DNA of 64,000 nt, taken from Perkinsus olseni. Taxonomy: Eukaryota; Perkinsozoa; Perkinsida; Perkinsidae. The notes under the pieces are model-generated. The model made no database searches. It saw nothing but the letters and a program-made list of their open reading frames with translations, and had not been told where the DNA came from. Shown in pieces: positions 1 through 64,000 of this stretch (its first letter is position 1; every line of letters begins with the position of its first letter). Made by a program: the position numbers and the translations under genes. The stretch spans positions 62,001 through 126,000 of the forward strand of contig JABANP010000118.1 in NCBI GenBank assembly GCA_013115135.1. The letters run 5' to 3'.

Positions 1-2095
1 TACATGGATCAACTCTTCTTCTCTGATGTTGCCATCCAGGCGGCCAGCGCTGGCAAGACCATGAACGCAGCAGGGCAGTACGACCTCATCGTCCAATACG
101 ATTCCTACATGCATGCAATGGAGGAGAAGGACCGATTGCAGAGCGAGAAGCGGAAAAAGGAAGTAGGCAGATGGGCGCTTCCGATCCTGCATCCATCGGG
201 CCCGATCGGATCAGTACAACCTTGATATTACTCTATGTTGTTTTCGCTGCTCTCTGGTGACACAGGGCACGCTATCCACATTCGGCCTAGACTCCTACGC
301 AGCCGAAGAACACGAACGATCGTTCCTCTACTCTCAGGAGTACAAGAAGGCCCTTGATAGTCAAATGATGGCGAAGCGTGCGGGCATGGCAAATGAGGCG
401 CAGAAGAGAGAGGAGGAGAGGCTTGCTATGGTAGCTAAGTGATTTAGTGGCGCGCGACCAAATTGTTTTCAGTTGGGCGCGAAAGAGGAATTGAAGCGAG
501 ACAGTGAAAGACGCGCCACGAGGATGAAACAGAAGAAACTGGCTATGATACAGGAGGCTGAGGAGGTGCAGCTTGCGGGCCTTCGATACCGTAACATGGG
601 AAAAGCAGGCTCAACGATCAATACAACGAAGGCAAAGAAGGGAAATGGCGGAGCGTGAAGCAGAACGACAGGAAAGTTTACAGAGAGTGAGTGGGGCTGC
701 TGGTCCGTGTAGACAAGCTCGAACATGTGAATGGCACCGCTGCGATTGCGATGGTATTTTGCTGTCGAAATTTGGGTGTCGTTCGCTGAGTGGCTACCCC
801 CGCTCTACTGAGCCCTCGCTAGAAGCCTTATCTCGGGGGGTCCTTGGGATCCTGGAACCAACCCGTCCGGAGACAGTCATAATTCCACCGCAAACAGATG
901 CAACGAGAGGCAGCGGAGGCGGCGATGGAGGAGAGGAAGAGGAAGGCGGCGAATGATAAAAGGCTGAACGACATCAATGAAAACATCAAAGGTGAACTCT
1001 GGCGCGCGCCACGAAATACCTGTGTTTGATAGATGCAATAGAGACGAAGCGAAGGGCTCGAGAAGAAGAGGCGGAGCTGGCGGAGATTCTAGCGAAGCAG
1101 CAGGCAGGACCCCAACCTCACTCTCCTCCTAGGGGCTCCCAGCTCGCCCTTCCGCAGATAGCGGCGGCAGAGGCGAACGAGAAAGCCAAAGCTGATGCGC
1201 TTGAACGATTGAGCAACCGGATCAAGCAGATTGCTCAGACTATCGGGAAGAGCGTCGGCGATGAGAACAAGGTAGGCCATGAGTTGTTATCTGTTGTTCG
1301 GCTTTTGAGCTTGGAGCTCCGCCATTTCCACCGCAAGTTTTATCGGTCAGAGACGGGAAGAGGAGGAAGATCGCCGATTACAGGCTCATTTGCACGCCGC
1401 TGAGCTCGCCTCTCGGAAGGTGGGTGGTTAGAATGTGGATTGGAAACTGTATTGTGCATTCTATCAGGCTGAGGCGGATAAACGCGCTCGCCAGGAGAAA
1501 GCAAAAAGAGATATGCTGGACATGCTCTCACAGCAGGTGGAGTCGTGAATTCGTCCGTGGTGCGCTATCCGTGCGCGACAGGTGCAAGAGAAAATGCAGC
1601 TGAGGAGATTCGAGGATACTGCGAACAAACGGCAGGTTAGAACATACCGCACTTCGCAGACATCATGGGCGCTCTCAAGGGAGAAGAATACCGCAAGATG
1701 GCACTCGCTGCGTTAGAAGATGAGGCGGAGGAACACCGTCAAAGGCGACGTAGGAGAGCCGATATGGACAAAGAACTCGTAGGCGCCCATCGAGATACGA
1801 GCTGCTAGCGGATAGCATTTGTCATCAGGAGAAGCAAATCTGCTTCACTAATTTGACAACAGAAGAAGACAGGATGGAGGTTGACCTGCAGCGACGGGAG
1901 CTCGAACTGAACCAGCCCCTCTTTCGGTGCTCCTGGGCGAATCTTCACTTGCCTCAGCAGCTATTGAGCCATCATCATCTTAGACGTCCAGTGTCGATAA
2001 TCTCACGTGCCGTTTTCAGGCGAATGGCTGCCCAGCGCTATAAAGAAAAGGAGTGTGCAAAGCTCCTCTTGTCGCAAAAAGTTGACTCGACATGA
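1..2095 (+). CDS. Long charged coiled-coil protein, likely flagellar/ciliary (5' end cut by window)
   Basis: Eleven exons join in frame with GT-AG introns: ...-162, 266-430, 473-565, about 609-686, 898-991, 1033-1271, 1351-1419, 1468-1536, 1582-1635, 1680-1778, 1829-1926 and 2020-2095 (TGA). Several introns are only 41-50 nt. The product is almost wholly helical and rich in Glu, Arg, Lys, Ala and Gln, with heptad-like runs such as EYKKALDSQM, EELKRDSERRA and RREEEDRRLQAHLHAAELA. This resembles trichohyalin-plectin-homology/MNS1- or CSPP1/CCDC66-type axoneme and centrosome proteins, but no diagnostic domain is visible, so the exact family is open. An ATG lies at position 4; whether it is the true start cannot be told because the window begins there. 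Two of its introns carry the GC-rich motif reported in the findings. The exon chain keeps one frame to the stop, so the gene looks intact. Confidence 0.75.
431..472 (+). repeat. Micro-intron carrying GTGGCGCGCG motif (copy 1)
   Basis: This 42-nt intron of the coiled-coil gene contains ATTTAGTGGCGCGCGACC between its GT donor and TTTTCAG acceptor. Related sequence is seen in the intron at 992-1032 (reverse orientation), upstream of the heme lyase at 30068-30095, and in the CK2 beta intron at 32822-32877. Confidence 0.6.
992..1032 (-). repeat. Micro-intron carrying the GC-rich motif in reverse (copy 2)
   Basis: This 41-nt intron contains GGCGCGCGCCACGAAAT, the reverse complement of ATTTCGTGGCGCGCGCC, so the core matches the other copies on the opposite strand. 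Its centre, GGCGCGCGCC, is self-complementary. Confidence 0.6.
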
Positions 2096-2472
2096 AAGTG
2101 ATGACCGTGGACTGTTAGATGTCGACAATTACTGCGAGAGGGTGTTGCGTTCCTAGTAGGACTACATCCGAAAGTACTCCGAACCCATCCGGCGCCGCAG
2201 ACTGGGCCTGTTTTACGAGTGTGCCATGCATTGCCATTGTTCAAGACGCAACAAGGACGAAATTTGACAACTCTCAACAGCATGAGTAGAGCTAGATCGA
2301 CACCGCCGATCGTCCTGCTTCAACTGTATAAGGAGAAAGACATCTTGATGAGCTCATTAGGAGGGGAATAACCCCCGGGAGCGATCGATAACTACGATCC
2401 CTCGTAGTCCAAGACGTCCACGACTCGTAGGCTAGGGATCGTCCCAAATGTCGAGTTACGAGGTGATGATTG

Positions 2473-3831
2473 TTATTTCGTTCTCTTAACAACTCTGTCC
2501 GACTCGGACTGATCTTGTGAACGCTTCTTCCCTCGGCTTATGCCAGCCTCGAACTCGCTGGGTTGGTGCGGAATGTCCGTCACTCCCGCGGAATCAACAG
2601 TAAGAGGGGTGTACTCAAGCCTGATCCTCAAGTCTGGCTTGTCCGGATCGGAGTCCTCCGTGCCGAGTAGCAGTTCGAAGTGGCCGCCATCCATGCCCGA
2701 TCTATGCAGTCTGATGGATCCAAGAGTGAGGTTGTTGATGCCGAATGCCCGGCCGGCTGCAGTGAGGGAGGCCTCGACTTCGGCCTGGTCCGCGGGGTCT
2801 GTAAGACCGGCGAAGATGTAGCAGTCAGCATCACAACCCTTCCTCACGAGCGGCATCAGAGGGAGGATGAGGACGTTGGACGGGGGAGTGTCCTCGGTGG
2901 CACTAGCGAAACGGAAGTATTTCGTAGGTGCACCGGTTGGACTCAATCCTGAAGAGGCCAAGCTCAACTCGACGAGTTGCCGACCTGTCCTCGTCCGTTT
3001 GGCAGGGTTAGACACACTAAATAGAATTTTCCTGTATCCTCCGCGTTCACCAAGGACCCGACTGGCAGCTCCCCAACGTCAGCGAGCGGGAAAAGGCTCG
3101 AAGGGTGCTCTTGGAGGTAGTTGAATCATTCCGAAGCCTGGGCCTCCAATCTTAGAAGGAGATGTCACCTCGGCGCTGCTAGTGGCAGTTGAGAGGACCG
3201 TAGCTCCCCCGCTAGTGATAGCTGTGTCTCCACGGCCTCTTGCTTGGGAGGTACCCGTCGGAGTCGCCTTGAAGTTTCGCTCCTCCACTTTCTCCAGCAA
3301 CAACGGACGTATGAAGGTGTACCGAGAGGCTCGAGCACGGCCACCGAGAAATACGTAAGCGTTCCCAGCTACGAAGCAGAGCTTGATTTGCCAAGAATTG
3401 CTCATCCTCACAGGACCAGGGATTGAGAGAATGTCGAAAATTCTGAGGAGTTCTCTCTTAGCCTGCTCACAAAGGTGAAGTGGTCTGTAACACTGATCGG
3501 TCCTTCTCACATCGGTGGGGCTAAGGACAACCTTCAGGTCGCCTGGGCTAGAGTACCGATCCCATTTGATGCTGTTGATGCGAATAACCTTCCATTCTCC
3601 ACTTGCCGTCTCACCAATGAACTCCATCTTGCTGAAGGGGACATCCCCCTGGGAGCCTCCCAAGCTCAGGTCCATGGCAATGCCCTGAAGGGTACCAATA
3701 GGATGGGCTGGATCAACCAGACCTTCATAGTGGCCAGCTTCGATGCTCGGAGGAGAGGCAGCCACCAGGTCTACGAAGGCGAGGAAGAGGAGGAGAGTGA
3801 CGGCAGAAGAACTGGGACGGGCGGTTGGCAT
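2473..3831 (-). pseudogene. Secreted-family copy A, frame-broken
   Basis: Starts at ATG 3831 with a signal peptide (MPTARPSSSAVTLLLFLAFV, cleavage near AAS^PP), followed by the family signature SIEAGHYEGLVDPAHPIGTL. The N-terminal frame ends at 3079. The C-terminal half (DTPPSNVLILPLMPLVRKGC to VVKRTK stop, 3015-2473) is in another frame. A 37-nt GT-AG intron at 3304-3268, at the same site as in copies B and C, changes frame in the right direction. Even so, a TGA near 3168 would need a further intron, and two extra bases near 2990 relative to copy C still break the reading frame (LTLP...), so this copy is probably inactive. The core around 2640-2890 is nearly identical to copy B. The C-terminus (GKKRSQDQ...VVKRTK) is basic. 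Function is unknown; I recognise no characterised domain. Confidence 0.7.
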
Positions 3832-3840
3832 TACGAATGG

Positions 3841-3956
3841 ACACCGGTATACTAGATGAAGCGGAAAATTAATACTAGATTAAGCGGCGTGAATAGGCCT
3901 TCCTAGATGAGTGGAAGGTTTCCGCTCGAAGTCTCTTTGCGTGCATCCTACAGGAA
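3841..3956 (-). promoter_or_regulatory. Conserved 5' blocks of secreted-family copy A
   Basis: Two blocks upstream of the ATG are shared with copy B. The proximal one (3841-3870) reads CATCTAGTATACCGGT on the minus strand and matches 36459-36475. The distal one (3919-3956) reads AGAGACTTCGAGCGGAAA and matches 36220-36257 and 53073-53109. They may be promoter or 5' untranslated leader. In copies B and C the distal block includes a GTAAGG/GTGAAG that could be a splice donor. Confidence 0.55.
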
Positions 3957-5566
3957 GGAAACCACCTCAGTCACAGCGCACGATTGTAGACGATTGTGCT
4001 GAGGCAGGCAATGGGAAGTCAACGAGGCAGCCCAGGGCGCATTTCGGTGATGGGTAGTAATGATGATAATACCGTGAGTGTCACTTCAACGCCGTCGCCG
4101 GCTTAGACTTGAGGCCGATTTGCTGGCAACTTGACGATGCCGTCTGGGTTGCGTTATTCAGCTAGTCCGAAGGCTGCAAGAACGTTATGACAATACAGCA
4201 GTACTCTCGTACAATTATACTGTACCCCCCGCTCTGATCGTTGAATGTTTGACCAGACACTGGAATGTGAATACTCTCTGGAGGTCATCTCACACTGCTG
4301 GCTCGGTCATGCTATGGCGTACCAGTAGGAAGCAACCGTCGTGGAGGCTGGCGGCGCCGACGCTCTCTGCTGTGAATGCACCCCCTTGATTGATAGGTCG
4401 CTGTCAGAGGTGTGGGTGTTTCCTGGAAGGAGACGATGAGCTATTGCTGAGCATCATCTCCACACGCGTAGTCAACTGCTTTTGCAGCCGAAACCGCGAC
4501 GCCGGAAGATGCAAGCTGGCAATGCTCAGCATTATCACATTCCAGTCTCTGCCTCCTAATGAAACCTTGAGGCGCTCATAGACAAAAATCAGATGCAGTA
4601 GCGTCCAGGATTGGTGGAGTGTCCGGCATAAAGTCCCTTTGGTCGGTACACCCTACTCAGCCCGTAGGTCTGAATCGTCCGAAGTTACCTGTGCTACACT
4701 GTGTAGCCTACACATCCTAGCTCATCTCACGCAGACTCAAGAAGCTCATGGATGAAGATTGGGTAATGGAAAGTTCTGCCGAGCCCATGGGACATTCAAA
4801 TCGATATTCCTGATGGCGGTCACGCAGCGGAGCTCTAAAAAAATCTCGCAATTATCCCTAGGAGGAGTCTACGATTGAGCAACGATCATTGCTACGACTA
4901 GTATGACCCACCAATTGACTTAAATGACAAGTGAGTTCACCATGGCGAACTGTGCACCTGAAGCACGTCGGGGATGAGGATGATTGGTTTGATTCGATTG
5001 GGGTCATCAACACTCATGGATGTTACTAAACTCCCGGTCTCAAGTGAAGCCTGATTGGCCCACCCCGCCATCCAATCCCAACATGAAGGCTGTCAACCCG
5101 GCGACTATTCTGAAGTAGCCGAGCAAGTTGGGAATGTAAAGCAGCACTTTTGAGAGGGGCGGAGGCATCTTCCTTTCGGAGAAGCGCTAGGATGCCTGGG
5201 GCGGCAAAAGGTGATCAACCAACAGAAGGCTATGTCCTGATGAATCAGCCGTTGATGCGGCAAGTGGGACAGAGTAGCTCCTCTCACAGCGGCACGGGGG
5301 CGACTTAGCACACATGAAGAAAGAGCAACGCAACAGCGAACCAAAAGCGATCTGCACAAGAACTGTGGAAATAAGAAGGTACTGCAGTTGAATGAAATGG
5401 AATCCCATCAGGATTTTTTATTGACGTCTCGTTGTAACGCAAGCTGGCAGAAGACTGAGAAACTGTGGTGGACTGGATAAGACGGATACTCGCGGTGGAG
5501 GGCGTCATGAGAATATTCTATTAGTAGTACTGAAACTGCTATCGCCTGATAATGCCTGAAAATACA
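3957..5566. other. Intergenic, no gene recognised
   Basis: Only short random open frames are present on either strand, none with a recognisable motif or a convincing exon chain. A 16-base string at 4672-4687 (GAATCGTCCGAAGTTA) also occurs at 34658 in the phosphatidyltransferase gene, which is too short to interpret. Confidence 0.5.
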
Positions 5567-5911
5567 TTATCCTCCTTGTAATGCCGGAGGAGGAGGAGTG
5601 AATTGAGGCTCCACAGGAGGCGGGGTCTCCAGAGGTACCCGAGCCCTCCTCAAGCCGACGAAGTCTGAGCTTGCACCTTCGGAATTCACGACAGCTTGCT
5701 CATCTGCGGCTGCTTCAGAAGGAGAGATTATTTGGGGGGTCGGCGGGAACTTGCCCGTTATGTCAGTTAGTCGACGATCATTAGAAATCCCAGCCAAGGC
5801 CGACTGAGGTTCGCGCGGACCTTCGATCATGGGAGGAGAGGCACCCACCAGAACCATGAGGGCAAGGAGGAGGAGAGTGACGGCTGAATAACTGCGAGGG
5901 ACGGTTGGCAT
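5567..5911 (-). CDS. Short secreted protein sharing the family signal peptide (copy D)
   Basis: The in-frame ATG at 5911 gives MPTVPRSYSAVTLLLLALMV followed by LVGASPPMIEG, clearly homologous in DNA and protein to the signal-peptide region of copies A-C. After about 30 residues the similarity stops. The mature part (about 85 aa) is Pro/Ser/Ala-rich and ends PPPVEPQFTPPPPALQGG with no Cys pattern. It lacks both the GHYEGLV block and the VLILPLMPL core. It could be a real small secreted protein made by signal-peptide reuse, or a truncated family relic. An upstream in-frame ATG exists at 5938 (MILYARVLT...), but the homologues argue for 5911. Confidence 0.55.
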   Translation of the reverse strand: MPTVPRSYSAVTLLLLALMVLVGASPPMIEGPREPQSALAGISNDRRLTDITGKFPPTPQIISPSEAAADEQAVVNSEGASSDFVGLRRARVPLETPPPVEPQFTPPPPALQGG

Positions 5912-5938
5912 TGTTAAAACCCTGGCATATAAGATCAT

Positions 5939-7638
5939 CAGCCTCGGAGTCCACCGCTACAGCAGAGGCTGCATGGCCCGAGGGGTAAGAGGTTCTCAGC
6001 CGCCACGCTTTCGACGGAGTTACCGACGTGTAATCGCTGCAACCTATCCGTCACAACTGGAGAGCTGCCGGCGGTAACTAGAGTCTGGAAGCTTCACGCC
6101 GCCAAGACCCCCTGGGGCCGTCATCAGAGCCCTAGAGAATCGGAGACTTCCCAGCTGTTCCGAACGGCCTGTTCATCCAGGAGGCCATGCGCACGCGTGC
6201 TGACCCAGCGTGTGCGTCACACTCTACGCGGCGTCGCTCCTCGAACGAACGACGCGGCTAGTTGTACCATCTGCTGCTCGTTGCACGAGGGGTCACTTCA
6301 ATCGATGTAGCGTCGTTGGTTGCTCTTCACCTCAAGCCAACGCAGTCGGTAAGGCGCGTTATCACATTTCCGAGGTCCCTAGTCAAGACTCTCTACACGT
6401 GCATCTAGCAGCAAGCCTCTTCAGTGACAGCGTGTAGAAAAGCTGATTATAAAGCCAAAAGTCGTTTCCTATCCTTCGTACAGCAGGATGGGCGCCCGCC
6501 TGCCATGATCGGAAGAGGTGCTTCCCTTTAGTCGGCCGGTAGCTGTTAGCCGCACTCTACAGCGTGGGGCCCGGGGAAATAACAGAGCTGTTCATCAGGC
6601 TTCCGGCATGAGCCTGTGGGAGTGCCTCGGTGTGATCCGGATGGGAACTCAACATGAGAGGGAAGAGGAGCTGCCGCGGCCGGCGGTAGACGACGACAGG
6701 CAGATTAGCTATATGATGCACGCGTACACAGTCGCGCGCTGACTCTACAGAGCCAAAGCGATCTATAGAGAGCATCGACGAGCTCGAAGCCGCTCAACAA
6801 TGTTGGGTCAACACTGTTGAGTCAACAGGTGCCTTGGGAGTGTACTTGAACACAACAGAGTTCAAGAGACTGTTCGCAATACACACAACGTTGTTGTTGA
6901 AATATCAAATGCTGTGGCCTGTGTTGATTCCAACCGAGCTGAGACTGGTGATAGGCTGAGGCTTTATGACCGACGCCTCCACGTCAGCCTTCCGCCTTTT
7001 GACCTGAGAACGTTCAACTGCTACTACGCACCGCCGAGAACTGGTTCCCTCACGAGATCCAGAGCCTCTCCACCGGCCGCCGCGACAAAGGGGAAGTTCC
7101 GTGAATCTGGACCATCTAGCATGGATGGCGGTAGTGGGAGGAGAAGCCGTAACTGAGAAATCTCGCCATCAGCCACAGTGGATAGTCAATCATTTACCCC
7201 CCATAGCCAAGGGGCTTCGGTCACCGATTATGGTACGCAAGTGATCCGAAAACATCAGACTACCGTGACCCCGAAGCGAGGAATCAGGATGAATCTTTCC
7301 CCACTCTCCGACTCTGAAGTCCCTAGAGTGGCAATAGCATATCCCCAACATTTTCCTTAGGCTCAAAATATGGTCTTGAACATGCGGGAATTTCGAAACC
7401 TGGTTTTTACAGCAAGAAGCGTCGCTTCGGGCAGCGCTAGGGCAGTGAGGAGACTAAGAACAGCAGCCAGCCCTGGTTGGTACCATAAAGTTGGTTCCGA
7501 ATATCTCCCTGATGTTGGTAGTCATCGATCCAGAGTCGTAAAATCGAGGCCCTATGGGGCACCAAGTTTTCGGGGCTATCTCCAGGAACCTGTGGGGCAG
7601 CACTCTGCAACTCAGCCGGTCTCTTTCCTGGAGACATA
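5939..7638. other. Intergenic, no gene recognised
   Basis: No exon chain or domain motif was found. Short complementary strings built on CAACA/TGTTG lie at 6795-6900 (for example CAACAATGTTG and GTCAACACTGTTGAGTC) and would fold locally. Confidence 0.45.
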
Positions 7639-9217
7639 TTACTCAGCTTTGTACGGCCGTTTCTCAATGAACGTAACGTTCCTCATGACTTGTCCGCATT
7701 GACCCCAGAACATGAAGGCCATTGCAATCAAAGCTCCGAACGTCGCGAACAACATCAGAGTCGCTCCGCCTGCACAGGACTGAAAAACAGCGGCAACATG
7801 CGCAGCGATCTCAATGTCTGATTCATAGTGGGTAGGATACACCTAGAGGCTACCGCGAGTGGACGCACGACCACTTCGACGAGCTTATTGCCACAAATGA
7901 GCAGCTTCAGCAGTTCGCATTGATTCCCTCGTTGCTCTGCAACTCGCATAGATGACAAGTTTGGTATGATGGATGAGAGGAGCCAATTCTACCGTACTAA
8001 TCACCAAGAATATTCCGGTTTTTCGCTACTTGAACGCGCAGTTCGAAATACAATAACGACTCTCACGCCAAGCGGAAGCACTGATAAAACCAGGGCGTTC
8101 ATCCAGCAGCAACTGCCGAATTCACGAGGAGTTTCCTCCACATCCGGTGACAGTGCGATAACGGTCGGTCGGATCTCCGTTCATTGGAGTGCTGCTTTGA
8201 CGCCAAGCCATTGGCACAACGATACGAGGCGGCTACTTACAGGAATGATAGTCCTCAAGTGTACATAGAGGCCGATGGGGAGAGCAATGTGACCATAGGT
8301 GATGTACTGCCATGTGCTGAGTCTTACACCGAGGAACAGGGGACCGAACCCTTCCCGTAGGAGAACAGTTGACCAAATCATGTACCTTGAGAGACAGGGG
8401 CATAGCTTGTGCAATGAGTGAGCTATACTGTGAGCTTGGTTGAATAAGGTTCAACCTCACTTCGAACATAGGGATGATGAACGCCGCAACACGGAAGAGC
8501 ACTCAAGTTCCAGCGCTTTCGTATACGCGCAGTGAGCGTCCCTGGAGGAATGGTAATCACCATGATGAGACTTACTGAGCATAGATGCAAGCCGCGGAGC
8601 CGAAGATGAACACCAGAATGAATGATCCTTGATTTCGAGCACCCACGCAGTTCCCTGAGAGCAATAGCCCACGAAAATCTCCTATCCATTTGAAGCGCGT
8701 CGACGTCCTTCCAACTTTTCCAAGTCCATCCAGATGCAAGGGCATCCTGGGGGCATTTTTATACCCTGGAGGGTCACACGACTGCCTACTCTAATGTGTA
8801 TCCATTGTGAATATGCTGGTTTAATACCCATTGCAAATCGGCCGTTGCGAACAGGACAGGATGAAGGCCGTTCGTTAATACCAAGCCCCCGCTCGTCATT
8901 GCGGACGAATCCCCAACCTCTCAGTGATATCCTACATCGCTATCTATACCTCGATATCGATGCGCGAAACGCTCGCTTTCACTAGCAGAGGCCGTTTCTA
9001 GGATTGCGGTCGCATTGGCGGCGCTTAGCTTCCCCTAGGCGGTGGCAGGCTTACCGGTAACATCACAATGATGATCCATTCGGTCGACACACCTATTGCA
9101 CCTCGAGCAATGGTGGGAACGTGGAGGTTTGTAACTGGGGCAAGGCTCAATGTCGCGTGTACCGCTGCCGCAACGGAATACAGCCGAAGTTTGCCGAAAT
9201 AGAGCGCGGTGTGCCAT
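7639..9217 (-). CDS. DHHC-type protein S-acyltransferase (palmitoyltransferase)
   Basis: The Cys-rich domain exon (about 9055-9217) encodes [19 protein letters not shown] followed by VDRMDHHC; the catalytic DHHC lies at 9065-9076. A GTAAGC donor at 9054 splices to 8654, and the next exon (8576-8654) continues in frame as [20 protein letters not shown], the expected continuation after DHHC. Further membrane segments appear at about 8500-8460 ([12 protein letters not shown]) and 8330-8255 ([16 protein letters not shown]). The last exon (7842-7639) ends in a hydrophobic stretch and [16 protein letters not shown], matching the TTxE motif region of the family. This integral membrane enzyme moves palmitate from acyl-CoA to protein cysteines at Golgi or plasma membranes. 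Odd point: the usual DHHCPWVNNCVG reads [13 protein letters not shown]-terminal membrane exons upstream of 9217 are not resolved. Confidence 0.85.
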
Positions 9218-9271
9218 GATCTACGTGTGTGGTCGATCTCAAGTTGAGATCGACCACACACGTAGATCATG
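9215..9271. repeat. Perfect 28-bp inverted repeat (hairpin)
   Basis: Bases 9215-9242 (CATGATCTACGTGTGTGGTC...) are exactly complementary to 9244-9271, with a single G at 9243 as spacer. It lies immediately 5' (on the minus strand) of the DHHC exon, probably inside an intron or leader. Confidence 0.95.
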
Positions 9272-10007
9272 CCGGCTCCCGTGAGATTCTCAACGGTCCC
9301 ACCAGCGGGCCTACTTTTTGCACCACTCGCAATATCGCGGTGCGTATAAAAAGTCTGTGACCTCAGTCGCGTGGGATGTCGGGTGTTTTCTAACACGCAG
9401 TTGGTATCTAATAATATCGTTGTTCAAAAGCATTAGTTGAATTCCTACTGTCCAGTAGCTTCCATGTCGGGCTTCCGGTCACCGTGTATGTACCCCGGGT
9501 CAGACATCATCGCATGATAGAAGTTCACTACGAGCTGAAGGGGCATGATGATGATCAGAATGAAGCCAGAGGCGAGTTAACCCACCTGGAGGCTAAGCCA
9601 CACGGCAAAGCAGCCATGTAGCAGGCTCAATACGGGACCGGCGTTCCGAGCAATGAGGATGTTCTGATGAAAAGATGGTATGTGATCAGGCGTGACTTCG
9701 TTACCGGCAAGAGCCAGGCAATGCCGAGAGACGGGACTATGGAGACAAGGCAGAGTGTGGAGAGTCTGCCGAGCTTTGTTAATATAGCGATGGGGTTCAT
9801 TGACACTGATGAACTGAACAGGCTTGATCTTTTGTCATCCGCCGTAGCAGGCTAACGTCATGGATTGTCGAGATCCCGGGTTCTATCCCGGCCGACTGCG
9901 TTTCTCCATTTATTTATCTCCCGAAGCGCTGTTAGACTTGAGTCCGAACAAATATACTGTTGTAAATACGATATGACTCGCGCTTAGGCTCATCCTCAAG
10001 GCGTAGA

Positions 10008-10385
10008 CTATGCAGAATCACCTTCGATGCTTGCAAGTAGCTTCCCAAGAAGAAAATGAGAAATTTCCAGCTCCTCGGTTCGAAAACAATTGTGGTTGAA
10101 TCGACGCCGGAGGGCGGGTTTCTTAACGATTCCGGTCATCGACAATAGGCTAGCTCCAGCAGCAGAAGTCCACATCACTAGAGCTCGAGAGCCCATCATC
10201 TCCATCAAGTATCCATTGATAAGAGAAAGAAGCAGCTCTCCGGCGCAGAATTCAGTGCAATTATTTTGGCATTTCGTGTGAAGTTGGTAAGTCCAGAAAT
10301 CCAAGGGAAAGGTTCGAAACCCCAGGAAGCATTTTCGAGGGTCTGGTTGCCCCGGGTAACAGGTCGGGCTGTTCTCCTTGATCAA
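10008..10385 (-). CDS. Possible exon of a membrane protein, unrecognised
   Basis: The minus frame contains AGELLLSLINGYLMEMMGSR followed by ALVMWTSAAGASLL, two hydrophobic segments separated by a short loop. This is reminiscent of major-facilitator transporters but not diagnostic. A CAG just before the segment (near 10258) could be an acceptor, and the C-terminal side ends in basic residues (KKPALRRRF). No partner exons could be joined with confidence. It could equally be a chance frame. Confidence 0.25.
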   Translation of the reverse strand: MIKENSPTCYPGQPDPRKCFLGFRTFPLDFWTYQLHTKCQNNCTEFCAGELLLSLINGYLMEMMGSRALVMWTSAAGASLLSMTGIVKKPALRRRFNHNCFRTEELEISHFLLGKLLASIEGDSA

Positions 10386-10656
10386 GTTGTCATTGCCTAA
10401 CGCGCATACAGAAGCGGAAATCTCTTATTCTTACTGTCCCCCCGTCGAAACCCTAATCAATTATTGACTTGCCCTTGACGGCCGTAGTGGTTGGAGGTTG
10501 AGCTCCAACGCATGCAGTAGAAGCCTCATTAACTTCATGTCTGCTGCTGTGCACAAGAGGCGACCGTCACTGCTACAGTCCTCGTCATTTCTGATACCCC
10601 CAATCAGGCGGCAAAGTAGAAACGAATCATCATGCTATACCTAAAACAACGTTGCT

Positions 10657-12600
10657 GTGTCGTCGACAGATTCCAAGGGGGCCAACTTCAGCAGCCCCGA
10701 GATTACCGATAGAGAGGACCTCATCAAGACGTTACGGGCAATCTCAAGCGATATCGCCAAGGCCGTGTTGCTTGATGTTCAGGAATCTATAGGTGACCTA
10801 GTCGAACGTAGGCTGGGACCTTTCCTAATTCAGACCAGCTCTCCCGATCGCTCAATGACAAGATCGACACCGTACTAGCAGAGCTCGGTTCTGAGAGGGC
10901 AACGACAGCTAGCCCGGCCAGTAGCTCCGATAGACGTGTATCAGCAGCTGCGGATAGGAAGCACAGTAGAATCCTTTTTGACCGACCTGGTGAGAAACTG
11001 AATCTTGTCGCACAGAATCTGTCGTGTCAGGATCAACCAACGACCTATCAGGGAGTGACCATGATGTGGCATCTCCGACCAACCAGGCGAGGATAGTCTT
11101 CGGCAGGAGGAATCGAAACATACCGTAACAATCGTAACTTCCGAGGGGACGTAGACGGCACTTTTATGTATTCGAAGTAGTCATGTAGCTTTGGGCCACA
11201 GTGTGTCAGTGTAATGCAAAAAAGTCCTTGGCTTTTAAGCCGCGTTGTCCTCCCTGCGTTTTCTCTGGACCTTGCTTCTTGAGCGCATTCGATGAGTCAG
11301 CCGTTAAGTTACGCCGACACGTTTAAGTGTGTAGCAAAAGACCCGTCACGTACCTGCCCCCCTCTCAGGATTACCGAGAAAACGGCTAGTATACCCAACC
11401 TTCCAGGAGCGCCTCAGACAGAGACAAGTCCACTGCCTTCTCGAAGGGTGGCGCGTGGAGCGAGCAGGGAGCATCCCCCCAGAGCGAGCGGGAGCCACAG
11501 GACGTCGTCATCGTCGTCTCGCTCATCATCACCTTCCGAGAGGGCTCGAAGACAGGAGAGCAGGAGGGCCAGAGCATCCATTACCAACTTCAATGCGGAG
11601 GAGCCCAGAAGGAGGGGCAGTTTAGATAGAACCCAATCGGGTGGCAACAGAGGGCGGAGGAACTCCCATGATGCCATTGAACAGAATGAGGAAGAGGTAC
11701 CGTCTCCTCGAGATTGTTCTGGCAGGGAAAGCGTTTCTTTGGTGAGGACTGAAGCTCCGCCCTGATGCTTTTCGCTCCACTATAATTGTGCTATCTAATA
11801 GTACTGTGGGGACCAGCGCAGTATAGGTCCCACATGGACAACTGGCCCGGTGTGGGCTAGTTAGCCGCGAACACAATACCAGAGTATAGAGAGTGTGAGT
11901 TGAATCCTGCTATGATGCTGTTTCTCATGATGGGTGCTCGGTGTGCAGTGTGCGCTAATAGGGACGTCCGCTGCTGCGGTTGGTGGACTCCTCCCACTCC
12001 TTCAGGGTACTACCCGTGTAGAAGCCCAGAGCGCAGAGGTTGGCGAGACTAATGTCGGATCGGAGTCCCCAGTAGCAGAACTGACTCATGGCCATTTGAA
12101 GGAGCTTTTGGAACGGTATCAACGGGATCGAGGGGTCATCGAGCATTTTGAAGGAAGATACACTGCAGCCGAGATTGAGGAGAAATCAGTTGCCAGAGCG
12201 AGAGCATCGACGGCTGGGGCGAACAAGACGTCGGAGCGGACTAGTGAGGGATGGCGAGGCGAAGTTGATATTCGCGACGGGTGTTAGGCGTCACGAAGCG
12301 AACTGGGAGGAGGGCGGCAGTCAATCTCCTAGCTCTGTCGAGTAAATTGAACCTCCAAGGGCTGATAACGGAGGAGGGCAGTGAACGGAGTAGAGTTGGT
12401 GATGGTGTGGTACTACGCTGCATGCCGTGTTGTAGTGATGACAGTGACAGAGCAGCTGACCATGATTGCCACTTCGACAGCCACTGCGGTTCGAGACTTC
12501 TTCAAGGAGCCTGTTAGCCCGTCATCAAGTGAGCTCTTAAGGGATGGCATCCTGCATGGCATCATCATCACGCAACAAAGTCTCTAAAAGAAGAAGAGAC
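10657..12600 (+). CDS. Hydrophilic Ser/Arg-rich exons, probable N-terminal part of the K+ channel gene
   Basis: A series of open segments reads as low-complexity polar protein: 10657-10850 (DREDLIKTLRAISSDIAKAV), 10850-11127 (SLNDKIDTVLAELGSERATT, ending ARIVFGRRNRNIP stop unless spliced), 11292-11763 (RASGSHRTSSSSSRSSSPSE, RRGSLDRTQSGGNRGRRNS) and 11940-12287 (ELTHGHLKELLERYQRDRGV). The composition suggests a disordered cytoplasmic region with many phosphorylatable Ser in basic context. It immediately precedes the channel membrane domain on the same strand, where EAG/CNG-type channels carry a long cytoplasmic N-terminus. That link is inference: exon joins are not resolved, and it could be a separate gene. 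Confidence 0.4.
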
Positions 12601-12659
12601 TGTTCGCATGCCTCGTCCCGTGCATTTCTCGCTGTCTCACGCTCCTACTGACACAGACT

Positions 12660-15600
12660 AGGCTGGTCCTCCTAGGAGCCTTTCCTCAAGTCCTGCATCA
12701 GGTGGTCGAATCGTATGGGACATGATTCTAGCAGCTGCCTTAGTGTACGTTATCATCGGCATACCCTTCGAAGCGGCATTTGTGGTAGCCGTCGCTCCTC
12801 CCTGTCGGCGGGGTATCCCCTCCTTCAGGCCAGTGAGGGCAGCTATCCGTCTTCGCAGCTTGTGCTTGATGCGTAAGCCTGAGAGCTCGTCTCTCCTCAC
12901 GCTCCTTGGCGTTATAACAGGATACTCCTCATCGATGTGTTGCTTCAATTCCATACCCAGTTCAGCGAGAATGGCGCGCTAATATCCAGCCGCAAGAGGA
13001 TAGCCCGCCGGTAAGTCTTGTGGTGACCACTCCGGTTCGCTTGACGTCAATCATCCAGTCCTTCCCCGTTCAAGAGGGCTTAAATCTGTCCCTGGATTCT
13101 CCATGATGGCGTATCCGAGGTCGAAGCTTGCCTGATTCGCAATATGTTGCTTTAGATATCTGAAGTCTTGGCTGTGGCCGGAGCTTCTCACGTCCATTCC
13201 CTGGGGGCTGGTGAGTGGCCGTCTGTTCTGCTTCACTTGAGTAGCGTGCCAGTTCATATCAAAGTACTCCCGAGAGCTGTCGGCTATTAAGTTGGGCCGG
13301 ACTTTGTCTTTGGCCCGCCTGGGGAATATGACTATGACGATTATGGCTAAGGTCGAGTACAGGGTTCAAAGCGAGATATGGTGGATCATACTGGGTGTAC
13401 TGAAACTGGTGAGAACAGCGGCCAACAGGCTACACCTTTCCATCCAAACACCGCGTCCACTCAGTATTCATAGAAACCATGCTGGCCCTGTTAATGCTGT
13501 TCCTCATCACAGGTATCAGCCTTGCTGGTGATGTGTCATTGGGGTGCATGCTTATGGTGGCTTGTCGGCAAGGTGAGTCGCCTCGCTTCCCCTCGCACTC
13601 TTGTCAATGTTCTTCTTCTACTCTCACACTGCCCAACTGCAGCCTGGGGGTGTTGTCGTGGAATCATAGTAAGCGTTAGTGGTGGTATTACATGCGAGCA
13701 GCTCGGTTCGCCGGTTTTATAACAAGTTTCCTACCGGATTCCTCACCTCTGGTATTTCATCTAGTCGTTTGAAAATTCTGTTAATGGCGATATCAGTTGA
13801 GTATAGAAGATCATGATATCTCCTGGATAACGGCGATGGACATGGTGGACGCTACCCGTGCCCAGCAGTATGTCGCAGCAATGTGGGTTCTTGCCACTTG
13901 ACCATCAGTCGTTCTCCGAGGCCTATGAGTGTAGGTACTTCATGACGACTACTCTCACTACGGTGGGGTACGGCGATGTCACGCCGGAGACTCACGTTGA
14001 GAGGCTCTTCTGCATCTTCGCTGAGATCGTTGCTGGCAATGTGAGTTAGAATACGCGATAGTTGGGGCTTGGCGTTAGAGAAAGTCGAGAGTGTGCAAGA
14101 TTGTCAAGTGTGATGTATCTCTCTGCGAGGTCTTTGCCCTATTCTCTGGTCTACTATGTGCACTTATGCTGACCTATGATGAGAGTGGCTCCCAGTATAG
14201 AGCTAAACTGAAGGATGCTATGAGGTGACTTATATTATTCATGCTTCGACCAAAGATACGTCGGACTGCTGTGCCTTTTGCGCAAGCGTATTGACTCGAT
14301 ACCGTGGGGCGTTTCGTGGCCCCTCAGAAACTCATCATCGGTGGCCGCTAATTTCACGTTGTTCATGCATCAGTTTAGGTACATGAACAAACACAAGCTG
14401 GAGTCGAGTCTTAGAATAAGGGTGCGGCACTTCCTGCATCAGCTCTTCGAGAATCAGACCAATCTAGAGGTAGGGCGGCAGCTTGGTGAAGTGGGACGCC
14501 TGTCTGCAGTCTCGCCGTGCCCTGGTTGAGTTCTTGCGCACTAGCGAGAGCCTCCAGAGGGACGTGTACGTTGGCCTCATGGGGAAGATGCTGAAGCGCT
14601 ACTCGTGGTTCAAGGGGCTGTCACATGAGATACTTGGCAAGGTGAGAGGGTGGGCGTATCCAAGGTTGATGCTTGCTCACGACACTCGACTTGAGTGTCG
14701 TGAACAAGGGCCCCTTTAGGCTTGAGTGACTCGAGCCAAAAGGAACCCAATGATTCGTCCGTATTCACGCTCACGGCCCTTTGTAAGTGGGAACTCAATA
14801 CCCAAGGATGATAGGTAACAGATAGAAGTAGATAAGTGGTAATGGAATAGTGTAGTACGCTACTAGTGAGCCAAGCTAAGATATCTGTATCATCACAGCT
14901 AACACAAGAGTATTACAGTGGTCTTCTGTCGTCTATGTGATTCATGTAGAACGATCAGCGCATGCCTGTCGTAACGACAGTGTCGTTGTTGAGCATATTC
15001 CTGCTTCCAGGTGTGCTCAGTATGTGAGGACCTCTACTACGCTCCTACCGATGTTATGATCTATGCCAGTGAGGATGCTGATGGTATGTACTTTGTCGGT
15101 ACGAGGATCCATAGAGCTGGGGTGGTGAGGGTGCTGCCGTGTGAGGGAGGCTTACAACGTGCAGGAGTTGTATACCATCGCCTCTTGTCTTTGGACGACT
15201 CTTGTTCGTGCCGTAGGGAGCCCGACAACTCTGCGGTGACACAGTCTGGGGGCCCCCTGGACTTCTTGCACGATGCTCGTGGTGGAACCAGTGAGTAATC
15301 GTACTGAAGCAATGGAGTTCCCGATCCCTCTGCTCCCCACCGTGCTAGCGATCCTCGTGATTCAAGTGAGTCAGGTACGGAGGTTAGCAGTGAGGCGGGC
15401 GACGGCCGCTTCATAAGGCGACCAGTGACGTTCCGCAAGCTGGCCAGTAGTGCGCATCTTACCTCGATAAGTGAGTACTCGGCAGTTGTTCTGCTGCGAG
15501 TACCCGGTTTGCTTTGGTCGTGTTCATTGTTTTTTTATGGAATGTTCTGGTACCCTTAAAACGGTCACCTCCGAACTTGTGCATATGTTCCCATTGCTTG

Positions 15601-16640
15601 TAGTTCGGATGGGGTATAAATTACGATTCGGGTCCATGCTGCTCTGCGTTGTGGTACAGATTTTCCTACCCATTTTGGTAGTGGTAGGCTCAGTAGTCTA
15701 GCATGCCCTTCCATTTCCTTTGATTATATGATGATGGTTTACTCGTCATCGTCCCTCTGTGCCAGTTATGTGGTTTCAGGTAACCTGTTAGGCGCCGCGT
15801 CGAGGATGTACGGCGACTTCTTCACCGGCGGTTCAGGACCTGGCGAGGCGTCCTTTGGCCCGATACCCTTGGGTGAGCAACAACAAGAGTTCGGGTTTCG
15901 ACGGGGCTCCTTGAATACTCCGAAAATCGTATCAGCATGTTCAGTCTAATAGAGATGCCGAACTAACCGATCCGTGCAACAAGTTTGTTCAGCGAGGGAC
16001 AGATCTTCCAAGTCCCGAGTTCATGACCGTATGAATGAAGCCCAATCAACGGACGCTCATGCGGGCATCCGCCCAGTTACACGAATTCCGGCTGGAAAAT
16101 TTGCGCTGAGTTTGCGCTCTGCGTCCGCCGTTGCTTGCGGGCTCATCAGAGGAAATGGTGATTATGATAGTGCTTCCCATCGACGCCCTCACCTACCGCT
16201 AACCATCTTCCTGTTAGGTAGTAATCCACTGAAGGAAATTGAAGGAGGCAAGGGGAAGGCCAAGATGGGTGCGGGATCCTACTGCGGCCAAATGAGCCTC
16301 TTCGCTCCCTATGTTTGGCCGAGGACGGCTGTCTGCAGCTGCTTCTGTGAAGTGTAGGCGAGAGATCCTCGTTGTTGATCCCTGGCGGGGAGTTGGCATG
16401 TAAACTTGATTCTCTTCAATCCTTCGTCCACCCTGAAATCCGAGCCATGTGAGTTTCTTTGATTGGAGTGATTCCGAAAAATTCGCTACTGTAACCGATC
16501 GTTGCGGTTAGAGAATCGGACGTAGGGTATTGAGCTGGAGTAGCAGGAGGAATTCAAAGCCTTCGCACCGTTAAAGCTCAATCTTCAGCTTTCTCGGTTT
16601 GAATATACACTATGATAGGGTCACTATCCGTGAGCAGAAG
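12660..16640 (+). CDS. EAG/CNG/AKT-type K+ channel with cyclic-nucleotide-binding domain
   Basis: S1 is seen at 12690-12785 (RIVWDMILAAALVYVIIGIP), S5 at 13380-13569 (ILGVLKL joined to VSALLVMCHWGACLWWLVGK by a 102-nt intron), and the pore exon (about 13880-14040) carries TTTLTTVGYGDVTPET with the K+ selectivity filter TVGYGD at 13960-13977. S6 follows at 14125-14225 (VFALFSGLLCALMLTYDESG, then QYRAKLKDAM). C-linker helices are at 14377-14640 (RYMNKHKLESSLRIRVRHFL; SRRALVEFLRTSESLQRDVY). The nucleotide-binding fold begins at 15011-15100 (DLYYAPTDVMIYASEDADGM) and its second half is at 16230-16360 (GAGSYCGQMSLFAPYVWPRT). S2-S4, including the voltage sensor, lie in 12.8-13.4 kb but I could not place them surely. 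The architecture implies a plasma- or flagellar-membrane channel gated by voltage and/or cyclic nucleotides. Confidence 0.85.
14677..14703. repeat. Hairpin in channel intron
   Basis: TCACGACACTC (14677-14687) and GAGTGTCGTGA (14693-14703) are perfect 11-bp complementary arms around a 5-nt loop, about 35 nt after the GTGAGAG donor at 14641. Confidence 0.8.
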
Positions 16641-17103
16641 CGGTGGTCTGGACTAGGCCATCTAAGGAGTGCGTTTACTACGAGTACTTGGAGTGACCTT
16701 TTCACTCTCTCGTTCCTCTTCGTGGGAACGAATGACCTTAGCAGAACGCGTGGTTGGGCGGCCGTAGTCGATCATAGGGATGTTTCCTAGAGTAACTGCG
16801 CGGTTCAAAAGACGCTGTGAATACAATTCGATTAGGGGTGAAAAAGAATGAATTTTGAAGGAGTTTGGTGAGATCGCCTCCGAAGCCTCTGGTGATTGAC
16901 GGCTGAGAGCTCTACATCGCTTGCGAGCACCGGGGATAGCAGTTCAGTGAATTCATCCCGGAGCAGAAACGGCGTGCAATGCTGCGCTTATGCTCACGTT
17001 GGAGGCCTGCGATTGCCTCAACACAAGATTTGGGGCATCATCTCGTAGATATCATATTGGGTCTGCCAAGTTCAAAGAGAAAGATGTATGAGTCCGAGGA
17101 CTC

Positions 17104-20100
17104 GAAGTGAGACTACTGAGCAGCAGCCGGCTAGCCGCTGTTCATGTTCACCTCCTCAGGACTATCTATAACGAGAAGGCCTTGTGTGTCGCAGCGAGGG
17201 AGGGGAATCTCAGGATTGTGAGTGTACCGGGTTTTTCCGATTGGATCATTATTATCGACGATATGCGCTGCTACAGCGCTCGATTGAACGGGTGCTGTTC
17301 AATCGGTATCGGCAATCTGTGGAAGGATTCTTCGTAGCATCCCTTGGGCCGGTTTGAGGACAGGCGTCATTTGATGCGGCTTGAGGTCAGAATTGGTTCT
17401 AGTCTCAGACTAGTAGTGGTAAAACAGACTAGTAGTCTGTTTTACCACTCGCAGTCGGCAGTCGCAGTCGCAGCTCACCACTGGCAGCAGGCAAGGTGCC
17501 TCGATAGTCGAACACTAGTTTAGGGTAGCTCACCTAGCCGGCCAACTGACCTTCGAAAACGGTGACTCAGAACTGTCAGAGCCGGCTCAGCGCTGTGTTG
17601 GCAGCGAAGGGAGCGTTAAGGAGAATCGCACTCGGTTGGATGGGCAGCTCTCTACTCTTCCTGTTTACTACAGCTCATATGCATCAGCGATCATCAGTGC
17701 TCCTCAGGTTGAAGACCTGCTCCACAATGAGAAGGTCGGATGCAGACTGCGTCGATGAGGACGGCCTCCGACCCCTCTTCCATGCTATCAGTAATACCCG
17801 CTCTCGACCCTGTCCGCTGCTCGAGATTCCCTCACACCATGCTGGCAGTACGTGTACAAGCACCATAGAACACAACGCTCGGACTATTCAAATAGACGTT
17901 CGGTAATTGAACGCGCCTGTCGGATCAATACCACAACAACCACAATTGCTGTCCAATAACGACGTGTGGCGCAGTAGTATTGAACGCCAGCGCCATACAG
18001 GCCTCTTCCGTTGTCTGTAGTCGACTACGATCATTATGCAACAACCATTCGACGGGTCTCTGATAGATTCTGATTAGGTAGGAAAGCATGCCAGGATTGT
18101 CACAGCATTGCTGGTGGCTGGTGCGGATGCCGACTCCCCGTTCCATCTTGCCCAGGATGACCCGTTATCTGATGGACTTGCTGCTGTTGATGGACAGCAG
18201 GTGAGTATCATTCGAGAGCTCCTTCAACCGCTGGGTCAACCCGATGTTGTGGGCCCATTGCATCGTGAGAAATTTCTAAAGCAGAATGCATCTGCGAATT
18301 GCGATTTGTTGTGGAAATTTTGGTATCGGCCGCAGTTGCATATTTCTTCTCAGAGTGCCCCACAGCACACCAAGAGAGGGCAAGTAATTGAGCCATGGAA
18401 CTTCCGTAAGTCTATCACCGAGCAAGTCGAAGTACCACCCTACTCAAAACTATGAAGAGGGTTTTCGGGACGTCCGCGTCCAGGCTTGACTGGAACACCT
18501 CCAAGAGTACATCATCGTGTGGTCTTTGCATGACTCGAGGCCTTAGAATAAACTCATACCCACACTAGCCCTTCGGAGCCGGCCGGCCGACCGTTCGTCT
18601 TGAAATTATGGATAACGTTACGTCACCAGTTGAACAAAGATGGTTACGTTAGTAGCCGACCTCCCTCTAGAAGCTTTGATAATAAGCGCCGCTATAAGGC
18701 TCTGATAACAGAAGCTTAGGGCAGGACTGCAGCATCTTGCACTCTTGCTATTCCTCTACGATTAATGTCTACACTCTCAACAACTTGTGATCGTAATGAT
18801 AACGCCGCATCATCTTCCATCATTAGGTAATGCATTGTGTCCACTGCGTATGGCGATGTTCACTTGTTCTCTCCCCTGTTGTTCGAGCTGTTTGCGACCA
18901 CACGGACTTCTCTGCCCTGCCGGTAGGGCCCTCACCCTTCACATCCTCGTTCTCTATTCGCTTCTTGTGTGCTGGAAATGTGTCGCTTGTCATGTTTTTC
19001 CTCATCCGTAGGAGCGGGAGGTTAGTCGAATAATGGCCTACGCTGCGATGGCTGGCTATACCGCCGTAGTTGAATCGGCCCTGGAAAATCTTGCACCGGA
19101 CGGGCCAGGTGAAGGGGCCATCAACATCGCAGCTATCAACTTATAGCACTTTTCCGTCCAGGCTCAGCGGAGGCGCGCGAGACCATCGTGAATAAGCTTG
19201 ATGATACTGCTGGGTAGGAGGGGCCTTGCTGCTTTGCAATTGTTGTTCGTGGATCGACTAATATCGGAGACGCCCCGTCGTAGTGTCTTTCTCTCAGCAC
19301 TCTCAGTATCAGCCTTCTGGTAGATACTCTCTGGTTCATTACGCCAGTGAGAGCGGTCAGGAGAAGCTGCTTTACTCCCTATTACTGAAGAGAGCAGATC
19401 CCGGGAAAGCGGTAGGTCAAAGGTCCCTGGTTCGAATCCCAGAGGCGGTATTTTATCAGGCAGCCGATGGGTCGATGCCGATACACCTTTGTGCCAGAAA
19501 AGGATGTAAGGTCCCGAGGCAGTCCTTCACCGCCACTCGTCCCCTCAGATGACGTTTGCCTCACGCAGTTGCTTGAGCATGGTGCTGATCCAATAGCCAC
19601 CAACACCCTAGGCCAGACAGCCCTCGACATAGCCCTTGCCAACAACAAGTTTGGTAGGCGGCTGCCTTGTGTCTCACCACTGTCTCCCAAGTGCTCTCGT
19701 ATCTTACCCGTTGCAACTCGGGGATGAAGTTGGCTATTCGCAACGTTTGCGTCCTAGGCAGAGTATTTACTGTATTGGTGGTTTCGGATAATCGTGAATG
19801 GTCTCAGATATCGTTAACCTGCTGAAGGCCCTCAACATCCATGAGTTGGCTAAGAATGGCGAATTGGAGGCGATACAGAATGCTGCTAGTCAAGGCTGCA
19901 ATCTCGACAGAACGCATCCGAAAACTGGCTTCGCTCCGCTGTAATATCTTTATGCTGTTCGCCATGTACCTTGTTTACAGGTACTATGCTGCAGAGAGAG
20001 GAAACATTGAGATCATGAAGCTGCTGCTGGAGAACGGAGCCGACCCCAACAGATCAGAGTAGGTTCGGCAAAAGATGGTATTGGCATCCTTCAGCAGGCC

Positions 20101-22399
20101 CACTACTTTCACTGCTCTCTATGCCGCCATCAACAAGGGGACAGAATGAGGCTGTTAAACTGTTGCTGGAGTGGCAGGCTGATCCCAACCAAGTCGTCGG
20201 CAACGTTGACCCGGCCAAGCGCTCCTTCGGTGATCTAGCTGGGCTCTGTTTCATAGGATAATATAAAATCGTGATTAAGAGCATATCTCGCTTTATAATG
20301 TATATATAGAATATCTTAACTTGGTATATATTTGATACTCCATGGTATACTTTAATATAGGATATCTTTCAATCCTGTCTGCCGATAACACTCAGAAGCA
20401 GCAGTATGATAATGGCTCGTGTTCCGTCAGGGACATCACCATTGGCGGCGGCTATCAAGAAGGGCTCATCGGAGTTGGTAGATCTACTACTGGATACCGG
20501 CGATGTCGCCTTAAGTAGGTAGATGCCGTTTGCTCGGCACACTTGAACGAAGGTCTCGCAAAGTTCATGAAACCCAGCTGAGCCTCCTACGTTGCTCCTC
20601 TGTGTCCCTTTTCATCTTGAACGAGGTGTGTCTTAGCGGCCGAGGAGTTCAAGACCGCCTTCGAAAAGAAGTCCAAACCTTTCATTAAGCGGCTAATGAA
20701 AGCCCTATCGCCGGACTTCCCCGCAAGATACCAGGTAGGAATCTTCGCTGTGCGCACCTTGATGGTCGTTTCCCACGCCAGGCTATATGGGAGCTACGCA
20801 GCTCCAATGGAGAATCCTTGATCCAACACTTCGCTCGGAAAGGAGATGTTAAGATACTCGAGATGGCCAAGGAGAATCAGACGGTTTTGCTGCCTTCTTC
20901 CATCGTTGCACGCATGCTCATGGGGCGTACCGGTCGTCGGCAGGTTCAACGCTAACTTTGGGGAGAGATTCGCCTCTGTATTGGGAGGCGCTCCTCTTGA
21001 TATCCAGGGTGGAGAGGCGGAGACTGGCGCTGGCTCTGCCGTAAGGGGTGGCTGCTTGGGGCCGAGACTCGATTCTTGACGTCTCTCAAATATCTCTTTC
21101 CCACCGCTGGGACATGTGGATGGATTTGGGGGGATCTGAGCTTGAAATATTGTAGAAAGCGTCCTTGTCTGAACATGAAATATGAGAGGGTAGGCTGATC
21201 CTCATTGTGTTATCAGCTGAGCATAGCCGCATTGGCCGGCAAAGATAAGGCTGTGACCTGGCTCATTGAGAAGGCGAAGGTCCCTGTTAGATGGGAGTCT
21301 CTGGTAAGCAGCTCCCAACCTGACCCCTCACAGGGGCTCTTCCCCGCAGGCAAAAATACTCATGCAGTTGTGTAGATTGAAGATCAAGGTCGTCCCAGTC
21401 GTCCAGGTGAGACTTCCGCGTATTCACCGCCCTAAGAAAGAGCATTACTGACCTTCTCCGTTGTTGGCTCCCGGTTTGATACTTCAGATCCTCATACCAA
21501 TTTATGAACGACTAGCACCGGATTTTGATGAGCGCAACGCATCGGACGACGAAGAGCTTGTTACCATAACCGATTTATTCGCGGAGGCGGTGAAGGCACC
21601 GAATTATCAACTGGTTAAGTAATGATGCATCGTTGGTCCTCCTCGGTGACGAGTTGGGGTCTTCAGGTACTTACTTGACGACCATAAAAGAGGGATGATT
21701 CTCAAGTAAGAGGACCAGGTTGTGTCTGAGTCTGATGAGCGTTCGGGTGAACTCATGTGTCACAAAAGCGGCGGAGCGAAGCACGTCCATGGGGTCATTT
21801 AGAACTGCCAGTTGCAATTTCTTGCTTCATTTCTCGTCTTCTTTCGAATAGCCCATCTTATCAGGCGCCTACTGGAAAGCTATGGTCCGTCTATTATGTT
21901 CCGCAGTGATAGTGTGACGAGCCTATCCAACTCGCTGGGTGCAATCGAAGGCGTTGCTCTCGAGGGAGGGCTCGTTGTGGAAGCTGTTAAAACTAAGGAT
22001 GCCAAGGTCAGAGCGACCAGGGGCGGCACTCGTTAGTACACGGAAGCGTCGGCGTCCGCGGGTTAGTCAGAGGATTATCATGCTAGTCTTCGAACGCTGA
22101 GATTTGCAGTGCACATGCGGTTGTTTTTCTCGCATTGGTAGGTTGTAAAGCTGCTGGTGGAATTCCTTAATGGCGGTTTGATAAAGCTCAATGAAGAGGA
22201 CCAAGATACGTGGAACCTTACTCAAGCGATTGGGCTGGCCCAGGAGCAAGGGGCCACCGAAACATCGGAATGTAACCGAGGCGGAAGGCCTTCCGCTTCA
22301 TCCCCCTCACACCAGCCGTCTTTCACAGTGCCTACGATCGGCAGGCCCTGTTTCAGGGATCGCTATGGTGCGGGCGCTATCGAATTTTCTCCGCAATAG
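17104..22399 (+). CDS. Ankyrin-repeat exons (separate protein or C-terminal part of the channel)
   Basis: Short exons separated by small introns encode repeated ankyrin units: KALCVAAREGNLRIV (17173), ARIVTALLVAGADAD (18090), MAYAAMAGYTAVVESALE (19033), YSLVHYASESGQEKLLYSLL (19327), DGSMPIHLCARKGC (19465), LTQLLEHGADPIATNTLGQT (19560), LNIHELAKNGELEAI (19830), YYAAERGNIEIMKLLLENGA (19981), EAVKLLLEWQADPNQ (20150), SPLAAAIKKGSSELVDLLL (20440), LSIAALAGKDKAVTWLIEKA (21220) and VKLLVEFLNGGLIKLNEED (22145). At least ten units are present. Because the preceding gene on the same strand is a K+ channel ending in a cyclic-nucleotide domain, an AKT-like single gene is likely. The linking exons at 16.6-17.1 kb (IILGLPSSKRKMY near 17050) are not proven. 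An AT-rich patch lies at 20265-20380. Confidence 0.75.
17415..17449. repeat. Perfect 16-bp hairpin
   Basis: AGTGGTAAAACAGACT (17415-17430) and AGTCTGTTTTACCACT (17434-17449) are exact reverse complements around AGT. It lies between ankyrin exons. Confidence 0.95.
19412..19459 (+). repeat. 48-nt intron with tRNA B-box-like sequence
   Basis: The flanking exons join in frame (KRADPGKA / AADGSMPIHL). The intron holds CCCTGGTTCGAATCCCAG, containing an exact GGTTCGAATCC B-box-like core, but no full cloverleaf. Confidence 0.6.
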
Positions 22400-23062
22400 C
22401 GATACGCATAGCGAGTGGACGCTGGTGCTTGTCACTCAGGGCTGGCTTCTCACCTGCCCCGGCCAAAAGAGGATAAGTCCGGTACATCCTTCTTCACGAA
22501 TGAATCCAATAAGAAAAGTAGTATCCTCGAGTGCCCATCAGCCGACGCCATTGTCCATCGGGCCGGCCGAGCCTCGTGGATCCGTCACTCGTCGATCTTG
22601 TTCAGATTATGGCGGCCGCAGAAGCTCGAAGGCTCCTCCGAGTAGTAGTAGATGGAGGAAGCCTCACATATCTTTTAGTGAGCGGATTCTCCTTTTTCCT
22701 TGATCTGTCAGGCACTAAACGGTCCTCTCTGATATCCCAGCTCAAGTCTACTGGGAAAGAGTCATCCACATCATCGGCTAGGGGATCTGCATTGTTCAGT
22801 AACAACCAGTGAGCCCCTCAGGCTGCCATCATCATGTATCCGTGGCAACAGCGTGCATGGAGAGTCTCCCGTTACCTGTATAGACTTCCTCCCTTGCGTT
22901 GCCGATGAATGGTTTGGTGTGCTTCCTGAGTGTTGGGTGGGTCGGATGCTCACGAGAGGAGGTAGTACTGTTTACTACCGCATGCCTGGGCGTATGTATT
23001 ATGTTGATACCTGTGAGCTATCGTTCCCCCGCTCGAATTAAGCTGTTTCCGTTAGCTCCTCC

Positions 23063-26000
23063 ATGGCACAGTGGAGTGAGCGGCTGTTGATGAAGCTCGG
23101 CGTCGCTCTTTCATGCCTGCTTTGGGGCATACAGGCTGAAGCAGGAGGTCGCACTTTGGACGCCGATTTCCCTCGATTCGTGGTAGTACGTGACGCAACG
23201 AGAAGAACAAGCTTGAAAGGGCTCGATCCTAGAAAGCGGGGCAACTCTGCCGGCGATGCTAACTGAACTAAATACAAGCTTCGAATTTCATTTTTTATTG
23301 GCACCGTTGAGTCGCTCATCAGAAAACATCTCGTGGGAGCGTTCGACTCACTGTGAGGTTCTCCGATTAGTGACACTGATTGAGCAGGAGAGCATTCGCT
23401 TCTCCATGCGGGCTATCGCTATCTCGCACCGTGTTAGTTTATCGCCCGGGACGATCAACTTGGTAGCCTGGGTTTTTCAGGAATATCTTCGTGACCGGTG
23501 CGGCATGGAGAAGGTCGCCGATCCTGAGATTGATACTGCCATTCTCGACCGTCTGTCGACGGAAGCAGATACCACAGGTAGAGGGAATCTCTCCATATAG
23601 GGTAGTTTTGCGAGAAGGGTGGTAACCGCATGGGCGCCCCACCAGTAATGTATAGCACTTCCAATGTCGATTGATGCAGTGGCCAAGTGTCTCTGTGGGT
23701 ATCGGTTTGAAGGTTGAGAATAGCTTGGCCAAGGCCCGGATCGATTGGCTCCGGTTTTGTATCAGGTAGAGATGATAGACCGTGGCTGCTGTGGTATACG
23801 ACTGATGGTAAGATCACGCACCCCGGTAGGGAGCTCATCATCAGTGAGTAAGTCTTTTGAGTAAATGCTCGACCGCGGTGATAATCAGGTGGCTAACGCA
23901 ACGTTCTTCCCATACTGGGAAAGGTTGGGTTGGGGTATGCTGTACGGTGGTTTCGACACCCCTCAAGAGCCACAGGAGCGCCACCACAAGACTGTCGAGG
24001 TTGTGGCATTGTAGACTAGGGAGCATGAAACAGTACTAAAATACCGCCCACCTGGACAGTTTGATGTACGGTACTACAAGTACCGCTCTGTCCCGTTAGC
24101 GATACGCTATGGGTAGCGAATCCGGGTGGGGGCCAAAAGAGGCGTCCCCCTCACTCCCACACTGGGCTTCGAACTTTGTAGTCTACAGGTAGCCTGATCT
24201 AGTAACTGCTTGACTTTCCCTTGTACATGTCTAAGCAACAAATCTCAACAAGTCGCTGGCTCCCTTCTGTGGAAAGGGTGCTCCTCAACGTCTTGGGTGC
24301 CACCCAATGGGTGGCGTCAGACTTCCCTGCTGAAGAGAACGATTTCGGAGCTGCCTGCTGGCTGCTCTGTGGACCACAGACTGTGGTGACGTCGTCTTTC
24401 ACAGCCGGCCTTCTGGACTCTTCTCCTCGTCCAACCAGTTAACATATACCGACCTCCTGTCCTGCGCCTCCACTGGCGACGTGGAGTCTCCACAGTGGAA
24501 CTCTTTTTGACAACGTTTGCTATCTCGTATGATACTAGCAGGCCCTACTCCTCCCGGAGAAGGTCTCCTTCAGCGTCTGCACGGTCAATGGCCTCAGCAT
24601 CTATGACATAGATTCTATGTCCTCTTCGTATCCCTGGTCATCTGGTGGCCGATCTTGGTGAAGGCCTGAAGCTCTCTACTTTCTTGAACAGAGCTCGGCA
24701 CGACTTCCTCCCAGCTGGAGACGTATCAAGAACATCACGACCTCAGACTCTCAGACCTTGGGCGCCCCTAGCACGGCCCTCATGGCTGCCACATCACTAA
24801 CCACCCGCCTCTCCCTCGGTGGCTTCATCGACCCTGCCTCCGGTATATGCTTCATGGGGTATCTCATTGATCTCGGGTTCGGCCGAGACGGTACAGCCCG
24901 CTGCAGGAATGCTCTAGAGTGCCTTCTAGTCGAACTCCATGCTGCAGTCACCGACGGCCGCATTCCGGACTGCTCCTTACTCCTGCCGGAGGGAAGGGAA
25001 AAGACTATAACTACTATTCGACTATATCACCTCCACTGAAAGATATCCTCGAGAAGTTCGACGTCAGCAAATGTGTGCCAAGTTGTCTCGCTCTCTAGTC
25101 TTGAAGGTCTGACGTTGCGGCAGTGACTCCGCGAACAACTCTGATGACTTCATAGGTATCGAGAAGATACTATCTCCTCTTTACCACTAAAAGGCGAATA
25201 TTGAGCAAACTGCAGTCTGTCGCGAGATTCAATCCATCCTGTTACTCCTCGATACGCTGCCTGAGCTGTTTTATATATTTGTCGATAGCGGTGCGGTGAA
25301 CCCGCATTGGATTCGTAAATTGTTGTATTCAAGTGTACAGAGTGGAAAACCACACTCAGTTTGGAATTTCCTAGGCGAAGGCCCTCGAGAGTTACGGACT
25401 CTCTACGAGACACGATGAAAACACATTCCGGGTCTTTCCAGATCCTTTGACAAAGGATAAGAGCTATCTATGTGTCGTTGGATCACGTTTCGGAAATTGA
25501 TGTTGCTGCCGTCGGGTCAACTAAGTTCACTGAACTACTTCAACTAAGTTGAAGTATTGACCCAGTGGAGTTGAGCGGATCCTAAGTAGTTTCTTGTTGT
25601 ATAGGTACGCTATGGGATATTTAGAGGGGTTGGCAACGGCAGAATATCTATGGCTGTTCTATCATCTTAATACAGAGAGGATCGTCGGTCCCCCTGGAGA
25701 ACGGACTCCCGGTGGTACTTGGATGAAGGACTCGTAAGTCCGTCGAAAAAACCTCAGCCGAACTCGTAGTCGGCTCTGCTCGCCCGAGGGAGGAAACCTC
25801 GGTGCACTCTATTGACGAGGCGGGCGTGTCAGCAGGTACTTTGCTCCCATTCTAACCAACTTCATGGAGGGCAACCATAATCATCAAGAGTGCCGACTGG
25901 AGCCCGACTACCTCCAACTCGCTCACGGCTATTACTGTCAACTCCTCGGTCTCCTCGATGGTTATAACAGAGCTGTAGGGACCAATTCCAGAGCTAAGGT

Positions 26001-27700
26001 GAGGCTTAACCCCGATACAAGTATAGACCTAGTCGTTGGAAATAGAAAAGCTCGGGAATTTGTACAGTGACAGCCGTTAGACAGGCCTCATCGACTGCAG
26101 TGGCCCACTGCCAGTGGGGTCGACGGGTCGATCTTTCTCAGTACACGCCCTCGACCTCCAAGAGTATCCTCGCCTTCCTCGACATTCTTGCCATCAATGC
26201 AGATGGTCAACTACCTGAGCTCCAACAGATCGGTACGGCTGCCTTCCTTGTTCACGCGTCCCTCTGCCGCCTCAGGTCTCGATCATCAGTCGCTCGGGGA
26301 GATTCGACCACATAAACATGACGAGAGGGAAGTATTGAATTCATTGGAGAAAGCATCGGTCCCTCAACGCTGCAGTGCCCTCGTGAAACTCGTACGCAAC
26401 AGCGCAGGCTCGGTGACAGATGTCATCTCCGCCCAGTAAGATGCTCATCGCCGTTCACTGACTGCTCCCTGGAGGTCGTATATAATGCAATTTCTTGGTA
26501 TAGATGCTATATTCATAACTTGGTGTGATACCATGCGTTGAGTGTGTCGTTCAAGGGGGAGTGCCCGTCCTTATCTGGCCTACTCGGCTGTATCCTCAGC
26601 ACCACTTGGGAGAGCTTCCCTGAGATGGTCCGCATAATGAAGGAGATCTCAGCTCCGATGGTCAAGCAGGACAGGACGGATGCTACTTTGCAGTTCTCCA
26701 GCTACCCGGGCTGCATCAGCAGTAGGGCCTCCCGTGAGGCCCGACCGGACACTTGTCGTTGCGCAGGTACGGACGACTGGGTTATACGGCCATCGATGTG
26801 GCTGGTGTCGTTCGAAACCACTACTAACATCATCCAGCCTGGGCAGTTTGGAACACCGGAGTTCACGCCAGATTTCATCAGAATAATGATCGTCGTGTCG
26901 TTGTCTCATGACACTGAGTCGTGGAAGAATATCATGGAGACGTGCGACCTTCCCAGTGGAACGTACAACTCCCAGTGGATTGTAGTCGACTACCAGAAGG
27001 TGAAGCAGGCTGCTGATGAGAAGTCGGCCAATCTCCTGGACGGCTCGGTTATGGTGCTGGAAACTGCTCCCGGAGCTGTGGAGAACGAGTATGGCGTGTT
27101 CGAGTCCCGAGATATGTCAAAACACGTCAGTGAGAATGGTCACTTGCTGGCTTCAACGAGGCTATGTTCCCGACCATCCGACGGCATCTCGGTTCTGACA
27201 GCGCCCCCTACCCTCAGGACGGACGCTATGCTGTCTTCCAGCAGCTCGCACCGATGGTACATGACATCGCCACTATGTACTCGGTGATGCAGTTCAACGA
27301 GCCGGGGAATCGCGGAAGCATTGCGCCTTTGAATGCCGATGATGGTGGTGCGGATTTGAAGATCACCAACTTGGCGACGATGAAGGAGAAGGGGGGCTCC
27401 TGGGCGTACAGCGGCCCACCGCGCGTACAGGGGTATTCAGCGGACGGTAGAGCGAGGAGGAATGAGTATGTCGAAAAGAAAATGAGCGACTTCTTCGAGT
27501 CACCCAAGGCCAGGCTGAGCTGGGAGTTCCCGTTGGTCCTTTTCGTTGCACAAGATCAGCGCATGTGTATGTCTAAACGATGCCAGCCTGACTTCATGAC
27601 AGATCCGAGAGACTTGAAGACGATAGCTAAAAACAGTCCTACGTCGTCCATCAGTATGGATGCGGCTGATTGCGCATATTTGTGCGTTGAAAGAGAATGA
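23063..27700 (+). CDS. Phospholipase B-like (PLBD/lamina-ancestor family) secreted Ntn-type hydrolase
   Basis: ATG at 23063 or, giving a classic signal peptide, 23090 (MKLGVALSCLLWGIQAEAGG). Family blocks follow in order: VANATFFPYWERLGWGMLYG (23891-23950), YAMGYLEGLATAEYLWLFYH (25605-25733), LQLAHGYYCQLLGLLDGYNR (25915), ILAFLDILAINADGQLPEL (26168), RCSALVKLVRN (26368; the Cys at 26371-26373 is the predicted nucleophile by family analogy), TWESFPEMVRIMKEISAP (26605), FSSYPGCIS (26695), WLVSFETTTNIIQPG (26800), LPSGTYNSQWIVVDYQKVKQ (26950), VMVLETAPGAV (27052) and DLKITNLATMKEKGGSWAYS (27357). It is likely delivered to lysosome-like compartments or secreted. The 24.01-25.60 kb interval acts as one very large intron. 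Exact C-terminus uncertain; the open frame stops at 27700. Confidence 0.88.
24221..25039 (+). other. Open frames inside the large PLB-like intron, unrecognised
   Basis: Two plus-strand frames, 24221-24442 (STSRWLPSVERVLLNVLGAT) and 24758-25039 (LSLGGFIDPASGICFMGYLI, then DLGFGRDGTARC), look more protein-like than neighbouring intron DNA. They have no counterpart in the phospholipase B-like family. They could be inserted gene or element fragments, or lineage-specific exons. Confidence 0.35.
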
Positions 27701-28629
27701 ATTATGCACAGTAACATGGTCTAGGCTGTCAGTACTCTGCATTAGCGTGTTGTGTTACGTAGTCGGAGGGTACGAGCATTCCACGGAGACCCACCACGAT
27801 ACAGCGATGTCACTCGGACATACCGAAGACTATGGAATGCACTCCGTTCTCGCGCCTAAGAAATTCTCCACGCAAATGCCGACTTCAGGGAAGAGTACTC
27901 CACGTTTCCGGCGTAACCTCTTGTTCATAACGGGGAGATCTGAATCGTGCGAAGGGCGGAGCTCTTGGAAGTTCCACTATGAGGGAAGGTCACGCCACCG
28001 GCCGAGGATACTATTCTCAGAATAGCGAGTTCGAAGTTCCCACAGAACCATTAGCGTATAGACACTTTAATCAACTCAATTCGACAGCTGCTCAGTTGTC
28101 GGTGAAATTACCATTCTGCATTTCTGTGATGACACTGCAGGAGCGGCAGCTACTGCTGCTGCTGCCAGCAGTCATAACATGGGTACGTGTATGATAACGT
28201 CAGTGATGATCAGAAGCATAAGTCGTTAGCATATTAGTGAATTCGCACAACAGTGGCGGCGGACAGTATACAGTATACAGCCGAGTAGTAACGACAAACA
28301 ATTAATATCTCCATCATGCGGAGAAGTAGGGGATGACGAAACCGATGAACCAACGCCGAGCTAGAGCTGCTGCTGGTGCTGACCGTAGCGGCTGCTGGCA
28401 GCATCGCCGAGAGTACTGCTGGTGGTGGTGGTGCAGCTTTGCGGTTGGATACACAAATCCAGATCATTGTCGTATCTGACAACTTGTGGAAGGCATCCTT
28501 GAATGAGATATTGTTCCTGAGAACAGAACAGCCGAGTAGTTAACTGACCGTCCCTTTAAACTCATGTCTCAACAGGATACGACGGCCGTGAACAACGAAG
28601 CAACGCGGGGAAACAGTGGCAGTTCATCA
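27701..28629. other. Spacer between convergent genes
   Basis: The end of the PLB-like gene and the 3' end of the HAD gene converge here. A CAG/CTG-rich patch (GCTGCTGCTGCC near 28152) and a GCTGCTGGTGCTG patch near 28367 are the only structure seen. Confidence 0.45.
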
Positions 28630-29745
28630 CACCCTGAAAATCATCGCTAATACGCTTGCAGTTATCAATAGATCAGACGGTCGGGCACCAATCAGGTCAC
28701 AAATGCATCGGACGGAATCGGGTAAAAAGAAGAGCTCACGCGAAGGGGTTACTTTTTTGAGATGTTCCAAGTCGGGCTTTTCCATGAACTTCAGACTCTT
28801 ACAGAGAAGGTAACTACTCTTATCACATCCTTGAACTGCTGCCAGCTCATTGAGGACATGGCAAGCGTTGATGACGGCCAAACGTTCGTGAGCCGAATCG
28901 CCCAGAGACACCACACAGCGGCGACGGCTGAGAACGGGAGTACAGGAGGGGATATGAAGTCGCTTACCCTGCAACTGGAGGGCTCGAGAAATGCTCAGAG
29001 ATTGCTTGCTTGAAGGACTGATCCTTCCACTCGAACGCTGATGCGAATCCCTGGAAAGACGTTTTTGAGTAATATAGCGGAGACCTGACCTGAGGCTCGT
29101 ATGCAGTCCTGGCTGAGATGTGGTGTATGTTGCTGAGGGTAGGCAGGAGGGAGGGGAGGAACTTAGCACAAGTGAGGGGGATCCAGCCGGCCTCAGCGTT
29201 AGTCACTATAATCACCGTGCCTGCCAGTAACAGAGAGCTGTCAATAGACTTCCGAATCCAGAACGATACGGCAGCAGACAGTTCCGAATGAGTTTACAGA
29301 GCAAACGATTCGGGTCGTCCCGAACTCTCTCAAATTTGATGAGAAGACAGATCCTACCGAATTCCATGGCCGTTAGTAGAGTATCTTTAACAAGCATAGC
29401 GTAGTCATCCAGTGCAGACATTAGTCCCGTCGGCGGGCTAGGACCGTCCACTCGGAGACCCTGAGTGAATATCAGCACTACTGAGGCTACTGCTGCAGCG
29501 GTGGCGATACCCATTGCACAGTGAGGTAACGGGTGGGAAGGATAGTATCGTCCCAGTCGAATATAATGAGGGTATCTTCTTTATTAATGTAGTGACCACT
29601 GATGACATCTGATGAATCCTCAGAGGAGGAGTCACTGCTAGAGGTGGTGGAAGCCCCAGCAACAGTAGAATCGAAGGAATTGCTACGCCGGGCAGTGAAC
29701 CTGGCGGCCAAAAGGCGTGTGAGGGATGAGAGGAAGATGCTTTAC
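28630..29745 (-). CDS. HAD-superfamily protein (putative phosphatase of protist type)
   Basis: Exon 1 (to 29520) carries a Ser/Asp-rich leader (STTSSSDSSSEDSSDVISG) then LIIFDWDDTILPTRYLT with HAD motif I DWDDT (29558-29544). Next exon (about 29350-29450): SALDDYAMLVKDTLLTAMEF. Then 29215-29090: TVIIVTNAEAGWIPLTCAKF (motif II TNA), ISARTAYEP. Then EWKDQSFKQAISEHF, and 28930-28830: VVSLGDSAHERLAVINACHV (acidic motif IV), followed by SLKFMEKPDLEHLK with the motif III-like Lys. The order and blocks match a HAD family widespread in alveolates, oomycetes and algae whose substrate is unknown. The nucleophile Asp pair is present, so catalysis is plausible. The true start codon is not resolved: a TAA lies just upstream of exon 1, so a short 5' exon is likely. 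Confidence 0.8.
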
Positions 29746-30062
29746 ATGCTGGTCGGGGCGTGATGCCCTCGGACACTGTGAGCCTCCTCATCGGAGGGCT
29801 CTTTACCACCACGACCACCACCAACAACATGCTGTTCATAGGGGACAGCTGTATCAGTGAGAGTATCGCCAGCTGTCATTATTAAATGATTACCACTAGT
29901 AGTAGGAATATCCAGACCCCTATCATCGTAAACAACGTGCAGTACTCATCTCAGTGAAGCGGTGAGCCCCTTCTTAATGACAGTAGTGCTAGCCTTGTCC
30001 GGTAACAGGAAACACTCGGCTGCTTACATAAATGCGACGCTCACCGCTCGTAACATGCGCTG

Positions 30063-30095
30063 AGAAGTAGCTAATTTCGTGGCGCGTGACGTAAT
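30063..30095 (+). repeat. GC-rich motif upstream of heme lyase (copy 3)
   Basis: GTAGCTAATTTCGTGGCGCG then TGACGTAATT lies about 70-100 nt before the heme lyase ATG. It resembles the whole start of the 431-472 intron (GTAGCTAAGTGATTTAGTGG), so it may be a 5' UTR intron or a shared promoter element. Confidence 0.5.
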
Positions 30096-30163
30096 TCACT
30101 CTTCATCGCTCATCGTCATCGCCATGCCGTCCAGGCTGATGCTAGTGGTTTTGACTGATAAAT

Positions 30164-31417
30164 ATGTCGTCCTGCCCCCTCGGCTACGGCGGTGAATCCA
30201 GCACCGCGGACACCACCCCTTCAGGCGGTCAAGGTGTGCAGAAGGAAAGTAATTCCTCGGGCAGTGAAAATTGAACTGTTCAACGCTGAGGAGTGGCGCC
30301 GCCGTGGTTGACTTGACGTGTCGAAGGGACGCTGGGAGCCCTATCGGACCTCGGCAGAGCTCAGAGCTGTCGAGCACCTGTGAGCGCTTTAGTCTATCAA
30401 GACCGATCCACGGAACTCGTGCCATGGCATTTGGAAGGCAGCATTCTTGGCTTATTCGTCTTGCTGTGAAATTACCGAAATTATTGAAGTTTTTTTCGAA
30501 AAAGTCATCGTTTCTTTATTTCTAACACCATCAAGTTGATCATTCGAAGTCGTGTGAGCGCTCCTCTCGTGGATGACGCTTTCGAGGTTCCTGATGGCAA
30601 TAGGTCGGAGCTGTCCAAGGAGCGAACGACGTCGAGTATACCGGGAGTAGATGGAGAGAAGTTCAAGTATCCGAGTGAGGATCAGTTCTATAAGACTGTT
30701 AAGCGGTGAGCATTCATAGTGGATAGCGGATCGTTAGTACTGCTACAGGAAAGGGCATGCTGTGGAGGCTGATGACATGCGGACTGTTGTGGCCATACAT
30801 AATGCTGTCAATGAGAGTAAAGCAGATTCGGTTCGTGCTCAACGAGTGCGGGGAGCGTTAATGAAGGCTTGTTTGCATGGGGGGGTGTGGGCCTCAGGAG
30901 CATGGCATCAGATCAAAGAAGTGGAGGACCGTCTGCATGGTCGTGTATGCGCCAAAGAAGCCTTACGACTCGTCAAATTTGTCGGGAGGCCAGGTAGTAT
31001 CCTGAGAGACTAGCAGCCTTACGGGGCTCCTTGGGTGTAAATGGGGATGAGTCGATCGCTTGGGTCGAACCCACGACCTCGGGGGCGAAGGACAGTACAC
31101 TTACCCAGGTGAGGTATCGCCCAAGTCGCGTATCATGCGGTTACTCGGAGGATGGACTGAGCCATTCGACCGTCATGATTGGTACATTGATCGCTGCGGC
31201 ACTACCGTGAGGTGAGCGTCTCTCTCTGCGGCATCTCCCGCGGATGATGACAACGACTAGGTATGTGGTTGATTTTTATGATGGAAGGCCCCCCGAAGGG
31301 ACGGCTCACTTGCCGCTTTCCCTACAGCCAGTATCAATCTTCGTTGATGCCCGACCGGCCGTATCCACCCTGAGTGACCTGTGGGATAGACTCCGGCTCT
31401 GGGGCGGATTTGCTTGA
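30164..31417 (+). CDS. Cytochrome c heme lyase (holocytochrome c synthase)
   Basis: ATG 30164 gives [20 protein letters not shown], with a Cys-Pro heme-regulatory-like motif. The middle exon, ending 30705, reads [14 protein letters not shown] and [16 protein letters not shown]. It splices (30706-30748) to [20 protein letters not shown], ending NE at 30816. Intron 30817-30897 leads to [15 protein letters not shown] and FVGRPG (to 30993), intron 30994-31108 to [20 protein letters not shown] and [14 protein letters not shown] (to 31211), and intron 31212-31260 to [11 protein letters not shown] and [20 protein letters not shown], stop 31415-31417. All joins keep frame. These are the diagnostic blocks of System III heme lyase, which attaches heme covalently to cytochrome c in the mitochondrial intermembrane space. 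The exon between the N-terminal segment and about 30545 is not exactly placed. Confidence 0.93.
30994..31108 (-). repeat. Heme-lyase intron containing tRNA-like sequence in antisense
   Basis: The minus strand reads GGTCGTGGGTTCGACCC, a T-arm/B-box-like hairpin, preceded by GGTAAGTGTACTGTCC that resembles the D-arm side. Anticodon and acceptor stems do not pair, so it is a tRNA-derived fragment rather than a working tRNA gene. Splice sites sit at the ends of this 115-nt segment. Confidence 0.5.
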
Positions 31418-32195
31418 TGTGTGTCATGAGTTTCTGAGTCGATACGTCTTTTGTGTTCAAGGGCTGGCCAATTCGGAAATATCTTTGGGTCTTCATCATA
31501 AGCATCGGAATTATGCTTTTCCTCAGTACACTTCGGCATCCCTTGTGGTTGCTACTTTCGCTGGTCTCCCCGTCCCTTGGAGCCTTTGTCAAGTGGCCTT
31601 GGGATCCCTCCACTGCTGTTGGTACTACCACTCCTTCAACTATTCGTCTGAGAGCATCTCGTTGCTACAATCCGTGTCACTTCTTCCCCCGTGTCAAACC
31701 CGAACAAGCGTAGACGCACAGTGAAGGCAGCCACAACCGCAACCACCACTAAAGAAGACCAGAGCAACAAGGAACCTACAAATCTGAGACCTACTACACG
31801 AGACAGGTAGTAACGGCGGTAACAGGAATAGGGAGATGATGATGAATGACGGTCCGAGGTTCGATCCCCAGGCCTTGCGTTCCTTCTGTTGCGTGTATAC
31901 GATTCTCTCGGTACTGTGGATCGGGGGATTCTTTTGTTCTTCACAGTGCACCGGTGGCGATGCTGCATGGCCAATCATTAGCGAATACGCCGCCAAGTGG
32001 GTGTCATCGTCAACCGGGCTTTTCGGAGGACAGTGGTAGTATTTCTCATCGATCTGCACGATCACCGCCACTGTACGGTCGTGTCCACGCACGACCACCT
32101 CAACAGGAGCATTGTGCTTCTTCGTCCGAAAATTCCAGTCGGAGCGATCTGGCGTGGTGCACTTTGGCACTTTCTCGTCTCCTCCACCCTCTCAG

Positions 32196-33270
32196 ATGAT
32201 GATTCTTGCTCCTACGACTGCGGCTGGATTGCGTGGTACTGCAGCTTGAAGGTAGTCCATCCCCACGATGACTGATCCCAGGTGTCCTCCTGTCGTAGGG
32301 CCATGAGATGTTCGCAGAGGTCGACGAGGACTACATTCGAGATGCTTTCAATCTCTACGGCCTCCGCGCCAAAGTCCAGGTCAGCAGCAGCAGGAGCTCC
32401 CTTGTCTTCGGGCTAGTACTGTGTGTTCTCGCCAGTTCTATGATCATGCATTGGAGATGATACTCAGCGACGAGCGGCCAGATGAAGAGGACTTGGCGGA
32501 CAACGTGAGTTCACGATTGAAAACAAAGGCGGGGTTTTTGTTGTAGTTGACGATCATCGTCTTAGGATTTTCTGGAGATTTACCGGGAGGCTGTTGACCT
32601 GTACGGTCTCATACATGCACGATATTGTCTAACTCCGAGGGGATTGTCCGTAGTGAAGGAGAAGTACCTACGAGGTAGGGCAGGCGGAGCGATGCAGCCG
32701 CTGATGAGTCTGAGAGCCTTCATCAGGGGACTACGGGACTTGTCCGCGAGTCTATTGCAACGGCCAGCATGTGCTGCCAACAGGAAGGGTGGGAGAGGAG
32801 CTCAGGGTTGAGCCAGTGAAAGTAATGCAATTTCGTGGCGCGCGGTAGTCCTCCTCCTCAATGCCGTGCTGCTTCAGTTGTACTGTCCCAAATGCGAGCA
32901 ACTGTACGTCCCTCGGCAGAAGCATGCTCACCTTGATGGTGCCTACTTCGGTGCGTCCCTTCCTAGCTTGTTCTTCCAGGTGAGCTCGACACTTATCATC
33001 ACTCCCGCGCAAGAATGCGTCCGTTATTGTTTCTCGCCTGCCCTAGGAGTAGGGGTCATGCTTTCCTCCTATGAGTTTTCGCCGCTCTTCTTAACCTTGG
33101 TGTGTTCTACTCAGACCTTCCCTAAGTTGATACCAGCGGAAGTTCCTGTGTATTTCGAACCTCGTGTATTCGGGTTCAAGGTCCACAACAGACCGTACGT
33201 GATGCGCCATCATCATAAGTCCACCGACGTAGTGGAAAGGATGCCGTTCTTTTCAGATCTGTCGTGCTAA
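32196..33270 (+). CDS. CK2B: Casein kinase 2 regulatory beta subunit
   Basis: Exons join in frame: 32196-32251 (DCGWIAWYCSLK), 32299-32379 (GHEMFAEVDEDYIRDAFNLY), 32436-32504 (FYDHALEMILSDERPDEEDL), 32566-32674 (EIYREAVDLYGLIHARYCLT), 32727-32821 (GTCPRVYCNGQHVLPTGRVG), 32878-32979 (LYCPKCEQLYVPRQKHAHLD, GAYFGASLPSLFFQ) and 33115-33270 (TFPKLIPAEVPVYFEPRVFG), stop at 33268-33270. The Zn-binding CPR..C and CPKC pairs that dimerise the subunit are intact, as is the acidic EVDEDYI region. It stabilises and directs CK2 kinase. The first exon, upstream of 32196, is not found; the exon begins in phase, so the initiating ATG must lie upstream of the TCTCAG acceptor. The intron at 32822-32877 holds the recurring GC-rich motif. 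Confidence 0.95.
32822..32877 (+). repeat. CK2 beta intron with GC-rich motif (copy 4)
   Basis: The 56-nt intron contains AATTTCGTGGCGCGCGG shortly after its GTAATG donor. Confidence 0.6.
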
Positions 33271-33835
33271 AAAAGCTGCAGAACGACGTTGCCAAGGGAG
33301 CCTCGTATATCGACTTTCAAGGGTGCAGCAACGCCGCTGGTAGGACCACGGATGGGCTGCTGATCAATCGTCGTGGCAAGAGCTATGATACCAACCATTG
33401 CAGAACTTCTCACGTTGGGTGCGAGTGTGTCCATTTGTCTCACAGGCCCTTACCCCTTCCCGATAGACCCCTCGGATGATCATTTGCTGAGCGAAGAGGA
33501 GGAATGATGATGATGATGCTTATGAAATACCCGCAATGCGCCCCAGTCACGATTATCTGTCTTATTCAGCTCAGGAGAGTATCTCAGTTTGCTGCTGGCT
33601 TGTGTTACTGCGAGATGTCAATGTACCGGCTGGGCGAGATTCCTTCGTTCTGGTTCAACTCGTGTGTTCGTCTGGGACTCAGAGATCCTGAGTCAGAGAC
33701 TTTGACCTTGGTCTTTCTTCCAGTACCAACCGCATCCACCCACCGAATCAACGGCTGACTCATCAGGACATAGCCTTCTGTTGGTTGATCACCCTCTGCT
33801 GCCCCCAGGCATCCTATCGCTTCTTCGAAAGGAGG
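33271..33835 (+). other. Unresolved region between CK2 beta and phosphatidyltransferase
   Basis: Open frames at 33264-33479 (GASYIDFQGCSNAAGRTTDG) and 33504-33758 are present without recognisable motif. They may include 5' exons or leader of the downstream gene. Confidence 0.3.
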
Positions 33836-35150
33836 ATGCCTCCGCCCCTCTCAAAAGTGCTGCTTTACATTCCCAACTTGCTCGGCTACTTCAGAATAGT
33901 CGCCGGGTTGACAGCCTTCATGTTAGGCTTGGATGGTGGGGGGGCCGATCGGGCTTCACTCAGATTTCTGCCGAAATCCATGAGTGTTCGTGGTGCACTC
34001 GGATCAGACCCATCTTAGTTATCCACGACGTCGTGGTTTCAGGTGTACGCTTCGCTATGGTCAACTCTTACTCCTCACTCTTTAACCGATTGGCTTGATG
34101 GCTTCCTCGCAGTGCGGCTGAGGCAAAGGAGTAACTCTCTCGAACAGTGTCGGATATCCCGTCGGCTACCATCTTCATTACCACGCACCGTATTCTCGTG
34201 TTGACCCAGGCTCTGAAGGGCCCAACCTGTAGTCTCATCACACTGCCTTTGCTGTCTCTCAGGTATCTTCGGTGCTACCTTGGACGTCGTGGCGGATATC
34301 TTCTTGCGAAGCCTCCTCTGGTTTAGGTTGACCTTGGACGTTATTGCGACATACTGGTCTCTACGCTTCATCTTCACCGCAGTCTGCCTCTCGATCATCT
34401 CTCTCGAGTGGAGCTGCTGCGTGGCCTCCCAAATGACCGCAGCGTAAGGGAGGCCACTCCGTTCCTCACGGATTTTGTCCGAGCCCTCTGATTCCTCTCT
34501 TGATTGGCCTTCTTTTGATGTATGATTCATCACTAAGCTCTACCACACGGAGTGGATAGGCAGACGAAAATGCCACCTGCATATCACACTAGCACATTGA
34601 GCAGCTCCTCCGTCATGTGCGTCGCTCCGTTGATGCAAACGTGTGATGTTGTTAGAAAGAATCGTCCGAAGTTATCTTCGCTTAGGTACACTGGGCGGCC
34701 GTGGAAAGGAGGCCAGGGTCAACAGTCTGCGGCCGAGGGCTTCACTCCCACATACTCTCCTTTCGTGAAGAGAGTTCTCAAGAACGGGTTGAAATCTCCC
34801 CTCGGGGCCTGGGCTGTTATCGGTCTGTACGGCACGCCTGTGTGTGGCCTCCTCGTTGCAACTTCGCCCGACGGTGAGTTCAGCCGCCGCGAGAGTGATC
34901 AACGCCGTAGCTATCTCGATGTTCCATCAGCTACCTTTCGTTCCTCCCGAGTATCCCTTTCTTCTCAGGTCATGCTGCTGCTGCCGTCCTCCCTCACTGG
35001 GTTTTGACTTCTATTTTATTACCTCTCTGCATCACTGGTCGAATCATCGCCTTTGTAGCCGAGCTTGCCATCATTCACAATTGGATGAGACTAGTTGTAA
35101 CAATTGCTATAGACCAGCCAACGGCCTCTCTTGAACGCTGTGAGATATCT
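33836..35150 (+). CDS. CDP-alcohol phosphatidyltransferase, phosphatidylinositol-synthase-like
   Basis: ATG 33836 gives MPPPLSKVLLYIPNLLGYFR, typical of phosphatidylinositol synthase. An exon ending 34130 carries DWLDGFLAVRLRQR and splices (intron 34131-34262) to IFGATLDVVADIF, completing the signature DG-x2-A-x-x8-G-x3-D-x3-D. Membrane segments follow at 34300-34420 (SLRFIFTAVCLSIISLEW), with a GTAAGG donor at 34444. Later exons read YSPFVKRVLKNGLKSPLGAW (34760-34825) and LPLCITGRIIAFVAELAIIH (about 35020-35082). The enzyme would join CDP-diacylglycerol and inositol at the ER. Odd point: the Arg that normally follows Ala in the signature is Val (A-V), with Arg one place later. The 3' end is approximate, and the exact donor of exon 1 was not resolved. 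Confidence 0.78.
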
Positions 35151-36219
35151 ACTCCATCTCGGAATCCGACTTTCGTGTGGAGCTGCCATAACCTACGTCT
35201 GTTCTTAACCATCAGTTCTTGCCCTAGGTACTGATGCAAGACTTCGATCGGGCAGAGTAGAGTCCACCGGGCTCATCGAATCGTCATCTACCGAGTGTTG
35301 CTTTTATTGCGTATAATTTACTACCAGGCCTGCTGGATATGTCTGTTTCTCACCAGCCGTTGATTTTTACTTGTGGATTGGGCAGGCGAGCTGTTCCAGT
35401 GAGCGAGCGTTAACCCTCCTGCAAAAGCTGAGAAGTCACGGGAGCTCGGGAGCCTCGTGTATGCCGCGCCGACTAGTGGTAGGCCCAGGGCTCAACCATT
35501 GAGGGCAGAACTTCCAAAAAACTGAGTCCATTTATGTTAGTGAGCCTTTAACCTCAGCCCAATACAGGCCTGGTTAGAGTTTCACTGGTGTGCTCATTTT
35601 GAGGGCTATACGCCGCAGCTAGATGTATAGTAAGGGATCGTGTGGTTTGCCGACAGACTTCCCTCTAGGATTGTGTTCAAGCTCGAATGCTTCATTTCCT
35701 CGTGAGAGGGTCCGCTCGGCCGAGCAAAGGGCTGCGCGCACCACCATCACACAGCCTTCGTGGGGCGCCACCACAAGCACTATCTACGGGGCCCAGTGAT
35801 CAGTGGTTAGCTTATCACCTATTCAACGACTTTAGATAGACCAACAAGTAGCTCTCCCATTTGCTACGTGAGCTTTCGGGAGTGGAGCTTTTTTCTACGG
35901 ATCAGCCATTGCTGTACATCGCCCCCTACAACTTATCATCCGCCCAGAGTTGTGTCTCCGTCTACGAAGTTTAACTCCTTCGGTGTGTTTGTGGAAGGAA
36001 TGACGAGCTCCGTTTTGAAAAATATACTTCCCTCTCGAAATGCCTATCCTCCACCTCTCGATGCATGTTCGTCGTCCTTTCCTGACCAGCAAGTGCCCCC
36101 AACTGGCTTCTTGCGGCGGCGGTGAACTCTTCTCCATAGGGTGAACTAGAGCTTCGTCATCTTTCTTGAGCTAGGATTTTTCGGGGACTCTCCCAGCGCT
36201 ACCGCGCGCAGGGGCCGAC
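35151..36219. other. Intergenic, no gene recognised
   Basis: Short frames only. A minus frame at 36137-35895 has no motif. Nothing convincing was seen. Confidence 0.4.
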
Positions 36220-36480
36220 TTCCTGTAAGATGCAGGTAAGGAGACTTCGAGTGGAAAGCGGCGATGTGGCATCTCACGTAGACAGGTCAATTCCAGTCAC
36301 TACTTGTGGTTGCATGCGTGATTCAACAAGGTCTCTGTCTAGTAGACGGCCAACAAGGCGGCCAGCAGGACGAGGTGCCTACTCGTGCTGCTGGCCGCCT
36401 TGATAGCGCTCTCTTCACTCAATCCTCGGGCGGTCCTGCAGCCATCGGCTTTTCCGCCTCATCTAGTATACCGGTATCGA
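36220..36480 (+). promoter_or_regulatory. 5' region of secreted-family copy B: shared blocks and hairpin
   Basis: The distal block 36220-36257 (GATGCAGGTAAGGAGACTTC) and proximal block 36459-36475 (CATCTAGTATACCGGT) are shared with copy A; the distal block is also in copy C. Between them, 36355-36374 and 36382-36401 form 20-bp arms (AAGGCGGCCAGCAGGACGAG) with one mismatch and a 7-nt loop. If transcribed, this hairpin would sit in the leader. Confidence 0.6.
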
Positions 36481-36486
36481 TTCGCA

Positions 36487-37678
36487 ATGCCAACTACCCT
36501 TCCCAATTATTTCCTCTTCCTCGCCCTCGTGGATCTGGCGGGTGCCTCTCCTCCGAGCATCGAAGCTGGTCACTATGAAGGTCTGGTGGATCCAGCCCAT
36601 CCTATTGGTACCCTTCAGGGTATTGCCATCGACATTCGCATGGAAGGCTTCCAGGGGGATGTTCCTTTCGGCAGAATGAAATTTCGTGGTGAAACTGCGA
36701 AAGGGGAGCCGAAGATTATAGACATCGAGCAAACGATGTGGGTATGCGCAAGCTCGGTGAGCTACATCAGAACAGAGTTTGGCCCTTTTGATGCACAGGA
36801 GATCCAACAGTGCTACTACCCTATCCGTTGGAGCAAGCCTGCTCATGAGAAGCTCAAGGACGCATATAGCAGCTTCTCGATTCTCGGTTCCGAGCCGAAG
36901 AAGACGCCCGCTTTGCGTCACCTAATAAGACTATGCTTGGTGTCCGGGTATTGGTTCGTATTCCTCGGAAGGCGGAGAGATGATCTGAAGCGAAACGGTT
37001 ATGTCCTGACCCATCCGGTGTTCATGGAGAGAGCTCAGACGCTGAGTCCCCGCTCAGCTTCCGAAACAGCTTTCCCGAGGGCAAGTCGATGAGAAGCTGG
37101 AGGGGATGAGGACCATTCTGCCATTGGCTTCAACCGGTGGTGCGCCAGCGACCTGGAGTGGGAGCCCGTACCAGGCTCGCCCGGTCGTGGATATTGAAGA
37201 GTTGCCACTTGGGTTCTTGACGGACACTCAGGAGACTGATAGGTTCTATACAGTGTGTTTTACGCTTCAAAAGGGAGAGAGCGGCTGGTCGCGACTCGGT
37301 CAGTTGCTATTGGCCAGTACAGCGTTGGATCCACCTGCTACAACTGAGACCTACTTCGAATATCTCAATGCAGCCGAGGACGCTCCCCCGTCAAACGTCC
37401 TCATCCTCCCTCTGATGCCCCTCGTAAGGAAGGGTTGTGATGCTGACTGCTACATCTTCGCCGGTCTTACAGACCCCGCGGACCAGGCCGAAGTCGAGGC
37501 CTCCCTCACTGCAGCCGGCCGGGCATTCGGCATCAACAACCTCACTCTTGGATCCATCAGACTGCATAGATCGGGCATGGATGGCGGCCACTTCGAACTG
37601 CTACTCGGCACGGAGGCGTCCGATCCGGCCAAGCCAGACTTGAGGATCAGGCTTGGAGTACACCCCTCTTACTGTTGA
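36487..37678 (+). CDS. Secreted-family protein, copy B (intact)
   Basis: ATG 36487 starts MPTTLPNYFLFLALVDLAGA (signal peptide), then SPPSIEAGHYEGLVDPAHPI. A 40-nt GT-AG intron at 37018-37057 joins exon 1 (177 codons) to exon 2, giving one frame to the TGA at 37676-37678, about 383 residues. The C-terminal core (PSNVLILPLMPLVRKGCDAD to GMDGGHFELLLGTE) is almost identical in DNA to copy A and close to copy C, whereas the regions between blocks have diverged. Relative to copy A, one extra G near 37652 shifts the last residues to GVHPSYC, losing the basic tail that is still readable downstream in another frame. No known domain. It is presumably secreted or surface-located; function unknown. Confidence 0.7.
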
Positions 37679-38144
37679 TTCCGCGGGAGTGGCGGACGTT
37701 CCACACCAACCCAGTGAGTTCGAGGCCAGCACAAGCCGAGGAGAGAAGCGTTCACAAGATCAGCCCGATGTGGACCTAGCGATGAAGAAAACCAAGCTGT
37801 ACCGTTTGTTGACTGGAACGGTATAAGTCACGGGGTGCTGCTGCAAGTGCCCTTGTTGCTCATTGCTCATCTTCCGATGTGTCCTTTTTTTGATGTAAAA
37901 CTTCATCGAACCATGTTTTCAGTGTCGGGTTCAGTTCCCATGTCACATAAGCTTCGGTGAATCGAAAATTCCAACTTCGATTGCGGCGGATTTCAACCGT
38001 CTTAGAGTACCTTGTCTAGGAAGATGGTGCTTGATACAAGCCCTGCTCTATTGTTCCCGACATTCAAGTCTTTATTCTAGTCCCGCCGCCAAACTGAGTT
38101 CCTTACTCGCCAGTTCGATGCCTCCCTCCACGGCGCAAAATTCA
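37679..38144. other. 3' flank of copy B, partly conserved with copy C
   Basis: 37846-37990 (for example GGGTTCAGTTCCCATGTCAC, then ATAAGCTTCGGTGAATCGAA) aligns with 54824-54966 downstream of copy C, so the duplicated unit extends past the coding region. Confidence 0.6.
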
Positions 38145-39222
38145 TGTCTTCGCTTGTTGGTTTGATCATCATCGGCGCGACCGTGAACGGTACTCATGCG
38201 GCGAGTAGACTTCTGAATGGTGCAGGTGATATCAGTGGTATCACGTCATGCTGCTCATCTCTACGTTGAAGTCTGTTTACGACGGCCACCCTTTCTCTGT
38301 GAACCCTCGTGGAGTTAAGCTCGATTTCTCCTCATACGACTCGCCATTGATCCACGTGTTTCCGCGTTGGCATCCTCTCCTTTTCTCCTAGTTCCTTCTC
38401 CGAGCAGGCTGCCCCTGACGGACTTTCCGTTCATATATCGTACAGCATTGAGAGGGTCAATCAACAAATTACAGTGATAATCAAAAGGCTCACTCCTAAC
38501 TTGCCAATCATCAAAGCAGCATTGTGTCAAGTCACCGACTGGGCTTCGTAGTTGCGCTCCACGATCATTTTTTTCGACATACCCATGGTCATCTCGAACA
38601 AGCTGCATGGTACTCGATGGGCCCTGCTGCTCCGACCGCCGCGGCAGCCTGTGAACGCTATTAGGTACGAAGCGCGAAGGGCAATATAATCTCAACTACT
38701 CGAGGTTCGATGGTGTCGGCGAAGAGAGTCGTGAGGAGGCCAGTCAAGAGGGTAAGGATGCCTTCCGGTGAAGGTTTGATGTGCTTTGAGAGGAGTTGCG
38801 ACCGAGCCCGGTCTGCTCGCACTCGGCGTCTCTGTGCATTAGGTAGAGAGAAGGCCGTGATTGAAGGTCACGTACCGCCAGAGCTGAAGGAAGCTCTGAG
38901 GCTGATGAAGGTTAGGGCTCTCAGTCGAGCATCTCTTCGCAGATGTATTCGAACTTGTATCTGTGTTTACGAGCTGGTCACCGAGCTCATTGCTAGTGAT
39001 GGCGCGGGACTATCGGGCTCATGTCTTAAAAGGCGTTCACGGATTGGAGAACCATTGGGGGTACTCTGCTCCATTTGCTCAGTCCGGAGATCCAAAAGCT
39101 AAGAAGAGAGCGAACGAGCTGGCACTTCTGGCTGTTGAGGTGATAAGCTCGATCAAATGCCATTCAGGATGGTCTCATCTGCGACGAGCTGCGATCTCTA
39201 CCTATATCGCTAGCTCCCGTTA
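38145..39222 (+). CDS. Unrecognised exons, possibly a secreted or basic protein
   Basis: MSSLVGLIIIGATVNGTHAA at 38145 looks like a signal peptide but its frame closes soon after. Further downstream, 38710-38760 (MVSAKRVVRRPVKR, followed by GTAAGG), 38860-38970 (GHVPPELKEALRLMKVRALS) and 38990-39221 (GVHGLENHWGYSAPFAQSGD, LAVEVISSIKCHSGWSHLRR) look coding. I could not connect these pieces or name a family. They may be one or more small genes. Confidence 0.3.
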
Positions 39223-39254
39223 ATACTTGATAACTCGTGAATTGTATAAGAGTT

Positions 39255-40993
39255 GTAGATAGATGGCTCTCCTGTTCGGTAGTATTATCACAGCGAGAGG
39301 CTCTTACTGTGAGCTCCAAAAGCACGCATTGCCCCACTCAGAGAGGCGGTCCGGAGATTCGGAAACGCTTCGAAGAGGCTCTGGCCCTCTCGACCGACAC
39401 CACCGCCCAGGATGGGTCTATCAAGGTGAGTTGAAGAAGATAGGGCTGACCCTTGGGCTAACAAGTGCATTTATGCTTGAGCCTCCGAGTGGTGGAGGTG
39501 AAGGACTCACAAGGACGCCCCGCGGCTCCCCTGAACTGTGCGTAGATCTCAGCATCATTCCATCCTGCCAGTTCATCAGGCGGCTTCTTCGATACTGGAA
39601 GAGAAGCTCGATGCGACACGAGAGGAGTTGAAAGCCATTGACGAGAAGATTGAGGCGGCTAGGCGGTGCACTGTGAGAAACACCGCAAGAGGTTATGCTG
39701 GCGAGATAGTATCAACAAACATATCCGCATCTTTGCCTTCTCTCTTATCCACCGATCGACATCTAGTAACATCTTCGGACTTCACTACAATATTGTGTCA
39801 GACTCCGGAAGACTTCTTCGAGCTCCTGAAGGAGAGTGGCATCCAGGATAGAGGAGACATCCAGCGCGCTATCGGAGACCCTCAGTAGCCTGCTCCCCCA
39901 TATCTTCATAACCCCCAGTTCTTCTGAGGTATTTTTCGGAGCTGATCAACAGGCGAACCCTTCCGAAGGAAGATCCCAAAGTCGCCAAAATCCTCAATTT
40001 GGTTGAACGTGAGATCTCATAGCGTTTCGATCGCTGATTCTGCTTATCCAGCGTTGGTATGGCTTGTTTAGAATGCACGGAGAGCCAGGAAGCAGCCGAG
40101 ACGGTGCCAATGAGGGAGAAAACGATCGAACCGGCGTGGCAGCAGGCGAATCATACGGTGAACATCGCGAATCGTATGATTTGTGCTCGGTTGTGGTATC
40201 CCGCCGCAGGTCCAATACCTGACGGATGAGAAGACTGGGAAAATGAGGGGAGCCTGCATTACTGTTGATGTGTCGGGGATTAAGAGCATAGAGGATGTCG
40301 AGCTCGACGTATCCAAATGGTAAGGAGATACCGTGTATGATACACGGAATAATACACGGCGTAGTGCCTTGCACTCAGCAGGTCTTGACTTTGATCACGG
40401 TTCCTGGAAGAGAGCTCTCTATTAATGCCTTATTCGATCCTGTCTAAAGTGCGCCAGAAGCCGGCCGGTTTTTCTCTGTCGTGTATTTTCATTGTCGGGA
40501 TAGTCTAGTGGTTATGACGTCTGCCTTACACGCAGAAGGTCGCGAGTTCGACCCTCGCTCCTGGTATTGTACCTTGGGTTATCACCGAAGGATCATTGTA
40601 GATTGTATTCCTCGTGAGCGGGAGCTTCTGGAAGTCTTGTCACTCATGCTCCGTGGCATGAGGGCTATGGTCGAGTTAGAAATTTCTCATCATCTATCGC
40701 CGTGGCACTTGGTGTAGGCCACGGACTAGTTCGTTACAATCCCGAGTTCTGAAATGTGCCGCCGATGCCTTATGATGTATTGGCTTCCGATATCATTCGT
40801 CTCGGTTGAGCCCGCCAGCCACCCTGAGTCCGCGTGTCCTCTCAGCTACATTCGCATTCGAGCAACTCCCATTCGTAAAGTCCTCAACCTCGGCCCCTTT
40901 AACTTCGAGCTTAATATCGATACTGTTGAAGCGAAGCTGAAAAGGAAGCATGGGAAGCTCCTTGTTACAGTTCGTCCTCGGATGAGAGATTAG
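39255..40993 (+). CDS. PIH1/CS-domain protein, candidate dynein-arm or R2TP-type assembly factor
   Basis: Probable exons: 39300-39425 (IRKRFEEALALSTDTTAQDG), about 39565-39667 (SSILEEKLDATREELKAIDE), 39822-39885 (TPEDFFELLKESGIQDRGDI), 39930-40010 (YFSELINRRTLPKEDPKVAK), 40210-40319 (KTGKMRGACITVDVSGIKSI, EDVELDVSK) and 40846-40993 (IRKVLNLGPFNFELNIDTVE, AKLKRKHGKLLVTVRPRMRD, stop 40991-40993). The last two exons join in frame across a 526-nt intron and read as a CS/p23-like beta-sandwich of the kind ending PIH1 proteins (final hydrophobic strand then M-R-D). Such proteins help assemble axonemal dyneins or R2TP complexes, fitting the nearby ciliary genes. The N-terminal exons are less certain, and the family assignment rests on the C-terminal fold pattern. 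Confidence 0.5.
40494..40565 (+). tRNA. trnV(uac): tRNA-Val(TAC), nested in an intron
   Basis: 72 nt. Acceptor GTCGGGA/TCCTGGT (with G-T wobbles), D-arm GTC..GAC, anticodon stem TCTGC/GCAGA with loop CTTACAC (anticodon TAC), T-arm GCGAG-TTCGACC-CTCGC. It lies inside the 40320-40845 intron of the PIH1/CS gene, same strand. Confidence 0.88.
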
Positions 40994-41267
40994 CATGCTT
41001 GGCAACAGACGTTAGTATCATTCACTGTGCGATTTGGGCTTCAAGTGTCTCACAGAAATTGGGATCAGCTGGGGTTTACATGCTTAATGCCGCTCCTTCA
41101 AACCATTCCTCTCCAGCAGGGCCTCCCCTGTCGCTACGTCCTGTCTCCAGTAGGCATCCAGACTGCTTGAGTGATAACCTCGTGGTGGCTTCCTCGCTCA
41201 GGAGAAGGTGTCTGGTCCGGACTCGAGACACGAGGGCCCGAGCAGCCATAGAGGAGTGGCAGTGAAA

Positions 41268-44200
41268 ATGGACTTCGGTGAAGAGGCGGAGCTCGACTGG
41301 GGAAGGAAGCTGTTAACCGGCTCTTCAGTTGCTGTCCTCCTCCAGAGTTAACCCGCAGGTACCCTTTCTATGTCCAAGTTACGTCGGTTGACCTCAGCGG
41401 ATATGCGCGCTCGGCGAAGTTGCTCGGAGAAGAGGGAGACAAAGCGTCGAAATTTCTAGAGAACTGGCGGAAGTGATCTACCTGGACTGCTAACCTGGTA
41501 GGCCATTTGTTAGGTATGCCTCCGACCGGGAACGATCAAAGCAGAAGCAGGAGTCCTTGACCGCGCAGTTATCAGGGCTTGTAGCGGAGAGGTATCGGAC
41601 GTGACACCTGCCTATCGCCATGATGTCATCAGCCGAGCCTCTCCTGGTGAAGATATCATGCGCAGAAGATGGGAGCTGCGCAGACAGCGAGACGAGGAAG
41701 AGAGGAAGATGCTCGACATCACGCAACTTCTGTAAACCTAGCGATGCCGTCGTCCTGTATTTCCTCCCTGTGGTCAGCCTCTCGAGGCTGCTGTGTGAAT
41801 CAGGTATGCGAGTTGGATGCAACTAAAACTCATCCGTGAGTGGCAAGGGTTCACTTCTACGCCGTGGATCCTGAAGGCTGTCCCTGCTACGATGGACCCG
41901 GCGGACGACGAGAAGCGATGCTCGAGGGAGAAGCAGGAGGAATCCCAGGAAGTACGTGTCGCACTTGTGTAACTCGGGCATGATCTGGGCCCGCTCTCTG
42001 CCTCGATATGAGGTGTCGATAGTCGGTGCTTCAGCCACTATCCGAACTATTTTCGTGCTTCTAGCGTAGCTCATAGCTCCATGCGCGAGACCGCTCTCCT
42101 TCTATGACGCTGTAGGCGGTTCTTTGCGTGCTGTAGGTCTCGGTGTTACAATCGCTACCGCCTGCGGAAGCCCTCGCTGCCGTTTCTGAGAGGTGGGCGA
42201 AGACGAAGAGGCAACCGGGAGAGCCGCAGGTGAGGTGACGCTCTCATAGTAGTGGAGTGCTCGTCGTGTTTAGTACGACATGCGCCTGATATATGATGAC
42301 CAGTGTATAACGGCTGATCATAAGCTCGATTCACCTTTGGAGATTGAGCGCCGAGAGAGGGCACGGAAGATCAGGGCTTACCTCACTGCTAGCTTGGATG
42401 GCGGTAAGCTCGCTAACTGGGCGCATCAATGAGGCGTCACCTCCTCAGGCACGGAAGTCCGCTCAGAATTCGAGCTCCCACTGACTGATATCTACACCTG
42501 GTCCTTGGGAGAGCTGCCTCTGGTAAGCTCCAAGAGCTCCTCCTGAGCTCAGCCGTGTGCCTTTCAGGGTGATGCGGTCCACTGCCAGCGAGCGTCCCCC
42601 GATCCTCCTGTGGTGGCCGCCGCTGGTGCCTTCTCCTTTGCAGTGCATACCATGCCGAACCTCCTCACACTCAGTAGGTAACAGAAAGGCGTATACCTAT
42701 ATGCCAATAATATACCACATTTTCCGATAATCGTGTTGGATACCAACAGGTTTTATCTTCACAGATTAGAATGATATATTATCACGTATTCAACGATACT
42801 CCATCTGAACGTCATTGCATCCCAATTTCACCCATGAGTTGCGCCCATCTGCCACAACAGATTACGATAGATTTTTCTGTAGGAGTTTACGTCAGCCACA
42901 TAGAGAGTCGGTGGCAGCTGCTAGTCCCTAGAAGTTTGAGACTGGCGATGGGGCGCACCAGAGTAGCTGCAGAGGCGGTCGTGAATGTGAAAACGACAGT
43001 CGGCGGGAAGCAGGTGAGAGTCAACTCCTGGGCGCTTGCTGAAGTTGAAGTATTCGCTCAGGTGACGCATGTTTATCAGCAGCACCACTTTGCGGAGAAC
43101 CTGTCCGTATTGGCGGACGGAGCGAAGGAAGATTCGGAGCACTCGGGTAAGTAGAGAGAACGATCCAGTCGGGGCTGTCACCTTTCTCGTAGGCATCACC
43201 ACTGGAGTGCTCACCTGGCCTGATGCTGCCACCTCCAGCCATAGTGGGTATGTCGTGCCTCCCATCATTGGTTCCGGAGGGACGGTACATGACGAGGAGC
43301 CGAAGGACATGGAGACCATGTCCAACACTCCACGCGGCGCTGATGATTCTACTGAAGGGGTCCTCCAGGGTGACTTGGCGGAGTACTTCGATAAGAGGTT
43401 ATTCTCTATCAGCCCTCTGTGTCACTTCCTAGCGTCTACCGAAGGTACTGCTGGCTGCCTCTGGCTGCTGGAGAGGATGGCTCGGCTATGTGGAGAAGCG
43501 CTCGGCTGATGATGTTGCGCGAGAGGGCCGAAGGTCGCCTCCTGGGTGGGTATGGTGTATCGCTAGGGGCCCTAACCACGTTGCCATGATGATATCGGCG
43601 CAGCTCAGAGGGGCTCGCCCAGGTTGTGTTTCCTTCAGGAGAGTATGGGAACGTCCCCATTCCTGCATTCGACCGTGAACTGCCGGCGCATCTCCGGCGC
43701 AGGTCAACCCAAGGCACTGATGAACATGAGACAAGTCGAGCGAAGACACCCCGTAGATCTCACTGTCACGCTGCTAGGCCTCACACCAATCACCGCAGGT
43801 CGCTCGAGCACCTCTGGTTCCCTCACACTAGGGGTTGAGGGCGACGACTCCGAGCGGGAAGGCCACATACAGGATTTTATAGACAGGGTTAGGGCACGGA
43901 GTCAGCAGCACTTGCAGATCAAGTGGGCCGGGGCGGGCATGGCTGAGGGCCCTCACTCCTCCCGAGTCTCACGGCTCAGATCAGTCGTCACCTACCGCAG
44001 TGTAGTGCAGGAGTGCGAGATAGATCTGCTGTCCTGGCTTCAATGGGCTGAGCTGTTGTGAGGAGCTACCCGCCTGGCAGTGGCGTCGAGCGTTACAGCA
44101 GGTACGCGGTGAAGTCGTTGTTCACGCCATACCGTCCGCTGCGTCCAGCTCCCCGCAAGGACCCTCGCTTGAGCGTGAACGCCACTAAGCAAGTTGATTT

Positions 44201-47200
44201 ACATATTCAGGTACGGCCGCAGTGGGACACTGCTGTGAACACCCTCGTCGTTGTCCACAGGTAATCCAAGTGACGGGCCTACCGAAACGACGCGCTGATG
44301 ACTCTTGGCGGCGAAGGGTGTCCTCTTACAACCCAGCCAGCGGATTCGCTTCCTACAATGCTTTCAATCATGGCTTTCTCTTCGACTGGTGTGTGCCGGT
44401 TACCCTGAGAGCATCGGAATTTCCCCTCTGCAGGGTTCGGTGGTGCAGGCAGGGGCCAGGAGTTTGCCGGGATGGGCACTAGCACCTTCCCGGAGGTAGC
44501 TCATCAACCTAGTCCAGCATGTTACAGTATACTTCAGATTGTGGTGGAAGCTCGAGTAACTGATTTTCCATGGCGAGATGGTATCCGGAGGTTACGAGAA
44601 GGGTTCCAGCGGGAGGCCTGTCGGGTACGGCTGACGTGAACCAAAAGATAATCGTCCCTTTCATGCGGCCACGTGACGTCGAGGTACGTCCCCACCACCT
44701 CTGAGGGGAATGCTAGTCGTCCCCGGTAGCTGCCGAATATTTTTGATGCTACCGAACGCTCGATTAACGTCTTCATTTCCGAGGTGCCGTCGGAAGACTT
44801 CGCGGAGCTCCCCGAGAGTGTCCATCTCAATGTGTTCGACGAGAGATCGGTCGTCCGCACACTCAGAGACGGTTACACGGTCCGTACAGGTCCGCACTCT
44901 CAACAATACGCCTTAACTGGGCCTGCCTGTCTGGCAGATACCGAACGCCGCTTCCTCGGCTCCTTCTCTCTGCCTTTGTCGAGTATATTCAATAGCCCAT
45001 CAGCTGTAGATGGTACCTTCAGACTGGACACACCGGTAGGAGCTCTGCAGTTACTGGTGCCTGTTTTCGCTCATGATACTCGTCGATGGAACATGAGGAT
45101 TTCATGTCTCATCGTGAGACTCTCATGATGAATGTGGTAAAGTTTGTCACGATGAGACACTTTCCTAATCCTCACCATCTCTGTCCGGTAAGCTCTGTTA
45201 CATTTCAGGCGGTTACTCTCGGGTATTCTCCGGCCGAATCACAGGAGGAGTTCTCCGGTTCCCACATTGTCCTCTCCGCTACGATCAATCCCCTCATTGC
45301 CATCACTCAGAGGCAGCAGCAGGTGACTGCTGGGAAGGAACCGCCTGCCAGTCTCAGCTTTCCCACCGCAGCCGATGAGTCTTATCGCCATGCACTGAGT
45401 TTCCTCGCGCCTCGAGGAAGAGACGCCCTCGCTCCACCGCAGGACATAACCCCAGGAGCTGAGCCTCGAGCCCTGCCTGAATCATGTCCAACGATGGCTA
45501 GAGCGGCTCCGGTCAGCTTATCCCAAGTCCATCGTGGAGGGCAGCATGGCCCTCGGGACTGATCTGGACGGACGGAGCGTTCTAGTGAGTTCTCGCGCTT
45601 ATTTCGTTGGATCGTCGGCGTGAGCGCTTCATTCCAATTGAGTGGGGTTTTTAGTAGCCCCAGGAGCGCTCCCAGGAGTGAATTTAACGTGTAACGATTC
45701 GGGAAGCCCGCTCGGGACTCGAGCGGGATCCATTGCGCTTTGTTTTCGACCAACGCGAGGGGACTTTTGCAATTCTCAGGCATGCCGGTATGTCGCCCAG
45801 CCACTGACCCCACCTCCAGAGGTGACCTCTCTTGACGACCCCCACGCCATCGAGCGGGCCGCTAGATTCGTCAGCATGGTAGGTCTCTGTAGGTTCGGCT
45901 AGTATATGAGTTCTAGTCCAAATCATAGCCCTTGGTGAATCCTTCGCGGTGCGCTGAGCTGAACAATTGCAGTATCTTCAGTCGCTGAGTTCTCGATGTT
46001 CTCCAGATACCATTCCTTACGGACGATCAAATCTTCTCCTCATTGAAGGGCAGCACGAAGCTCAATCTCGACGTCTGGTGCACTCCACAGAATTTCATCG
46101 ACATCCGCGCGGGTAAGGAGCTTACCGGAGTCTTCCCTTCGCAATGGCTCTGCCGCGCTCAACGTTTCACGGCACACGAACGGGTCTGTGTGGGAAAATT
46201 TGAAAGACACCAGAAAACTTAGAATAAGGAAATACCGTTCCGTCGCCTTTCACTGTCACTAGAGAGCCTCGGCCTCAGAGATTTCACCTGGGGGGGTATG
46301 GTAGTGTTGAGAAGTGTCCTTCATCTGCACTCAGGTGACTGGGAGGAGCATGCCACTCTCCTCTGCAGCTACTTCAAGAGGATCGATACCCATCGACGGT
46401 TGCAGAGCTCCAATTACCCAGTCGTTGAGTCATCCTGTATCGTCTGTCGCTACATAGCTGACGAGAAAGCGATGTAACGTGAGTGCCTGCTCTTCTGTAC
46501 TCGCCCGTATAGCCGCACCACGGGCCTCGCCGTCCCCTGTCTTCCCTGAGGATCCTCCTTATAAAGGTTCGTATTGAGGCGGGACACGTCCTCCGGCCAC
46601 TGTGAGATATGGCAGCCAGCCAGCGGGGAGTGCTTCTTCCTGCCCAACGCAGGCAGGCCATCCACTGGCAGCTTCGCGGATTCACTCCGGTAGTGCGGGA
46701 TACTTCTTACGGCCGCGAGTGGCTCGATGATGCTGCCCTCTCCCTGTTGCCTAGTGGAATGCTCGTCCAGAGCCCACCAGGTTGATCGGGTTAGTGCAGC
46801 CTTCTTTCGGCGTAGGAGGTTCCTGAAGGACCCGGCAGCTGAGGATACCCCCGTGACTGGCGAGAAGCTCAGAGCGACGCCATATTGCTCTATTCGTCGG
46901 GTCATAGCCGTCTTCAACGACTCTAACGTTTGGTTCTATCGGAAGCAACAGCTTGACAACTCCGCCCGAAGATTCGTGGGTCTCCTGCATGATCAACGCT
47001 CTTCTCGGGACACTCAGTGAGCAGATTGCCGTGAATGAGGTCAACTGGGATCCGGCCAGCAAGGAGGATTGGGAGCCCCTACTACCCGAGGGCGCGCGAG
47101 AGGCTCTCTTGGAGTCGGAATCCATAATTCCCATCCAGGCAGGCTGCTCTCCGGGAGCTCAAAGGTTCCCTGCCATCATGATTACCGCTCCTCCTTCAGG

Positions 47201-47860
47201 CCGATGGTATCAAGTACAACGTCATCTCACAGAAGCACATCGACATGCTTCAGACCACCCTACAGTCCCGCCTTGAAAGCAACATACGACAATACCGAAG
47301 CTGCATCGGCACAGGTAGCATTCGAGTGTCTATGAAGGCACATGGAAGTGGCTGAGAGCCAGCCCACACTCCGCTGTTGGTCAGGCCTGACGCGATTGGA
47401 CTCCAGTCTTCGCAATGCGCTGATGGATATCTGCGACCTGTTCGAGAAGCATGCTCAGACTGATCGTATATCCGGCAACGAGTCTGTCTTCCCTCTCAAA
47501 CCCAAGGAGGTATCTTCGATGGCATTTTAAAATGCTCGCTTAGTCGTGCTTGACTAAGGTTCCTGAGGTCACAGGGTCGAGTCTGGAGCAGGCATTGAAT
47601 GGTCTGGATCAGCTCGTGGGTGATGCCCGTGTCTTCGGCGTACCAATCAACGTCACCTACACGGATGTGAGCACTCTGTGGCAGAAGGTGGGGTTCGGCT
47701 TCTGTTGGTGGCTGAGACTTGGTCTGTCGTAGGTTGTCAATACCGGCGTGCTCGATCCCGTGGGACAGACCTGCGACTTTGCCGTAGCCGTGCGTGTATT
47801 CAGCTACCCTGCCAATGTGCTCAGTGTGTGGGCCTTCGTCGTGTGCTGTGCTAGGGATTG
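41268..47860 (+). CDS. CC2D2A-like ciliary transition-zone protein
   Basis: Many small exons. The 5' part is charged and helical (ASDRERSKQKQESLTAQLSG at 41516; SPLEIERRERARKIRAYLTA at 42332). A C2-like segment at 44735-45055 includes VPSEDFAELPESVHLNVFDE and ERRFLGSFSLPLSSIFNSPS then DGTFRLDTP, matching the C2 region of CC2D2A. Then LGYSPAESQ and SGSHIVLSATINPLIAI (45210-45310), IPFLTDDQIFSSLKGSTKLN and LDVWCTPQNFIDIRAGKEL (46010-46120), GDWEEHATLLCSYFK (46337-46381), WQLRGFTPVV (46660) and finally VFGVPINVTYTDVSTLWQKV spliced to NTGVLDP...FAVAVRVFSYPANVLSVW (47630-47840), the typical C-terminal block. The family builds the MKS/Joubert transition-zone complex at the cilium base. ATG 41268 (MDFGEEAELDWGRKLL) is a candidate start only. 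Confidence 0.82.
45106..45158. repeat. Inverted repeat in the CC2D2A-like gene
   Basis: GTCTCATCGTGA (45106-45117) is complementary to TCACGATGAGAC (45147-45158), a 12-bp perfect stem with a 29-nt loop at an exon/intron edge. Confidence 0.8.
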
Positions 47861-47999
47861 ATATCATGCAAGGACATGAGTGTTGGAATATTGTCACTAT
47901 GGGTTTGGGTCTTGGGTTGGAGTGAATTTACCTGCTGCTCTCAAGGGCTCCCTCCGTGATGCATCAGTAGCATGAAAAGAGTACCTGAACTCTGGGGGA

Positions 48000-49190
48000 T
48001 GGGTAAGTTTATTTCGTGCCTCTCAGTACTGCTGTGAGGCACCATACTGTTGCCAGTCGTCTAGTGCCTACTACTTCACCAACGGCTGACACGTCGAGCA
48101 GGATACGCATCGGTCCTGCTACGAACATCATTGAGTTGGGTATCAGTCCCGTGGCTTCTGGCCATGATGAGCCGGAGTGAATGGTTCCTCGCGTGGGCGT
48201 GGTCAAATGGTATTCTAGCCTGGGCGCCGTGGTCTCCAGTGATTGAACGGGCGCCAACCTTGAATCGCGGAATTCACGCATGCCATCGAGTTATTTTCCC
48301 CGCTCATCCCTGCCCCTGTGAATGGATCCTATGCTAACCAAGGCGGGCTCAGTGAACATAACCGTCCACGGCAAGGCGGCGTTGGCGGCGAAAGAAGCCC
48401 CAATCGGCCGTCATACAGTAGCGAGCACAGTGGATACGCGGCCACCACTAGAGGTAGGGTCGTTCGATGGGCTGCTGAAAGGATTTCCGGAGAGATGCGA
48501 ATGAGATGGTATGAATTCCATACTAAGAAAGCACAATATTAAGGATTCCTCCTATCACTGTTTTCCCGGTCAGACCTCGTCGCTGATGAGTGGGCAATGT
48601 GCAACAGGAGCTTCCGTATCGACGGGATCACCCATGCAACAGGTGACCGGTTCTAGTGGACCTACGCTGCAAGTTTAACAACAACTTTCATGTGCTTCTC
48701 TCAGGAGGGAAAAGCCCAAAAGAGGGCGCAACCCAGGGGAGATTCGCTAGTGAGATTGGAGATGGCCTGATATACGACCCCGACCATTTTACAGATTCGC
48801 AAGCCCGCCTCGCTGGGGACGGAGTCGTCAGCTTCTGGACAGCTACTCAAGGCGGTGTGCATGAACATGTTCATGGACGTTGAGAATGACGCTGAGACAG
48901 AAAACGTGGCTGCTGTGTCGGTAGGTCACGAGTGATACGTTAATGTGTCAAAGACTAGTGATAACACTGCGCCTTCTCACGTCTGATTACCCGTAGACCA
49001 GCTTTTGTCGACGCGGTGGTTGTCTCGGTGAGTATAATCTGCATCCTGCCAATCGTGGTTGTGTCGTCTTACTGTCTCCGTTGGCATGACGCGCTGTCCG
49101 CTTTGCCTGACTAAAAGGCACACCTGTTATGGTGAGCGCGAGTTAGTTGGCTAGCACCCTTCTCCTTGGTAGAACGAGAGTCCGAGCTCC
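48000..49190 (+). CDS. Unrecognised exons between CC2D2A-like gene and kinase
   Basis: Probable coding pieces: 48015-48180 (RIRIGPATNIIELGISPVAS), 48322-48500 (LTKAGSVNITVHGKAALAAK), 48660-48880 (CKFNNNFHVLLSGGKSPKEG) and 48860-48920 (MNMFMDVENDAETENVAAVS before a GTAGGT donor). Composition suggests a beta-rich protein. They could be a separate small gene or the N-terminal part of the kinase gene that follows on the same strand. No domain recognised. Confidence 0.3.
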
Positions 49191-49203
49191 ACGATATTCC
49201 CAG

Positions 49204-50708
49204 TGATTGAGGATTCTGATAGGGAGGATCGGGGAGATGAAATCGCTCCTGCCTTCGCTCACGAGGACTTCGAGGTACACCTGTTGCGTAGCAGATATTC
49301 TCTGTCGAAGCCACGTTGAATGTTCAGGTTATTGAACAGCTCGGTCAAGGTGGTGGAGGGGCGGTATACAAGGCCGTGCATAAGGACACAGGCAAAGAGT
49401 CGGTGCTGTCAGCCCTGCGTTGGTCTTCGAGCTCACTAAGATAAAGATACGCACTGAAACGGCTGAATGGTGACACTGAGCTGACTCGGGCGGAGGTTGA
49501 TGTGATGGCGCACAAGCGTCCTCATCCTAATGTTGTGGACATGCACGGCTCGTATATATGTAAGACAATGAGAGGCCGGTGGGAGTCCTGCCTGCAGCTC
49601 GCCAACTTGTGTTCAGATAATGGCGACACCTTTCTGGTGCTTGACTACGTAGAAGGTGAGGACCTGTCCTCTTGGCTGAATCGGGAGGCTCCTTCCAACT
49701 ACAGCGTCGAGGAAGCGGTCATGTGAGAGCGACAAGGGCCTCTGAAATCTCAAATGAGAATGCTTTTCAGAGTGAAGCATGTATTCCGTCAACTGGTTAA
49801 GGCAGTGAGGTGAGTTACGCCTCGTGGTCCCTAATCGGTAGCCGGCTCGGTGATTGTCAGCAAAAGGTGGCTTGTTAACGCCACTCATGAGTAACTGGAT
49901 ACAGGCGCACCTCCGTTGTTGATACATTCAGGCACATCCACAGCCATCGGATAGTACACCGGGACTTGAAACCCGGCAATATCATGATCGTAAGTTGTGG
50001 TGATGACCAGTTCTACAGAAGTGATCATGTAGTTGCGCAGGTCGAGCCTCGAGGCGATATGAAGTTTCCGACAATATACTTGCTCGACTTTGGCACAGCC
50101 AAATGCCAGGAGTGGGTGAGTGCGCAATCAGTGCTGATTAGCTGGCGCAGTTTTGTAACATACCAGGGCTCACTGAAGACTCTATGCGGTACCGTGTCGT
50201 ACATGGCCCCCGAAGTGGTGAGGCTTTCGAACTGCGCTCCATTCCGCATCCAGCTCGAGCCGCTCCCCAGTTACAGCAGATGCAGTGCATGGCAGAACCG
50301 AGGCAAACGAAGAAGACCGACGTTTGGGGCCTCGGCATGATTTTGCACGAGGTACAGCAGATCCCATGCAGGGCTGCTCGGGCGACCTGACCAATATCCC
50401 CCCCCTTCCATCGCCTCTCGCCGCAGATGCTCGTTGGGAGCCCACCTGAGTGCGCGGAGAGACCGGGCAAAGATGGCGAGTTCCCCGAGCCCAAACTAAG
50501 TCGAGAAATCAAGGATCAGGATGCTATCGATCTAATACGTGAGTTGACCAGTTGGCTCTTCGACTCTCTGCGACTATGCTTCCACTCGCAGCTGAGTCTG
50601 CCGCTAGATGCCCTTGCTAAGCCAAACTTCCATTCCAAATGCGGGCGTATTACAGATCATGTCGCCACTTGTAGGAGTGTCACTCCTGGAGTGACCAGCC
50701 CGGTGTAA
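49204..50708 (+). CDS. Serine/threonine protein kinase
   Basis: Exon 49204-49274 (DEIAPAFAHEDFE) joins 49328 (VIEQLGQGGGGAVYKAVHKD, glycine loop). The catalytic Lys is in YALKRLNG (49448). Then HPNVVDMHGSY (49525), DTFLVLDYVEGEDLSSWLNR (hinge, 49626), VKHVFRQLVKAV (49774), HIHSHRIVHRDLKPGNIMI (49930-49989; catalytic HRD), IYLLDFGTAKCQEW (about 50070; DFG), SLKTLCGTVSYMAPEV (50170; APE), TKKTDVWGLGMILHE (50307) and MLVGSPPECAERPGK to DQDAIDLIREL (50427-50538). All core residues are present, so it should be active. The DFG-to-APE stretch is ordinary in length and the kinase is RD-type. Group not assigned. The start codon lies upstream of 49204. The C-terminal frame runs to 50706-50708. Confidence 0.88.
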
Positions 50709-50759
50709 CCCGCATCATCAGTCCTCGAGCAAAACATGTGTTAACTGGCTGTTTGCGAA

Positions 50760-51800
50760 GGAAAATATTACTGGAACCGAGAATCGAACTCGGGACCTAC
50801 TGCGTGTTAGGCAGTCGTCATAACCAACTAGACCATTCCAGCGTGTCAATAGTATTTTCTCAGTCCCGTCTTTTCTGGCAGCGTCTTCAACGTTGTATTG
50901 ATGAAAAGACTGCTCTCTTCGTCGGTCTTGTAAACGCTGCCGGAAAATCAGAGGTGGTCTGTCAGGACGATGCCTATCCATTGATCCTCGGAAAAGGCCA
51001 CTCTGCTTGGACATCTTGCAACATCCCTGGCTCAGCCACCCACAGGTTACAGGATCTGCTCGTAAAGTGAGGATGGAAACCTGAAGTATGCCACTAACCT
51101 GTCTACGCTTTTAGCAGAACCCAACGGTCGTCGGTAGCGCATCGATGGGCCGAGAAGTAGAGTTCGGGAAGGTATGCCCTTACGTCGTGAATACGCCTCT
51201 AACTGATGCACGCCTTCGTGTGTCTCAGCGTACTCTCAGCCCACAGCCGCCCATGGCAGTCTACCACCAGCATACTGACGATCCAGCCGCGGAAGAGTCT
51301 TCTGGGTATCAAATCCGACTCTCGTCCACACCGGAGGACCGCATGTCTGCCGGCACAGATCCTTCTGATGAAACTGACTACTGTTATTGCTGCTTTTTGT
51401 TACTGGCCACGGTGATCATCATTCATCCATCGAATTCACAATGTTCCTTCCGGCATGCCTACTCCTAGTAATGAAGGTCTCATGCACACCCTAGGTCAGT
51501 GTTGTTGTGTTCGACGCGTTAGGAAACTGGTGTATATCTTTCTACGCTTGTCGGAACCAGCAATGACTACACGATAATTGATAAGCAGGCGCCTTCCTGC
51601 TAAATTTTAAATAAAAACCGCCTATCTATATAAACCGTTTAAACTCGACAAATGGCTTTTCACCAACCCAACCGGAACCCGAGGCTGAACCGTATAGCAC
51701 GAAAATACGAGTAACATGATCGAGTTCCCGCGGTAGCTCATTTGTGTCTGGACAAGGTCGAAACTTTCAGGTTCCTTCTGTGGTTCTAGTCGGCGTTCGT
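50760..51800. repeat. Segmental duplication, copy 1 (with tRNA-Val)
   Basis: Matches 55150-55865 in order: the tRNA; GCCTACTCCTARTRATGAAG; TGTTGTGTTYGACG; CGAGGCTGAAYCGTA; GAGTTCCCGCGG; TCATTTGTGTC; CTGGTCGGCG. Identity is patchy and copy 1 is longer. Confidence 0.75.
50770..50842 (-). tRNA. trnV(aac): tRNA-Val(AAC), copy 1
   Basis: 73 nt. Acceptor GCTGGAA/TTCCAGT, D-arm GTC..GAC, anticodon stem ACTGC/GCAGT with loop CTAACAC (AAC), T-arm CCGAG-TTCGATT-CTCGG. All stems pair. Identical to the copy at 55163-55235. Confidence 0.96.
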
Positions 51801-53072
51801 CCGAGCTTCTTGAACATGCCGGTAATGATTACCAGTAGATTGTCCAGCGACAGTGAATGGTAATACAACACAAAGTTTTGTGCCGTATGGGTTTGGAAGG
51901 CTTCGGTCGTGGACAGTCCGGCTACTGTTCGTGCAGGGTCATGCTGTCATTGCTCAAAGCATTATTCAACTATAGCCCCGTCGAGATGTTTCTCTCCTGT
52001 TGTTACCTGGCTAAAGTTCGTCGAAAACTAGTCTCGCTGATATCCTGAAGTTTCCCTTTCATTAGTGGTGTTCCCCTTTAGGGTACTCCTGCCACATTGG
52101 GTGATACATTGAATGTGATAGAAAACGCGTACGCTCCCACGCTGTGACATGATGTTCGTGCCGTCGCAGCCTGTGTCGTGCCTCACAGGTGGTAGAGGAT
52201 ATCTCGCTGGGTGCTGTATCGGCGCATCGCTGTCAATTTTCGACCCTCTCAGTCTTACTTGGCTGCTTATCAGTACTGCTGCAAGTTCGTTCCGGGACCG
52301 TCTCTAAGCGTGAAGCGCCCTGCTCTCCCGCTGGAACTCTTCCAGAGAGGGATCTCGGCAACTGAGAAGACCTCCCATGGCATGGGAGCCATGTGTGTAG
52401 TGGCCGGTATGCTATCCTTTCGTCGGAGTCGAAACTTCAACATCGCCTTGTGTGGATCTTCAGCCCGCGGCAAGTCGAATATCGTCACCGGCTTGTGCGC
52501 GATCTATAGGGACCCTGGATCAGGGTTGCAGGCATGGGTTCTAGAAGCTGTCAATCAACGGATCTTCGTGGGAACTGCTCACAGGTTTCCGATATCAAGA
52601 GACTGGGCTCGCTATTCGAGATAGTCAGGTGGTCCAGAAACAACACGCAGACGGATGCCTGTTGGGCCTGGAAGGGAAGGTCTTGGTGGTATCACTGACC
52701 AACACCAGCGATGCAGCCGACGCTGCTACTCCGATAGTGGGCCAGTCGTGGCTCGGAGAATGTTCTTGTGAAAATGTATAGCAATGAGCATACCTCTCTC
52801 GTGTTGCGTTGAGGCACGAGAAATTCTTGCTGAGACTATTGTATAGACAATCCGGGTTCCGAGAGCTGGGACTACAGAAGGCATCGGGACTCAGGAACTT
52901 CGTATACGCCGCACTGGCTAGCGGTGAGGCCAGTAGCCTTACAGGAATATTCCTCATCCGAGTCCCATCCTGGCGGGAATTTCCTCGTAGCACGAAGAGC
53001 AAGGTATTAATCTGCGTTTCATGCTTAGGTTCCTCGAGGGCTCCCCTACAAAGGGTTTGATCTCGACGTCGA
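51801..53072. other. No gene recognised
   Basis: Frames such as 52211-52624 contain no convincing domain. A palindromic CCCATGGCATGGGA sits at 52374-52387. The end of the region runs into the 5' flank of secreted-family copy C. Confidence 0.4.
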
Positions 53073-53109
53073 CATGTGAGATGCAGGTGAAGAGACTTCG
53101 AGTGGAAAC
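53073..53109 (+). promoter_or_regulatory. Conserved distal 5' block of secreted-family copy C
   Basis: GATGCAGGTGAAGAGACTTC then GAGTGGAAAC matches blocks upstream of copies A and B, about 180 nt before the ATG. Confidence 0.55.
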
Positions 53110-53290
53110 GGTGATGAAACGTCCGCCCGAGACTGACCAACTTCCGTCGCTAGCCTTTGATCATGCGGAGCTGCAGGACTGCTCCGGACTGTTCCCTCAT
53201 AGATTCTCCCTTTATTTACTACGCGAGCCAGTCTGTAGCGGACGACTGCGCGGTCACGACGCCTGCAATGGGTATAGTACACCTGTATCA

Positions 53291-54790
53291 ATGCTAGCTC
53301 CCCGACACGCCCATTATTCCGTCATATCTCTCCTACTCGCCCTCATAGATCTTGTGGGCGCCACTCCTCCGAGCATCGAAGCTGGTCACTATGAAGGTCT
53401 GGTGGATTCAACCCGCCCTATTGGTACTCTCAAGAGCATTGCCATGAACGTGGGCTCGGCAAGCGCTCTTCAGAATGTTACCCCTAGCACTATGAAATTC
53501 AGCGGTAAAGCGGTGAATGAGGAATCGACGATGATTACCATCGCCGGAGTCAACTGGGAGTTCTATTCCTTTCCCTTTCCCATGTGAAAGCAGCGTTCGG
53601 CCCTGGTGATATGAGGAGGGTCGATCGGTGCTATAAGCCTACCGGCTTGGATGAGCTGCTCGAGACAGAACTCGAGAAAAGCTATGCCACTTTCTCAATC
53701 CCCCAAGCTTCAAACGTATGTGTTGAGCAATTAAAGCTGTGCTCAGTAGACGGGAGCTGGTACATCTTCCCTTATACTCTCAGTAACGACGCATACCAGG
53801 TCTTGATGCACCCTGTACTGATGGAGAAATATGCGGAGAGAAATCCCCGGTTAGAGTCTACTAAATATCCTTCGAGACTATCGCCCGCGAACTTCGACGA
53901 CAGCAAAAGCTGCGATCCCCCCAGCTGGTGTAACACGGAAGGAGATGACCCTTACAACTGCCACAGCAAGCCGGACTGCCATCGCTGCAACTGCTCCAGA
54001 AGGGAGGTCCACGGCCCTCACAACTGCCAGAGTATTGACAGCTCCGTTTCCTCTTTGGATTGCCGGAGTTGGAATCCAAGGTCTTGAAGAGATGGAAGTC
54101 CCCTCGAGGGTTGGAGACCTCTTCAAGTCTCTTCCTCTCGCTGACGTTGGGGAGCTGCCAGTTGGGTCCTTAGTGAACTCGGATGACACTTGGCCGTTCT
54201 ATTTAGTGTCTCTAACCTTGCGAACGGATGTGGCAGGTCGGCAACTCGGGCAGTTGAACTTGGCCTCTTCGGCTTTGAGTCCAACTGTTGCACCTACGAT
54301 ATACTTCCAGTTCGCCAATGCCACCGAGGACACTGAGTGTCCTCCCCCATCCAACGTCCTCATCCTCCCTCTGATGCCTCTCATCAAGAAGGGTTGTGAT
54401 GCCGACTGCTACATCTTCGCCGGTCTTGCCGACCCCGCGGACCAGGCCGAAGTCGAGGCCTCCCTGATTGCAGCCGGCCGGGCATTCGGCATCAACAACC
54501 TCACTCTCGGATCCATCAGACTGCATAGATTGGGCATGGATGGCGAATGGTCACTTCGAGCTGCGTCTTGGTGCCGAACCTTCTGATCCGGACGAGCCAG
54601 GCATAAGAGTCCACCTCGCTTATGTGCCCTTCATTTGTGACGACTTTAAAGGTGTGTGCGACCCACACGAGGCCGGTGGAAGCCAACCCCAAGAGGTTCG
54701 CAGATTGAGCCAGCCAAGGAAAAGACGATTCGATAAACCCTCCCTCGCGGATGGAGGAAAGGCGGAGAAAACGGACTGCGTGGACTGTTA
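53291..54790 (+). pseudogene. Secreted-family copy C, frame-broken
   Basis: ATG 53291 begins MLAPRHAHYSVISLLLALID (signal peptide) then TPPSIEAGHYEGLVD. A frame break in a T/C-rich run near 53570 ends the first frame at TGA 53585-53587; the homologous sequence continues as KAAFGPGDMRRVDRCYKP in another frame. A 40-nt intron at 53815-53854, at the same place as in copy B, then restores alignment to a Thr/Ala-rich linker (TLTTATASRTAIAATAPEG) and the conserved core SNVLILPLMPLIKKGCDADC (54350). Four extra bases near 54545 shift the frame again; the true tail (HFELRLGAEPSDPDEPGIRV to KAEKTDCVDC stop) runs to 54790. Two independent breaks suggest a decayed copy. The core remains about as conserved as in B, implying recent conversion or recent decay. 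Confidence 0.7.
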
Positions 54791-55149
54791 GCAGAGGTTC
54801 TTTGAACCATGGAACGGTACCGCCTCTTCATTGTTCATCTTCTCTGCCCCTCTGCGTTCTTTGGATGAAAAATTTTATCGAACGCTGTCTTCCGCGTTGG
54901 GTTCAGTTTCCATGTCACATACGCTCCGTTTCATCGAAAATGTTACCCTGAGTTTCGTCGCATCCCCGCCGCCTTATACAGGCATCGGGGGATCCGAGGT
55001 ATAACAAGATGCCTAGCATCTTGTTCGCAAAGATGGATGCGGCGGTTTCATATGATAGGTCGGACTTACTAGCTGACATGACTCTGCTGACGCAGCTTCA
55101 CCCACAGAGGCAACGCGTAGGCACTCGATTATTTCTGGGCTCGGCAAAA

Positions 55150-55865
55150 CACCCAAATTAGTACTGGAACCGAGAATCGAACTCGGGACCTACTGCGTGT
55201 TAGGCAGTCGTCATAACCAACTAGACCATTCCAGCGTGTTAGTCGTTATTTCCCGTACCATCTTTCTCGTGACGAGCCTATTAGTCATTGATAAAAATCC
55301 TCCTCATTCGGTGAATCTCGTCGGGAGGCCTCCCTTGCGGTCCCGCGTCCCTCTCAGATGCGGTATCTGCTAGAACGACGTATATCGATCAACCTTCGGA
55401 GATGGCCATTTTGTTTGGACATCCCCTGCTCGGCCGCTGCTGGAGGTGCACGGAGATTAGGGATGAGCAAGCGCTCAAGTTGATCCTCATTCTTTCGTCA
55501 AGCTCTTTGCGTTCCTTCCTGCATGCCTCGTAGGTATTGCCTACTCCTAATGATGAAGATATCCTGCTTTTGCCATGTCAGCGATGTTGTGTTTGACGAG
55601 TTGCGACAGTAGTGGAACGTCATTCAACGCTTCTCTCGGCTGAGAAGGCCTATAAGAGGCTGCAAAGGCAGGCGCCTGCTCGAGTATACTCCACAAGCGA
55701 TTTGTCACCAACTTTAACAGCAACACGAATCAGCAGACAAATTCGAGGCTGAATCGTACATCACAAAAAACACAAGTAACGACTTGGAGTTCCCGCGGAA
55801 GGTCATTTGTGTCCAGACAAGTTCAAAACCTTCAAGTCACTTCTGTGATACTGGTCGGCGGCCGC
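55150..55865. repeat. Segmental duplication, copy 2 (with tRNA-Val)
   Basis: Collinear with 50760-51800, with deletions relative to it. It lies directly downstream of secreted-family copy C and upstream of the SBP2-like gene. Confidence 0.75.
55163..55235 (-). tRNA. trnV(aac): tRNA-Val(AAC), copy 2
   Basis: Same 73-nt sequence as 50770-50842, all stems paired, anticodon AAC. It is part of the duplicated segment. Confidence 0.96.
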
Positions 55866-55945
55866 AGAAGCCGCTCCTCGAGCCATTTGCGTCGGAGCCC
55901 CTCTGTCATTTCGGTAATCTAAAAGAATGAATAATGACGATTCCG

Positions 55946-57602
55946 CTACCGCGGTGTGGCGTTCACCTGTTTCCATTTTCTCTCAGCGCCTTCGACGGAT
56001 AGTAGGCCAACTGCACACTGCCGAACAGGTTTGCCACAAGCCTTGCCTACGAACCACCCGCTGAATCGAACCGCCCGCCAGATTCACCTACCGAGTCTAT
56101 TCTTGGACAGGGCGAACACTACTGGAACGGCTTGACGATCTGTGTCGAGCTTACCTGAGAAAAACTCGTGGCCGCCGGGAGGAGCGAGTATCAGAACAAG
56201 CTGTATGGTGAGCAAAGTTGAAGGGTCCTTTGAAGAGGAGTAAGCACGGTAGAGCTGCGGCCTACTTTTTGCCGGGGCGCTGCTTCCACCGCCCATGGAG
56301 GCCTCGTCGACTATCTCCACAACTCGTTCATCCAGCCCCCCGCTTGACTCGGAGGAGTGCATATTTGGTGCTACGATGACACCTGAGCGGCCAGGGAAGG
56401 CTCATCATCTCGCAATGGGCACCGGAAATTAGATGATTCTGTCACACCGAAAGAAATGTGTACCGAACCGGTGCAAAAAAGAAGCTAGACGCGCGTTTAG
56501 CGAACCGCTATTGCGGAATGTCGAACGGTGCGCGATGCAAAGCTTAAGCGTCATATGATCCATATGCTGTGAAGTGTGCGAGGAATGCCCGACGGAGCCA
56601 CGCCCAGAACGGGTTGCTTGGGGGGAAACAGAACCTATCAATGCCGCTGCCGAAGACTGCCAGCGAAGTGGTGCACTCGTACACTTCCACGAAGTGCCAA
56701 ATTTCCGCTGTAATGCAACAATAGGATGGGGAGGTTGAGACCCCGATGTAGATGCTCTCATCTAGTGAATCCCGTGGCCGGCTCCCCCAACTACCTTTTA
56801 GTCTCCCAAGTCTGAGAGCTCGGCTCACTTCACGCAAGCCAGTAACGAATCTTTTACGCTTCTTGAACTTGGCCGGGTTTTCCTTGGCTCTCTCCTGGTA
56901 GCGATGCAGATCCTCGAGCACGTCTTGTACCAACGCGTCGAGCTCTGGTGAAAGATACCTAACGGAAATGTCACGATGACTGGCCCGTGAACAGGTCTTT
57001 ACACTCATGTTCGTTTGCATGCATCGCCGTCGAGTCCCTCACGCCGAAAACTCTTACTTTCAGGAAGTGAAAGCAATGATGACCTAGGTCTCGAACGTGG
57101 AACGAGGGTTGCTATGATAGAGAAGATACAGGAAATCCCAGGACCGGTTCTACCAGTAGCGGCCATTCCTCCAATGTCCAACTACACGACACCTAAGCGT
57201 CCCGTATTACTGGTGAACGTAGTGCCTTACGGTGATCTCTGGCACGTTACGGCCATCGGAACCCTTGGTATCATCATCACCATCATCGTTGACTTTGTCA
57301 CGCAGTATAACCTCCTTCAGCTTGCTAGGCTTATTCTTATTTTTACTCACCAACCGAGCCTTGCCCATCCGTAAAGCCGTCATGTCCTCAACTAGCTCTG
57401 AATTCAGGCTGGGTGCTTTCCGCCCTTTGCTCTCGCCTTTGGGTGGGTTCTTGCCGTTTCTTGTCCTGTTCGCATCCGTCCTTGGAGCTCTCGCCTGACC
57501 TTGTTCGTATCTGCCCCGCTCAACCTTAGATATTTTCTGCCCTCCAGTGGCAGTAGTCTCTGGTATCCCGTCCCGCCGCTGCTTCTGAGCCGCCTTCGCC
57601 AT
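55946..57602 (-). CDS. SECIS-binding protein 2-like, L7Ae-type RNA-binding protein
   Basis: ATG 57602 begins MAKAAQKQRRDGIPETTATG, a Lys/Arg/Asp-rich N-terminal exon ending NVPEIT at a GTAAGG donor. After the middle exons, YLSPELDALVQDVLEDLHRY and KKRKRFVTGLREVSRALRLG, then RLKG, ends at a GTAGTT donor (about 56797). The frame resumes at VIVAPNMHSSESSGGLDERV then VEIVDEA (about 56385-56300), then KLDTDRQAVPVVFALSKNRL (about 56155), and the last exon GKACGKPVRQCAVGLLSVEG then AERKWKQVNATPR, stop 55948-55946. The order GLREV, V-I-APN, GGLD, P-VFAL, LGKA and V-x-G is that of the SBP2 L7Ae domain, which binds SECIS elements and brings selenocysteine machinery to the ribosome. This implies a selenoprotein-making organism. 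The protein looks shorter than animal SBP2. Confidence 0.82.
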
Positions 57603-57662
57603 GAATACAAAAAGTAACTGCTGGTCGACCATTTCAGCGAGGCATGAACTCAGCTTCGTCAA

Positions 57663-59978
57663 ATGAATTCCGCCTGCCTCTGCGCGTACAGATAATACGT
57701 CAACAGATTAGGGTCCTGTCAAACCTTTGCGACACGCTATCTTTTGCCTGCGGGATTCCCCCTTCAGCACAGTGAGGCGGACAATGGTATCATCTCTGAG
57801 TGAAAGAACTACTGTGAACGCAGTAAAAGGGCCCCGTGGAGTACTCTGATGCAGTGACAAGTCAAGAACGGGTCTCATACCATCCGCAGCGCCCTAGCAA
57901 CTTTCTACCACCTCTTTGCCCGACAGAAACTTTATTTTCGGCGGCACGCCAAACTCAGTGTATACAACATCAGGCTACACGCGTCGGAATGGATATTCTT
58001 GGTTGCGTAGTTGAAGCTCCTATACGAGAAACAGTATTTGAGCTACAAGGGGAGTGGGAATCCTCAATAAAAACATGCAAATTACTCAGAGTCTGATAAT
58101 AAATTCATATACCAGAGGAAGTAACAATTCTAACTCAAAATATAATCTGAAACCGCGTCTCATGCGTGAGAATAAATCCTTACATTGAAGCAAGGGGGGA
58201 CCGACCCCAGCTTGTGCACGCGTTCAACGCAGTACGCAGACACATGAGGATTCGACAGTGATAAACCTGTGGCAGCTGGAGGTCTACGGGAATGATTCAT
58301 CGATTGCACTGAAAATGAGGGATACTGGCGCAGGCCTCCTTCAACAGACTGATGTCCTACTCCTCTCTCGGAGTAACTTACCGAGCTCACTTTTGACGTG
58401 TAGAAATAAAAATCATGTCAAAATCAAGATATATGCATGTCTTTGAATCTATCCTGAGCATCATCGCTTCTCGGAGCGCACCCTCAGATCTGCTTCGCTA
58501 TTCGCGTGAAAGTGTCTCAAACGTCATTTTCCCAGCGGCGAGCGCCAAGGCAACAACCGACACAAATCCACTACTCGCTCAGTATGGGTAGAAAACGTTC
58601 AAGCGGGGTAATAGGATTAGGGAGAAATATGGTATCGGCATTAAGTGCTGCTTCAGGCGTGCTCAGTGTCCACCACTGCCGCACGGAGCTCGGCATCGTC
58701 ATCATGCGCGTATCCGGCAGCGCCTGCCAGCGATACAGGAGCCACTGTTGGTCCTAGTGGAGGGAGGGGTAATTGACCGGGGCTAGTTCTGGTAGCTATA
58801 GGTTTGCTATTATGCGGCACTAAGCCGGTAAACCAGTACTCGCTGATTGATCTAAAGACCTGGAACGTGCCGATGCGGTAGGGCGAAACCATTTTGCCTC
58901 AGTGGTCCTCGTGCAATTTTCAACCTGTTAACGGACTCGCTAACCATCTTGTTAAGATCTCCGCGTTGCCATGCAAGGCTGAGCCAAAGGACAGCCCGTA
59001 CGCTAGGTGCGGCTTATGGTCCTCTCCCTGTGGGGTGTGTTCAACAAAACCATCCCGTCGCCCTCAATGCGACTCTGCGCCTCTCACGTACCTGTACCTT
59101 GCCACGCAGCGTGCCCGATATCAGGCTCGATGAAGGCAGCATCCCTGCTTGCCCCTGTCCCTGACGGGGCCCCTAATTTCGTCAACATTGTCAACGTTGT
59201 CCAAATTCAGAACGTAGCTAATGTTGACAACGTTGGCGTGCTTCATGCCACGCATGCGTATATCTCGTATGGACAACAAATTCCACTGGACAACGCTGTC
59301 CAGCTACATATTACGCCAACGTTGTCCGACGACCCTTGTCGAATTTGCGGTTTTCTCACGCTATAACACATTTTCGGCAACTTTCTGTTGACGAAAATCT
59401 ATAATGCAATAGACTCGACAGGTTGCTGTCCAGATCACGACTAGGCCAACTCCGCTGTCCATTATCCAATTTACCCGAAGGCTGACAACTCATCTGTGGG
59501 GATTGCAGAACGGGCCACTAGCGCTCGCCGCCGTGATCTATTAAGCATAGATCACAGCGGCGAGCGCCGTCTATTAGCTACGAGCTTTGTTCACTGCAGA
59601 AGTGTTCTGGTTCTGGATACCATAGTTGCCATGGGTGTTTCATACTCTGCGGAGTACCTACTTGTTCCTCAGTACGGTTCGCGCTCTGTGTTAGTCATGC
59701 CCCGCAACTTTACAATTTCGAGCCGACGGTTGTGAACAAGATGGATGGTCGTGGCGACCAGGTCGCCATGTCAGATGGTCCGTACTGGCCCGAACAATTC
59801 AAGCGGAGGTTGTTGTATTATTTTTCCTTGACGATGCTGAGATGTAGTGTTGTTGAATGTGTCTTCGATAACTCAACGCTACTCAGAGAGTTCTCATTAA
59901 TATGTGAATCTAGCAGCCAGTAAGTAGCTACTCAGCAAACATTACTGCAATTGGCATTAGGAAGCATCAAGTAGAAAT
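57663..59978. other. Gene-poor region with inverted repeats
   Basis: No exon chain was found. Nested short inverted repeats built on CAACGTTG lie at 59170-59340, and a hairpin at 59521-59567. An arm-like 14-mer (CAGCGGCGAGCGCC) is repeated at 58532-58546. Confidence 0.5.
59521..59567. repeat. 20-bp hairpin with one mismatch
   Basis: GCGCTCGCCGCCGTGATCTA (59521-59540) pairs with 59548-59567 apart from one position, with a 7-nt loop TTAAGCA. Confidence 0.9.
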
Positions 59979-62900
59979 TCAGTCGATTATATTTCGAGGG
60001 AAAGTGTTTATTCGCCCACCCTCTTCAAGAAACTCGATAAGGTTGACCTCGCCTCTCCTATATCTTCCACTCAATTCAACTCGTCGGGCTTCTCTGTCGG
60101 CGAACCTTTCGTTCACCGGCTCTTCGGTGGACCGTAATCTGCGCCGCACTGACTGATAGAACTCCTGCAAGCGCTCGATGAATAGATTGATATTCCCAGG
60201 TCTTTCGGCTCTCCCACGTATAAAATGGTCCTTCAGCGAACTGTGAAGCGACTCGGCTGCATTATTGGTTCTATGACGTACTCCGGCCTCAGCAGCCCAG
60301 TGGACAGGAGGCCAGGTTGAATCTGAAAGGAGGAAAGGTATTGAAACGGAAGTGTGGTTAATCCGTGTTTATCCGCGACTTATCGATCATAGATATCGTC
60401 TGAAAGGATTCGTGCACAATGCTTCACGAACTTACAGTTTTTATGCTTCGATTATTTACAAGAATTTCCAATCAATTTCGCCACTTCTCGATAATTTTCA
60501 ACAAAAAATAAATATATCATTTGTGAATAGACGTATTATATTTGAATAGTAGCATACTAGAAATGTCGGAAAGTTATCCGGGGGAATTTAAAAAAAGAGT
60601 AGTGAAAATTGTTGAAAGTCTTTACACGAATCATCCCAAGGTTCTATCAGCAACTTGAACATCAGTTAATTTCATGTTTTAATGATTTTTAGTGATTAGA
60701 TTTCACGTTTATTTTCAGTAGTGAGATTTCATGTTCATTCTTAATAATTAGATTTCACGTTTATTTTTAGTAATGAGATTTCATGTTTATTTTTAGTAAT
60801 TACATTTCACGTTTATTTTTATTAATGAGATTTCATGTTTATTTTTACTGATTAGATTTCACGTTTATTTTTATTAATTAAATTTCATGTTTATTTTTAG
60901 TGATTAGATTTCACGTTGATTTTTATTAATTAAATTTCATGTTTATTTTTAGTGATTAGATTTTATTAATTAAATTTCATGTTTATTTTTAGTGATTAGA
61001 TTTCACGTTTATTTTTATTAATTATATTTTGGTTGGTGCTGTGCACTATGCTGAAATATCGAGAAATCTCCTACAGTACAGTGCTCAACATTGAGTGCTA
61101 ATATTCCGTGACGGTTAGTGAAATGCGTTTGAATTCCGTAATAGATCGAAAGCTTACCATTGCGAACCCAGTTGCGCTCCATGTATAGACGGAATGTTTG
61201 AACACGATCGTCGTTAGGTATACGTGCAACAAGAGCATCCCAGGCAGCCGATACTTCCTCTGGTCGTAAGCAACTCAGACCAAACACACTGTGTAGCCAA
61301 GTGTTCAGGTAGGAGTGTGGCTGGCCGCGTGGAAGGCTCTCTCGGTAAGCAGGGCCAAGACCCAGATCGATGAGGTGCCTATACCATGCTCTGTGAGCGT
61401 GGAAAATACATCCTCTCAGGAGTGATGCTTCCAACCCGAAGACAGAGGTGATCCCATTGCGGAGAGCGGTTTCGAAATCCGCCATAACACTAGCAACGTT
61501 GCAGTGGCCTGTAAGTTGGGTAACAGCTGTGCGGAGCTCTCGCAGCGCCATCCGGTAAGTGGCCTCCGTGGCGTTGGGTAGGAGAGCCCAGGCGAGCGGG
61601 ATAAATTGAGTACCAATATGGCCAGTGATCGTTAAAGTCTGATAGAAACCAGGTGGAGTTATTTTGTAAGTTCCATCTATAAATAACATATCCGCCGCTT
61701 CTAGGCTCATCAAACACTCGGTACTAGCCCAAATAGCCATATGTTCGTCGATCTCATTGAACCTTAGGAACTGCTCGCCCTCACCGTTAGGTCTCGTAGT
61801 TTGCCCAAGATTCGTTATGTTCTCATGGGTCTGCCGGCGGAACTGTGCGGAGTCCACCGGGCCACTTGGTATTGGCCGATTCGAGTTTTGGCGCCAATGA
61901 TAAAGCCTATTGCGGAGCCTGTCTTCATCCCGTATTGTTGTATACCTGTGAAGCAATGGTGAGAAATCTCGATGGAAATGCCTTAACTACTTACATGTTC
62001 TCTCCTTCATTCAGGATAGCCCTCACATTCGGATTCGCGCCTGCATCGAACTGCTGCCTTGCTCGTCTGGCGGCTAGCTCGAGCTCCTGTTGTTGAGGCG
62101 TCGGAAGACAACCGTCGACATGATCCGCTTCCAGCGGTATCCTGCAGTTCACGCCGTCATGAGATAAGCTGATAGAAGCACTGCATCTTGAACGTCTGAG
62201 ACCGTTAAGACATCGGTATCTATCGGCTGTTACACCGGCACGAACGAATCCATACTGGCGGCCGTTATACCAGAACGACAGGTTAGACCGAGTGGTTGTC
62301 GACAGTACGAGTTGGAGTCGCTCCGCATGTGAGCTGATGTCGTGCGGTTGCTGGTGTCTTGCCCGGTTGCCGCCATTATTGCTTGGGGCCCCAGCAGCCG
62401 CAGGCGCGGGAGGAGGAGCAGCAGGAGCTGGCTGATGATGATGATTACCATTGAGATTAGCGGGAGCAGCAGCAGGAGCTGGCTGATGATGATTACCATT
62501 GAGATTAGCGGGAGCGGCAGCAGGAGCTGGCTGATGATGATTACCATTGAGATTAGCGGGAGCAGCAGCAGGAGCTGGCTGATGATGATGATTACCATTG
62601 AGATTAGCGGGAGCAGCAGCAGGAGCTGGCTGATGATGATGATTACCATTGAGATTAGCGGGAGCAGCAGCAGGAGCTGGCTGATGATGATGATTACCAT
62701 TGAGATTAGCGGGAGCAGCAGCAGGAGCTGGCTGATGATGATTACCATTGAGATTAGCGGGAGCAGCAGCAGGAGCTGGCTGATGATGATTACCATTGAG
62801 ATTAGCGGGAGCAGCAGCAGGAGCTGGCTGATGATGATTACCATTGAGATTAGCGGGAGCAGCAGCAGGAGCTGGCTGATGATGATTACCATTGAGATTA

Positions 62901-63994
62901 GCGGGAGCAGCAGCAGGAGCTGGCTGATGATGATGATTACCATTGAGATTAGCGGGAGCAGCAGCAGGAGCTGGCTGATGATGATTACCATTGAGATTAG
63001 CGGGAGCGGCAGCAGGAGCTGGCTGATGATGATTACCATTGAGATTAGCGGGAGCAGCAGCAGGAGCTGGCTGATGATAATGATTACCATTGAGATTAGC
63101 GGGAGCAGCAGCAGGAGCTGGCTGATGATGATGATTACCATTGAGATTAGCGGGAGCAGCAGCAGGAGCTGGCTGATGATGATTACCATTGAGATTAGCG
63201 GGAGCAGCAGCAGGAGCTGGCTGATGATGATGATTACCATTGAGATTAGCGGGAGCAGCAGCAGGTGCTGGCTGATGATGATGATGATGACCATTGAGGT
63301 TAGCGGCAGGAAGACCATTGTGAGCGGCAAGACGGCGAGCAGTTTCTTCTTCTCCTCTGCGTAAGACTTCAGCATCTGGCATATCCGCTGGGAGGTTCAG
63401 GTCTGCCCGGATTAGAAGAACTCGCGTCCTGGTCGAGAGGTAATCGTCATCGCGCCCAAGAATATCCATGAGGATCCCATGTGCACTGCTCTTCGACACT
63501 CCATGTGTGCCGGGTGGCAGCACTATCTCCTCAGCATCGAGATTCTGAACAGTCGGTAGGTCACCTGGATTCAGTCTACGCAACACTTGTATGAATGCTG
63601 TAACCTCTCTGAGCAGGTTGGCGACAGATGCTTGAGCCAAGTCGGCGTCTACGTTACACTGGCAGCATCTGATGGAAGCTCCTTGAGACACTCGGACTGC
63701 GGCATGTGTGAACATACAGGACCGGCATGTGCAATTGTTACATGTTCCGCAAATGGAAATCTCAAAGTCTGCTGGAGCGCACTCATTTAGGCAGACACGG
63801 CACTGTCGGTATTGGTGGGGGCGGCGCTCGTACGCAACGATTAGTGGCCCTCTCCAGGTATCTTCACCGTGTGGGAATTCAGCAGAATCGACTTCTAGCT
63901 GCCCATCTATCGGTACCACCTGCAATCCGCGCACAGCTCGGTATTCGACGGTGTTGATAGTGAGTGACTTCTCAGCTATAGCAGTGTCCTTCAT
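59979..63994 (-). CDS. MULE transposase with RING-like, His/Gln/Pro/Ala-repeat and FLYWCH-like modules
   Basis: Exon 1 (63994-61995, 666 aa): a Cys-rich cluster at residues 65-113 (C65-x2-C68, C82-x2-C85-x2-C88-x-C90-x2-C93-x3-H97, C110-C111-x-C113) resembles a RING or RBR-type zinc finger. A 16-17-aa repeat occupies residues 236-about 530. A FLYWCH-like finger is at 562-635 (FWYNGRQYGFVRAG; C595, C604, H625, C629). A 49-nt intron (61994-61946) joins in frame to exon 2 (61945-about 61060): ADMLFIDGTYKITPPGFYQT, IPLAWALLPNATEATYRMAL, ASVMADFETALRNGITSVFG and GCIFHAHRAWYRHL, the MULE DDE core with its first two Asp. Exon 3 (60322-59979) reads HRTNNAAESLHSSLKDHF, the expected C-terminal block. 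The frame is open throughout, so the protein may be functional. The third acidic residue and exact exon 2 donor are not fixed. Confidence 0.85.
60690..61020. repeat. AT-rich tandem repeat, 26-bp unit
   Basis: About 12-14 units of the type GATTTCAYGTTTATTTTTAG, with CACG and CATG variants alternating, fill most of the long intron between transposase exons 2 and 3. Confidence 0.85.
62410..63289 (-). repeat. Coding minisatellite, 48/51-bp unit (17 full copies plus a partial)
   Basis: Each unit encodes HH(H)QPAP-AAAPANLNGN. Units differ by one CAT codon (48 or 51 bp), so the frame is always kept; one unit has Tyr for His. Confidence 0.95.
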
Positions 63995-64000
63995 GGAGAT

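What the first reader, a model, noticed from the sequence alone, without database searches (positions are those of the whole stretch)
431..32877. Short GC-rich motif repeated inside small introns: candidate introner-like element
A core close to ATTTCGTGGCGCGCG appears in two separate 41-42 nt introns of the coiled-coil gene (431-472; 992-1032 in reverse), in a 56-nt intron of the CK2 beta gene (32822-32877), and about 70-100 nt upstream of the heme lyase ATG (30063-30095). The copies at 431 and 30063 also share GTAGCTAA at the start, which in the first is the splice donor itself. Four matches of 14-17 bases clustered in introns is far above chance. Either a family of tiny introns spreads by insertion (introners are documented in some dinoflagellate relatives), or an intronic/promoter protein-binding site with a TTTCGxGGCGCG core exists.
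Basis: partly seen in the sequence, partly recalled or inferred. Interest (0 to 1): 0.75.

Follow-up and report, generated by a model that had tools for sequence, protein, structure and literature searches.

The report
Dispersed 23-base motif in Perkinsus introns
A short, almost invariant DNA word occurs many hundreds of times in the genome of this single-celled shellfish parasite, mostly outside coding DNA and often inside very small introns; it looks more like a protein landing site than a jumping intron, but what it does is not shown.

Summary
The genome is a Perkinsus (61.5 Mb). ATTTCGTGGCGCGCG with at most 1 mismatch occurs 1635 times against 2 for the reversed pattern. Three window copies lie in small introns, one proven by protein alignment across the junction, two by gene model. 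Copies share only about 25 bp, [AG][TG]AATTTCGTGGCGCG[CT]G[AG]NAAWTT, with imperfect dyad symmetry. With the motif masked, gene models put 58 of 135 copies in introns (43%, control 17%), 56 between genes (41%, control 43%) and 21 in exons (16%, control 40%). Genome-wide donor counts agree (64 sense, 35 antisense, 12 control). Introner tests fail: no shared intron ends, no fixed distance to splice sites, no target duplications, many copies outside introns. Best reading: a long, orientation-tolerant DNA-binding site tolerated in noncoding DNA, introns favoured. An RNA-level intronic signal and a decayed micro-mobile element remain open; evidence for constraint is only suggestive. Two other short word families are also intron-rich. 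Literature searches, seen mostly as listings, did not turn up the motif.

The parts
431..472 (+). 42-nt GT-AG intron of the coiled-coil gene holding a motif copy in sense
   Evidence: Called by the gene model; unspliced reading meets an in-frame TGA (sequence)
442..456 (+). motif core, 1 mismatch
992..1032 (+). 41-nt GT-AG intron of the coiled-coil gene holding a motif copy in antisense
   Evidence: Called by the gene model; a length of 41 shifts the frame if unspliced
1003..1017 (-). motif core, exact
30074..30088 (+). motif core, GCGCGTGAC subtype, 1 mismatch, 76-90 nt before the likely heme lyase ATG at 30164
   Evidence: downstream exons match PF01265; the ATG was read by eye; splicing or UTR status here not testable
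32822..32877 (+). 56-nt GT-AG phase-0 intron of the CK2-beta gene holding a motif copy in sense
   Evidence: Junction EPVK|LYCPKC aligned to CK2-beta structures and PF01214
32830..32844 (+). motif core, exact

Best explanation
The motif is the recognition site, about 23-25 bp and with imperfect dyad symmetry (AATTTCGTG half, GC-rich centre, weaker AAATT half), of an abundant sequence-specific DNA-binding protein (transcriptional, architectural or replication factor) of Perkinsus. Sites are kept out of coding DNA and lie in introns and gene-flanking DNA, often several per kilobase, so that introns serve as docking DNA inside genes. Shown: copy number, logo, symmetry, clustering, depletion in exons, enrichment in introns. 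Inferred: that a protein binds, and what it does.
For: 1635 copies against 2 in the control. Information confined to -3..+22 with random flanks. Right flank complementary to the AATTT arm (at least 4 pairs in 38% of 126 distinct copies, 14+-3% after shuffling), in introns of both orientations and between genes. In 35 copies with 1-2 mismatches, 37 of 50 mismatches fall on A0, A1, C5, G6 and G13, none on G9, C10, G11. Both orientations occur. Clustered: 19 neighbour gaps under 1 kb, random mean 2.9. Exons depleted, introns enriched with the motif masked. All 9 copies (up to 2 mismatches) kept in 3 near-duplicate locus pairs.
Against: No binding protein, no expression data. Copies in introns are more often sense than antisense (43:22; 64:35), which a pure DNA site does not predict. 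Introns are favoured over intergenic DNA, which needs a further reason. Copies with one mismatch to the 12-mer are nearly as many as exact ones (2813-1497 = 1316, control 153), which decay would also give. Evidence for constraint is weak: in the 6 of 9 near-duplicate sites not picked by the search, core 3/96 against flanks 48/481, p=0.03, and p=0.33 without one site. No promoter preference was established.
Confidence: 0.48

Rival explanations
1. An RNA-level intronic signal: the motif in the pre-mRNA is bound by an RNA-binding or splicing factor and helps tiny introns to be recognised.
For: Sense bias 43:22 in predicted introns and 64:35 by genome-wide donor counts. A second word family, GTATCTTAGGTTGA, is more strongly sense-biased in introns (39:9, tandem copies included). 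GCGCGTGAC-subtype copies in introns of my loci were mostly sense (15:1 with the motif masked, 17:3 without; the other subtype 17:24 and 30:25).
Against: Antisense donor counts are still about 3 times the control (35 against 12). 56 of 135 copies are labelled intergenic. No fixed distance to either splice site. The sense RNA is hardly more stable with the true right flank than with a shuffled one (-4.90 against -4.67 on average, not tested further). The subtype bias was not borne out genome-wide: 11 of the 31 strings printed (antisense donor) have the GCGCGTG subtype, near-duplicates included.
Confidence: 0.2
2. A micro-mobile or introner-derived element: a very short sequence that was copied into many places, sometimes creating or enlarging introns, and has decayed to a 25-bp core.
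For: Very high copy number with sharp borders; many single-mismatch copies; local tandem copies spaced 19 and 38-39 bp; other short dispersed families in the same genome; introners are documented in Amoebophrya and other dinoflagellates (PMC7789003 and PMC11453091, passages).
Against: No similarity beyond about 25 bp in the logo, nor as BLAST matches of 80 bp or more around copies in non-duplicate loci; no fixed intron ends; junction repeats as in other introns (5 or more bp in 2/48 against 13/529); mismatches not spread evenly; 9 of 9 copies shared between near-duplicates, 3 of them picked for it.
Confidence: 0.22
3. A chance or composition effect, or an assembly or adapter artefact.
For: Only that the window alone holds few copies.
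Against: 1635 against 2 for the reversed pattern; different flanks at the copies; copies inside introns of conserved genes.
Confidence: 0.01

Closest known systems
Introners / introner-like elements (Amoebophrya, other dinoflagellates; PMC7789003, PMC9860276, PMC11453091, passages)
   Same: A repeated sequence in many small introns of an alveolate related to dinoflagellates.
   Different: Only about 25 bp shared, variable place and orientation in the intron, also between genes, no target duplications; PMC9860276 calls introner families from BLAST similarity of introns plus flanks (methods passage).
Long binding sites of abundant DNA-binding factors (CTCF, yeast general regulatory factors, E2F/SBF sites; recalled, from no call)
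   Same: High-information, clustered, orientation-tolerant, noncoding; words like TTTCCCGC and CACGAAA occur within it.
   Different: No match to a named site was tested; spacing differs from an E2F site as recalled; strong presence inside 40-80-nt introns seems unusual.
Short GC-rich palindromic clusters of fungal mitochondria (recalled, from no call)
   Same: Short, GC-centred, imperfectly palindromic, in introns and between genes.
   Different: Here among nuclear-type genes with spliceosomal introns, and no evidence of movement.

Membership tests
Introner | Copies share sequence over most of the intron, including both splice ends | tested here: not met
   Logo information only at -3..+22; no BLAST matches of 80 bp or more (E<=1e-8) around motif copies except in near-duplicate loci; core-to-splice-site distances 3-46 (5-prime) and 4-75 (3-prime) in 49 introns
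Introner | Found in introns, not generally elsewhere | tested here: not met
   56 of 135 copies labelled intergenic, 58 intron, 21 exon with the motif masked; gene models are imperfect
Introner | Target-site duplication at the intron ends | tested here: not met
   Mean in-register run 2.35 in both motif (n=48) and other introns (n=529) up to 120 nt
Introner | Recent gain: presence/absence between alleles, paralogues or species | tested here: inconclusive
   9 of 9 copies shared in three near-duplicate pairs, 3 of the 9 picked because both members matched; for two window genes no second place was found; no other species' DNA was available
Sequence-specific DNA-binding site | Bounded motif with position-specific tolerance | tested here: met
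   Logo; uneven mismatches in 35 copies
Sequence-specific DNA-binding site | Works in either orientation | tested here: inconclusive
   847/788 on the two strands; both orientations in introns but with sense bias; function itself not tested
Sequence-specific DNA-binding site | A protein that binds it | not testable with these tools
   No binding or accessibility data available
RNA intronic splicing element | Strand-specific, in transcribed introns only | tested here: not met
   Antisense donor counts above control; intergenic copies; no RNA data
RNA intronic splicing element | Selected RNA hairpin | tested here: inconclusive
   Mean sense folding energy -4.90 against -4.67 with shuffled right flank; antisense -2.46 against -2.50; no significance test

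The most novel reading that the evidence does not exclude
Perkinsus noncoding DNA carries a whole class of nano-elements: several unrelated families of 12-25 bp (this one, GTATCTTAGGTTGA, GCGGAGCGAAGC), some with hundreds to thousands of near-identical copies, placed preferentially in tiny introns with family-specific strand bias and local tandem growth. They would act as an intron-borne code, or spread by a copying process that leaves only the core, unlike introners or known mobile elements.
Probability: 0.2. Interest if true: 0.82.

Novelty: new variant of a known kind. Interest (0 to 1): 0.55.

Why it matters
As far as I know, cis-elements of perkinsids are hardly described, and a 12-bp word with 1497 exact copies in 61.5 Mb gives an immediate handle on them. 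If sites inside 40-80-nt introns are functional, introns in compact protist genomes would be docking DNA for regulators rather than passive spacers, which could be tested with sequence data. If the families instead spread by copying, they would be smaller than any introner that I know of.

Tried and rejected
The first version of the gene model had a minus-strand codon offset. Counts in this report use the corrected model (on). The window introns at 431 and 992 were printed, plus strand, and their genes reappear in the corrected models. The logo split used old labels and is not used.

A 5-prime bias of motif introns was suspected from gene listings; not supported (p=0.24 against other introns of the same genes). 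An excess of divergent over convergent intergenic intervals near motifs (21:1, p about 1e-5) turned out to be largely a model artefact: the window cut into 3-kb pieces also gives 58:26. The remaining p=0.012 rests on overlapping pieces, so it is not claimed; intervals that hold a motif give 14:1 or 18:1, p=0.32 and 0.22 against base counts.

The sense-only behaviour of the GCGCGTGAC subtype was not confirmed by the strings. Same-orientation preference of neighbours (34:11 under 600 bp) includes tandem and near-duplicate copies; on the list it is 11:7 at 60-1000 bp, so it is not claimed. The first near-duplicate conservation test (p=0.005) suffers from sites picked because both members matched; restated. 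RNA hairpin: no clear energy support. Transposon ends: the convergent pairs listed have no common length.
Full report
WHAT WAS CLAIMED AND WHAT IS THERE. The window lies at G000:C22:62001-126000 of a 61,483,535-bp, 968-contig genome. The five homologues found for a window protein are Perkinsus olseni hypothetical proteins at 43-56% identity, so the organism is a Perkinsus; the species was not settled. Passages of PMC3101222 say that introns in the P. marinus genes examined run from 39 to 1622 bp, the majority under 100 bp, so 41-56 nt introns are ordinary here.

THE INTRONS. Removing 32822-32877 gives an unbroken alignment to CK2-beta structures through EPVK|LYCPKC and one Pfam CK_II_beta match over 142 of 142 residues. 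The two coiled-coil introns were found without homology by a gene model trained here; no Pfam family matches that gene. Outside the window, 10 of the 48 other gene models with motif-bearing introns (one search lists 50, window included) were scanned with Pfam (8, 2). In 6 of the 10 a Pfam match runs across the motif position: a Rab GDI, a protein kinase, a Na/H exchanger (two introns), an MA3 protein (intron 3 residues inside the match), a ubiquitin hydrolase (model uncertain there) and a WD40 protein (the spanning match is below its family's cut-off, the general WD40 match above). In 4 it does not (another kinase, an ankyrin protein, Sec62, SURF1).

COPY NUMBER. ATTTCGTGGCGCGCG with up to 1 mismatch: 847 + 788 = 1635 places, reversed control 2. 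TTTCGTGGCGCG exact: 1497, control 6; up to 1 mismatch: 2813, control 159. AATTTCGTGGCGCGTGAC up to 1 mismatch: 830, control 0. AATTTCGTGGCGCGCGGGAAATT up to 3 mismatches: 294, control 0. Near-duplicate contigs exist, so the number of independent sites is smaller.

ANATOMY. In 107 copies from the first 63 loci, information is confined to about -3..+22: [AG][TG]AATTTCGTGGCGCG[CT]G[AG]NAAWTT. The right flank is complementary to the AATTT arm: at least 4 consecutive Watson-Crick pairs in 38% of 126 distinct copies against 14+-3% with shuffled right flank, and likewise in sense introns (34 against 10%), antisense introns (48 against 23%) and intergenic copies (43 against 14%). Among 35 copies with 1-2 mismatches to the 14-mer AATTTCGTGGCGCG (reversed control 0), 37 of 50 mismatches fall on A0, A1, C5, G6 and G13, and none on G9, C10, G11. 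That is the pattern of a recognised site rather than of even decay, though the sample is small and comes mostly from loci around intact copies.

WHERE THE COPIES LIE. I trained a gene-model HMM on 64 merged stretches (278 kb: the window and loci around copies). With the motif masked so that it could not influence the call, 135 copies (up to 2 mismatches) fell 58 intron, 56 intergenic, 21 exon; 1727 random masked positions in the same stretches (five rounds, so not all independent) fell 17% intron, 43% intergenic, 40% exon. Intron enrichment p=2e-11, exon depletion p=6e-9, intron against intergenic odds ratio 2.65, p=2e-6, with control counts rebuilt from the rounded fractions. The 135 include near-duplicates and neighbouring copies. 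Without masking: 77 intron, 48 intergenic, 10 exon. The model misses some introns (the CK2-beta one), so labels are noisy. An independent whole-genome check counts donor words within 30 nt of the exact 12-mer: GTRAGT upstream, sense intron, 64; ACTYAC downstream, antisense intron, 35; ACTYAC upstream, pointing away, 12. Sense and antisense both exceed this control (p=1e-9, p=0.001), and sense exceeds antisense (p=0.005). Near-duplicates are included, and no separate downstream control was run.

TESTS OF THE INTRONER IDEA. Motif introns have junction repeats like other predicted introns and a similar median length (60 against 55), with a longer upper quartile (130 against 85). Phases 0/1/2 are 23/26/20 in motif introns and 267/177/192 in the others. 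The core sits 3-46 nt from the donor and 4-75 nt from the acceptor in 49 single-copy introns up to 120 nt. BLAST among all loci (E<=1e-8, 80 bp or more listed) shows shared sequence around copies only in three near-duplicate pairs; the other matches are tandem repeats or lie away from the motif. In these pairs (93-96% identical) all 9 copies with up to 2 mismatches are shared; one 3-mismatch match is in one member only. Three of the 9 were in effect chosen because both members matched. In the other 6 the core has 3/96 changes against 48/481 in the flanks (p=0.03; p=0.33 without one site). So there is no sign of recent movement, and only suggestive evidence of constraint.

CLUSTERING. In 16 contigs of known length (95 of the 100 places listed; 2.98 Mb) 19 neighbour gaps are under 1 kb; random placement gives 2.9 on average and at most 10 in 2000 trials. 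Local tandem copies occur with spacings 19 and 38-39 bp.

NOT ALONE. Word counts in the same stretches, with the motif masked, bring up other families. GTATCTTAGGTTGA has 758 exact copies in the genome, control 0; 48 of 90 near-copies in my stretches are in predicted introns, sense 39 against antisense 9, tandem copies included. GCGGAGCGAAGC has 25 of 56 near-copies in introns. These labels are unmasked; introns make up 19% of the stretches. Words such as GGTTCGATCC resemble a tRNA T-arm (recalled) and are probably tRNA genes or tRNA-derived repeats.

MECHANISM. I take a DNA-binding site as most likely (0.48): bounded, dyad, clustered, in both orientations, kept out of coding DNA. The sense bias and the preference for introns over intergenic DNA leave room for an RNA-level signal (0.2). 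A micro-mobile origin (0.22) is not excluded: single-mismatch copies are many, but none of the introner hallmarks that gave a clear result was met. Binding, expression and presence in other species could not be tested.

LITERATURE. Introner with Perkinsus: one held paper, on Amoebophrya (passages). PMC9860276 (passages) has no occurrence of 'perkins' in its main text. PMC11453091 (passages). The motif as a string: one paper each for two forms, both on animal subjects by title (listings only). Searches on Perkinsus introns, promoters, genomes and repeats were seen as listings, apart from the passages; no title or opening of an abstract listed there describes such a motif. Most subscription papers are not held.

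Noticed in passing
window 14656 (+), 14246 (-), 57520 (-), up to 2 mismatches; genome-wide: Second dispersed word family GTATCTTAGGTTGA: 758 exact copies, control 0; intron-rich and sense-biased in my stretches, with tandem arrays, e.g. 38-bp spacing in G000:C21:122158-122741 and 40-bp in C26:68513-68806.
   Followed up: partly
window 19928 (+), 21771 (-), 32684 (-), up to 1 mismatch: Third word family GCGGAGCGAAGC / GCTTCGCTCCGC, 56 near-copies in 33 stretches, 25 of them in predicted introns.
   Followed up: partly
window 2473-3879 (-), 36346-37678 (+), 52991-54586 (+): Three diverged copies of a gene family sharing SPPSIEAGHYEGLVD; the five homologues found are from P. olseni.
   Followed up: partly
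window 61018-64000 (-): Open frames resembling a MULE-type transposase (recalled) next to a frame with a tandem NLNGNHHHQPAPAAAP repeat at about 62412-63309.
   Followed up: no
window 50769-50842 and 55162-55235 (-), 40494-40566 (+): Three tRNA genes; the two on the minus strand lie in a repeated 112-bp stretch about 90% identical.
   Followed up: no
L037/L051, L045/L049, L038/L061: Near-duplicate contig pairs at 93-96% identity, probably haplotypes or recent paralogues, so genome-wide copy counts are inflated.
   Followed up: partly
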